Below are positions 1-64,000 of a stretch of DNA of 64,000 bases, piece by piece. How positions within the stretch are numbered: the first letter of the stretch is position 1; every line of letters begins with the position of its first letter. The stretch covers positions 105,633,285 to 105,697,284 of the forward strand of contig NC_134827.1 of NCBI RefSeq assembly GCF_004210375.1, in the 5' to 3' direction. Below the pieces are notes generated by a model. The model searched no databases. It was given only the letters and a program-made list of their open reading frames with translations, and was not told the DNA's origin. Made by a program: the position numbers and the translations under genes. The DNA comes from Tachypleus tridentatus. Its lineage: Eukaryota; Arthropoda; Merostomata; Xiphosura; Limulidae.

Positions 1-406
1 GACCACAAAGTGACAATACTAATTCACCCATTAGACCACAAAGTGGCAGTAGTAATCCACCCATTAGACCACAAAGTGATAGTATACTAATCTACAAAGT
101 GAGTCATAATTCCACCTGTTGCATATAATACCATAATATGAATGTCAAAAAAAAACTTTTGCAATGAAAAACATGATTGCTGCTGAGCCAACAGAGAATC
201 AACCCCAAATTTATATTGTGTATAAAATAAATAAATTATACTTGATTTGTTCATAAGTAAATACTGATGTAAAAACGGGATAATTTCTGAAATACTACCA
301 GTTATAACTTGTGACAAGGAAAAAAAATCGAAGATGTTCTGAAATAGAAAATAAATCAGATTTCTATAATCTATAGATATTAAATTTGATATTTTATTGT
401 TATTAG

Positions 407-524
407 TTTTGGAGAACAATTGGTGTTGAAAATGCCCGATTTTTCTACTTCTTGTCCTTCCGGTTTGGGGTTTGTGTTCCTTCGACTTGTGGAAGACAGG
501 ACATTGAAAACATTGCAAACGCAG
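407..524 (+). CDS. NRF-6-like exon 1 of those visible (end of NRF domain)
   Basis: The sequence follows an ATTAG acceptor and ends before a GTAAGA donor; the exit phase is 1. It encodes 39 residues including GVCVPSTCGRQDIENIANA, the C-P-S-T-C signature that closes the NRF ectodomain. The acceptor has a weak pyrimidine tract, so the exact 5' edge is the least certain part. The open frame on the opposite strand (87-518) is a shadow. Confidence 0.75.
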
Positions 525-3500
525 GTAAGAGTCTAGCTTTCCATCTATTGAGTGGAAGTAGCCAGGGACATTTTGATGACGTAATATTACTGAAGACTAA
601 TAACACAGGCCTGCGAATTTAAATTTCGTAAAAGTTATTTGGTTTTAATTATGGATTTCCCATAATTCAGCTATGTAGATTTTATAAATAATTAAACATA
701 TTTTTTTTATATCATGTTTTTACATTTCGGAAAGAAAAAAAGAAACTCTTACTTAAATCAAATTATTGTTTCGGTTACCACAATGAACATTTTTTATTAT
801 TTTGTTTGTTATGTTTGAATTATAATACGATCGTTAAGTCTTTCACGTCGCGTTCTGTCTAGAGAATCTATATCCAGTGGTTGTCAACATTTTAAGTTTA
901 ACAAAATGTGACCCGATTTCAGTGAAAATGATTTACTTACGTAAAAGTTCAAACGACGTTTTGAGAAGAATCCGCACGTGATGGATAACATTTTCGGGTT
1001 TAACGTGCAACGTTGACAACCACTGTCCCACTGAAGTATGTTCACGTACTAACAACACTAAAATCCGCGGTTAGATTATCAGCAGCGGGACACAACAGAT
1101 AGCTCAATGTGGCTCTGCTCTCAGCGGGACACAACAGATAGCCCAATTCGGCTCTGCTCTCAGCGGGACACAACAGATAGCCCAATGTGGCTCTGCTCTC
1201 GACAAATCAATCAACTTAAAAATAAATTATTAAAATAAATAAAATGGAAGCAGAAAGAAAGGTCAAGGTTTCTTTCAGTTTACCGTGTTATCGTCAGACA
1301 GCCCTTAAATATCTGATTGTAATATATACCTGAGATAAGTAACTATCCATAGAGCAGTGTACTATAGTCCAATGTTTCATTTCTTGTAGCTGCCAAGTAT
1401 GTCGGTTTCGTAGCTTCAGTTCCTCGGTGTGAAGTGAAAGAAGCCACTTCGTTTTCAAATGGACAGATTGCTGTAATGTAAGGACTTTTTGAAACTAAAC
1501 TTTACTTCTTGAATAAAGCGAAACTAATACTACGAAACTCGTATTTAAGAAAAAATGGTAGAACAGGTAAAAGTCAACTTTTATATCTTCAGAATTCCTA
1601 ACTCAAATTTTATATCTTCAGAATTCCTACTAACTCAACTTTTATATCTTCAGAATTCCTACTAACTCAACTTTCATATCTTCAGAATTCCTACTAACTC
1701 AACTTTTATATCTTCAGAATTCCTACTAACTCAACTTTTATATCTTCAGAATTCCTACTAACTCAACTTTTATATCTTCAGAATTCCTAATAACTCAACT
1801 TTTATATCTTCAGAATTCCTACTAACTCAACTTTTATATCTTCAGAATTCCTACTAACTCAACTTTTATATCTTCAGAATTCCTACTAACTCAACTTCTA
1901 TTTCTTCAGAATTCCTACTAACTCAACTTTTATATCTTCAGAATTCCTACTAACACAACTTTTATATCTTCAGAATTCCTACTAACTCAACTTTTATATC
2001 TTCAGAATTCCTACTAACTCAACTTTTATATCTTCAGAATTCCTACTAACTCAACTTTTATATCTTCAGAATTCCTACTAACTCAACTTTTATATCTTCA
2101 GAATTCCTACTAACTCAACTTTTATATCTTCAGAATTCCTACTAACTCAACTTTTATATCTTCAGAATTCCTACTAACTCAACTTTTATATCTTCAGAAT
2201 TCCTACTAACTCAACTTTTATATCTTCAGAATTCCTACTAACTCAACTTTTATATCTTCAGAATTCCTACTAACTCAACTTTTATATCTTCAGAATTCTT
2301 ACTAACTCAACTTTTATATCTTCAGAATTCCTACTAACTCAACTTTTATATCTTCAGAATTCCTACTAACTCAACTTTTATATCTTCAGAATTCCTAGTA
2401 ACTCAACTTTTATATCTTCAGAATTCCTACTAACTCAACTTTTATATCTTCAGAATTCCTACTAACTCAACTTTTATATCTTCAGAATTCCTACTAACTC
2501 AACTTTTATACCTTCAGAATTCCTACTAACTCAACTTTTATACCTTCAGAATTCCTACTAACTCAACTTTTATATCTTCAGAATTCCTACTAACTCAACT
2601 TTTATATCTTCAGAATTCCTACTAACTCAACTTTTATATCTTCAGAATTCCTACTAACTCAACTTTTATATCTTCAGAATTCCTAGTAACTCAACTTCTA
2701 TATCTTCAGAATTCCTACTAACTCAACTTTTATATCTTCAGAATTCCTACTAACTCAACTTTTATATCTTCAGAATTCCTACTAACTCAACTTTTATATC
2801 TTCAGAATTCCTACTAACTCAACTTTTATATCTTCAGAATTCCTACTAACTCAACTTTATATCTTCAGAATTCCTACTAACTCAACTTTTATATCTTCAG
2901 AATTCCTACTAACTCAGCTTTTATATCTTCAGAATTCTACTAACTCAACTTTTATATCTTCAGATTCCTACTAACTCAACTTTTATATCTTCAGAATTCC
3001 TACTAACTCAACTTTTATATCTTCAGAATTCCTACTAACTCAACTTTTATATCTTCCTACCAACTCAACTTCTATATCTTCAGAATTCCTACTAACTCAA
3101 CTTTTATATCTTCAGATTCCTACTAACTCAACTTTTATATCTTCAGAATTCCTACTAACTCAACTTTTATATTTTCAGAATTCTAGTAACTCAACTTTTA
3201 TATCTTCAGAATTCCTACTAACTCAACTTTTATATCTTCAGAATTCTTACTAACTCAACTTTTATATCTTCAGAATTCCTACTAACTCAACTTTTATATC
3301 TTCAGAATTCCTACTAACTCAACTTTTATATCTTCAGAATTCTTACTAACTCAACTTTTATATCTTCAGATTCCTACTAACTCAACTTTTATATTTTCAG
3401 AATTCCTACTAACTCAACTTTATATCTTCAGATTCCTAGTAACTCAACTTTTATATCTTCAGAATTCCTACTAACTCAACTTTTATATCTTCAGAATTCC

Positions 3501-6500
3501 TACTAACTCAACTTTTATATCTTCAGATTCTAACTCAACTTTTATATCTTCAGAATTCCTACTAACTCAACTTTTATATCTTCAGAATTCCTACTAACTC
3601 AACTTTTATATCTTCAGAATTCCTACTAACTCAACTTTTGTATCTTCAGAATTCCTACTAACTCAACTTTTATATCTTCAGAATTCCTACTAACTCAACT
3701 TTTATATCTTCAGAATTCTTACTAACTCAACTTTTATATCTTCATAATTCCTACTAACTCAACTTTTATATCTTCAGAATTCCTACTAACTCAACTTTTA
3801 TATCTTCAGAATTCCTACTAACTCAACTTTTATATCTTCAGAATTCCTACTAACTCAACTTCTATATCTTCAGAATTCCTACTAACTCAACTTTTATATC
3901 TTCAGAATTCCTACTAACTCAACTTTTATATCTTCAGAATTCCTAATAACTCAACTTTTATATCTTTAGAATTCCTAATAACTCAACTTTTATATCTTCA
4001 GAATTTCTACTAACTCAACTTTTATATCTTCAGAATTCCTACTAACTCAACTTTTATATCTTCAGAATTCCTACTAACTCAACTTTTATATCTTCAGAAT
4101 TCCTACTAACTCAACTTTTATATCTTCAGAATTCCTAGTAACTCAACTTTTATATCTTCAGAATTCCTACTAACTCAACTTTTATATCTTCAGAATTCCT
4201 ACTAACTCAACTTTTATATCTTCAGAATTCCTACTAACTCAACTTTTATATCTTCAGAATTCCTACTAACTCAACTTTTATATCTTCAGAATTCCTACTA
4301 ACTCAACTTTATATCTTCAGAATTCCTACTAACTCAGCTTTATATCTTCAGAATTCCTACTAACTCAACTTTTATATCTTCAGAATTCCTACTAACTCAA
4401 CTTTTATACCTTCAGAATTCCTACTAACTCAACTTTTATATCTTCAGAATTCCTACTAACTCAACTTTTATATCTTCAGAATTCCTACTAACTCAACTTT
4501 TATATCTTCAGAATTCCTAGTAACTCAACTTTTATATCTTCAGAATTCCTAACTCAACTTTTTATATCTTCAGAATTCCTACTAACTCAACTTTATATCT
4601 TCAGAATTCCTACTAACTCAACTTTTATATCTTCAGAATTCCTACTAACTCAACTTTATATCTTCAGAATTCCTACTAACTCAGCTTTTATATCTTCAGA
4701 ATTCCTACTAACTCAGCTTTTATATCTTCAGAATTCCTACTAACTCAACTTTTATACCTTCAGAATTCCTACTAACTCAGCTTTTATACCTTCAGAATTC
4801 CTACTAACTCAACTTTATACCTTCAGAATTCCTACTAACTCAACTTTTATACCTTCAGAATTCCTACTAACTCAACTTTTATACCTTCAGAATTCCTACT
4901 AACTCAACTTTTATACCTTCAGAATTCCTACTAACTCAACTTTTATATCTTCAGAATTCCTACTAACTCAACTTTTATATCTTCAGAATTCCTACTAACT
5001 CAACTTCTATTTCTTCAGAATTCCTACTAACACAACTTTTATATCTTCAGAATTCCTACTAACACAACTTTTATATCTTCAGAATTCCTACTAACTCAAC
5101 TTTTATATCTTCAGAATTCCTACTAACTCAACTTTTATATCTTCAGAATTCCTACTAACTCAACTTTTATATCTTCAGAATTCCTACTAACTCAACTTTT
5201 ATATCTTCAGAATTCTACTAACTCAGCTTTTATGCCTTCAGAATTCTACTAACTCAACTTTATACCTTCAGAATTCCTACTAACTCAACTTTTTTATATC
5301 TTCAGAATTCCTACTAACTCAACTTTTATATCTTCAGAATTCTACTAACTCAACTTTTATATCTTCAGAATTCCTACTAACTCAACTTCTATTTCTTCAG
5401 AATTCCTACTAACACAACTTTTATATCTTCAGAATTCCTACTAACACAACTTTTATATCTTCAGAATTCCTACTAACTCAACTTCTATTTCTTCAGAATT
5501 CCTACTAACTCAACTTTTATATCTTCAGAATTCCTAGTAACTCAACTTTTATATCTTCAGAATTCCTAGTAACTCAACTTTTATATCTTCAGAATTCCTA
5601 GTAACTCAACTTTTATATCTTCAGAATTCCTACTAACTCAACTTTTATATCTTCAGAATTCCTACTAACTCAACTTTTATATCTTCAGAATTCCTACTAA
5701 CTCAACTTTTATATCTTCAGAATTCCTACTAACTCAACTTTTATATCTTCAGAATTCCTACTAACTCAACTTTTATATCTTCAGAATTCCTACTAACTCA
5801 ACTTTTATATCTTCAGAATTCCTACTAACTCAACTTTTATATCTTCAGAATTCCTACTAACTCAACTTTTATATCTTCAGAATTCCTACTAACTCAACTT
5901 TTATATCTTCAGAATTCCTACTAACTCAACTTTTGTATCTTCAGAATTCCTACTAACTCAACTTTTATATCTTCAGAATTCCTACTTACTTATTATTAAC
6001 AGCCACAGTAAAATCTGAGTTCCACCAATTTTTTTTTTATTATAACACTTATCCCACTAGCCTCGTGTTATACGGGTTCTGCTACACAATTCAGATATAA
6101 ATAAGAGAATTCTGGTGGTTGATTTCATGTCATATTTCCCCATTCATGTAAATCTTACCGTTTCCTCACGATTATGAGAAAAATAAAGTTTCAGGCTGTA
6201 CTGGGTATGTTGTGAAACGTCTTTCTTCTCTTTCAGTTAAAAATATATACGGACGTTTCGTTTTTAGTTAACTTTAACTTATTACATATCCAGAGCAGTT
6301 CTTAGCGGTTTCGTGGCCTTAATGACGACCGGCACAGTAATCGAGCTGTTCTATATCAAGTGGAAGGATCAACCAATAGAAAAACAAGGTAAGAAAGAAA
6401 CGCTTTTATGTATTCAAATAACCACTGATTAAGACTAATCTAATGTAGATGATGTTTTTTAGGTAGTCAAAATTTGAGCCTTATGGTTGATTTTCATTCT

Positions 6501-9500
6501 ACGTACCGAAACGTCGTGAAACGTTCTTTAAACTGTACTGAGTTACTTAATATAAAAGGTGTAAAACACCACAGTACAACCGTCAGTAGCTTTAATCACT
6601 TTTATCTTAACGTGCCCACTACGGGTTTCGGTAATAGCTGTCACTAATTTTTTCCCTTCGAAACTACATGTTAACAGATTAGTAGCATTACAGAATAAGA
6701 AAAAAATATTATGACTTACATTTTATGAAACCTTAAGTCTAACGGTGAACAAAGCCTTAACTTGTGAGTTACGAGAACTTAATTAATAGACAAAAATAGC
6801 TCTGATGTTACATCATAGTAAAACTATCTGTAATCTTTATCGTAGTATTCTTAACTAACCCACTTTGTGTTTAAGTAAGAACAGCTCATTATAATATAAC
6901 TTAAACTGATCCAATAGTTGCCAAAGAGGAGTTTCGTTCAATGCTATAGCGCTACCTTACGTCGACAGGGTTAAAATACACCAAGTTCCAATGAAAGTGA
7001 AGTCTCAAGATACGTCACACTTATGATTTCTCAGATAACCTTCTACCAGATTAAGGGATAAAAAATGTTTTATCATGTAAAGAATAAAATAAATATATTT
7101 AGGCAGATTAAAAGATAAACTATAAGTTTTATCAGATTAAGGTATAAAACGTCATCCTATGCCAGATAATTTAATTAAATATTATGTCTCACTACATTAG
7201 ACGCTAGGCTCCTTTAATGTTATCGTCTTCTGAAAAATTGGGACAAAACATTAATAAAAGAACATCCCCTTGACCTATTTAATTTCAAAAGTTATTAAAT
7301 TAGCTTTTCTCGTTTTATTCTGTTTTACTGTTTTATTCTTTTCTTTACTGTTTCACTGTATTATTCGTTTCTTGTTTGTTTCACTGTATTATTCGTTTCT
7401 CTACTGTATCACTGTATTATTCGTTTCTTTACTGTATCACTGTATTATTCACTGTGTTTGAGTAAAGTTACATTTCATAGTTTAATATTGGTTTTCTACA
7501 GTGTATACCAATTGTTAACATTTCATAGTTTAATATTGGTTTTCTACAGTGTATACCAATTGTTAACATTTCATAGTTTAATATTGGTTTTCTACAGTGT
7601 ATACCAATTGTTAACATTTCATAGTTTAATATTGGTTTTCTGCAGTGTATACCAATTGTTAACATTTCATAGTTTAATATTGGTTTTCTACAGTGTATAC
7701 CAATTGTTAACATTTCATAGTTTAATATTGGTTTTCTACAGTGTATACCAATTGTTAACATTTCATAGTTTAATATTGGTTTCTACAGTGTATACCAATT
7801 GTTAACATTTCATAGTTTAATATTGATTTTCTACAGTGTATACCAATTGTTAACATTTCATAGTTTAATATTGGTTTTCTACAGTGTATACCAATTGTTA
7901 ACATTTCATAGTTTAATATTAGTTTTCTACAGTGTATACCAATTGTTAACATTTCATAGTTTAATATTGATTTTCTACAGTGTATACCAATTGTTAACAT
8001 TTCATAGTTTAATATTGGTTTTCTACAGTGTATACCAATTGTTAACATTTCATAGTTTAATATTGGTTTTCTACAGTGTATACCAATTGTTAACATTTCA
8101 TAGTTTAATATTGATTTTCTACAGTGTATACCAATTGTTAACATTTCATAGTTTAATATTGGTTTTCTACAGTGTATACCAGTTGTTAACATTTCATAGT
8201 TTAATATTGGTTTTCTACAGTGTATACCAATTGTTAACATTTCATAGTTTAATATTGGTTTTCTACAGTGTATACCAATTGTTAACATTTCATAGTTTAA
8301 TATTGGTTTTCTACAGTGTATACCAATTGTTAACATTTCATAGTTTAATATTGGTTTTCTACAGTGTATACCAATTGTTAACATTTCATAGTTTAATATT
8401 GGTTTTCTACAGTGTATACCAATTGTTAACATTTCATAGTTTAATATTGGTTTTCTACAGTGTATACCAATTGTTAACATTTCATAGTTTAATATTGGTT
8501 TTCTACAGTGTATACCAATTGTTAACATTTCATAGTTTAATATTGGTTTTCTACAGTGTATACCAATTGTTAACATTTCAAACACTCTTTTCGTTATTTC
8601 TATTCAGTATTTAGTTACTATGTATATTGTATAATCCCTACAATTCCAGGACTCGCTGTGCAGTTGGTGTGCTCTTTGTATATTGTATAATTCCTACAAT
8701 TCCAGGACTCGCTGCGCAGTTGGTGTGCTCTTTCTCTGTTTATTCCAACCTTCAGAACCTCTTTAATACGAGTTCTGCGGTCGATAATTTACGAGCTCTA
8801 CACGGTTTGAAAGTCATTTCCATAAACTGGATCGTCTTATGCCACACGTATCTCTTTGTCAACTTCCACGTATTTCGTGAGTCTTTTTTTACGTTTTATT
8901 CCGAAATACAGTATTAGTTTTGCGAGGTAATTTAAAATAACTAAATAAAGCTTGTATCTAGCAACATAACCCAGCCTGTATACCACGTGTGTGTATCTGA
9001 AACCTATAGTTTCTTTGTTTTAAAATTCGCGCAGATCTACACGAAGGCTACTTGCGCTAACCGTCTCTCATTTATCAGTGATAGAGAAGAGGGAAGGCGG
9101 TTAGTCATCACCTCCCATCGCCAGCTATTGGAATACTCTTTTATTAACAAATTATGGGGTGGACCGTTACAGCTGAAAGATGTTCTACTTTGCGACCCTC
9201 TGATTACGAGTCGAGTACCCGAACTATCTGGCAATGTTCAGTCACCAAATACATAATGTATTCTTTAGTAATACACTAATAATACGAGTATAATTAACCA
9301 CCTGGTCCGGCATGGCCAGGCGTGTTAAGGCGTGCGACTCGTAATCTGAGGGTCGCGGGTTCGCATCCCGGTCGCGCTAAATATGCTCGCCCTCCCAGCC
9401 GTGGGGGCGTTACAATGTTACGGTCAATCCCACTATTCGTTGGTAAAAGAGTAGCCCAAGAGTTGGCGGTGGGTGGTGATGACTAGCTGCACTTCCCTCT

Positions 9501-12500
9501 AGTCTTACACTGCTAAATTAGGGACGGCTAACACAGATAGCCCTCGAGTAGCTGTGTGCGAAATTCCAAAACAAACAAACAAAGAAACAATTAACCACCA
9601 TTGACACTAGTTTCTCTTCCAAACTATAAGTTTATCTGTTTTTCAGGTAACTTAAAGAGAAGCACTGTTTTCCCAACTGAATTTGGCTTTCAAGCAATAT
9701 CGAATGGTTTCGTCTCGGTAGATACGTTTTTCTTTGTGAGGTAATACCAACAGCTTTTATTTACCCAATAACGTAATTAATATAGTCTTCATGATTTTGT
9801 GTGCATCCTGGAGAGAGCTGGAAATTTTGGCAACAAAGTTTGACCAAGAATATGACTTTTGTTCTCTAGTTAATAACGAAAAGACGTAAGTTTTCACATC
9901 AAACAATCTTTGTCTTTATTAAACTGCAAAGGCTAATAAACGTTGATTGAAATAAATATTTTTGTTGTTTAAAAAATAGAGGTCGCTTTCTCCTAAAAAC
10001 ACTTCATCTAATTAATATTCCTGCGTAGTACATTTAATTAAAAATAGTCGATATACTGGGACCTTTTGTGTTTAATAGTGCCATCAAATTATTAGTTTTT
10101 TTTTAAATGTTTTTGTCTTAACTTTCCAAAAGTGAATTCAAGCCATATTTTGGTATTTATTCATCTGTTAAATGGATCGTTTACCTACTGATCCATTTCC
10201 AAGAAAGATGACGAACAAATGACTTTTTTTTTTTCAATAACCTAACTCTTTCGACGAACTTAAATCTCTGTAGGGATCAAACCTTCAAACGTACGTTTAA
10301 AACCTATTGGTTTTTAGGCTAATTTACCTTATTTGGTGTTTATATTTATGAAACAGAACTCCAGTTCAAAGTTCAAATATTTACATGTCTTTCACTTTTT
10401 TTTTAAACCAAATGTTTCTCTGGAATAACAACTTTGTCTCAGTAATTCATAAAATTGTATGCTTATTACTTGAGATAAGCCGGTACATAATTGTTTTGTT
10501 TTTTTTCATAGTAAAGAAAAACAGAGTTATATTTTTTCCCTTTCTGTCAGTGAATCTGAAAGCTCATTAACAACGTTAAGCCATTAACTTTAACCTTTCA
10601 ATTTCGCATGATAATTTACAGTGGAAATAGTAAATAAGTTTCCATATCTTGCTTGCTTTCTGTTTCTCTCATTTTTCAGTGGTTTTCTGGTTGTTTACAC
10701 TACCCTTAAGAGCGTCAAGGAAGTCAACGGAAGATTCAGCATTCCCGTCTTTCTCATGCACCGTTATATCCGGTAGGTACCTGCCCTCTAGCTTCAAAGT
10801 TTTAATTAACAGATACGAGGTAATGACTTACCGAAATAGACAGAACAGCCAGTGTGAACATTTACAAGTACTCGATCGTTTTGAAAATTCAAACCAATTC
10901 ATTTTTTTTAAATCTTGAAAGAAAGTTTGTTTGTTTGTTTTTGGAATTTCGCGCAAAGTTACGCGAGGGCTCTTTGCGCTAGCCGTCCCTAATTTAGCAG
11001 TGTAAGACTAGGCAGCTAGTTATCACCACCCATCGCCAACTCTTGGGATACTCTTTTACCAAAGAATAGTTAGATTGACATTAACTATATAACGCCCCCC
11101 ACGGCTGAAAGGGCGAGCATGTTTGGTGTAACAAGGATTCGGACCCGCCACCCTCGAATTACGAGTCGAATGCCTTAACCCACCTGGCCATGCCGGGGCC
11201 TGAAACAAAGCTACATCAATGTTCAATCCTTACTTAAGCATAATGAAGTGAAAAATCATGTGAGTGTCTAAACTAAACTGAGGATGTACAACATAAGAAT
11301 GACATTTTATAAAGTTGTGATGAAGTATGTGCTATTTCCAGAGTGCATCTTTAACAGACACTACTTAAGTAAAGGAATATATAGTGTTCAAGTATCTTAT
11401 CTGGTGCCTTAACTTGGAGAAATTAAAGGATTAATTTATTGTAAGATAGTCATGAGTTAAAAACCTTTATTATAGTTGTAAAAGTTATTATTATTGTGTT
11501 AGGCCCGGCATGGCCAGGTAGTTAGGGGGCGCTCGACACGTACTCCGTGGGTCGCGGGTTCGAATCCCCGTCACACCAAACATGCTCGCCCTTTCATCCG
11601 TAAGGGCGTTATTATGTGACGGTTAATCCCACTATCCGTTGGTAAAAGAGATGTCCAAGAGTTGGCGGTGACTGGTGATAACTAGCTGCCTTCCCTCGAG
11701 TCTTGCAATGCTAAATTAAGGACGACTAGCGCAGATAACCCTCTAGTAGCTTTTCGCGAAATTAAAAAACAAACAAACGAATTATTATTGTATAAACCAT
11801 TATTATAATCCTTTTTTTATGACAAATAATTTAAAAATAAATTAAAAATAATAGTAAGATACATTTAATTAACTGTATGTAAATTACTTACAAACTAAAT
11901 ATAGGCTTTTATTAAATTTGTTTTAGAAACAGCATATTAACATTGTTTTATTTTTTCTCACCAATGTTAATTATACCGAACCTTCCTATTAGCAGTAAAT
12001 ATTTATTTTACGATTTATTACTGCGTTTATAATAATTTCGTTAACCTATACTGTGTTGTTTTCGCTTCATCCAGATTGGCACCTACACTTCTGATGGTTT
12101 CGGCTATTGTAATCATTATTCCATTGCTCGGTTCTGGACCTCTCTGGAACGAAACATTGGAGTTCGAAGTGGAAGGTTGTAAAAACTGGTGGTGGTCCAA
12201 TGCTATTTTCTTGAACAATTTTATAGGAAATGAAAAACAAAGAGTTAGTGTTTGTTGGTAAATTCTGAACTAATTGTTATGTGTTGAATTTACGTATGTT
12301 ATTGTATTATTTAATTTAAAACGGCGTTTAGTGGTTACTCAAACATCAAATACCAAAACATCTGGATGTGTGTGTTTTTTATCTTTGTCGTACGAAACCG
12401 TTTTAGTTATTATTTCACCTAAGCCTAAAACTAAATTTCTGCTTCTGATAGGCCTAGTAGTTAATGAGTTGATGATAAAATGATAACGGACGGTGAGTCT

Positions 12501-15500
12501 GGTTCTCTATGAGTAACGAGTTCCCGCTGGAACAGCGGTGAGTCTAGGGATTTACAAAGTTAGAATCAGAGGTTCGATTCCTTTCGGTAGACACAGAAGA
12601 TAGCCCGATATGGCTTTGCTATAAGAAAAACACATACACGCCCATGATTGATGCTAAGTTGACGTGAAAACACCCACAAAAAATCGTAACCACCATTTTG
12701 TAGCCGTGGTAATAAACCGTGCATTTTTTTTACAATATTCGCACTACTTGTAAAATATAAATAATATTTAAAAATTACAGGTGGCGTTCACGCGCTTATT
12801 AGTGTACTCCACCTTGTAGATATGTTCTGATTATTGACAGGTCATTCCATGGTTCCATCCATTTATTAAAAATACGCTGTCATATAAACCTATGCAGTGT
12901 TGACTATCTTTGATTCTTATATTTGGACTGGGCCCAGCATGGCCAGGTGGTTAAAGCACTCGAATTTTTTATCCAAGGGTCGCGGGTTCGAATCCATGTT
13001 ACACCGATCATGCTAGCTCTTTCGGCCCTGAGGTCGTTATAATGTGACGTCCAATCCCACTGTTCGTTGGTAAAAGATTTGGCGGTGGGTGGTGATGACT
13101 AGCTGTCTTCTTTCTAGTCTTATACTGCTAAATTATGGATGGCTAGCACAGATATCCTTCGTGTAGCTATGCGCGAAATCCAAACAAACCAAATATTTGG
13201 GCTGGGCGTGGCCCAGCGGTTAGCGTGTCTTAACTACATCTTTGAGGTACTATGTCTTTGAGGTATAAATGCGTTATAAAAGTAACAGTTAAGTTCGATA
13301 TTCGGCATATGTTAAACCGTATCTGAAACGGTGTTTGCCGTCTAGTTAAACCACATCTGATCAGCAGGCCTAAAATGGGAATAATTCCTGATTTAGCTGT
13401 TCAGCTAATGGGTCGCATGAGGGCGCTGTTTAAGTTCAAAATAATACTCCAGTTTTCTACCAGCTTGCTTGTTCTGCTGAAGAAATGCCGTAATCTTGAT
13501 TTCGGTGTATAAATTTAAAGGATGATGGATTGTTTGAAGCTAAGCATGAAGTAATTCTGTGTGTGCCATGTTGCCATCCCGCTGTCTACCACTAGGGGTT
13601 TACAAAGTGGAAGGAACAAAACATTAACTAATTTATTTGTTGTTGTTTTTTAAGAGACATCCACTTAACTTACGATGAACACGAAACTGATGCTTGTTGC
13701 ATAACATACTCTTCAAAAAAAGAAACGCAAAAGGCAAAATTTGAGACATATTGTTAACAAGTTTACTCCGGGTAGTTCTGTATGACATGTGTGAAACTTT
13801 GCACATTCACTGCTGAACATCCAAAGTCTGCAAAGGCGAAGTCCACGCTCACTAGTTGAAGTTTAACGTCACTCAACGTCAATAACGAGTATGCCCCCCG
13901 TGAGCATCAATAACTGCTTGGCATCTCCTGCCCATGGAAGCGATGAGATGACGAATCACATCCTTTGGAATGGTTGTCCATTCAGCTTGCAAAGCTGCTG
14001 CAAGCTGAGGTAGAGTCTGTGGTTGCGGTTGTCGCCGTCGCAGACGTCGGTCCAACTCGTCCCAAAGATGTTCGATGGGGTTTAAATCTGGTGATCTGGA
14101 GAGCCAGGGAAGAACGTTGATGTAGTGGTGTCTCAAGAAGACAGTGGTGAGTCGGGCTGTGTGAGGACGGGCGTTGTCATGTTGAAAAACGTCGTTGACG
14201 TTCACCAAGATGGGTTGCACATGGGGCCTAAGAATCTCGTCGACGGTTGCGTACGGTCTGATCGGAAATCCTACGCAGCCCTGGTATGGTTGAAGCAGTA
14301 GACGTCACAGTGGTGGTCCTACCCCGAAGGTGACGTAACCGGAAGTAGCGATCTTGTGCGGGCGTGGTCACACGAGGTCTGCTAGATCGAGGACGGTCAC
14401 GAGTTGATCCATGTTGTTGGTGACGATTCCATTACCTTGTGATGGTGCTTGGGTGGACATTCACAGCTCTGGCAACATCTGATCGAGATTCGCCTGCTTC
14501 CAAGCGACCAATGGCGTTGTTGCGTTGTGCTTCAGTCAGTCTTGGCGTAACTGTATTGCGTGTCGGTGGCTTAACACTGAGCTATGGAAACCGAGAACCC
14601 GTCACTTTTATACGGATTTTGCACATGTTGCACTTGCAGAACATGCAGATTTTTCAAACAAATTTGTTGGACACGAATGCGTTTTGGCGAAAAATCCGAT
14701 GTTTTCCTCCTTTTTCAAAGTTCACAACTTTTATTGTCATTTTGGTCTGACAATCAGTGCCTTAACACGTGTAACATCACATACTCTGAGCTTGTAACGT
14801 TATTACATATATTTCTCTTTAAAATAACAAAAATATCCCTTTTGCGTTTCTTGTTTTGAAGAGTATATACTGAATTTTGTATAACGTTTCGTATCTTGGT
14901 ACATAATCGTGTCTTACTGTTAGAGACGAAACGTCGTTCAGACATAAGCCTAATTATCCCACATATAGCTGTAACAAGAACTACGTCGTAATAATGGAGA
15001 TACGATGAGGATACAACTTGTTAAGAGCAATTGATTTGATGGAAAAAATGAATTTTTAAATATTTTTTTTGTATTTATTAAATCCCGTAATCACAAATGA
15101 AGTTACGACTGGTAAATTTTAAAACTTATAAACAACAACCAGTGATTGTTTATACGGAATTTAAGGCTATAAGTGCTTATTTTGCATGTCATTGCTGTCA
15201 AGACACTCGGCCCAGCATGGCCAAGCGTGTTAAGGCGTGCAACTCGTAATGTGAGGGTCGCGCGTTCGCATCCCCGTCGCGCCAAACATGCTCGCTCTCC
15301 CAGCCGTGTGGGCGTTATAATGGTACGGTCAATCCCACTATTCGTTGGTAAAAGAGTAGCCCAAGAGCTGGCGGTGGGTGGTGATGACTAGCTGCCTTCC
15401 CTCTAGTCTTACACTACTAAATTAGGGACGGCTAGCACAGATAGCCCTCGAGTAGCTTTGTGCGAAATTCAAAAAACAAACAAACAAAACATGTTGTTAA

Positions 15501-18500
15501 CATGTTTTTTCCATGTTAGTCTTGAGTCGAAAGTGATACCAAGGAATGTAATGTGTTTGCTCGAGTAGCTTTGCCCGAAATTCAAAAAAACAAACAAACA
15601 AAACACTCTGACAGAATGTAAAAGAAAAAAAATATCTCAACATATTCGAAGGGGTCCACAGTTGTTTTTTCCCCTCTTTTTTATATCTATATTTTTTATA
15701 CCAAACAATCGTAACCAGAGATTCTTTGCACTCAAGCGGAAAACGAGACGATAGGCTAATCTGTGCTTTGGTCACAACGTGCCTTCTGACTTACTGCTGC
15801 GCCACTGAGGGAAGAAGTTTGTTTGAAAGTTAAGCACAAAGCAACACAACAGGTTATATGTGCTCTGCTCATCACGGGTATCCAAGCTCAGATTCTAGCC
15901 TTGTAAGCTCACAGAGATGTCGCTGTGCAACTGGATGGGGGCGTAACCGAATATATCATCCCCCTTATAAAAATAGGGTGTAATAAACAAGAAATAGGGT
16001 GTAATAAAGAAGAAATAGAGAAAAAACAAGTACCAGCGAACTGATCTTATGAAATTTAAATTCTAGCTTTAAATTTTTTAAATGTTCTTCGATTTTAGTG
16101 CACATCACTTAAAATGTTGAAAACTTAATGTTATTTCATTGATAATTTAATCTGAAGAATTTCAACGGTTAATTTGTATCAGCGTACAGTCCTTTGCTTG
16201 TATTTTTGATACGACATGTTCCAATACCAATTTACAAAATGAGATAACAACTTTACCTCTGTTTAGTCAACAATGTTATTTTGTAGTGTTTGTTGAATTA
16301 CTGGTACCTAGAATAAGATAACAACTTTACCTCTGTTCAGTCAACAATATTACTTTGCAGTGTTTGTTGAATTACTGGTACCTAGAATAAGATAACAACT
16401 TTACCTCTGTTCAGTCAACAATGTTACTTTGCAGTGTTTGTTTAATTACTCGTACCTAGAATAAGATAACAACTTTACCTCTGTTCAGTCAACAATGTTA
16501 CTTTGCAGTGTTTGTTGAATTACTGGTATCTAGAATAAGATAACAACTTTACCTCTGTTCAGTCAACAATGTTACTTTGCAGTGTTTGTTGAATTACTGG
16601 TATCTAGAATAAGATAACAACTTTACCTCTGTTCAGTCAACAATGTTACTTTGCAGTGTTTGTTGAATTACTGGTATCTAGAATAAGATAACAACTTTAC
16701 CTCTGTTCAATCAACAATGTTATTTTGCAGTGTTTGTTTCATGCGTGGTACCTCTCCTGTGAAATGCAGATGTTTATTCTGTCTCTGTGTGTGATCTTTC
16801 CTATAATCAAGTAAGTACCTCATTTTATTTATAAAAAACAGGGCTGTAGGAAGCGATAAGACCAGTCAGTGCATGGCGTGTAAAGCTATAATTTATGTAT
16901 TAATATTTGCTTATGTTAGTTCAATACATTACGTTCTGTGTATGCAGTTTTATAGTTAAAATTGTTTAAGATTCAGTCATAGTAATTTAAAACATTTCTG
17001 GGGGCCTGCTCCCAGAATCCTCCTTTAGAAATGAAAATGTAGTAATGGCCTGACGATTCCAAAACTGCTTCCTACAGCAACGTGAAACGATTCGACGCTT
17101 ACATTTTATACATGTGCATGACGTAAGTGCAACATTTATTGTGTAAAATGTGTTGGTGCATGTTACTGATGTGCAGTTGTACTATTCCTTAGTTTCGATA
17201 TCGACAAAGTTAAATACGACATATTGGATCGTATAAAATCACGTGACATTTCATGAAAATCGCAGACAGTACAACCTTCGTGCGAGTTATATAATGAAAT
17301 TCCAACTTTCTTAACATTCAACGCATTCTTTTAGTTTAACTATTTGACACGACAGAAATAAAAAAGACAAACAGTATATCAGTTTTCTAAATTACATAAA
17401 ACGATTTAGACGTTAGTAAAGCTGTTAAAAATACCTAATAATATTCATTAAATAACACCAAAAATGTCATCTTGACGAAATGGATTGCAAGATTTGGACG
17501 GTCTAAGCATATTTTTGGTTAAGTATACATAGAATTAGGCCTATTGCACGAGGCCTAACGTGTAATGTATATATACATATATACACGTCATTTGAAAAAC
17601 ATTTATTTATTGTAAAAAGTTCACTTTATTCTCCTAAATAATTTAAACGAAGGATTAATAATACTGTTGTTGTTTTTTGTTTTAAACACTGAAGTGTCAC
17701 ATCATATTTTTAGCTTTAAATGAATTTAGGGTCTTTAATAGGTTCAATATTATCAAGTGTGAAATAGGCTTAACTCACTTTAATTTCCCCTAGCACTAAG
17801 TAAAATGGCGCTATCCCTCTGTTGAGCATTACCAAGACCTATATGATGGGATATAAATAACCTTATTTTTTATTAAGTGTTTTGACATGCCATCAGTAAA
17901 TGATTAATACATGAGATTTACCCAATATTTTAACTTCTGGTATGGATGTATAATAGGTAGCTCCATTAAACCCGTTATTGCCATCTGTTGTTTCTATTTT
18001 GTATGAAATAAAAAGGTTCAGTATATATTTGTTTTGATTACAAAGAAATATATTCTTTTGACATAGCTATATATTAAATAAAAATTTAGGTTTGGTATTA
18101 TCACTGTTCAACCAATTAGGTAAGTGTATAGAAATAAACGTCAGCTCAACCTTGAGATACAGGTTTCTCTTCTATTTGCTTAAGTGTAAAAAGATCACGT
18201 TTTTTTGGCTGGTAATTTATCATTAGGCCTATCGGTTACGTATTAAATAAAACTTAGTAGGCGAATTTTTCCTGTTGTTGTGTTTATAGATTAAATTTCT
18301 ATGGTTCTTTTTCAATCACCATTCACAGAAACAAAGGGACCGTTAGCGTGTGCGTAAACATCGCCTTCGTATTAATCTCCATAGTAACTATAGCCTTGAT
18401 CACATACTACAGAGATTTTCCACCGGTCCAACTGTTCGCCAATCCTGATATAAAGTAAGTTCACATAAGAAAAATATTTTTAAATGTAGCTCACGCACGT

Positions 18501-21500
18501 TAAGAAAATACGAACAGTCTTATCTGAATCACTGATTATAAATTCTTTATTAATGCAGGCCATGTGCAAGCGCAGAACACTAAAGGCATATTAACGAACT
18601 CAACTGGATTGAATTTTTTTTAATGTCTTTCAGGCAACAATTTGTGTTTTCTCTGGAGCTCTACACTAAACCATATACACACCTTGGTCCATATGCTGTT
18701 GGTTTACTACTTGGACACATGTACGTGAGAAAACCTCTCTTGACAATTCCAAAGGTACTTTATCTGTCGTGACACCTTAAACACTTCAACCCTTATTATA
18801 CGAGAAAATACTAAGCCTTTAATAGTCTCTGACTATTTTAATAGCATCATAAAATTAAATAGAATATTGTGTAGTTAGCCCTAACTTTGGTAATCTATGG
18901 AAATAATTGTAACAAGGATAGCGGTAAAAACAAAAAGGCAGGTTGAAAGATTATAGCACTTTTGGTTCGTTTATGACGTACTACCTACTTGTTACGTCAT
19001 AATAATGTCGTGTTCAATTTTTCCTGGGCGGCGTCACAAAGATAACAATAAATTATATGTTCAGTCTTGTTTCATTAAAAAAAATACCACACTACACATC
19101 AGTGGCTTTCTTTTTTTGTGTGTTGGTCGTTGGTGTTACATTATTATCTGGACCTTATCATGTCGGTGTTGAATGGTGTAACCCAATGCTGCATAAGAAA
19201 CATACAAATAGACAATAATTCATAAAAGGTAAAATAACAAATACGAAGAACAGCATTTTGGTTCTTTTCATGTGGTTCTCTATTTTATGGAAATGTCATC
19301 CATTTATTTAACTGTGGTTCTCTATTTTTCAAGATATCATACATCATTTTAACTGTGGTTCTCTATTTTGCAAGATATCATACATCATTTTAACTGTGGT
19401 TCTCTATTTTTCAAGATATCATACATCATTTTAAGCGTGGTTCTTTATTTTTCAAAATGTCATTCATCATTTTAACTGTGGTTCTCTATTTTTCAAGATA
19501 TCATACATCATTTTAACTGTGGTTCTTTATTTTTCAAGATATCATACATCATTTTAACTGTGGTTCTCTATTATTCAAGATATCATACATCATTTTAACT
19601 GTGGTTCTCTATTTTTCAAAATGTCATACATCATTTTAACTGTGGTTCTCTATTTTTCAAGAAATCATACATCATTTTAACTGTGGTTCTCTATTTTTCA
19701 AGATATCATACATCATTTTAACTGTGGTTCTATATTTTTCAAGATATAATACATCATTTTAACTGTGGTTCTCTATTTTTCAAGATATCATACATCATTT
19801 TAACTGTGGTTCTCTATTTTTCAAAATGTCATACATCATTTTAACTGTGGTTCTCTATTTTTCAAAATGTCATACATCATTTTAACTGTGGTTCTCTATT
19901 TTTCAAGATATCATACATCATTTTAACTGTGGTTCTCTATTTTTCAAAATGTCATACATCATTTTAACTGTGGTTCTCTATTTTTCAAAATGCCATACAT
20001 CATTTTAACTGTGGTTCTCTATTTTTCAAAATGTCATACATCATTTTAACTGTGGTTCTCTATTTTTCAAGATATCATACATCATTTTAACTGTGGTTCT
20101 TTATTTTTCAAGATGTCATACATCATTTTAACTGTGGTTCTCTATTTTTCAAAATGTCATACATCATTTTAACTGTGGTTCTCTATTTTTCAAGATATCA
20201 TACATTGTTTTAAGAATACACTTATTTTTAAAATTTCCAAAAATTAAATCAGTCGTAACTTGACTCTGATCTCAACTAGCAAAAGAATGTAGTTCTCTCA
20301 GTGTTCTGTCTTTATTAAATGGAACAAAATCCAATTAAGAAGGGATATTTTTGTAGCTGAGTCTTTTAAAATCCTCTATTTGAAGAACAAAACTGGAAGT
20401 AAAACAGAAATCCGTGTTTGTGCAGCATGGCACAATACTTCAATAAAATATGATCGAAGCACCTAGCAGACTGGCAGAACCACGACGTCGAATCTCATTC
20501 GTTTTCGATTTCTATTTCTTCAGGGAAAATATAATATATCTTATGTATATAACAAGCTATTAATATCTAGTTCCTAGACTGATAGTTACATGCGTGTCAG
20601 TTACACAGTATCATCTATTATCCATCATCTGCACATGTCAGAGAAAAAAATCCTATTTGTGGGTGGGTGTGTTTTTTTAATTTGCTAAAACGAAAGACAT
20701 CTTCATTAATATCCACTAAAACGTTTTTTAACTAGTGTGGTATATCTCTGTGTTTCTGTTTTGTTTTTTACAGAATGTTAAAATTTTAGGGTGGCTTCTG
20801 GCAATTAGCTGCAGTCTGGCCGTTGTATACGGGGTATACCCTTGGAACAACGGAGTAGTTCCTAGTCGGTCTACAACTATTTTATACGCTGCAACACACC
20901 GCCTTGTTTGGACTTTAGGTGTTGCCTGGATAACGCTTCTCTGCATTACTGGGCAAGGAGGTGGGTAGTGTCAGAGATGAATAAAAATAATTATTTTATC
21001 TAAGTTAAAAACAAATGTGAAACAATATTTTTATGTGTCTGAACGCCATATCAATTCCTACTGATTATTTTTGGAAAAAAAAAATTTGTTGGAACATCAC
21101 GGGGAATATTGATTCAGTTAGCTAAGTCCATTTCGATTTAAATGAAAAATAAAAGGTTACAAATTTTATTTTTTTATGGGTCGAGGTTTGGAAGGAAGGG
21201 TCCATGGTTCGAGACGTAAAATCGCTCAAAAACGAGCGTCTGCTGATTGGCTGCCCTCAGTCCGTTCCGTAGTTCTAAATTAAGGATGACGATGTCTTAA
21301 CCCTGAATGATCTCTGGCACGTGCGTCATCAGGGTCGAAACATTTAAGTCCACTTCTTCGTTAATGATAAAGTTTATTGCAGTAAGTGTTATATATTCGT
21401 GCAACTTACAAACAGTAATTCACAATGTACAGTTATTGGATCAGTTTCTAAGATGTAAGATAATAACATGTACTGTCTCCAAAGGTGCTGTTATCTATCT

Positions 21501-24342
21501 AGCTTATACCTGTCACATATTCGTTTTAACCCTTTTTTAGTTGAACAGTTCAGTAAATGTTCATATATCAAAGTCTGAACTAAGTACGTTCTATTTATGA
21601 TTCAGCGTTGTCTTGAGTGAAGAATGAATCTTGGAATGGTTGAATGACTTTCGAAGTTTATAAACTGACCAAAAGTAGCCATCAAATAACAATAATTTTA
21701 GTGATGTACACGAGAAAAAGAAAATAGATTTTGGAAACTAATCACCACACTATAGTAGAACTCGTCTTATATGATACTGGAAAAACCTTTTTATTGTGCA
21801 ATGCGCAACCCCCAACTTTGCATAATTTTTATCCTGCGTGGACGTAGACTTGCAATAGGAATCACGATTTACCCATTTCTCTTCTGTTTTTCATCACGAA
21901 GAACTTTATTTTTTTCCATTCTCAAGATGCAAATATGACGTGATGAATACGTCACACGCGGATCGAATGCACTGGCGCTACGAGAAATTGGCAAGTAATA
22001 ATTAATTTCAAGGACAACAAAATTTTTAACAAACACGCCACACAGACATGCTTGGGGCACGGGCGGAACACAGCACACCCACTCAAGTATTCAGGCTGAT
22101 CTAGTTAATTTCTTTACGTCGAAAAACTTCCCTCCAAGGGTTATACACCTTTCGTTCATCCATCGTAACACCTATCCCCCTCTAAAAAAAAAAAAAACCA
22201 TCCGTGGCTATGCGGCTAATACGATCACAGAATAAAAGCTCTTCGTAGATCGTTCTGAATGGGATTTATTTCAGTTCACGTTAAAAGTATCTTAGAAATT
22301 CTTAAAATAAAACTACAATCTTACAATGGTACGATATCTTTGTAAACAAATACAAATGTATTATACGATTGTTTAAGCACGTTAATGTTTTATTTGATCA
22401 GGTATTGTCAACAAGATCCTGTCCAACAAATATTTCATTCCATTCAGTAGGATTACCTTGGAAGTCTACCTTCTTCATCCATTAGTACAGCGGATTTACT
22501 TAGCTTCTGCTCACGAAAGGATCTATGCGAGTCATTACATTGCTGTAAGTACAACACTGGTCACTGATAAAGTTGTCAGCTTTTATATTCGATGTCAAAT
22601 AAAAATCTGTCTTTCTTTTCTTGCTGGATAAAGGTGTGTAATCGTATCATTAGCCTGCCTTACAAGAATCCCATTATAATAATCTGTGCTAGCTGTCCCA
22701 TATTTAGTAGTTTAAGACTAGAGGGAAAGCAGCTAGCCATCACCATCTATTTCCAACTCTTTAGACTACTCTTTTACCAACGAATAGTAGGATTGATGGT
22801 CACGTTTTGACGCCCTCACGGCTTAAATGGCGAGCATATTTGACGTGACAGGGATTCGAACCCACAATTCTCGGATTACGAGTCGAGCGCCTTAACCACC
22901 TGGCCATTTCGGGCCATCTGATGAGTTATCACGAGATAACGAAACCAAATCTGGTAATATTAATTATTGTATGCATTTACAAAAACAGTTGCACAACAAA
23001 CAACCAGTGTGAGATACCCTAAAGTTATACATGAATATTAGCGAGTTAATCGTGAACACTGGTGTTATAAGCTTGTGCTTTGCTCCGGCGTTACACTAGT
23101 ACGTTTGTTATATCCGTACAGATATATATCAGTACAGATCGGTATTGATGAGTTAGTGGATTATCTGTGAGAGCTAACACTGTTTTATTTCTCATAACCA
23201 CGAGAGGGATATTTGTGAACACAGCTACTTGATAACGAATGAGCAATATTTGACCGTTACTGATGTAGCAGATATTGCGACTACGTTTCTTTGAAATGCT
23301 GACGTGTGATACTGACATCAGCTGCTTAACTGGGAGCGGTGACACTTGTCCTCATAGGACTAATTTACAAAATTAACTCAGATAGAGAGAACATTTGGAA
23401 ATATCGTCCTTTCTACTTGATTGACCAAACGTGGCCAGGTGAATAGAGCACTGGACTCGTTATCTGTGGGTCGCGGGTTCGAATTCCCGTCACACATGTT
23501 TATCCTTTCAGGGTTGGGGGAGTTACGATCAATCCCACTATTCGTTGGTGAAAGAGTAGCTTTAGAGTTGGCGGTGGGTGGTGATGACCAGCTGCCTTCC
23601 CTCTAGTCTTACACTGCTAAATTAAGGACGGCTAGCGCAGATAGCCCTCGTGTAGCTATGTTTGAAATTCAGAACAAACCAGTCAACTTTAACTAGTTGC
23701 TGCTCGTTTCTCCTTTGTCTGTTTATCATTAACTCCCTGTCCACATCGTCTATAAAACAACGTGTTACCATTCTTAGTCATATAAATTGAATAGAAATAT
23801 CACGGCTCAATTTCCCGAAAAAAATAAGATATAAACAACATAATAATTTTCACTGCTACACCCAGTTTTCTTCAGTATGCCGCTGTTTAAAAGACGTTGT
23901 TTTTTTAACTTTATACTGTATAACTTCTGTAATTCATATTCAATCTATTTTAGTTTCATTTGCTAATTAGTATTCGAAGTATCAACATATATTGATTAAT
24001 TAATTAATTACACAAGAACTTCCCATTGCTTGATGAGATCCATGATGCGTTTGTTTCTTATTAATAAACCGACTTCAGGCTAACTCTTTGTTAATCTGAA
24101 GATGACCTAAGAAGGTCGAAACGTTGTTCTGTACTTTACTTTAATTAAAGTTTTAATACCCATACCAGGTATCTTGAGAATATATTTTGTTGTTACTGTT
24201 TCAGGCCTACACTTACATCGGCCACATGGTGATTGTGTACATTATCAGTTTCGTCTGTTGTCTGGCTTTCGATACGCCATTTTATCGTCTCCAAAAACTC
24301 CTTCTGATTCGAAAGCTCAAGAAAAGTGACGAAAGTAATTGA
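407..24342 (+). CDS. nrf-6-like: NRF-6-like membrane acyltransferase gene, 13 exons, 5' end outside window
   Basis: This is a multi-pass acyltransferase-3 protein of the nose-resistant-to-fluoxetine family. By family knowledge these have an extracellular Cys-rich NRF domain followed by about 10 membrane helices; C. elegans NRF-6 acts in lipid or drug transport across epithelia, and the substrate here is unknown. Exons joined: 407-524, 1390-1477, 6294-6388, 8706-8876, 9647-9740, 10680-10772, 12075-12243, 16731-16810, 18329-18454, 18634-18754, 20774-20960, 22402-22544, 24205-24342. All introns are GT-AG and every phase matches, giving 540 residues and a TGA stop. Landmarks in order are GVCVPSTC (end of NRF domain), FSVYSN, LRALHGLKVISINW, the conserved His in IVLCHTY, VDTFFFVSGFL, FLMHRYIR, WWWSN, WYLSCEMQMF, GPYAVGLLLGH and LEVYLLHPLVQR. 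Family members are usually about 650-800 residues, so perhaps 100-250 N-terminal residues lie before the window. No promoter is visible. Confidence 0.87.
525..1389 (+). other. intron 1 with a triplicated SINE-B fragment
   Basis: This is AT-rich intron without recognisable genes. The only structure seen is a 39-bp unit repeated three times at 1084-1200, matching the 3' body of the short SINE-B family (core 'acaacagatagccca'). Confidence 0.6.
1084..1200 (+). repeat. 39-bp tandem triplication of a SINE-B body fragment
   Basis: Units begin at 1084, 1123 and 1162 and differ at only a few bases. They match the 'cagatagcccaatgtggctctgct' body, split here as 'cagatagccca' plus 'atgtggctctgct', seen in SINE-B copies elsewhere in the window. 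Confidence 0.8.
1390..1477 (+). CDS. NRF-6-like exon 2
   Basis: The acceptor is TTGTAG and the donor GTAAGG; entry phase 1, exit phase 2. It encodes about 29 residues including VASVPRCEVKE, the Cys-bearing linker between the NRF domain and the first membrane helix. Phase agreement with both neighbours supports it despite its small size. Confidence 0.72.
1572..5990 (+). repeat. 32-bp minisatellite, about 138 copies, intron 2
   Basis: A 32-bp unit made of 'ttcctactaactcaac' followed by 'ttttatatcttcagaa' repeats almost without interruption. Variants are single substitutions or 1-bp deletions, with a few truncated units (for example near 3055 and 3530). Each unit contains TACTAAC, a T-rich stretch and TTCAG, that is, a branch-point consensus followed about 20 nt later by an AG. 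The array fills most of the intron between exons 2 and 3. Confidence 0.95.
6294..6388 (+). CDS. NRF-6-like exon 3 (first visible membrane helix)
   Basis: Acceptor CATATCCAG and donor GTAAGAAAG, entry phase 2, exit phase 1. It encodes AVLSGFVALMTTGTVIELF, a membrane helix, then a charged stretch ending EKQ. The helix follows the NRF domain as expected in this family. Confidence 0.8.
7330..7455 (+). repeat. short imperfect tandem repeat
   Basis: About four copies of a unit containing 'cactgtattattcgtttct' sit directly before the 48-bp array. The open frame here is a consequence of the repeat. Confidence 0.7.
7467..8578 (+). repeat. 48-bp minisatellite, about 23 copies, intron 3
   Basis: The unit contains 'aacatttcatagtttaat', 'attggttttctacag' and 'tgtataccaattgtt'. 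Because 48 is a multiple of 3 and no stop occurs in one frame of each strand, long open frames appear on both strands (a 16-residue periodic peptide). Repeat structure, not coding, explains them. Each unit contains TTGGTTTTCTACAG, a good 3' splice-site match. Confidence 0.95.
8640..8750 (+). repeat. 56-bp direct duplication over the exon 4 splice acceptor
   Basis: The stretch 'ctacaattccaggactcgct' occurs ending near 8657 and again near 8713, 56 bp apart, so the exon 4 acceptor and first exon bases are present twice. Only the downstream acceptor (AG at 8704-8705) gives an open frame; the upstream one adds 56 nt, shifts frame and meets a stop. Confidence 0.85.
8706..8876 (+). CDS. NRF-6-like exon 4 (acyltransferase-3 start, conserved His)
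   Basis: Acceptor CAATTCCAG, donor GTGAGT, entry phase 1, exit phase 1. It encodes VCSFSVYSN, LRALHGLKVISINW and IVLCHTYLFVN, which match the family signatures CFSVYTN, LxGLRxLSxxW and WVxxGHTY. The usual Gly before the conserved His is Cys here. Confidence 0.9.
9012..9238 (-). mobile_element. old SINE-A copy, reverse orientation
   Basis: This diverged copy runs tail to head: 'aattcgcgcagatctacacg', then the AGTCATCACC body, then a decayed tRNA-like head near 9205-9238. No target duplication is recognisable. Overlapping open frames on both strands are SINE sequence. Confidence 0.75.
9303..9588 (+). mobile_element. SINE-A insertion with 11-bp target duplication
   Basis: A tRNA-like head with pol III A box (tggccaggcg) and B box (ggttcgcatcc) is followed by the SINE-A body and an A-rich (caaa)n tail. 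The direct repeat 'aattaaccacc' flanks it at 9292-9302 and 9589-9599. Confidence 0.92.
9647..9740 (+). CDS. NRF-6-like exon 5
   Basis: Acceptor TTTTTCAG, donor GTAATA, entry phase 1, exit phase 2. It encodes TEFGFQAISNGFVSVDTFFF, matching the VDTFFFxSG stretch of the acyltransferase-3 domain. Confidence 0.9.
9741..10679 (+). other. intron 5, no features seen
   Basis: AT-rich intron with scattered short open frames. I see no repeat, SINE or coding signal. Confidence 0.6.
10680..10772 (+). CDS. NRF-6-like exon 6
   Basis: Acceptor ATTTTTCAG, donor GTAGGT, entry phase 2, exit phase 2. It encodes SGFLVVYTTLKS and FLMHRYIR, the helix plus the basic HRxxR motif of the family. Confidence 0.9.
10926..11200 (-). 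mobile_element. SINE-A insertion, reverse orientation
   Basis: Tail (tttg)n at the low end, head with GGCCATGCCGGGGCC at the high end. A near-perfect 10-bp flanking repeat, 'tgaaagaaag' at 10916-10925 and 'tgaaacaaag' at 11201-11210, marks the insertion. Confidence 0.9.
11502..11780 (+). mobile_element. SINE-A insertion
   Basis: Full-length copy starting GGCCCGGCATGGCC, with B box GGTTCGAATCC and a (caaa)n tail. Flanking 'attattattgt' at 11487-11497 and 11781-11791 fits a target duplication, although it is low-complexity. Confidence 0.9.
12075..12243 (+). CDS. NRF-6-like exon 7
   Basis: Acceptor TTCATCCAG, donor GTTAGT, entry phase 2, exit phase 0. It encodes the helix LAPTLLMVSAIVIIIPLLG, then an extracytoplasmic loop with CKNWWWSN and FLNNFIGNEKQ, a characteristic NRF-6-family stretch. 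The next family residues (C...WYL) are exactly what exon 8 supplies. Confidence 0.9.
12522..12640 (+). mobile_element. SINE-B copy
   Basis: A short tRNA-derived element with B-box-like GGTTCGATTCC, then 'agatagcccgatatggct' and a tail. It is diverged from the better preserved copy at 27527-27646. Confidence 0.7.
12927..13192 (+). mobile_element. SINE-A insertion
   Basis: The head is GGCCCAGCATGGCC, with B box GGTTCGAATCC and a tail ending 'caaacaaacc'. The 8-bp repeat 'atatttgg' flanks it at 12919-12926 and 13193-13200. The body lacks about 15 bp around 13075. Confidence 0.88.
13199..13240 (+). repeat. fragment of a tRNA-like SINE head
   Basis: The 'tggcccagcggttagcgtg' stretch looks like the A-box half of a SINE head. 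No B box follows, so it is a fragment of uncertain family. Confidence 0.4.
13709..14863 (-). mobile_element. Tc1-like DD34E transposon, internally deleted
   Basis: Terminal inverted repeats of about 27 bp (starting CTCTTCAAAA, ending GCAAAAGG) lie at 13709-13735 and 14837-14863, each flanked by a TA target dinucleotide. The 1.16-kb interior carries transposase remnants on the - strand. Tc1 elements of this type are normally about 1.6 kb, so about 0.4 kb is missing. The terminal repeat and N-terminal region recur in the right arm from 63550. Confidence 0.9.
13879..14560 (-). pseudogene. Tc1-like transposase remnant
   Basis: The - strand reads an N-terminal helix-turn-helix region (PRLTEAQRNNAIG, then SRSDVARAVNVHPSTITR) and then, after a deletion near 14245, the C-terminal catalytic part. 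That part has FQHDNARPH, 34 residues to the Glu of LNPIEHLWDELDRR, and an end IDAHGGHTRY. The block with the first catalytic Asp is absent, and stops and frameshifts occur near the deletion. The codon before PRLTEAQ is ACG where an ATG would be expected, so the start also seems lost. It cannot make active transposase. Confidence 0.88.
15209..15598 (+). mobile_element. composite retroposon: SINE-A plus antisense Jockey fragment plus SINE tail
   Basis: A full SINE-A (15209-15489) is followed without a gap by about 70 bp of antisense Jockey reverse transcriptase sequence (15490-15560) and a second SINE-A tail (15561-15598). The whole unit is flanked by 'caagacactc' (15199-15208) and 'caaaacactc' (15599-15608). 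In the mirrored copy the two flanks are identical. This suggests insertion as one unit. Confidence 0.8.
15812..15945 (-). mobile_element. SINE-B copy, reverse orientation, with a second head fragment beside it
   Basis: The tail 'gaaagttaagcacaaagc', the body 'gtgctctgctcatcacgggt' and a decayed head lie in reverse orientation. An extra SINE-B head fragment (ctgcgccactgaggg) lies just before it at 15790-15810. Confidence 0.7.
16236..16730 (+). repeat. 74-bp tandem repeat ending in the exon 8 acceptor, about 6.5 copies
   Basis: Units contain 'gaataagataacaacttt', 'acctctgttcagtcaaca', then 'tttgcag' and 'tgtttgttgaattactgg'. The last unit runs into exon 8, so every unit carries a copy of the exon 8 acceptor and the first exon bases. 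The right-arm copy (61627-62050) has one unit fewer. Confidence 0.93.
16731..16810 (+). CDS. NRF-6-like exon 8
   Basis: Acceptor TATTTTGCAG, donor GTAAGTA, entry phase 0, exit phase 2. It encodes CLFHAWYLSCEMQMFILSLC, matching the family CMGWxWYLxxDMQFF motif with E for D. Confidence 0.92.
16811..18328 (+). other. intron 8, no features seen
   Basis: AT-rich unique sequence. A short self-complementary TATATACATATATACAC stretch near 17567 is the only structure noticed. Confidence 0.6.
18329..18454 (+). CDS. NRF-6-like exon 9
   Basis: Acceptor CATTCACAG, donor GTAAGT, entry phase 2, exit phase 2. It encodes the helix VNIAFVLISIVTIALITYY and the loop RDFPPVQLFANPDIK. The right-arm copy differs at one residue, Val to Ile in KGTVSV. 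Confidence 0.9.
18634..18754 (+). CDS. NRF-6-like exon 10
   Basis: Acceptor GTCTTTCAG, donor GTACTT, entry phase 2, exit phase 0. It encodes YTKPYTHLGPYAVGLLLGHM, the conserved YxKPxxRxGPYxxGxxxG region. The family Arg before Gly-Pro is His-Leu here. The right-arm copy has His instead of Leu in RKPLLTIPK. Confidence 0.92.
18755..20773 (+). other. intron 10
   Basis: Unique AT-rich sequence to about 19250, a 41-bp minisatellite to 20215, then unique sequence to exon 11. Confidence 0.65.
19262..20215 (+). repeat. 41-bp minisatellite, about 23 copies, intron 10
   Basis: The unit reads 'ttttaactgtggttctctat' then 'ttttcaagatatcatacatca'-type sequence, alternating between 'gatatc' and 'aatgtc' variants in no simple order. 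The mirrored array at 58274-59080 is shorter by about three units. Confidence 0.95.
20774..20960 (+). CDS. NRF-6-like exon 11
   Basis: Acceptor TTTTTTACAG, donor GTGGGT, entry phase 0, exit phase 1. It encodes two hydrophobic segments, ILGWLLAISCSLAVVYGVY and LVWTLGVAWITLLC, around ATHRLVW, the conserved (R)xxWxxxxAWI segment. It is identical in the right-arm copy. Confidence 0.93.
20961..22401 (+). other. intron 11, no features seen
   Basis: Unique AT-rich sequence. The short open frame at 21869-22078 on the - strand has no recognisable similarity or motif and is not called. Confidence 0.6.
22402..22544 (+). CDS. NRF-6-like exon 12
   Basis: Acceptor TTTGATCAG, donor GTAAGT, entry phase 1, exit phase 0. 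It encodes NKYFIPFSRITLEVYLLHPL, matching the family LSRLTYxxYLxHP motif near the C terminus. It is identical in the right-arm copy. Confidence 0.93.
22682..22915 (-). mobile_element. SINE-A, reverse orientation, tail-truncated
   Basis: Head CCTGGCCATTTCGGGCC at the high end with B box complement GGATTCGAACC; the 3' tail is missing. It lies in the intron before the last exon. Confidence 0.88.
23421..23680 (+). mobile_element. SINE-A copy
   Basis: Diverged head (ACGTGGCCAGGTGAATAG), intact B box GGTTCGAATTCC, body and a short tail. No convincing target duplication seen. Confidence 0.85.
24086..24168 (+). repeat. direct repeat with hammerhead-like core, copy 1 (before last exon)
   Basis: About 80 bp shared with 24650-24731. 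It contains CTGAAGA, a possible stem GACC/GGTC, and GAAAC, which fits the hammerhead ribozyme core CUGANGA...GAAA. Such motifs occur in Penelope-like elements. A convincing stem I was not found, so the repeat is certain and the ribozyme is not. Confidence 0.75.
24205..24342 (+). CDS. NRF-6-like last exon with stop
   Basis: Acceptor ACTGTTTCAG, entry phase 0. It encodes AYTYIGHMVIVYIISFVCC, the last membrane helix, then AFDTPFYRLQKLL, the family E/D-x-P-xxxLEK-like end, a basic tail and TGA at 24340-24342. It is identical in the right-arm copy. Confidence 0.93.
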   Translation, partial: AYTYIGHMVIVYIISFVCCLAFDTPFYRLQKLLLIRKLKKSDESN

Positions 24343-24904
24343 TTTGGAGAGAGTTTACCACTGGAAATGACTGAAAACCTGCGCATACTCATTTGATTAA
24401 TCATTCTTACAAATGTTCAGTAAAAACTTGTAGATGAAAATTTGTCATTAATCTACAAAAATATAAGATTATTTTGGTAAATATATTTGTTGTCCTTGTT
24501 GTTTTAGTTGAGGTTTTTCTTTGTTTTTCTAGACTAACTGTTGTAAACACAAATAATGGGTTTAGTAGTAGTTTATTACATGTTGTTGTTAAATAAGTGT
24601 TTCACCTATTTATATTTACTAATTTCAAATTATGTGTTCGCTCCATTCATCAAGTTAACCTGAAGATGACCTAAGAAGGTCGAAACGTTCTTCTGTACTT
24701 TACTTTAATTAAAGTTTTAGTACCCATACTAGCTGTCGTGAAAGTACATTTTTATTTCAAGTGGTTTTCTCGTCATCATGATTCATCCAGCGTTTACATT
24801 TTTTGTTTATCAAGTAGAAGGTGACGTCCTACAATATACATTACTTGTTCATCGTCTCAAAAAGGCTTAGCAACAAACCAGTTTAGTAGACCTCAAGAAT
24901 ATAA
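24343..24904 (+). other. 3' flank of the NRF-6-like gene
   Basis: Presumed 3' UTR and downstream sequence. No AATAAA is obvious. The second hammerhead-like repeat lies at 24650-24731. Confidence 0.5.
24650..24731 (+). repeat. direct repeat with hammerhead-like core, copy 2 (after last exon)
   Basis: Same sequence as 24086-24168 with few changes, including CTGAAGA, GACC/GGTC and GAAAC, then 'actttaattaaagtttta'. The last exon is therefore bracketed by direct repeats. Confidence 0.75.
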
Positions 24905-27325
24905 TTTTCCCACAAAAGTTACACAGAGAAGATTCTAGATAAATTTAAAGCTACACAGAAAAAATTCTAGATAAATGTAATGCTTCACAGAGAAAATTCT
25001 AGATAAATTTAAAGCTACACAGAGAAAATTCTAGATAAATTTAAAGCTACACAGAGAGGATTCTAGATAAATTTAAAGCTACACGGAGAAAATTCTAGAT
25101 AAATTTAAAGCTTCACAGAGAAAATTCTAGATAAATTTAAAGCTACACAGAGAGGATTCTAGATAAATTTAAAGCTACACAAAGAGGATTCTAGATAAAT
25201 TTAAAGCCACAGAGAGAAAATTCTAGATAAATTTAAAGCTACACAGAGAGGATTCTAGATAAATTTAAAGCTACACAGAGAAAATTCTAGACAAATTTAA
25301 AGCTACACAGAGAGGATTCTAGATAAATTTAAAGCTACACAGAGAAAATTCTAGATAAATTTAAAGCTTCACAGAGAAAATTCTAGATAAATTTAAAGCT
25401 ACACAGAGAAAATTCTAGATAAATTTAAAGCTACACAGAGAGATTCTAGATAAATTTAAAGCTACACAGAGAAGATTCTAGATAAATTTAAAGCTACACA
25501 GAGAAAATTCTAGATAAATTTAAAGCTTCACAGAGAAAATTCTAGATAAATTTAAAGCTACACAGAGAGGATTCTAGATAAATTTAAAGCTACACAGAGA
25601 GGATTCTAGATAAATTTAAAGCTACACAGAGAAAATTCTAGATAAATTTAAAGCTTCACAGAGAAAATTCTAGATAAATTTAAAGCTACACAGAGAAAAT
25701 TCTAGATAAATTTAAAGCTACACAGAGAAAGTTCTAGATAAATTTAAAGCTACACAGAGAAAATTCTAGATAAATTTAAAGCTACACCGAGAAAGTTCTA
25801 GATAAATTTAAAGCTACACAGAGAAAATTCTAGATAAATTTAAAGCTACACAGAGAAAATTCTAGATAAATTTAAAGCCACACAGAGAAAATTCTAGGTA
25901 AATTTAAATCTACACAGAGAAAATTCTAGATAAATTTAAAGCTAGAGAGAAAGGATTCTAGATAAATTTAAATCTACACAGAGAAGATTATAGATAAATT
26001 TAAAACTAGACAGAGAGGATTCTAGATAAATTTAAAGCTACACAGAGAAAATTCTAGATAAATTTAAAGCCACACAGAGAAAATTCTAGATAAATTTAAA
26101 GCTACACAGAGAAGATTATAGATAAATATAAAGCTACACAGATTATAGATAAATTTAAAACTAGACGGAGAGTATTCTAGATAAATTTAAAGCTACATAG
26201 AGAAGATTCTAGATAAATTTAAAGCTAGACAGAGAAGATCCTAGACAAATTTAAAGCTAGACGGAGAGGATTCTAGATAAATTTAAAGCTACACAGAGAA
26301 GATTAAAGATAAATTTAAAACTAGACGGAGAGGATTCTAGATAAATTTAAAGCTACACAAAGAGTATTCTAGATAAATTTAAAGCTACATAGAGAAGATT
26401 CTAGATACATTTAAAGCTACACAGAGAAAATTCTAGATAAATTTAAAGCTACACAGAGAAGATTCTAGATAAATTTAAAGCTACACAGAGAAAATTCTAG
26501 ATAAATTTAAAGCTTCACAGAGAAAGTTCTAGATAAATTTAAAGCTACAGAGAGAAAATTCTAGATAAATTTAAAGCTACACAGAGAAAATTCTAGATAA
26601 ATTTAAAGCCACACAGAGAAAATTCTAGGTAAATTTAAATCTACACAGAGAAAATTCTAGATAAATTTAAAGCTAGAGAGAAAGGATTCTAGATAAATTT
26701 AAATCTACACAGAGAAGATTATAGATAAATTTAAAACTAGACAGAGAGGATTCTAGATAAATTTAAAGCTACACAGAGAAAATTCTAGATAAATTTAAAG
26801 CCACACAGAGAAAATTCTAGATAAATTTAAAGCTACACAGAGAAAATTCTAGATAAATTTAAAGCTGGACAGAGAGGATTCTAGATAAATTTAAAGCTAC
26901 ACAGAGAAGATTATAGATAAATTTAAAACTAGACGGAGAGTATTCTAGATAAATTTAAAGCTACACAGAGAAGATTATAGATAAATTTAAAGCTACACAG
27001 ATTATAGATAAATTTAAAACTAGACGGAGAGTATTCTAGATAAATTTAAAGCTACATAGAGAAGATTCTAGATAAATTTAAAGCTAGACAGAGAAGATCC
27101 TAGACAAATTTAAAGCTAGACGGAGAGGATTCTAGATAAATTTAAAGCTACACAGAGAAGATTAAAGATAAATTTAAAACTAGACGGAGAGGATTCTAGA
27201 TAAATTTAAAGCTACACAGAGAGTATTCTAGATAAATTTAAAGCTACAGAGAAGATTCTAGATACATTTAAAGCTACACAGAGAGGATTCTAGATAAATT
27301 TAAAGCTACACAGAGAGGATTCCGG
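24905..27325 (+). repeat. 32-bp minisatellite (CTAGATAAATTTAAAG), about 75 copies
   Basis: The unit reads 'agagaaaattctagat' then 'aaatttaaagctacac', with variant units (gaggatt, gaagatt, ctagacgg). Blocks of variants recur (for example 25870-26330 resembles 26590-27180), showing multi-unit duplication. Mirrored at 51050-53560. Confidence 0.95.
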
Positions 27326-27526
27326 GTACATTCAGTGATAAAACCTGACATTAAAAAGAAGGCTGGTGCTGCAGTCGAGTCCAATGTAACTACCAAAAGC
27401 TGTTACAGTTGCCACTATAACACTTGTTGAAATCAAAATAATCTGATTTGTCGCCAGGGAACGTGAATAATTAAATAACTTGTTGAGAACAGTGGACAAC
27501 TATTTATGAATTCCAAACGTATATAT

Positions 27527-27646
27527 TGTCCCCAGTGGCTCAGCGATATGTCTGCGGACTTATAACGCTAAAACCGAGTTTCGATACCCGTGGAGGGCAG
27601 AGCAGATAGCCCATTGTGTAGATTTGTGCTTAATTCAAAACAACGA
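27527..27646 (+). mobile_element. SINE-B insertion with 14-bp target duplication
   Basis: Best preserved SINE-B. The head is 'ccccagtggctcagcgatat', the B-box-like element 'gtttcgataccc', followed by 'gcagatagcccattgtg' and the end 'gtgcttaattcaaaacaa'. The 14-bp repeat 'ccaaacgtatatat' flanks it at 27513-27526 and 27647-27660, which defines the element as about 120 bp. Confidence 0.92.
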
Positions 27647-28289
27647 CCAAACGTATATATATCTGTAAATTACTTTATAAGCGGCGTTATTTTTATCGTT
27701 TCGTGTAATGAAAAACTGGATTCAGTGCACTGTCTTAAGTACTTTCCTTCCACTCGTTTATAAGGTCCCACCCTTTCCATTGATATATTGCTAGAAAGTT
27801 CCCCAGGGGAATTTCAACCTCTTATTTTTATAAACAGGGAATTGAACAGCCCTAGAAGCAAGAACCCTGGCGGTTAATGAACAACGTAATTCGTATTGAC
27901 TTTTACATGTTTTTTCAGGTTGTAATAAAGCTTTTCTTATAAGGGCAGGTGCATCGCGGACTCCAGTTTTATTGTTATGGGCCCTCTGGCTTATCTTTGA
28001 AACACAGAAAATCGTTGTAATAGTGAAAAAGGCCTTGGGTGTTCGATGATTCAGGCCACATTTCAAACATTGTGATATTTATATCAGATACTACAGTTTT
28101 GGACGATGACAGAAACATAAATTGGGGTTCAATACCATTGACGATGCAGACAGACAGATATACACCAGCGTTAACGTGAAATTTTCATTACGTTTCGTTT
28201 TAAATTTTCTAACAAGGCGTTGTATTTGATTATAAATTAGGTTTTGCATAAGAAAAAAAATATTGGTAAGGGAGACGTTTTTTTATCTG

Positions 28290-28530
28290 TTTTCGAAATT
28301 TGCGCAAAGTTACACGAGAGCTATCTGCGCTAGCCGTCCCTAATTTAGCAGTGTAAGCCTAAAAGGAAGGCAGTTGGTCATCACCACCCACAGCCAGCTC
28401 TTGAGCTATTCTTTTACCAACGAATAGTGGGATTGACCGTCACATTATAATCTCTCCACGGCTGAAAGGACGGGCATGTTTGGTGTGACGGGGAATCGAA
28501 CCCGCGACCCTCATAACCCACCTGACCAAG
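28290..28530 (-). mobile_element. SINE-A, reverse orientation, head with internal deletion
   Basis: Tail and body are intact and the B box complement GAATCGAACCC is present. The A-box region is shortened to 'cataacccacctgaccaag'. Confidence 0.85.
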
Positions 28531-28765
28531 AACAAAAGAAAAACAGGTTTCCACAAAAATCGAGTAATTCGTTTTTAAATATTTTTCTTCGATGTTTAAT
28601 ATTGATTTCAGACAAAATGGTGAGCATTTGGTTATATCGAAAGACTTATTTGTTTGCGAACTTTAATTTTAAAAAATCTCTGTACACAAAAGGCTTACCT
28701 TATTATAACTCTCATTGTGTCAGCGAACAAATTATTGAAGTAAATGTAATCGATTTGCTGGTTTT

Positions 28766-28866
28766 AGACCAAAACCACATTAATCTATCTGCCGTATCTA
28801 CTACAGGGAATCGAACCCCAAATTTAGTCTTATAAGTTCGTAAACATCTCGCTATCCCATCGGAGG
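28766..28866 (-). mobile_element. SINE-B copy, reverse orientation
   Basis: It contains 'agggaatcgaacccc' and 'cttataagttcgtaaacatc', the reversed SINE-B B box and head. Open frames here on both strands are SINE shadows. Confidence 0.75.
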
Positions 28867-28911
28867 TACAATGGAGGAAACTGGGTAATTCAAAGCTAGA
28901 GTACAAAGTAC

Positions 28912-28972
28912 AACAGATAGCACAGATAGCCCTCGTCTAGCTTTGCGCGAAATTTGAAAACAAAACAAACAA
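28912..28972 (+). repeat. SINE-A tail fragment
   Basis: Only the last 60 bp of SINE-A (cagatagccctcgtctagct, then the tail) is present. Confidence 0.7.
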
Positions 28973-29398
28973 TAATATTTACATCTTTAAAATAATGACT
29001 TCCGTATCTTTTATATATGTCTTTTAACACTTGCCCATAACTCCAATATCTGCTTTAGGTTAGCTCAGATTAACGCCATTATTGTTGTTACAAACAATGT
29101 CCACACTCACCACCAAACCACTGATGAAAATGTTAATGAAATTGCGAAAAACTTAAATCGGTCTCATGCGTTTTTCAGTTATAATTTGGGTTTATTAACG
29201 GTTTTAGTTATCCCTGAAGAGAAAATGTCCACCTTTTGAAAACGCTTGGGTTACGAGACATTGTATCTCTGTGTTAAACTGGGTTCTTGAACTGACATGT
29301 TTTTATGACATTTGCATTATAATACCTTGATTGGTATATCAAAAATAGTGCTTCATTACAATAATACGGTGTTAAGTACGTATGAAGGAATTTTTTAT

Positions 29399-29472
29399 TT
29401 GTTTGTTTTGAATTAAGCACAAAATTGCATGATGGGCTATCTGTGCTAGCGGGGTGAGTCCGCTGACTCAAA
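29399..29472 (-). mobile_element. SINE-B fragment, reverse orientation
   Basis: The tail 'ttttgaattaagcacaaaa' and body 'gatgggctatctgtgctagc' are present, but the B box is missing. Confidence 0.65.
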
Positions 29473-29696
29473 GAGTAATGGGATTGATTAAAAGTTAATA
29501 ACTCCTTTACTACTGAAATGGTGAACATATAAGGAACCCTCAGGATTCAATTTGATCGCTTTACCTTGCCGGGCCGAACGGTCTGGTATCCCATTATATT
29601 TTTGTAGAAACTAAACAAATCCATAAATTAACATCCGAAACCCAAGTTTGGGATAATCAATTATAGAAAAATTGTCAAAATTTTTTTTTGTTTTTA

Positions 29697-29940
29697 GGCC
29701 CGGCATGGCCAAGTGTATTAAGGCGTTCGACTTATAATCCGAGGGTCGCGGGTTCGAATCCCGCTCGTACCAAACATGCTCGCCTTTTCAGCCGTTGGGA
29801 GCGTTATAGTCAATCTCACTATTCGTTGGTAAAAGAGTAGCCCAAGAGTTGGCGGTGGGTGGTGATGACTAGCTGCCTTCCCTCTAGTCTTCCACTGCTA
29901 AATTAGGGACGGCTAGCGCAGATAGCCCTCGAGTAGCTTT
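29697..29940 (+). mobile_element. SINE-A copy, tail-to-tail with the next SINE
   Basis: Intact head GGCCCGGCATGGCC and B box GGTTCGAATCCC. Its 3' end joins directly to a reverse SINE-A at 'gtagctttgtttgttttttg'. Confidence 0.9.
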
Positions 29941-30215
29941 GTTTGTTTTTTGAATTTCGCACAAAGTTACACGAGGGCTGTCTGCGCTAGCCGTCCCTAA
30001 TTTAACAGTGAAAGGCTAGAGGGAAGGCAATTGGTCAACATCAGCCAGCGCCAACTCTTGGGCTACTCTTTTTTTACCAAGGAACAGTGGGATCGGCAGT
30101 AACATTATAACGTTTCCATGGCTGAAATGGCGAACGTATTTGGTGGAACGGGGATTCAAACGCAAGATCCTCAACCTGCGAGTCGTTCATCCTAATTACT
30201 TAACCATTCCGGGCC
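29941..30215 (-). mobile_element. SINE-A copy, reverse orientation
   Basis: Forms an inverted pair of about 520 bp with the SINE at 29697. Its head is more diverged (B box complement GGGATTCAAACG). The pair is conserved in the right arm. Confidence 0.88.
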
Positions 30216-30373
30216 GTTGTCTGGTACCAGAGCGTTAGGAGATGACGTTTGGATACGGCTTGAACAAGTAGTGAAATGAACTTTGTAACAAACATTTTGT
30301 TCTAATTAAAAGAAAAGGATCTCTCGTTAGTAAATCTTAATACCTCAGAGAATTAGGAGGAAAAAATCGTGTA

Positions 30374-30484
30374 TTTTTCTTATAGCAAAGATACACATCG
30401 GGTTATTCTGCTCAGCCCACCGAGGGAATCGAACCGCGGATTTTAGCCTTGTAAATGCATAGACGTACCGCTATATTAATGGTA
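30374..30484 (-). mobile_element. SINE-B copy, reverse orientation
   Basis: It contains 'gctcagcccaccgagggaat', 'cgaaccgcggattttagcc' and a decayed head. Confidence 0.75.
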
Positions 30485-30705
30485 GACGAGAAAAAACGTC
30501 ACAACGAACCATTTTATTATTATTGATTAGCGCGCGCATTATGCTCGAGTCAGATTTTTAGATTTTTTACTATTTGCTTCATTTTTGTTTCCCACCAAAC
30601 AAGACCCACCTTTAACCACAGTTTTATTTTAGGTTTTTCTAAGTGTTGTTTTATGAATTCAAGACGCTCTAATTGTTTATAAGTTTGGGATTCAATTCGT
30701 GAAAG

Positions 30706-30822
30706 CGATTGTGTTTTCTTACTGCAAAGCCACATTGGGCCATCTGCTGAGCCCACTGAGGGAAATCAAACCCCTGATTTTAGCGTTGTGAATCCGTAGA
30801 CTTACTGCTGTACTAGCGGGGT
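30706..30822 (-). mobile_element. SINE-B copy, reverse orientation, at the arm end
   Basis: It contains 'ttactgcaaagccacattgg' and 'gctgagcccactgagggaaa'. The visible inverted duplication ends at 30826, just past this element. Confidence 0.78.
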
Positions 30823-31304
30823 ATACATGAAATGTATTGAAATTATATAACGAACGAGACCGCTAATGCTCGCAAAAACTTAGGTCAGCAAACTAGGGAA
30901 AATTATAAACAAACAAATGAACAAATAAATATGAAACCTGAGATGATAAAACTAGGAAAACAACTATATAAAACTACGCCAACGTTAGTTTACTTTAAAA
31001 ACATCTCAAGGTCCCTAAGGTGTGTCTTTATTTATTTCACATCTAAAACTGGTTTAGGAAGTATGCGACCTTAAATTTATTAAACAGAAACAAGACGCTC
31101 AAAACCATCTAGCCCTAATCTTACCCTCAGCCTCTTTCTTTTTACCCAGAAAAGGAATAGAACGTATTATCATATAATTTGTGTTAGGGGAAAGTTATAT
31201 GGTTAATTCTTAATTAATTTGTCCTTGACCTATAACCTGCATTCACCAAAATTAAGTAAAATAGTCCTTTGGGGTCACTCGAGTTTTGTAACAAATTTGA
31301 TCGA

Positions 31305-31420
31305 AGTTTTTTAAGCACAAAGCTACACAATGAGCTATCTGAGTTCTACCCACTACGGGTATTGAAACCCGAGTTTTACAGATGCAAGTCCGCAGACAAA
31401 CCGTTGTGATCACCTTGTTC
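31305..31420 (-). mobile_element. SINE-B copy, reverse orientation
   Basis: It contains 'taagcacaaagctacacaat' and 'cgggtattgaaacccgagt' with a decayed head. It lies outside the duplicated arm. Confidence 0.72.
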
Positions 31421-31430
31421 ACAGAGACGC

Positions 31431-31709
31431 GGCCCGCACGGCCAGATGGTTAAGACACTCGATTCGTAATTCGAGGATCGAGGGTTCGAATCCTCGTAGA
31501 ACCAAACATGCTCGCTTTTTCAGCCATGGGGGCGTTATGACGTGATAATCAATCCCGCTATTTGTTGTTTAAAGAGTAGCCCAAGAGTTGATAGTGGGTA
31601 GTGATGATTAGCTGCCTTCCCTCTAGTCTTACACTGCTAAATTAAGAATGGCTAGCGTAGATAGCCCTCAAGTATCTCTGGGTGAAATTAAAAAAACAAA
31701 CAAACAAAA
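31431..31709 (+). mobile_element. SINE-A copy joined to the truncated 3' end of the Jockey element
   Basis: Head GGCCCGCACGGCCAG, B box GGTTCGAATCC, A-rich tail ending at 31709. Jockey sequence in antisense starts at once at 31710, the same joint as in the composite at 15489/15490. Confidence 0.9.
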
Positions 31710-33551
31710 CATGTTGTTAACATGTTTTTTCCATGTTAGTCTTGAGTCGAAAGTGATACCAAGAAATGTGATGTATTTGCTCATGTCAATGGGAGTGTTT
31801 CCGAGTAAGAATTTTGCTTTTCTAGAGTTTTTCTTTGTCTTCTTAATTTCCTATAAAAGGTGATTGCTTGTGTTTTAGTTGGATTTAAAACCACTCTTCA
31901 CTTGTTGCTCCAGTTCGAGACATTGTTAAGTGTTTTTTGAACACGAGACATGGCCATTACTGGGTTTCTGGAGGTTCTTCAGATTGCATTGTTGTCTGCG
32001 TACTGCGAATTGTGAGTGTACGTTAAACTGGGAAAAGGTATATCGCTAACAAAAATAATATACAGTCGTGTAGAAAGGACTGATCCTTGGGGCATTCCAA
32101 CAGTTATTTTATCCAGATTTGGATATAGTTTTATTGACTTTTACTTGTGCTGTTCTATCTGTTAGGAAGTTTGATATCCATTTAATAATAGTGGGATTTA
32201 TTTTCAGATGTGTTAATTTGTACTTGATGGCGTGGTGCCAAACATTGTCAAATGCTTTTGTAACATCTAAAGATACATCTATGGTGACCTGTTTCTTATT
32301 AACGGCTTTGTAGACTAATTCGGTGAGTCGTGTGAGGTGATATATTGTTTGTCTGTTTTCCTGGAGGCATTTTGAGATTCTGGAAGGATATTATTTATTT
32401 CACAGAAGTGAAGAAGACGACTTGAGATAATTTTCTCCATCAGTTTGCCAAGGCAACTTAACATACTGATGGGACGGAAATTATCCGGATTTGCCCTGTT
32501 TGTTTGTTTCTTTGGTATCGTGGTGATGATGGCATGTGATTTTTCCATGTGTCAGGGTAGTAACCAGTTGTTAATGAGATGCTCATGATGTTTGTGAGGT
32601 GTTGTAATAGGAGAGTAAAGTCTTTTTCTGAGAATAATGTTTGGTATTTGGTCGTGTCCGGGGGAAGTGTTTTTCAAGTTTTTTAATGTTAATTTTGAGT
32701 TCTGTGATGGTAATTTTTCTGTTGATTTAACTTGAGTAGCTTTCTAATGTCTCGCCAGATAATTGTTGTGTGAATGAAGATTGATTTATGTTTATGTAGT
32801 TGTTGACATGTTGTTGGTGTTGTGTGTTAAAGTCGACTGAATTCAGGTCGCTGAAGGAGGATTCGTAGTAGTCTACTAACAGGTCCGCTTTCTCCGAGTA
32901 CGTCCTTACGATTATATTGTTGTGTGTGATATGTTGTAGCATGTGATTTACCTTTTTGTTAGAAGAAACACTCTTGAATTTCTTCCAAATTCTTTTGGAT
33001 TTTTTTGGGGTTTTTTTTTCCAGGTTTTTACAAAAGTTTATTTCTTTTGCTATTATAATCTGTTGTTTAATTTTTGCATTTGTTCTGTTGATCAGTCTTT
33101 TGATAGTCGGATCGCGTGTTATGAAGTTTGTTCGTCTTAACTGCCTGCGTTTGATTATTAGTGCATGAATTTCCGGTGTTAGAGTCCATTGATTACGTGA
33201 GTGTTTTTTCTTTGTTTTAGGGATTGTTTTTGATGGCTTTATGCATGGCTTCTGTAACTTGATTAACATAGTTGTGTAATTCTGTTTTGTTGTTAGCATG
33301 TTCAATTGAGTGCGGTAGATAGGAATCTAGTGAAGCATTAAAAGTGAGCCAATCTGTTTTGGTGTACGTGTATACTGAGGGAGTCACGTACCTCGCGGCA
33401 GGAAGGAAGTGGTCTGATTTCATCATGCACACTAAGGTCAGAGATTCCGTTTACTGTGTCCTTGGGAGCTATGATGAAATCGAGTGCGTCGTATGAGCCG
33501 TTAGCGGCCAAAAGGTATGTAGGTGTTTGGTCGTTTATTAGGTATATGTTG
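31710..33551 (-). pseudogene. Jockey ORF2, end of endonuclease and reverse transcriptase remnant
   Basis: After the linker (ORF pieces at 33217-33432 and 32727-33305), the frame shows the reverse transcriptase blocks: NPDNFRPISMLSCLGKLMEK (block 2), SLDVTKAFDNVWH (first catalytic Asp), VGMPQGSVLS, then SQYADNNAI at about 31980-32010 and FLGITFDSRLTWKKH. The catalytic YADD box is YADN here, so the enzyme would be inactive even without the frameshifts. Confidence 0.88.
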
Positions 33552-33564
33552 CTTATAAAAAGAA

Positions 33565-33832
33565 TGGCCTGGCATGGCCAATCGCGTAAGGCGTGCGACT
33601 CGTAATCCGCGGGTTCGCGCCCGCGTCGCGCTAAACATGCTCGCCCTCCCAGCCGTGGTGGCGTTATTATGTGACGGTCAATCCTACTATTCGTTGGTAA
33701 AAGAGTAGCCCAAGAGTTGGCGGTGGGTGGTGATAACTAGCTGCCTTCCCTCTAGTCTTACACTGCTAAATTAGGGACGGCTAGCACAGATAGCCCTCGA
33801 GTAGCTTTGTGCGCAATTCCAAAACAAACAAA
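33565..33832 (+). mobile_element. SINE-A inserted in the Jockey endonuclease, 13-bp target duplication
   Basis: The copy is flanked by 'cttataaaaagaa' at 33552-33564 and 33833-33845. B box region is 'gggttcgcgcccg', and the A-rich tail ends 'caaacaaa'. It dates SINE-A activity after the Jockey insertion. Confidence 0.95.
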
Positions 33833-33845
33833 CTTATAAAAAGAA

Positions 33846-34309
33846 AGTTTCTTTTATAATTGACCCTCTGTGTGTGTTTTTGTTTCCTCTTAAATCTGTG
33901 TGTGGGGAATTAAAATCCCCGATGATAATTGGTTTTAGATTACGGTTAACACGTTTCTGTAAGTTAATGTTGATGTCTTTTGTAGGTGAACAATATATAG
34001 CTAGGATTGAGATTGTTAGCTGGTTGTTAAAATGGATGTTACAAAAAATAGTTTCATTTATGGTTGATTTAATGGAATCTTCTATAGAGATTAGATGTAA
34101 TACTTCTATATTGAAATAAGCTATTACGCCTCTACTGTTTTCTGAGTAAGGTATACTGTATGTAATGAATCCGGGGGTTGTGGTGTTTTGTTTCTCCGTG
34201 CAAAGTGTTTCCCAGATTATGATGATGTTGGTGTTGTGTGTTTTGTAAATATCCATCTTTTTATCTTTAAGGTTTCCTTGGTGGTTGATGTATAGAATTT
34301 TAATGTGTT
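33846..34309 (-). pseudogene. Jockey ORF2, endonuclease domain remnant
   Basis: Starting near ILYINHQGNLKDKK, the frame has IIIIWETLC (usual LxQET), SRGVIAYF and IIGDFNSPH, the conserved endonuclease GDFNxxH motif. This domain nicks target DNA for target-primed reverse transcription. The downstream part of the domain is split by the SINE at 33565-33832. Confidence 0.87.
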
Positions 34310-34446
34310 AGATCATTGTGTTGTGCTACTTTCCTTGCATAAATTTTAAGTGACAAGTGATGTGGTTTGAGATTGGGAAGGTTAGAGTAGTGTCTGCAGA
34401 GAGCCTTGAGAGACTCGTGTCTTGAATCAAAAGTGAGGAATTCACC

Positions 34447-35235
34447 TTATTCGATTAGCATTGTTAATAAGTTTGCAGTGAATTCCGTGGGGTTGAAAAT
34501 TGTGTGTTGTTTTCGTGCGTGTAACTTCTGCGTATTTACGTGTTGATTGTGGTTGAGTGGTACTGTTGGTGATCTGCAAATCTGTTGGAGTTTCGAGTAA
34601 TGGTTGTAATGGTTGTACTGGTTGTTTTTTGATATAAATGTTGAGAGGTTGTGTGAGGTGTTCGTGGTTTTGAAGAGGATTCTATCACGTATTGGTGTGT
34701 ATTTAGGGCAGCCTTTGTAACTGGCTGCATGTGGGCCTTGACAGTTGGCGCATTTCACTTGGTTCCGCTCACTTATAACATTTATAACATTGTCAAATTG
34801 GTTTCTGGTGTGGTTTCTCAGGTTCAGTCGTGTGTTGTTTTTTTTAAATATAAAAAACAACCGTCTTTTAGTAGTTTGCTCTGGTCGTTTTTAGTGTTCA
34901 CGGTTACAATGACGAGTGGAGTTTTTTGTTTTTTTTCTAAAAGAAATCATACGTTCTGTTTTTGTCATAACCTAATGTTTTGAGTTCTTCAGTGATTTCA
35001 TTATCTTCGATGTCGAAATCAACACTTCTGATAAATACTGTTGATTGAGGAGTGTTGTGTTTGGGTGTGTTGATCATGGATTTAACTCCAAAGGCATTCT
35101 TGAACCAGTGGACCAAAATGTGTGCAAATTCGTCTGGTTCTGTACATTTGATCATGATTCTTCCGTTGAGAAGTCGTTTAATGTCTTTAAATTGGATGCT
35201 CGGGAAATAAACCCTTGGTTATTTATCACAATCTG
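34447..35235 (-). pseudogene. Jockey ORF1 (gag-like) remnant
   Basis: The - strand frame reads IMIKCTEPDEFAHILVHWFK and later, after a frameshift near 34930, a knuckle CANCQGPHAASYKGCPKY (C-x2-C-x3-H-x6-C). The gag-like protein would bind the element's RNA. The N terminus is not identifiable, and it is broken by at least one frameshift. Confidence 0.82.
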
Positions 35236-35271
35236 AAGGATGCGTGTTGTGTTGTTTCACAATCGGAGTTA

Positions 35272-38200
35272 TCAGTACTAGAGTTAGTAGAGTTATTAGT
35301 ATAAGACTTAGCAATTATTAGTATTAGAGTTAGTTGAGTTATTAGTATTAGAGTTAGTTGAGTTATTACTATTAGAGTTAGTAGAGTTATTAGTATTAGA
35401 GTTAGTAGAGTTATTAGTATCAGACTTAGTAGAGATATTAGTATCAGAGTTACTAGAGTTATTAGAGTTAGTTGAGTTATTAGTAGTAGAGTTAGTTGAG
35501 TTATTAGAGTTAGTTGAGTTATTAGAGTTAGTTGAGTTATTAGAAGTAGAGTTAGTTGAGTTATTAGTAGTAGAGTTAGTTGAGTTATTAGTAGTAGAGT
35601 TAGTAGAGTTAGTTGAGTTATTAGTAGTAAAGTTAGTAGAGTTATTAGTATTACAGTTATTAGAGTTATTGGTATTAGAGTTAGTTGAGTTATTAGTATT
35701 AGAGTTAGTAGAGTTATAAGAGTTAGTTGAGTTATTAGTTTTAGAGGTAGTTGAGTTATTAGTTTTAGAGTTAGTTGAGTTATTACTATTAGAGTTAGTA
35801 GAGTTATTAGTATTAGAGTTAGTAGAGTTATTAGTATCAGACTTCGTAGAGATATTAGTATCAGAGTTAGTAGAGTTATTACTATTAGAGTTAGTAGAGT
35901 TATTAGTATTAGAGTTAGTAGAGTTATTAGTATCAGACTTCGTAGAGATATTAGTATCAGAGTTAGTAGAGTTATTAGAGTTAGTTGAGTTATTACTATT
36001 AGAGTTAGTTGAGTTATTACTATTAGAGTTAGTTGAGTTATTACTATTGGAGTTGTAGAGTTATTAGAGTTATTAGTATCAGACTTAGTAGAGTTATTAG
36101 TAGTAGAGTTAGTAGAGTTATTAGAGTTAGTTGAGTTATTAGTAGTAGAGTTAGTAGAGTTATTAGAGTTAGTTGAGTTATTAGTAGTAGATTTAGTAGA
36201 ATTATTAGTATTAGAGTTAGAAGAGTTATAGTTATTAGAGTTAGTAGAGTTATTAGTATTAGAGTTAGTAGAGTTATTAGTATTACAGTTATTAGAGTTA
36301 TTGGTATTAGAGTTAGTTGAGTTATTAGTATTAGAGTAAGTAGAGTTATAAGAGTTAGTTGAGTTATTAGTATTAGAGTTACTTGTGTTATTAATAGTAG
36401 AGTTAGTAGAGTTATTAGTATTAAAGTTAGTAGAGTTATTAATCTTAGAGTTAGTTGAGTTATTAGTATTAGAGTTAGTAAAGTTATTGATATTAGAGTT
36501 AGTTGTTATTAGTATTAGAGTTAGTTGCGTTATTAGTATTACAGTTAGTAGAGTTATTAGTATTAGAGTTAGTAGTTATTAGTATTAAAGTTAGTTGCGT
36601 TATTAGTATTAGAGTTAGTTGAGTTATTAGTATTAGAGTTAGTAGAGTTATTAGTATTAGAGTTAGTAGAGTTATTAGTATTAGAGTTAGTAGAGTTATT
36701 AGTATTAGAGTTAGTTGAGTTATTAGTGTTAGAGTTAGTAGAGTTATTAATGTTAGAGTTAGTAGAGTTATTAGTATTAGAGTTAGTAGAGTTATTAGTA
36801 TTAGAGTTAGTAGGGTTATTAGTATTAGAGTTGACAGTTATTAGTATTAGTTTTTAGTATTAGAGTTAGTAGAGTTATTATTATTAGAGTTAGTAGAGTT
36901 ATTATTATTAGAGTTAGTTGTTATTAGTATTAGAGTTAGTTGCGTTATTAGTATTACAGTTAGTAGAGTTATTAGTATTAGAATTAGTAGAGCTATTAGT
37001 ATCAGAATTAGTAGAATTATTAGTATTACAGTTAGTAGAGTTATTAGTATTATATTTAGTAGAGTTATTAGAGTTAGTAGAATTATTAGTATTACAGTTA
37101 GTAGAGTTATTAGTATTATATTTAGTAGAGTTATTAGAGTTAGTTGAGTTATTAGTAGTAGAGTTAGTTGAGTTATTAGTAGTAGAGGTAGTAGAGTTAT
37201 TAGTATTAGAGTTAGTAGAGTTATTAGTATTACAGTTAGTTGAGTTATTAGTATTAGAGTTAGTAGAGTTATTAGTATTAGAGTTAGTAGAGTTATTAGA
37301 GATAGTTGAGTTATTAGTAGTAGAGTTAGTAGAGTTATTAGTATTAAAGTTAGTAGAGTTATTAATCTTAGAGTTAGTTGAGTTATTAGTATTAGAGTTA
37401 GTAAAGTTATTGATATTAGAGTTAGTTGTTATTAGTATTAGAGTTAGTTGCGTTATTAGTATTACAGTTAGTAGAGTTATTAGTATTAGAGTTAGTAGTT
37501 ATTAGTATTAAAGTTAGTTGCGTTATTAGTATTAGAGTTAGTTGAGTTATTAGTATTAGAGTTAGTAGAGTTATTAGTATTAGAGTTAGTAGAGTTATTA
37601 GTATTAGAGTTGACAGTTATTAGTATTAGTTTTTAGTATTAGAGTTAGTAGAGTTATTATTATTAGAGTTAGTTGTTATTAGTATTAGAGTTAGTTGCGT
37701 TATTAGTATTAGAGTTAGTTGCGTTATTAGTATTACAGTTAGTAGAGTTATTAGTATTAGAATTAGTAGAGCTATTAGTATTAGAATTAGTAGAATTATT
37801 AGTATTACAGTTAGTAGAGTTATTAGTATTATATTTAGTAGAGTTATTAGAGTTAGTTGAGTTATTAGTAGTAGAGTTAGTTGAGTTATTAGTAGTAGAG
37901 TTAGTAGAGTTATTAGTATTAGAGTTAGTAGAGTTATTAGTATTAGAGTTAGTTGAGTTATTAGTATTAGAGTTAGTAGAGTTATTAGTATTAGAGTTAG
38001 TAGAGTTATTAGTATTAGAGTTAGTAGAGTTATTAGAGATAGTTGAGTTATTAGTAGTAGAGTTAGTAGAGTTATTAGTATTAGAGTTAGTAGAGTTATT
38101 AGTATTAGAGTTAGTAGAGTTATTAGTATTAGAGTTAGTAGAGTTATTAGTATTAGAGTTAGTAGAGTTATTAGTATTAGAGTTGGCAGTTATTAGTATT

Positions 38201-41200
38201 AGAGTTAGTAGAGTTATTATTATTAGAGTTAGTAGAGTTATTAGTATTATATTTAGTAGAGTTATTAGAGTTAGTTCAGTTATTAGTAGTAGAGTTAGTT
38301 GAGTTATTAGTATTAGAGTTAGTAGAGTTATTAGTATTAGAGTTAGTAGAGTTATTAGTATCAGAGTTAGTAGAGTTATTAGTATTAGAGTTGGCAGTTA
38401 TTATAATTAGTTATTAGTATTAGAGTTAGTAGAGTTATTAGTATCAGAGTTAGTAGAGTTATTAGTATTAGAGTTGGCAGTTATTAGAATTAGTTATTAG
38501 TATTAGAGTTAGTAGAGTTATTAGTATTAGTGTTAGTAGAGTTATTAGTATTAGAGTTGGCAGTTATTAGTATTAGAGTTAGTAGAGTTATTAGTGTTAG
38601 AGTTAGTAGAGTTATTAGTATTAGAGTTGGCAGTTATTAGTATTAGAGTTGGCAGTTATTAGTATTAGAGTTAGTTGCGTTATTAGTATTACAGTTAGTA
38701 GAGTTATTAGTATTAGAGTTAGTAGTTATTAGTATTAAAGTTAGTTGCGTTATTAGTATTAGAGTTAGTTGAGTTATTAGTATTAGAGTTAGTAGAGTTA
38801 TTAGTATTAGAGTTAGTAGAGTTATTATTATTAGAGTTAGTGGAGTTATTAGTATTAGAGTTAGTTGAGTTATTAGTAATAGAGTTAGTAGAGTTATTGG
38901 TATTAGAGTTATTAGAGTTAGTTGAGTTATTAGTAGTAGAGTTAGTAGAGTTATTAGTGGTAGAGTTAGTTGAGTTATTAGTGTTAGGGTTAGTAGAGTT
39001 ATTAGTATTAGAGTCAGTTGAGTTATTAGTATTAGAGTTATTAGAGTTATTAGTATTAGAGTTATTAGAGTCATTAGAGTTAGTTGAGTTATTAGTAGTA
39101 GAGTTAATAGTATTAGAGTTAGTTGAGTTATTGGTATTATAGTTATTAGAGTTAGTTGAGTTATTAGTAGTAGAGTTAGTAGAGTTATTAGTATTAGAGT
39201 TAGTTGAGTTATTAGTGTTAGGGTTAGTAGAGTTATTAGTATTAGAGTCAGTTGAGTTATTAGTATTAGAGTTATTAGAGTTATTAGTATTAGAGTTATT
39301 AGAGTCATTAGAGTTAGTTGAGTTATTAGTAGTAGAGCTATTAGTATCAAAATTAGTAGAATTATTAGTATTACAGTTAGTAGAGTTATTAGTATTATAT
39401 TTAGTAGAGTTATTAGAGTTAGTTGAGTTATTAGTAGTAGAGTTAGTTGAGTTATTAGTAGTAGAGTTAGTAGAGTTATTAGTATTAGAGTTAGTAGAGT
39501 TATTAGTATTACAGTTAGTTGAGTTATTAGTATTAGAGTTAGTAGAGTTATTAGTATTAGAGTTAGTAGAGTTAGTAGTATTAGAGTTAGTAGAGTTATT
39601 AGAATTATAGTTGTAGAGTTATTAGTATTAGAGTTAGTAGAGTTATTAGTATTAGAGTTAGTAGAGTTATTAGTATTAGAGTTAGTAAAGTTATTAGTAG
39701 TAGAGTTAGTAGAGTTATTAGTATTAGAGTTAGTAGAGTTATTAGTATTAGAGTTGGCAGTTATTAGTATTAGAGTTAGTAGAGTTATTATTATTAGAGT
39801 TAGTGGAGTTATTAGTATTATATTTAGTAGAGTTATTAGAGTTAGTGGAGTTATTAGTATTATATTTAGTAGAGTTATTAGAGTTAGTTCAGTTATTAGT
39901 AGTAGAGTTAGTTGAGTTATTAGTATTAGAGTTAGTAGAGTTATTAGTATTAGAGTTAGTAGAGTTATTAGTATCAGAGTTAGTAGAGTTATTAGTATTA
40001 GAGTTGGCAGTTATTAGAATTAGTTATTAGTATTAGAGTTAGTAGAGTTATTAGTATCAGAGTTAGTAGAGTTATTAGTATTAGAGTTGGCAGTTATTAG
40101 AATTAGTTATTAGTATTAGAGTTAGTAGAGTTATTAGTATTAGTGTTAGTAGAGTTATTAGTATTAGAGTTGGCAGTTATTAGTATTAGAGTTAGCAGAG
40201 TTATTAGTGTTAGAGTTAGTAGAGTTATTAGTATTAGAGTTGGCAGTTATTAGTATTAGAGTTAGTTGCGTTATTAGTATTAGAGTTAGTAGAGTTATTA
40301 GTATTAGAGTTAGTAGAGTTATTATTATTAGAGTTAGTGGAGTTATTAGTATTAGAGTTAGTAGAGTTATTAGTATTAGAGTTAGTAGAGTTATTAGTAT
40401 TAGAGTTGGCAGTTATTAGAATTGGAGTTAGTAGAGTTATTATTATTAGAGTTAGTGGAGTTATTAGTATTATATTTAGTAGAGTTATTAGAGTTAGTTC
40501 AGTTATTAGTAGTAGAGTTAGTAGAGTTAGTTGAGTTATTAGTATTAGAGTTAGTAGAGTTATTAGTATTAAAGTTAGTAGAGTTATTAGTATTAGAGTT
40601 AGTAGAGTTATTAGTATCAGAGTTAGTAGAGTTATTAGTATTAGAGTTGGCAGTTATTAGTATTAGAGTTAGTAGAGTTAGTAGTATTAGTGTTAGTAGA
40701 GTTATTAGTATTAGAGTTGGCAGTTATTAGTATTAGAGTTGGTAGAGTTATTAGTATTAGAGTTAGTAGAGTTATTAGTATTAGAGTTGGCAGTTATTAG
40801 TATTAGTTATTAGTATTAGAGTTAGTAGAGTTATTATTATTAGAGTTAGTAGAGTTATTAGTATTAGAGTTAGTAGAGTTATTAGTATTAGAGTTAGTAG
40901 AGTTATTAGTATTAGAGTTCGCATTATTAGTATTAGAGTTAGTAGAGTTATTAGTATTAGAGTTAGTAGAGTTATTAGTATTACAGTTAGTTGAGTTATT
41001 ATTATTAGAGTTAGTATAGTTATTAGTAGTAGAGTTAGTAGAGTTATTAATGTTAGAGTTAGTAGAGTTATTAGTATTAGAGTTAGGAGAGTTATTAGTA
41101 TTAGAGTTCGCAGTTATTAGTATTAGAGTTAGTAGAGTTATTAGTATTAGAGTTAGTAGAGTTATTAATATTAGAGTTGGGAGTTATTAGTATTAGAGTT

Positions 41201-44200
41201 AGTAGAGTTATTATTATTAGAGTTAGTGGAGTTATTAGTATTATATTTAGTAGAGTTATTAGAGTTAGTTCAGTTATTAGTAGTAGAGTTAGTAGAGTTT
41301 GTAGTATTAGAGTTAGTAGAGTTATTAGAGTTATTAGAGTTAGTTGAGTTATTAGTAGTAGAGTTAGTAGAGTTATTAGTATTAGAGTTAGTTGAGTTAT
41401 TAGTGTTAGAGTTAGTAGAGTTATTAGTATTAGAGTTAGTAGAGTTATTAGTATTAGAGTTAGTAGAGTTAGTTGAGTTATAAGTAGTAGAGTTATTAGT
41501 ATCAGAGCTAGTAGAGTTATTAGTATTAGAGTTGGCAGTTATTGGTATGAGTTATTAGTATTATAGTTAGTAGAGTTATTAGTATTAGTGTTAGTAGAGT
41601 AATTAGTATTAGAGTTGGCAGTTATTAGTATTAGTTATTAGTATTAGAGTTAGTAGAGTTATTATTATTAGAGTTAGTGGAGTTATTAGTATTAGAGTTA
41701 GTAGAATTATTAGAATTAGAGTTAGTAGAGTTATTAGTATTAGAGTTCGCATTATTAGTATTAGAGTTAGTAGAGTTATTAGTATTAGAGTTGGCAGTTA
41801 TTAGTATTAGAGTTAGTGGAGTTATTAGTATTATATTTAGTAGAGTTATTAGAGTTAGTTCAGTTATTAGTAGTAGAGTTAGTTGAGTTATTAGTATTAG
41901 AGTTAGTAGAGTTATTAGTATTAGAGTTAGTAGAGTTATTAGTATTAGAGTTAGTAGAGTTATTAGTATCAGAGTTAGTAGAATTATTAGTATTAGAGTT
42001 AGTTGAGTTATTAGTATTAGAGTTAGTAGAGTTATTAGTATCAGAGTTAGTAGAGTTATTAATATTAGAGTTGGCAGTTATTAGTATTAGTTATTAGTAT
42101 TAGTGTTAGTAGAGTTATTAGTATTAGAGTTAGTAGAGTTATTAGTATCAGAGTTAGTAGAGTTATTAGTATTAGAGTTAGTTGAGTTATTAGTATTAGA
42201 GTTAGTAGAGTTATTAGTATTAGAGTTAGTAGAGTTATTAGTATTAGAGTTGGCAGTTATTAGTATTAGTTATTAGTATTAGAGTTAGTAGAGTTATTAG
42301 TATTAGAGTTAGGAGTTATTAGTATTAGAGTTAGTAGAGTTATTAGTATTAGAGTTAGTAGAGTTATTAGTATTAGAGTTAGTAGAGTTATTAGTATTAG
42401 AGTTGGCAGTTATTAGTATTAGAGTTAGTTGAGTTATTAGTATTAGAGTTAGTTGAGTTATTAGTATTAGAGTTAGTAGAGTATTAGTATTAGAGTTAGT
42501 TGAGTTATTAGTATTAGAGTTAGTAGAGTTAGTAGAGTTATTAGTATTAGAGTTAGTAGAGTTATTAGTAGTAGAGTTAGTAGAGTTATTAGTGTTAGAG
42601 TTAGTAGAGTTATTAGTATTAGAGTCAGTTGAGTTATTAGTATTAGAGTTAGTAGAGTTATTAGAGTTAGTTGAGTTATTAGTAGTAGAGTTAATAGTAT
42701 TAGAGTTAGTTGAGTTATTAGTATTAGAGTTAGTTGAGTTATTAGTATTAGAGTTAGTAAAGTTATTGATATTAGAGTTAGTTGTTATTAGTATTAGAGT
42801 TAGTTGCGTTATTAGTATTAGAGTTAGTTGAGTTATTAGTATTACAGTTAGTAGAGTTATTAGTATTAGAATTAGTAGAGCTATTAGTATCAGAATTAGT
42901 AGAATTATTAGTATTACAGTTAGTAGAGTTATTAGTATTATATTTAGTAGAGTTATTAGAGTTAGTTGCGTTATTAGTATTAGAGTTAGTTGCGTTATTA
43001 GTATTACAGTTAGTAGAGTTATTAGTATTAGAATTAGTAGAGCTATTAGTATTAGAGTTAGTAGAGTTATTAGTATTAGAGTTAGTAGAGTTATTAGAGA
43101 TAGTTGAGTTATTAGTAGTAGAGTTAGTAGAGTTATTAGTATTAAAGTTAGTAGAGTTATTAGAATTAGAGTTAGTAGAGTTATTAGTATTAGAGTTCGC
43201 ATTATTAGTATTAGAGTTAGTAGAGTTATTAGTATTAGAGTTGGCAGTTATTAGTATTAGAGTTAGTAGAGTTATTATTATTAGAGTTAGTGGAGTTATT
43301 AGTATTATATTTAGTAGAGTTATTAGAGTTAGTTCAGTTATTAGTAGTAGAGTTAGTAGAGTTAGTTGAGTTATTAGTATTAGAGTTAGTAGAGTTATTA
43401 GTATTAGAGTTAGTAGAGTTATTAGTATTAGAGTTAGTAGAGTTATTAGTATCAGAGTTAGTAGAGTTATTAGTATTAGAGTTAGTTGAGTTATTAGTAT
43501 TAGAGTTAGTAGAGTTATTAGTATTAGAATTAGTAGAGCTATTAGTATCAGAATTAGTAGAATTATTAGTATTACAGTTAGTAGAGTTATTAGTATTATA
43601 TTTAGTAGAGTTATTAGAGTTAGTTGCGTTATTAGTATTAGAGTTAGTTGCGTTATTAGTATTACAGTTAGTAGAGTTATTAGTATTAGAATTAGTAGAG
43701 CTATTAGTATTAGAGTTAGTAGAGTTATTAGAGTTAGTTGCGTTATTAGTATTAGAGTTAGTTGCGTTATTAGTTTTAGAGTTAGTAGAGTTATTAGTAT
43801 TAGAATTAGTAGAGCTATTAGTATCAGAATTAGTAGAGTTATTAGTATTAGAGTTAGTAGAGTTATTAGTATTATATTTAGTAGAGTTATTAGAGTTAGT
43901 TGCGTTATTAGTATTAGAGTTAGTTGCGTTATTAGTATTACAGTTAGTAGAGTTATTAGTATTAGAATTAGTAGAGCTATTAGTATTAGAGTTATTAGAG
44001 TTATTAGTATTAGAGTTAGTTAGTTATTAGTTATTAGTATTAGAGTTAGGAGTTATTAGTAGTAGAGTTAGTTAGAGTTATTGGTTAGTAGTTATTAAGT
44101 TAGTAGAGTTATTAGTATTAGAGTTAGTAGAGTTATTAGTATTAGAGTTATTATTAGTTATTAGTATTAGAGTTAGTAGAGTTATTAGTATTAGAGTTAG

Positions 44201-47062
44201 GCAGTTATTAGTATTAGAGTTAGTAGAGTTATTATTATTAGAGTTAGTAGAGTTATTAGTATTATAGTTAGTGAGAGTTATTAGAGTTAGTTCAGTTATT
44301 AGTAGTAGAGTTAGTAGAGTTAGTTAGAGTTAGTAGAGTTATTAGTATTAGAGTTAGTAGAGTTATTAGTATTAGAGTTAGTAGAGTTATTAGTATTAGA
44401 GTTAGTAGAGTTATTAGTATTAGAGTTAGTAGAGTTATTAGTATTAGAGTTAGTAGAGTTATTAGTATTAGAGTTAGTAGAGTTATTAGTATTAGAGTTA
44501 GTAGAGTTATTAGTATTAGAGTTAGTAGCAGTTATTAGTATTAGAGTTAGTAGAGTTATTAGTATTAGAGTTAGTAGTTATTAGTATTAGAGTTAGTAGA
44601 GTTATTAGTATTAGAGTTAGTAGAGTTATTAGTATTAGAGTTAGTAGAGTTATTAGTATTAGAGTTAGTAGAGTTATTAGTATTAGAGTTAGTAGAGTTA
44701 TGTTAGAGTTAGTAGGTTATTAGTATTAGAGTTAGTAGAGTTATTAGTATTAGAGTTATTAGAGTTATTAGTATTAGAGTTAGTAGAGTTATTAGTATTA
44801 GAGTTAGTAGAGTTATTAGTATTAGAGTTAGTAGAGTTATTAGTATTAGAGTTAGAGTTGGCGTTAGTTAGTAGTTAGAGTTAGTAGAGTTATTAGTATT
44901 AGAGTTAGTTAGAGTTATTAGTATTAGAGTTAGTAGTTATTAGAGTTAGTAGAGATTTGTTATTAGTAGTAAGTAGAGTTAGTAGAGTTATTAGTAGAGT
45001 TATTAGTATTAGAGAGTTAGTTAGAGTTATTAGTATTAGAGTTAGTAGAGTTATTAGTATTAGAGTTAGTTGAGTTATTAGTATTAGAGTTAGTAGAGTT
45101 AGTGTTAGAGTTATTATTAGAGTTATTAGTATTATAGTTATTAGTATTAGAGTTATTAGTTTTAGATTGGAGTTATTAGTATTAGAGTTAGTAGAGTTAT
45201 TAGTATTAGAGTTAGTTAGTTATTAGTATTAGAGTTAGTAGAGTTATTTATTAGTTAGTTGAGTTATTAGTATTGAGTTATTAGTTATTAGTATTAGAGT
45301 TAGTAGAGTTATTATTATTAGAGTTATTAGTTAGTTGAGTTATTAGTATTAGAGTTAGTAGAGTTATTAGTATTAGAGTTAGATAGAGTTATTAGTATTA
45401 GAGTTAGTAGATTATTAGTATTAGAGTTAGTAGAGTTAGTTATTATTAGAGTTAGTAGAGTTATTAGTATTAGAGTTAGTAGTTATTAGTAGTTAGATTA
45501 GAGTTAGTATTGAGTTATTATTATTAGAGTTAGTAGAGTTGGATATTATTATTAGAGTTAGTAGAGTTATTAGAGTATTAGAGTTATTGCGTTGTTAGGA
45601 TTAGTAGAGTTATTAGTATTAGAGTTAGTAGAGTTATTAGTATTAGAGATTGTGTTAGTAGAGTTATTAGTAGTAGAGTTAGTAGAGTTATTAGTATTAG
45701 AGTTATTATTGAGTTATGTAGTATTTAGGTTAGTAGAGTTATTAGTATTAGAGTTAGTTGAGTTATTAGTATTAGAGTTAGTAGAGTTGTAGTGTTAGAA
45801 GATTAGTAGTAGGATAGTTGGTATTATTGAGTATTAAGAGAGTTATTAGTAGTAGAAGTTAGTAGAGTTATTAGTATTAGAGTTGGGGTTAGAGTTATGA
45901 GTATTAGTTATTAGTTATTAGGAGTTAGTAGAGTTATTAGTATTAGGGGTTAGTATGAGTTATTAGTATTATAGTTAGTAGAGTTATTAGTATAGTTGAG
46001 TTATTAGAGTAAGAGTTAGTTGTTAGTAGAGTTAGTAGTATTAATGGAGTTTAGTATTAGTTATTAGAGTTATAGAGTTAGTAGAGTTATTAGTATTAGG
46101 GTTAGTAGAGTTATTAGTATTAGAGTTAGTTTGAGTATTAGAGTTAGTAGAGTTATTAGTATTAGAGTTGGCGAGTTATTAGTATTAGAGTTAGTAGAGT
46201 TAGTTATTAGATAAGTTAGTAGAGTTATTAGTATTAGTAGTATTAGAGTTAGTTGAGTTATTAGTAGTAGTTATTAATTGTTAGTTGGTAGTTATTAGTA
46301 GTAGAGTTGGTAGGAGTTATTGAGTATTAGAGTTAGTAGAGTTATTAGTATTAGAGTTGGCAGTTATGTGTAAGCGTTATTAGTATTAGAGTTAGTAGAG
46401 TTATTAGTATTAGAGTTAGTTGAGTGGAGTAGTTAGTAGAGTTATTAGTATTAGAGTTAGTAGTTATTAGTATTAGAGTTGGAGTTATTAGTATTGGGAT
46501 TAGTTGCGTTATTGAGTATTAGAATTAGTTGAGTTATTAGTATTAGAGTTAGTAGAAGTATTATTATTAGAGTTAGTTGAGTTATTAGTAGTAGAAGTTA
46601 GTAGAGTTATTAGTATTAGAGTTAGCGTTATTAGTATTAGAGTTAGTTGAGTTATTAGTATTAGAGTGGTAGAGTTAGTAGAGTTATTGAGTATTAGAGT
46701 TAGTTGGGTTATTGTGGTGGTAGGAGGTTAGTAGTAGTTATTAATTATTAAGAGTTAGTTGAGTTATTGATTATGATTAGTAGAGTTATTAGAGTATAGT
46801 TGAGTTGTGTAGAGTTATTAGTATTAGAGTTAGTTGAGTTATTAGTATTAGAGATTAGTGTGAGTTATTTAGTATTAGAGTTAGTTAGAGTTTTATTGAG
46901 TTATTAGAGTTGAAGTTAGAAGTTAGTAGAGTTAGTAGTAGTATAGAGGTTAAGTAGAGTTATTAGTATTATAGTTGAGTTATTAGAGTTAGTTGAGTTA
47001 TTAGTAGTAGTTAGTTAGTAGGGGAGTTAGTTGTGAGTTATTAGTATTAGAGTTAGTAGAGT
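35272..47062 (+). repeat. 11.8-kb array of 24-bp units built from GAG/TTA/GTA triplets
   Basis: The basic unit is 'gagttagtagagttatta' plus 'gtatta', with many triplet-level variants. The + strand is nearly free of C for the whole length. Since all units keep triplet phase, long frames appear on both strands (ELVELLVL-type and ILITLLTL-type repeats), which are repeat artefacts. Larger blocks recur, for example the variant pattern ending at 36582 and again at 37505. From about 44020 phase and unit structure break down up to the N gap. Confidence 0.95.
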
Positions 47063-47562
47063 NNNNNNNNNNNNNNNNNNNNNNNNNNNNNNNNNNNNNN
47101 NNNNNNNNNNNNNNNNNNNNNNNNNNNNNNNNNNNNNNNNNNNNNNNNNNNNNNNNNNNNNNNNNNNNNNNNNNNNNNNNNNNNNNNNNNNNNNNNNNNN
47201 NNNNNNNNNNNNNNNNNNNNNNNNNNNNNNNNNNNNNNNNNNNNNNNNNNNNNNNNNNNNNNNNNNNNNNNNNNNNNNNNNNNNNNNNNNNNNNNNNNNN
47301 NNNNNNNNNNNNNNNNNNNNNNNNNNNNNNNNNNNNNNNNNNNNNNNNNNNNNNNNNNNNNNNNNNNNNNNNNNNNNNNNNNNNNNNNNNNNNNNNNNNN
47401 NNNNNNNNNNNNNNNNNNNNNNNNNNNNNNNNNNNNNNNNNNNNNNNNNNNNNNNNNNNNNNNNNNNNNNNNNNNNNNNNNNNNNNNNNNNNNNNNNNNN
47501 NNNNNNNNNNNNNNNNNNNNNNNNNNNNNNNNNNNNNNNNNNNNNNNNNNNNNNNNNNNNNN
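47063..47562. other. assembly gap, exactly 500 N
   Basis: The run of N is 500 bases. A round size is a scaffolding convention, so the true distance is unknown. Confidence 0.99.
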
Positions 47563-47565
47563 GTA

Positions 47566-47682
47566 TACCCCGCTAGTACAGCAGTAAGTCTACGGATTCA
47601 CAACGCTAAAATCAGGGGTTTGATTTCCTCAGTGGCTCAGCAGATGGCCCAATGTGGCTTTGCAGTAAGAAAACACAATCGC
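47566..47682 (+). mobile_element. SINE-B (mirror of 30706-30822)
   Basis: Head 'cgctagtacagcagtaagtc', then the B-box-like 'gggtttgatttcc', body and a tail 'gtaagaaaacaca'. Confidence 0.78.
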
Positions 47683-47896
47683 TTTCACGAATTGAATCCC
47701 AAACTTATAAACAATTAGAGCGTCTTGAATTCATAAAACAACACTTAGAAAACCTAAAATAAAACTGTGGTTAAAGGTGGGTCTTGTTTGGTGGAAACAA
47801 AATGAAGCAAATAGTAAAAATCTAAAAATCTGACTCGAGCATAATGCGCGCGCTAATCAATAATAATAAAAAGGTTCGTTGTGACGTTTTTTCTCG

Positions 47897-48015
47897 TCTA
47901 CCATTAATATAGCGGTACGTCTATGCATTTACAAGGCTAAAATCCGCGGTTCGATTCCCTCGGTGGGCTGAGCAGAATAACCCGATGTGTATCTTTGCTA
48001 TAAGAAAAATACACG
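47897..48015 (+). mobile_element. SINE-B (mirror of 30374-30484)
   Basis: It contains 'ccgcggttcgattccctcgg' and 'gctgagcagaataacccg'. Confidence 0.75.
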
Positions 48016-48166
48016 ATTTTTCCTCCTAATTCTCTGAGGTATTAAGATTTACTAACGAGAGATCCTTTTCTTTTAATTAGAACAAAATGTTTGTTACAAA
48101 GTTCATTTCACTACTTGTTCAAGCCGTATCCAAACGTCATCTCCTAACGCTCTGGTACCAGACAAC

Positions 48167-48437
48167 GGCCCGGAATGGTTAAGTAATTAGGATGAACGAC
48201 TCGCAGGTTGAGGATCTTGCGTTTGAATCCCCGTTCCACAATAACGTTCGCCATTTCAGCCATGGAAACGTTATAATGTTACTGCCGATCCCACTGTTCC
48301 TTGGTAAAAAAAGTAGCCAAGAGTTGGCGCTGGCTGATGTTGACCATTGCCTTCCCTCTAGCCTCACTGTTAAATTAGGGACGGCTAGCGCAGACAGCCC
48401 TCGTGTAACTTTGTGCGAAATTCAAAAAACAAACAAA
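48167..48437 (+). mobile_element. SINE-A (mirror of 29941-30215)
   Basis: First member of the tail-to-tail SINE pair in this arm; the head is GGCCCGGAATGGTTAAG. Confidence 0.88.
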
Positions 48438-48679
48438 GCTACTCGAGGGCTATCTGCGCTAGCCGTCCCTAATTTAGCAGTGGAAGACTAGAGGGAAGGC
48501 AGCTAGTCATCACCACCCACCGCCAACTCTTGGGCTACTCTTTTACCAACGAATAGTGAGATTGACTATAACGCTCCCAACGGCTGAAAAGGCGAGCATG
48601 TTTGGTACGAGCGGGATTCGAACCCGCGACCCTCGGATTATAAGTCGAACGCCTTAATACACTTGGCCATGCCGGGCCT
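48438..48679 (-). mobile_element. SINE-A (mirror of 29697-29940)
   Basis: Second member of the pair, with head complement GGCCATGCCGGGCC at the high end and B box complement GGGATTCGAACCC. Confidence 0.88.
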
Positions 48680-48904
48680 AAAAACAACAAAAAAATTTTG
48701 ACAATTTTTCTATAATTGATTATCCCAAACTTGGGTTTCGGATGTTAATTTATGGATTTGTTTAGTTTCTACAAAAATATAATGGGATACCAGACCGTTC
48801 GGCCCGGCAAGGTAAAGCGATCAAATTGAATCCTGAGGGTTCCTTATATGTTCACCATTTCAGTAGTAAAGGAGTTATTAATTTTTAATCAATCCCATTA
48901 CTCT

Positions 48905-48982
48905 TTGAGTCAGCGGACTCACACCGCTAGCACAGATAGCCCATCATGCAACTTTGTGCTTAATTCAAAACAAACAAATAAA
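48905..48982 (+). mobile_element. SINE-B fragment (mirror of 29399-29472)
   Basis: It reads 'gctagcacagatagcccatc' and 'tttgtgcttaattcaaaac'. Confidence 0.65.
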
Positions 48983-49509
48983 AAATTCCTTCATACGTAC
49001 TTAACACCGTATTATTGTAATGAAGCACTATTTTTGATATACCAATCAAGGTATTATAATGCAAATGTCATAAAAACATGTCAGTTCAAGAACCCAGTTT
49101 AACACAGAGATACAATGTCTCGTAACCCAAGCGTTTTCAAAAGGTGGACATTTTCTCTTCAGGGATAACTAAAACCGTTAATAAACCCAAATTATAACTG
49201 AAAAACGCATGAGACCGATTTAAGTTTTCGCAATTTCATTAACATTTTCATCAGTGGTTTGGTGGTGAGTGTGGACATTGTTTGTAACAACAATAATGGC
49301 GTTAATCTGAGCTAACCTAAAGCAGATATTGGAGTTATGGGCAAGTGTTAAAAGACATATATAAAAGATACGGAAGTCATTATTTTAAAGATGTAAATAT
49401 TATTGTTTGTTTTGTTTTCAAATTTCGCGCAAAGCTAGACGAGGGCTATCTGTGCTATCTGTTGTACTTTGTACTCTAGCTTTGAATTACCCAGTTTCCT
49501 CCATTGTAC

Positions 49510-49612
49510 CTCCGATGGGATAGCGAGATGTTTACGAACTTATAAGACTAAATTTGGGGTTCGATTCCCTGTAGTAGATACGGCAGATAGATTAATGTGG
49601 TTTTGGTCTAAA
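49510..49612 (+). mobile_element. SINE-B (mirror of 28766-28866)
   Basis: It contains 'gatgggatagcgagatgttt' and the B box 'gggttcgattccc'. Confidence 0.75.
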
Positions 49613-49848
49613 ACCAGCAAATCGATTACATTTACTTCAATAATTTGTTCGCTGACACAATGAGAGTTATAATAAGGTAAGCCTTTTGTGTACAGAGATT
49701 TTTTAAAATTAAAGTTCGCAAACAAATAAGTCTTTCGATATAACCAAATGCTCACCATTTTGTCTGAAATCAATATTAAACATCGAAGAAAAATATTTAA
49801 AAACGAATTACTCGATTTTTTGTGGAAACCTGTTTTTTCTTTTGTTCT

Positions 49849-50090
49849 TGGTCAGGTGGGTTATGAGGGTCGCGGGTTCGATTCCCCGTCACACCAAACA
49901 TGCCCGTCCTTTCAGCCGTGGAGAGATTATAATGTGACGGTCAATCCCACTATTCGTTGGTAAAAGAATAGCTCAAGAGCTGGCTGTGGGTGGTGATGAC
50001 CAACTGCCTTCCTTTTAGGCTTACACTGCTAAATTAGGGACGGCTAGCGCAGATAGCTCTCGTGTAACTTTGCGCAAATTTCGAAAACAG
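49849..50090 (+). mobile_element. SINE-A (mirror of 28290-28530)
   Basis: The same shortened head (ggtcaggtgggttatgaggg) is present, so the deletion predates the arm separation. Confidence 0.85.
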
Positions 50091-50732
50091 ATAAAAAAAC
50101 GTCTCCCTTACCAATATTTTTTTTCTTATGCAAAACCTAATTTATAATCAAATACAACGCCTTGTTAGAAAATTTAAAACGAAACGTAATGAAAATTTCA
50201 CGTTAACGCTGGTGTATATCTGTCTGTCTGCATCGTCAATGGTATTGAACCCCAATTTATGTTTCTGTCATCGTCCAAAACTGTAGTATCTGATATAAAT
50301 ATCATAATGTTTGAAATGTGGCCTGAATCATCGAACACCCAAGGCCTTTTTCACTATTACAACGATTTTCTGTGTTTCAAAGATAAGCCAGAGGGCCCAT
50401 AACAATAAAACTGGAGTCCGCGATGCACCTGCCCTTATAAGAAAAGCTTTATTACAACCTGAAAAAAACATGTAAAAGTCAATACGAATTACGTTGTTCA
50501 TTAACCGCCAGGGTTCTTGCTTCTAGGGCTGTTCAATTCCCTGTTTATAAAAATAAGAGGTTGAAATTCCCCTTGGGAACTTTCTAGCAATATATCAATG
50601 GAAAGGGTGGGACCTTATAAACGAGTGGAAGGAAAGTACTTAAGACAGTGCACTGAATCCAGTTTTTCATTACACGAAACGATAAAAATAACGCCGCTTA
50701 TAAAGTAATTTACAGATATATATACGTTTGGT

Positions 50733-50851
50733 CGTTGTTTTGAATTAAGCACAAATCTACACAATGGGCTATCTGCTCTGCCCTCCACGGGTATCGAAAC
50801 TCGGTTTTAGCGTTATAAGTCCGCAGACATATCGCTGAGCCACTGGGGGAC
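50733..50851 (-). mobile_element. SINE-B (mirror of 27527-27646)
   Basis: Reverse-complement copy with the same flanking 'atatatacgtttgg' direct repeats. Confidence 0.88.
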
Positions 50852-51049
50852 AATATATACGTTTGGAATTCATAAATAGTTGTCCACTGTTCTCAACAAG
50901 TTATTTAATTATTCACGTTCCCTGGCGACAAATCAGATTATTTTGATTTCAACAAGTGTTATAGTGGCAACTGTAACAGCTTTTGGTAGTTACATTGGAC
51001 TCGACTGCAGCACCAGCCTTCTTTTTAATGTCAGGTTTTATCACTGAAT

Positions 51050-53560
51050 GTACCCGGAATCCTCTCTGTGTAGCTTTAAATTTATCTAGAATCCTCTCTG
51101 TGTAGCTTTAAATGTATCTAGAATCTTCTCTATGTAGCTTTAAATTTATCTAGAATACTCTCTGTGTAGCTTTAAATTTATCTAGAATCCTCTCCGTCTA
51201 GTTTTAAATTTATCTTTAATCTTCTCTGTGTAGCTTTAAATTTATCTAGAATCCTCTCCGTCTAGCTTTAAATTTGTCTAGGATCTTCTCTGTCTAGCTT
51301 TAAATTTATCTAGAATCTTCTCTATGTAGCTTTAAATTTATCTAGAATACTCTCCGTCTAGTTTTAAATTTATCTATAATCTGTGTAGCTTTAAATTTAT
51401 CTATAATCTTCTCTGTGTAGCTTTAAATTTATCTAGAATACTCTCCGTCTAGTTTTAAATTTATCTATAATCTTCTCTGTGTAGCTTTAAATTTATCTAG
51501 AATCCTCTCTGTCTAGCTTTAAATTTATCTAGAATTTTCTCTGTGTAGCTTTAAATTTATCTAGAATTTTCTCTGTGTGGCTTTAAATTTATCTAGAATT
51601 TTCTCTGTGTAGCTTTAAATTTATCTAGAATCCTCTCTGTCTAGTTTTAAATTTATCTATAATCTTCTCTGTGTAGATTTAAATTTATCTAGAATCCTTC
51701 TCTCTAGCTTTAAATTTATCTAGAATTTTCTCTGTGTAGATTTAAATTTACCTAGAATTTTCTCTGTGTGGCTTTAAATTTATCTAGAATTTTCTCTGTG
51801 TAGCTTTAAATTTATCTAGAATTTTCTCTCTGTAGCTTTAAATTTATCTAGAACTTTCTCTGTGAAGCTTTAAATTTATCTAGAATTTTCTCTGTGTAGC
51901 TTTAAATTTATCTAGAATCTTCTCTGTGTAACTTTAAATTTATCTAGAATTTTCTCTGTGTAGCTTTAAATGTATCTAGAATCTTCTCTATGTAGCTTTA
52001 AATTTATCTAGAATACTCTTTGTGTAGCTTTAAATTTATCTAGAATCCTCTCCGTCTAGTTTTAAATTTATCTTTAATCTTCTCTGTGTAGCTTTAAATT
52101 TATCTAGAATCCTCTCCGTCTAGCTTTAAATTTGTCTAGGATCTTCTCTGTCTAGCTTTAAATTTATCTAGAATACTCTCCGTCTAGTTTTAAATTTATC
52201 TATAATCTGTGTAGCTTTATATTTATCTATAATCTTCTCTGTGTAGCTTTAAATTTATCTAGAATCTTCTCTGTGTAGCTTTAAATTTATCTAGAATCCT
52301 CTCCGTCTAGTTTTAAATTTATCTATAATCTTCTCTGTGTAGCTTTAAATTTATCTAGAATCCTCTCTGTCTAGCTTTAAATTTATCTAGAATTTTCTCT
52401 GTGTAGCTTTAAATTTATCTAGAATTTTCTCTGTGTGGCTTTAAATTTATCTAGAATTTTCTCTGTGTAGCTTTAAATTTATCTATAATCTTCTCTGTGT
52501 AGATTTAAATTTTTCTAGAATCCTTTCTCTCTAGCTTTAAATTTATCTAGAATTTTCTCTGTGTAGATTTAAATTTACCTAGAATTTTCTCTGTGTGGCT
52601 TTAAATTTATCTAGAATTTTCTCTGTGTAGCTTTAAATTTATCTAGAATTTTCTCTGTGTAGCTTTAAATTTATCTAGAACTTTCTCGGTGTAGCTTTAA
52701 ATTTATCTAGAATTTTCTCTGTGTAGCTTTAAATTTATCTAGAACTTTCTCTGTGTAGCTTTAAATTTATCTAGAATTTTCTCTGTGTAGCTTTAAATTT
52801 ATCTAGAATTTTCTCTGTGAAGCTTTAAATTTATCTAGAATTTTCTCTGTGTAGCTTTAAATTTATCTAGAATCCTCTCTGTGTAGCTTTAAATTTATCT
52901 AGAATCCTCTCTGTGTAGCTTTAAATTTATCTAGAATTTTCTCTGTGAAGCTTTAAATTTATCTAGAATTTTCTCTGTGTAGCTTTAAATTTATCTAGAA
53001 TCTTCTCTGTGTAGCTTTAAATTTATCTAGAATCCTCTCTGTGTAGCTTTAAATTTATCTAGAATTTTCTCTGTGTAGCTTTAAATTTATCTAGAATTTT
53101 CTCTGTGAAGCTTTAAATTTATCTAGAATTTTCTCTGTGTAGCTTTAAATTTATCTAGAATTTTCTCTGTGTAGCTTTAAATTTATCTAGAATTTTCTCT
53201 GTGTAGCTTTAAATTTATCTAGAATCCTCTCTGTGTAGCTTTAAATTTATCTAGAATTTTCTCTCTGTGGCTTTAAATTTATCTAGAATCCTCTGTGTAG
53301 CTTTAAATTTATCTAGAATCCTCTCTGTGTAGCTTTAAATTTATCTAGAATTTTCTCTGTGAAGCTTTAAATTTATCTAGAATTTTCTCCGTGTAGCTTT
53401 AAATTTATCTAGAATCCTCTCTGTGTAGCTTTAAATTTATCTAGAATTTTCTCTGTGTAGCTTTAAATTTATCTAGAATTTTCTCTGTGAAGCATTACAT
53501 TTATCTAGAATTTTTTCTGTGTAGCTTTAAATTTATCTAGAATCTTCTCTGTGTAACTTT
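51050..53560 (-). repeat. 32-bp minisatellite (mirror of 24905-27325)
   Basis: Units read 'ctttaaatttatctagaatt' then 'ttctctgtgtag'. The array is about 90 bp longer than in the left arm and has a different order of variant units. Confidence 0.95.
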
Positions 53561-53746
53561 TGTGGGAAAATTATATTCTTGAGGTCTACTAAACTGGTTT
53601 GTTGCTAAGCCTTTTTGAGACGATGAACAAGTAATGTATATTGTAGGACGTCACCTTCTATTTGATAAACAAACAATGTAAACGCTGGATGAATCATGAT
53701 GACGAGAAAACCACTTGAAATAAAAATGTACTTTCACGACAGCTAG

Positions 53747-53828
53747 TATGGGTACTAAAACTTTAATTAAAGTAAAGTACAGAAGAACGTTTCGACCTTC
53801 TTAGGTCATCTTCAGGTTAACTTGATGA
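53747..53828 (-). repeat. hammerhead-like direct repeat (mirror of 24650-24731)
   Basis: Reverse complement with the same core elements (GTTTC, GACC/GGTC, TCTTCAG). Confidence 0.7.
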
Positions 53829-54130
53829 ATGGAGCGAACACATAATTTGAAATTAGTAAATATAAATAGGTGAAACACTTATTTAACAACAACATGTAAT
53901 AAACTACTACTAAACCCATTATTTGTGTTTACAACAGTTAGTCTAGAAAAACAAAGAAAACCTCAACTAAAACAACAAGGACAACAAATATATTTACCAA
54001 AATAATCTTATATTTTGTAGATTAATGACAAATTTTCATCTACAAGTTTTTACTGAACATTTGTAAGAATGATTAATCAAATGAGTATGCGCAGGTTTTC
54101 AGTCATTTCCAGTGGTAAACTCTCTCCAAA

Positions 54131-57100
54131 TCAATTACTTTCGTCACTTTTCTTGAGCTTTCGAATCAGAAGGAGTTTTTGGAGACGATAAAATGGCGTA
54201 TCGAAAGCCAGACAACAGACGAAACTGATAATGTACACAATCACCATGTGGCCGATGTAAGTGTAGGCCTGAAACAGTAACAACAAAATATATTCTCAAG
54301 ATACCTGGTATGGGTATTAAAACTTTAATTAAAGTAAAGTACAGAACAACGTTTCGACCTTCTTAGGTCATCTTCAGATTAACAAAGAGTTAGCCTGAAG
54401 TCGGTTTATTAATAAGAAACAAACGCATCATGGATCTCATCAAGCAATGGGAAGTTCTTGTGTAATTAATTAATTAATCAATATATGTTGATACTTCGAA
54501 TACTAATTAGCAAATGAAACTAAAATAGATTGAATATGAATTACAGAAGTTATACAGTATAAAGTTAAAAAAACAACGTCTTTTAAACAGCGGCATACTG
54601 AAGAAAACTGGGTGTAGCAGTGAAAATTATTATGTTGTTTATATCTTATTTTTTTCGGGAAATTGAGCCGTGATATTTCTATTCAATTTATATGACTAAG
54701 AATGGTAACACGTTGTTTTATAGACGATGTGGACAGGGAGTTAATGATAAACAGACAAAGGAGAAACGAGCAGCAACTAGTTAAAGTTGACTGGTTTGTT
54801 CTGAATTTCAAACATAGCTACACGAGGGCTATCTGCGCTAGCCGTCCTTAATTTAGCAGTGTAAGACTAGAGGGAAGGCAGCTGGTCATCACCACCCACC
54901 GCCAACTCTAAAGCTACTCTTTCACCAACGAATAGTGGGATTGATCGTAACTCCCCCAACCCTGAAAGGATAAACATGTGTGACGGGAATTCGAACCCGC
55001 GACCCACAGATAACGAGTCCAGTGCTCTATTCACCTGGCCACGTTTGGTCAATCAAGTAGAAAGGACGATATTTCCAAATGTTCTCTCTATCTGAGTTAA
55101 TTTTGTAAATTAGTCCTATGAGGACAAGTGTCACCGCTCCCAGTTAAGCAGCTGATGTCAGTATCACACGTCAGCATTTCAAAGAAACGTAGTCGCAATA
55201 TCTGCTACATCAGTAACGGTCAAATATTGCTCATTCGTTATCAAGTAGCTGTGTTCACAAATATCCCTCTCGTGGTTATGAGAAATAAAACAGTGTTAGC
55301 TCTCACAGATAATCCACTAACTCATCAATACCGATCTGTACTGATATATATCTGTACGGATATAACAAACGTACTAGTGTAACGCCGGAGCAAAGCACAA
55401 GCTTATAACACCAGTGTTCACGATTAACTCGCTAATATTCATGTATAACTTTAGGTATCTCACACTGGTTGTTTGTTGTGCAACTGTTTTTGTAAATGCA
55501 TACAATAATTAATATTACCAGATTTGGTTTCGTTATCTCGTGATAACTCATCAGATGGCCCGAAATGGCCAGGTGGTTAAGGCGCTCGACTCGTAATCCG
55601 AGAATTGTGGGTTCGAATCCCTGTCACGTCAAATATGCTCGCCATTTAAGCCGTGAGGGCGTCAAAACGTGACCATCAATCCTACTATTCGTTGGTAAAA
55701 GAGTAGTCTAAAGAGTTGGAAATAGATGGTGATGGCTAGCTGCTTTCCCTCTAGTCTTAAACTACTAAATATGGGACAGCTAGCACAGATTATTATAATG
55801 GGATTCTTGTAAGGCAGGCTAATGATACGATTACACACCTTTATCCAGCAAGAAAAGAAAGACAGATTTTTATTTGACATCGAATATAAAAGCTGACAAC
55901 TTTATCAGTGACCAGTGTTGTACTTACAGCAATGTAATGACTCGCATAGATCCTTTCGTGAGCAGAAGCTAAGTAAATCCGCTGTACTAATGGATGAAGA
56001 AGGTAGACTTCCAAGGTAATCCTACTGAATGGAATGAAATATTTGTTGGACAGGATCTTGTTGACAATACCTGATCAAATAAAACATTAACGTGCTTAAA
56101 CAATCGTATAATACATTTGTATTTGTTTACAAAGATATCGTACCATTGTAAGATTGTAGTTTTATTTTAAGAATTTCTAAGATACTTTTAACGTGAACTG
56201 AAATAAATCCCATTCAGAACGATCTACGAAGAGCTTTTATTCTGTGATCGTATTAGCCGCATAGCCACGGATGGTTTTTTTTTTTTAGAGGGGGATAGGT
56301 GTTACGATGGATGAACGAAAGGTGTATAACCCTTGGAGGGAAGTTTTTCGACGTAAAGAAATTAACTAGATCAGCCTGAATACTTGAGTGGGTGTGCTGT
56401 GTTCCGCCCGTGTCCCAAGCATGTCTGTGTGGCGTGTTTGTTAAAAATTTTGTTGTCCTTGAAATTAATTATTACTTGCCAATTTCTCGTAGCGCCAGTG
56501 CATTCGATCCGCGTGTGACGTATTCATCACGTCATATTTGCATCTTGAGAATGGAAAAAAATAAAGTTCTTCGTGATGAGAAACAGAAGAGAAATGGGTA
56601 AATCGTGATTCCTATTGCAAGTCTACGTCCACGCAGGATAAAAATTATGCAAAGTTGGGGGTTGCGCATTGCACAATAAAAAGGTTTTTCCAGTATCATA
56701 TAAGACGAGTTCTACTATAGTGTGGTGATTAGTTTCCAAAATCTATTTTCTTTTTCTCGTGTACATCACTAAAATTATTGTTATTTGATGGCTACTTTTG
56801 GTCAGTTTATAAACTTCGAAAGTCATTCAACCATTCCAAGATTCATTCTTCACTTAAGACAACGCTGAATCATAAATAGAACGTACTTAGTTCAGACTTT
56901 GATATATGAACATTTACTGAACTGTTCAACTAAAAAAGGGTTAAAACGAATATGTGACAGGTATAAGCTAGATAGATAACAGCACCTTTGGAGACAGTAC
57001 ATGTTATTATCTTACATCTTAGAAACTGATCCAATAACTGTACATTGTGAATTACTGTTTGTAAGTTGCACGAATATATAACACTTACTGCAATAAACTT

Positions 57101-60100
57101 TATCATTAACGAAGAAGTGGACTTAAAAGTTTCGACCCTGATGACGCACGTGCCAGAGATCATTCAGGGTTAAGACATCGTCATCCTTAATTTAGAACTA
57201 CGGAACGGACTGAGGGCAGCCAATCAGCAGACGCTCGTTTTTGAGCGATTTTACGTCTCGAACCATGGACCCTTCCTTCCAAACCTCGACCCATAAAAAA
57301 ATAAAATTTGTAACCTTTTATTTTTCATTTAAATCGAAATGGAATTAGCTAACTGAATCAATATTCCCCGTGATGTTCCAACAAATTTTTTTTTTTCAAA
57401 AATAATCAGTAGGAATTGATATGGCGTTCAGACACATAAAAATATTGTTTCACATTTGTTTTTAACTTAAATAAAATAATTATTTTTATTCATCTCTGAC
57501 ACTACCCACCTCCTTGCCCAGTAATGCAGAGAAGCGTTATCCAGGCAACACCTAAAGTCCAAACAAGGCGGTGTGTTGCAGCGTATAAAATAGTTGTAGA
57601 CCGACTAGGAACTACTCCGTTGTTCCAAGGGTATACCCCGTATACAACGGCCAGACTGCAGCTAATTGCCAGAAGCCACCCTAAAATTTTAACATTCTGT
57701 AAAAAACAAAACAGAAACACAGAGATATACCACACTAGTTAAAAAAACGTTTTAGTGGATATTAATGAAGATGTCTTTCGTTTTAGCAAATTAAAAAACA
57801 CACACACCCACAAATAGGATTTTTTTCTCTGACATATGCAGATGATGGATAATAGATGATACTGTGTAACTGACGCGCATGTAACTATCAGTCTAGGAAC
57901 TAGATATAACTAGATATTAATAGCTTGTTATATACATAAGATATATTATATTTTCCCTGAAGAAATAGAAATCGAAAACGAATGAGATTCGACGTCGTGG
58001 TTCTGCCAGTCTGCTAGGTGCTTCGATCATATTTTATTGAAGTATTGTGCCATGCTGCACAAACACGGATTTCTGTTTTACTTCCAGTTTTGTTCTTGAA
58101 ATAGAGGATTTTAAAAGACTCAGCTACAAAAAATTCCCTTCTTAATTGGATTTTGTTCCATTTAATAAAGACAGAACACTGAGAGAACTACATTCTTTTG
58201 CTAGTTGAGATCAGAGTCAAGTTACGACTGATTTAATTTTTGGAAATTTTAAAAATAAGTGTATTCTTAAAACAATGTATGATATCTTGAAAAATAGAGA
58301 ACCACAGTTAAAATGATGTATGACATTTTGAAAAATAGAGAACCACAGTTAAAATGATGTATGACATCTTGAAAAATAAAGAACCACAGTTAAAATGATG
58401 TATGATATCTTGAAAAATAGAGAACCACAGTTAAAATGATGTATGACATTTTGAAAAATAGAGAACCACAGTTAAAATGATGTATGACATTTTGAAAAAT
58501 AGAGAACCACAGTTAAAATGATGTATGATTTCTTGAAAAATAGAGAACCACAGTTAAAATGATGTATGACATTTTGAAAATAGAGAACCACAGTTAAAAT
58601 GATGTATGATATCTTGAATAATAGAGAACCACAGTTAAAATGATGTATGACATTTTGAAAAATAGAGAACCACAGTTAAAATGATGTATGACATCTTGAA
58701 AAATAAAGAACCACAGTTAAAATGATGTATGATATCTTGAAAAATAGAGAACCACAGTTAAAATGATGTATGACATTTTGAAAAATAGAGAACCACAGTT
58801 AAAATGATGTATGACATTTTGAAAAATAGAGAACCACAGTTAAAATGATGTATGATATCTTGAAAAATAAAGAACCACAGTTAAAATGATGTATGATATC
58901 TTGAAAAATAGAGTACCACAGTTAAAATGATGAATGACATTTTGAAAAATAAAGAACCACGCTTAAAATGATGTATGATATCTTGAAAAATAGAGAATCA
59001 CAGTTAAAATGATGTATGATATCTTGCAAAATAGAGAACCACAGTTAAATAAATGGATGACATTTCCATAAAATAGAGAACCACATGAAAAGAACCCAAA
59101 TGCTGTTCTTCGTATTTGTTATTTTATCTTTTATGAATTATTGTCTATTTGTATGTTTCTTATGCAGCATTGGGTTCCACCATTCAACACCGACATGATA
59201 AGGTCCAGATAATAATGTAACACCAACGACCAACACACAAAAAAAGAAAGCCACTGATGTGTAGTGTGGTATTTTTTTTAATGAAACAAGACTGAACATA
59301 TAATTTATTGTTATCTTTGTGACGCCGCCCAGGAAAAATTGAACACGACATTATTATGACGTAACAAGTAGGTAGTACGTCATAAACGAACCAAAAGTGC
59401 TATAATCTTTCAACCTGCCTTTTTGGTTTTACCGCTATCCTTGTTACAATTATTTCCATAGATTACCAAAGTTAGGGCTAACTACACAATATTCTATTTA
59501 ATTTTATGATGCTATTAAAATAGTCAGAGACTATTAAAGGCTTAGTATTTTCTCGTATAATAAGGGTTGAAGTGTTTAAGGTGTCACGACAGATAAAGTA
59601 CCTTTGGAATTGTCAAGTGAGGTTTTCTCACGTACATGTGTCCAAGTAGTAAACCAACAGCATATGGACCAAGGTGTGTATATGGTTTAGTGTAGAGCTC
59701 CAGAGAAAACACAAATTGTTGCCTGAAAGACATTAAAAAAAATTCAATCCAGTTGAGTTCGTTAATATGCCTTTAGTGTTCTGCGCTTTCACATGGCCTG
59801 CATTAATAAAGAATTTATAATCAGTGATTCAGATAAGACTGTTCGTATTTTCTTAACGTGCGTGAGCTACATTTAAAAATATTTTTCTTATGTGAACTTA
59901 CTTTATATCAGGATTGGCGAACAGTTGGACCGGTGGAAAATCTCTGTAGTATGTGATCAAGGCTATAGTTACTATGGAGATTAATACGAAGGCGATGTTT
60001 ACGCACACGCTAATGGTCCCTTTGTTTCTGTGAATGGTGATTGAAAAAGAACCATAGAAATTTAATCTATAAACACAACAACAGGAAAAATTCGCCTACT

Positions 60101-61626
60101 AAGTTTTATTTAATACGTAACCGATAGGCCTAATGATAAATTACCAGCCAATAAAACGTGATATTTTTACACTTAAGCAAATAGAAGAGAAACCTGTATC
60201 TCAAGGTTGAGCTGACGTTTATTTCTATACACTTACCTAATTGGTTGAACAGTGATAATACCAAACCTAAATTTTTATTTAATATATAGCTATGTCAAAA
60301 GAATATATTTCTTTGTAATCAAAACAAATATATACTGAACCTTTTTATTTCATACAAAATAGAAACAACAGATGGCAATAACGGGTTTAATGGAGCTACC
60401 TATTATACATCCATACCAGAAGTTAAAATATTGGGTAAATCTCATGTATTAATCATTTACTGATGGAATGTCAAAACACTTAATAAAAAATAAGGTTATT
60501 TATATCCCATCATATAGGTCTTGGTAATGCTCAACAGAGGGATAGCGCCATTTTACTTAGTGCTAGGTGAAATTAAAGTGAGTTAAGCCTATTTCACACT
60601 TGATAATATTGAACCTATTAAAGACCCTAAATTCATTTAAAGCTAAAAATATGATGTGACACTTCAGTGTTTAAAACAAAAAACAACAACAGTATTATTA
60701 ATCCTTCGTTTAAATTATTTAGGAGAATAAAGTGAACTTTTTACAATAAATAAATGTTTTTCAAATGACGTGTATATATGTATATATACATTACACGTTA
60801 GGCCTCGTGCAATAGGCCTAATTCTATGTATACTTAACCAAAAATATGCTTAGACCCTCCAAATCTTGCAATCCATTTCGTCAAGATGACATTTTTGGTG
60901 TTATTTAATGAATATTATTAGGTATTTTTTAACAGCTTTACTAACGTCTAAATCGTTTTATGTAATTTAGAAAACTGATACACTGTTTGTCTTTTTTATT
61001 TCTGTCGTGTCAAATAGTTAAACTAAAAGAATGCGTTGAATGTTAAGAAAGTTGGAATTTCATTATATAACTCGCACGAAGGTTGTACTGTCTGCGATTT
61101 TCATGAAATGTCACGTGATTTTATACGATCCAATATGTCGTATTTAACTTTGTCGATATCGAAACTAAGGAATAGTACAACTGCACATCAGTAACATGCA
61201 CCAACACATTTTACACAATAAATGTTGCACTTACGTCATGCACATGTATAAAATGTAAGCGTCGAATCGTTTTACGTTGCTGTAGGAAGCAGTTTTGGAA
61301 TCGTCAGGCCATTACTACATTTTCATTTCCAAAGGAGGATTCTGGGAGCAGGCCCCCAGAAATGTTTTAAATTACTATGACTGAATCTTAAACAATTTTA
61401 ACTATAAAACTGCATACACAGAACGTAATGTATTGAACTAACATAAGCAAATATTAATACATAAATTATAGCTTTACACGCCATGTACTGACTGGTCTTA
61501 TCGCTTCCTACAGCCCTGTTTTTTATAAATAAAATGAGGTACTTACTTGATTATAGGAAAGATCACACACAGAGACAGAATAAACATCTGCATTTCACAG
61601 GAGAGGTACCACGCATGAAACAAACA
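54131..61626 (-). CDS. nrf-6-like: NRF-6-like gene, second copy, last six exons
   Basis: Mirror of exons 8-13. Exons by coordinate are 54131-54268 (last), 55928-56070, 57510-57696, 59602-59722, 59902-60027 and 61547-61626. Lengths, phases and splice sites equal those of the left copy (795 nt including stop). By eye I found two coding differences: Val to Ile in the segment KGTVSV and Leu to His in RKPLLTIPK. The open frame is kept, so the copy is either functional or a second allele. Its remaining exons would lie beyond the window end. It is convergent with the left copy. Confidence 0.88.
54305..54387 (-). repeat. hammerhead-like direct repeat (mirror of 24086-24168)
   Basis: Same repeat, lying upstream of the last exon of the second gene copy. 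Confidence 0.7.
54793..55051 (-). mobile_element. SINE-A (mirror of 23421-23680)
   Basis: Reverse-complement copy with B box complement GGGAATTCGAACC. Confidence 0.85.
55557..55790 (+). mobile_element. SINE-A (mirror of 22682-22915)
   Basis: The head is GGCCCGAAATGGCCAGGTGG, with B box GGTTCGAATCC; the same tail truncation as in the left arm. Confidence 0.88.
58274..59080 (-). repeat. 41-bp minisatellite (mirror of 19262-20215)
   Basis: About 20 units, against about 23 in the left arm. One unit near 58580 has a 1-bp deletion. Confidence 0.93.
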
Positions 61627-62050
61627 CTGCAAAATAACATTGTTGATTGAACAGAGGTAAAGTTGTTATCTTATTCTAGATACCAGTAATTCAACAAACA
61701 CTGCAAAGTAACATTGTTGACTGAACAGAGGTAAAGTTGTTATCTTATTCTAGATACCAGTAATTCAACAAACACTGCAAAGTAACATTGTTGACTGAAC
61801 AGAGGTAAAGTTGTTATCTTATTCTAGGTACGAGTAATTCAACAAACACTGCAAAGTAACATTGTTGACTGAACAGAGGTAAAGTTGTTATCTTATTCTA
61901 GATACCAGTAATTCAACAAACACTGCAAAGTAGCATTGTTGACTGAACAGAGGTAAAGTTGTTATCTTATTCTAGGTACCAGTAATTCAACAAACACTAC
62001 AAAATAACATTGTTGACTAAACAGAGGTAAAGTTGTTATCTCATTTTGTA
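61627..62050 (-). repeat. 74-bp tandem repeat over an exon acceptor (mirror of 16236-16730)
   Basis: Each unit carries 'actgcaaagtaacattgttg', the complement of the exon 8 acceptor. There is one unit fewer than in the left arm. Confidence 0.92.
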
Positions 62051-62338
62051 AATTGGTATTGGAACATGTCGTATCAAAAATACAAGCAAAGGACTGCACG
62101 CTGATACAAATTAACCGTTGAAATTCTTCAGATTAAATTATCAATGAAATAACATTAAGTTTTCAACATTTTAAGTGATGTGCACTTAAATCGAAGAACA
62201 TTTAAAAAATTTAAAGCTAGAATTTAAATTTCATAAGATCAGTTCGCTGGTACTTGTTTTTTCTCTATTTCTTCTTTATTACACCCTATTTCTTGTTTAT
62301 TACACCCTATTTTTATAAGGGGGATGATATATTCGGTT

Positions 62339-62500
62339 ACGCCCCCACCCAGTTGCACAGCGACATCTCTGTGAGCTTACAAGGCTAGAATCTGAGCTTG
62401 GATACCCGTGATGAGCAGAGCACATATAACCTGTTGTGTTGGTTTGTGCTTAACTTTCAAACAAACTTCTTCCCTCAGTGGCGCAGCAGTAAGTCAGAAG
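62339..62500 (+). mobile_element. SINE-B and SINE-B head fragment (mirror of 15790-15945)
   Basis: A SINE-B body ('gagcagagcacatataacct', 'gtgcttaactttcaaacaa') is followed by a head fragment 'ccctcagtggcgcagcagta'. Confidence 0.7.
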
Positions 62501-62593
62501 GCACGTTGTGACCAAAGCACAGATTAGCCTATCGTCTCGTTTTCCGCTTGAGTGCAAAGAATCTCTGGTTACGATTGTTTGGTATAAAAAATA

Positions 62594-62860
62594 TAGATAT
62601 AAAAAAGAGGGGAAAAAACAACTGTGGACCCCTTCGAATATGTTGAGATATTTTTTTCTTTTACATTATCTCAGAGTGTCTTGTTTGTTTGTTTTTTTGA
62701 ATTTCGTGCAAAGCTACCCGAGCAAATAGATATAGAAAAGAGGGGAAAAAACAACTGTGGACCCCTTCAAATATGTTGAGATATTTTTTCTTTTACATTC
62801 TCTCAGAGTGTCTTGTTTGTTTGTTTTTTTAATTTCGTGCAAAGCTACTCGAGCAAACAC
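62594..62860 (+). repeat. 133-bp tandem duplication present only in the right arm
   Basis: The segment with 'agaggggaaaaaacaactgt' through 'cagagtgtcttgtttgtttg' and the SINE tail occurs twice (GAGGGG at 62607 and 62740). The left arm (15545-15690) has it once. Confidence 0.88.
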
Positions 62861-63203
62861 ATTACATTCCTTGGTATCACTTTCGACTCAAGACTAACAT
62901 GGAAAAACATGTTAACAACACGTTTTGTTTGTTTGCTTTTTGAATTTCGTGCAAAGCTACACGAGGACTATCTGTGCTAGCCGTCCCTAATTTATCAGTG
63001 TAAGACTAGAGGGAAGGCAGCTAGTCATCACCACCCACCGCCAACTCTTGGGCTACTCTTTTACCAACGAATAGTGGGATTGACCGTAACATTATAACGC
63101 CCCCACGGCTGGGAGAGCGAGCATGTTTGGCGCGACGGGGATGCGAACGCGCGACCCTCACATTACGAGTTGCACGCCTTAACACGTTTGGCCATGCTGG
63201 GCC
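62826..63203 (-). mobile_element. composite SINE/Jockey/SINE-tail retroposon (mirror of 15209-15598)
   Basis: Here the target duplication is perfect: 'gagtgtcttg' at 62816-62825 and 63204-63213. The antisense Jockey piece lies near 62855-62920. Confidence 0.8.
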
Positions 63204-63549
63204 GAGTGTCTTGACAGCAATGACATGCAAAATAAGCACTTATAGCCTTAAATTCCGTATGAATAATCACTGGTTGTTGTTTATAAGTTTTAAAATTTAC
63301 CAGTCGTAACTTCATTTGTGATTACGGGATTTAATAAATACAAAAAAAAATATTTAAAAATTCATTTTTTCCATCAAATCAATTGCTCTTAACAAGTTGT
63401 ATCCTCATCGTATCTCCATTATTACGACGTAGTTCTTGTTACAGCTATATGTGGGATAATTAGGCTTATGTCTGAACGACGTTTCGTCTCTAACAGTAAG
63501 ACATGCTTATGTACCAAGATACGAAACGTTATACAAAATTCAGTATATA

Positions 63550-64000
63550 CTCCTCAAAAAAAGAAACGCAAAAGGGATATTTTTGTTATTTTAAAGAGAA
63601 ATATATGTAATAACGTTACAAGCTCAGAGTATGTGATGTTACACGTGTTAAGGCACTGATTGTCAGACCAAAATGACAATAAAAGTTGTGCACTTTGAAA
63701 ACGGAGGAAACCATCGGATTTTTCGCCAAAACGCATTCGTGTCCAATAAATTTGTTTGAGAGATCTGCAACATGTGCAAAATTCCTATAAAAGTGACGGG
63801 TTCTCGGTTTCCATAGCTCAGTGTTAAGCCACCGACATGCAATACAGTTACGCCAAGACTGACAGAAGCACAACGCAACAACGCCATTGGTCTCTTGGAA
63901 GCAGGCGAATCTCGATCAGATGTTGCCAGAGCTGTGAATGTCCACCAAAGCACCATCACAAGGCTATGGAATCGTCACCAACAACATGGATCAACTCGTG
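63550..64000 (+). mobile_element. Tc1-like transposon, 5' part, cut by window end
   Basis: It begins after a TA at 63548-63549 with CTCCTCAAAAAAAGAAACGC. Transposase N-terminal sequence follows from about 63851 (PRLTEAQRNNAIGLLEAGES, then VNVHQSTITRLWNRHQQHG), a helix-turn-helix DNA-binding region. The expected first codon is ACG, as in the left copy. Unlike the left copy the frame is open through TRLW. Confidence 0.88.

Follow-up and report, generated by a model that had tools for sequence, protein, structure and literature searches.

The right-hand arm of a long inverted repeat on a scaffold of Tachypleus tridentatus is almost certainly a contained haplotig, a form of heterotype false duplication, and the class is assigned here from the assembly sequence by itself. 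The main alternative is a real inverted duplication, young and about 87-105 kb in size, with two convergent and apparently intact acyltransferase gene copies homogenized by gene conversion. Its outer boundaries would by coincidence lie at assembly gaps, which would leave the outer junctions unassembled. We consider this very improbable, on evidence that is set out below together with the points in its favour.

The stretch of DNA that was analysed (the window, 64,000 bases) is C3:105633285-105697284 in an assembly of 2.17 Gb and 205 contigs. Flanks of 100 kb on each side and an additional 40 kb at the right were included, and the examined stretch amounts to 304 kb in all. All positions are window coordinates; those outside 1-64000 lie beyond the window, negative ones to the left of its start. 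The only gaps in the 304 kb are found at 47063-47562 and 152150-152649, each consisting of 500 N, and the first of these is the sole N run within the window. We refer to the sequence before the first gap as contig 1, to that between the gaps as contig 2 and to that after the second gap as contig 3. As it is bounded by a 500-N gap on either side, contig 2 comprises 104,587 bases (47563 to 152149).

Inverted arms and the containment of contig 2

A sequence-only reading of the window had described 47563-64000 as the reverse complement of 14398-30826 with few differences. BLAST returned exactly these coordinates on the minus strand, in pieces running from 14398-15690 paired with 64000-62726 through 24915-30826 paired with 53464-47563. 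The similarity between the arms is far beyond chance. The main colinear BLAST pieces are 95.7-98.6% identical, values that reflect the pairing of tandem arrays in other registers by BLAST. When the arms within the window (16,429 bases at the left, 16,438 at the right) were aligned with MAFFT, the differences were indeed few, with 130 mismatches (75 transitions and 55 transversions) over 16,020 aligned bases. Whole minisatellite units account for 10 of the 13 indels of at least 10 bases in this alignment. Divergence along the arms is uneven; it is close to zero at 22-24.5 kb, about 3% at 14.4-15.5 kb, and 4-5% in two 500-base bins containing most of a 41-base minisatellite. Gene conversion after a real duplication could give such an alternation of nearly identical blocks and blocks with 3% divergence.

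The same reading had the duplicated sequence open on the first base after the gap and run past the end of the window. Both points were confirmed, as base 47563 pairs with 30826 and the minus-strand arm, with which contig 2 begins, extends to 152149. The size of 16.4 kb given for the arm was an underestimate. The copy continues beyond 14398 on contig 1 (plus strand) as well as beyond the window end, and covers the whole 104.6-kb contig 2. In inverted orientation, contig 2 corresponds to contig 1 from end to end, with its first base (47563) at 30826 and its last base (152149) at -56373, where the copied stretch on contig 1 ends. The alignment chain takes in 89,645 of the 104,587 bases. The remaining 14,942 bases consist of stretches of 11,808 and 3,107 bases, both inside tandem arrays, and 27 others. 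The chain is colinear except at an array of 85/255-base units, where it consists of two pieces (only 84-85% identity) that share 10.4 kb of contig 1, and the order there is consequently not base-for-base. Contig 2 is in this way colinearly contained as a whole in contig 1, as expected for a haplotig. In the opposite direction, the chain leaves two stretches of contig 1 unpaired that are outside every array detected (899 bases at -19174 to -18276; 34 bases at 11573-11606), and these may be ordinary insertion polymorphisms. A further 368 unmatched bases (-2182 to -1815) sit in a 95-base array.

The borders of the copy were then compared with the ends of the contigs. Contig 2 has no private flank, as every base at its ends pairs with contig 1, and the ends of the copy are the contig ends on both sides. 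Contig 1, on the other hand, passes both borders of the copied stretch unbroken, with zero N in the 147 kb examined. Both observations argue against a real duplication, and the flank of its own in gap-free assembly that the second copy of a true palindrome would possess was not found in the 304 kb. It should be considered that assemblers break at repeat boundaries, and that an unresolved true duplication could therefore likewise end at contig ends; the far end of contig 2 does sit in a 37-base array. The two copies are separated by an assembly gap, and passages of PMC9516828 name gaps between copies, along with haploid coverage, as marks of false duplications.

Matches across the assembly were assessed with a genome search that ranks the best 40 candidates and omits very common words, and the counts accordingly refer to strong matches only. 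A search with the initial 2 kb of contig 2 gave exactly two full-length matches among the best 40 candidates scored, both at this locus. A probe adjoining the copied stretch on its right (30827-31710, 884 bases) and a 3-kb probe to its left (-69000 to -66000) each matched in full only themselves, again among the best 40 candidates. In the case of the former, the window alone matched query bases 1-883, and dispersed repeats start at about query base 885. Matches longer than 1.5 kb that link one contig to another number 571, and all of them pair contig 1 with contig 2 in inverted orientation, many representing array registers.

Concerning the spacer between the arms, the bordering sequence that is single in the assembly (30827-31710, plus strand) is followed by a LINE-like retroelement (31711-35218, minus strand) dispersed in the genome, whose limits were inferred from repeat matches (tested to 32700) and open frames. 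Its match to reverse transcriptase is below the Pfam cut-off (RVT_1, E 1e-4, 22.6 bits against 29.6). An 11.8-kb tandem array of 24-base units (35266-47062, plus strand) then reaches the gap at 47063-47562, and contig 1 terminates within it. The array displays strong GC skew, and its last 300 bases show other unit lengths.

Divergence, tandem arrays and contig ends

Outside the large arrays, the divergence between the two copies is about 0.85% (409 mismatches in 48,136 aligned bases, nine blocks). This is within the allelic range and fits alleles without being specific to them; divergence alone does not separate alleles from a young duplication. For the genomes of the VGP paper, heterozygosities of 0.1-1.6% are cited in passages of PMC8081667.

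Tandem arrays are present at matching places on both contigs, mostly with unequal copy numbers. The array with a 255-base unit (contig 1, -30688 to -20332; contig 2, 93768-126272) has 40.7 copies on contig 1 and 128.1 on contig 2. In length, this 85/255-base array spans about 10.4 kb against 32.5 kb, a very large difference that is either a real length difference between the presumed alleles or the result of partial collapse in one copy. A 33-base unit is also more abundant on contig 2 (74167-77935, 114.2 copies) than on contig 1 (-244 to 92, 10.2 copies), where the window edge cuts the array. The opposite holds for units of 32 bases (139 copies on contig 1 against 38.9 on contig 2), 49 bases (63.7 against 27.7), 37 bases (56.4 against 21.4) and 48 bases (23.2 against 4.2). 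Copy numbers are nearly equal in a second array of 32-base units (75.7 and 78.5) and equal in an array of 67-base units (40.1 on both contigs).

Small indels (1-5 bases) are concentrated at the two ends of contig 2. The first kb contains 9, every one of them missing from contig 2, and the last 2 kb contain 29, with 17 missing from contig 2 and 12 from contig 1. Elsewhere there are 66 in 45.4 kb, with a maximum of 5 in any interior kb-sized bin. The Poisson tail for the excess is 2e-5 for the first kb and 2e-19 for the last 2 kb, where the widths of the ends were picked post hoc; the last 2 kb are partly 37-base array, which makes the alignment and the indel counts there less sure. The pattern fits the low-coverage end of a contig and suggests that the end of the right arm resembles an end of data rather than a biological boundary. 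We infer that these terminal indels stem from consensus errors, and their excess at either end of contig 2 speaks against a real duplication. In the 7 kb of contig 2 at 141224-148223, the copies differ by 6 substitutions and 18 small indels, which suggests that some of the small indels inside the contigs are probably consensus errors as well.

The acyltransferase gene in the two copies

An acyltransferase gene was modelled on the plus strand of contig 1 at 8756-24342. The model is partial, beginning at 8756 and comprising 10 exons to the stop codon with consistent splice phases. The joined protein of 436 residues, which lacks its 5' part, matches Acyl_transf_3 (PF01757) with an E-value of 6.1e-19 and 68.7 bits against a cut-off of 31, over profile positions 3-324 of 326. 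No Pfam match was obtained with one masked forward-strand frame searched in two pieces, and nine exons searched singly were of insufficient length, giving three weak matches that were all under the cut-off. The gene may encode an NRF-6-like protein, a feature of such proteins being an N-terminal NRF domain.

On contig 2, exons 5-10 to the stop codon are found on the minus strand at 54131-61626, and exons 1-4 at about 66.1-69.6 kb, outside the window. The earlier proposal of two convergent gene copies is thus right as geometry, the right arm inside the window holding exons 5-10 of the 10 modelled. All ten exons are present and open on both contigs with identical splice dinucleotides, a point in favour of a real duplication. 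The coding sequences differ at 2 of 1,314 bases (the count runs one codon past the stop), and both differences are missense (V/I and L/H). As they number only two, we make no judgement on selection. The apparent second acyltransferase copy is probably not real, and annotation of the scaffold would likely list two convergent genes where one probably exists.

Origin of the inverted copy

The interpretation as allelic contigs joined head-on, put forward in the sequence-only reading, was supported by the inverted end-to-end containment and by the scaffold gaps at both ends of contig 2. It was further strengthened by the copy stopping where contig 2 stops, by the indel excess at its ends, and by the outside probes matching in full only themselves. 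We regard the two sequences as presumable alleles of one locus and not paralogues.

A fold-back chimera, in which both strands of a single DNA molecule are read and the assembly turns them into a palindrome, would account for the inverted arms. Such a chimera should show almost no differences between its arms and no gap at the join, but the arms here are neither near identical nor of read length, as the copy is 104.6 kb long and about 0.85% divergent with differing array copy numbers, and a 500-N gap intervenes; we reject it as too long, too divergent and interrupted by a gap, and give it practically no weight. False chimeric palindromic sequences from PacBio, with raw-read lengths of 7-17 kbp, are mentioned in a passage of PMC9516828.

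The contained haplotig would have arisen as follows. The assembler would have written the second allele of a region of 87 kb as a separate contig, which would reach 104.6 kb mainly through longer copies of some tandem arrays, and this haplotig would have stayed unpurged. Contig 1 halts within its 11.8-kb tandem array, and the scaffolder would then have set the haplotig after the halt, inverted and beside its own allele. Gaps of 500 N are typical of Hi-C scaffolders, and Hi-C contacts presumably drove the placement of contig 2. A passage of PMC7203741 states that, as far as its authors know, heterozygous overlaps are not dealt with by scaffolders that draw on long-range information, SALSA with Hi-C being one example.

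Several known systems can be compared with this arrangement. In sex-chromosome and other large palindromes, the inverted arms are long and near-identical, each arm carries a gene, and arm-to-flank junctions are present at both ends of each arm. The present arms are likewise long, inverted and near-identical with one gene each, but the right arm has contig ends at both sides in place of arm-to-flank junctions. Heterotype false duplications, a term of the VGP used in passages of PMC8081667 and PMC9516828, also consist of two haplotype versions in one assembly with a gap between them and a duplicated gene. The copy found here differs from these in being inverted and fully contained; the word "inverted" is absent from the main texts of both papers. 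The contained haplotigs targeted by purge_haplotigs and purge_dups, as described in passages of PMC7203741, similarly lie inside their allelic partner and are retained in the primary assembly, but contig 2 already forms part of a chromosome-scale scaffold.

If contig 2 is a contained haplotig, the scaffold contains a duplicated allele of 104.6 kb, its second acyltransferase gene is false, and contig 1 has probably been parted from its true right-hand neighbour. As an artefact, the finding would serve only as a warning that haplotigs should be purged before gene families are counted or palindromes are searched for on this assembly. The pair of contigs would at the same time represent both alleles of an 87-kb region in which tandem arrays differ strongly in length.

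We also considered a palindrome extending into contig 3, which was ruled out because, in the 51 kb of contig 3 examined, no match to either of the other contigs exceeds 1.5 kb. The shorter matches of contig 3, the best among those listed, are repeats, including a transposon located at 13706-14866 on contig 1. This transposon carries a fragment of a DDE_3 transposase (13879-14304, minus strand). Among the matches listed, two pieces of contig 3 at 162041-163538 are 95-96% identical to it, suggesting fairly recent activity of the transposon.
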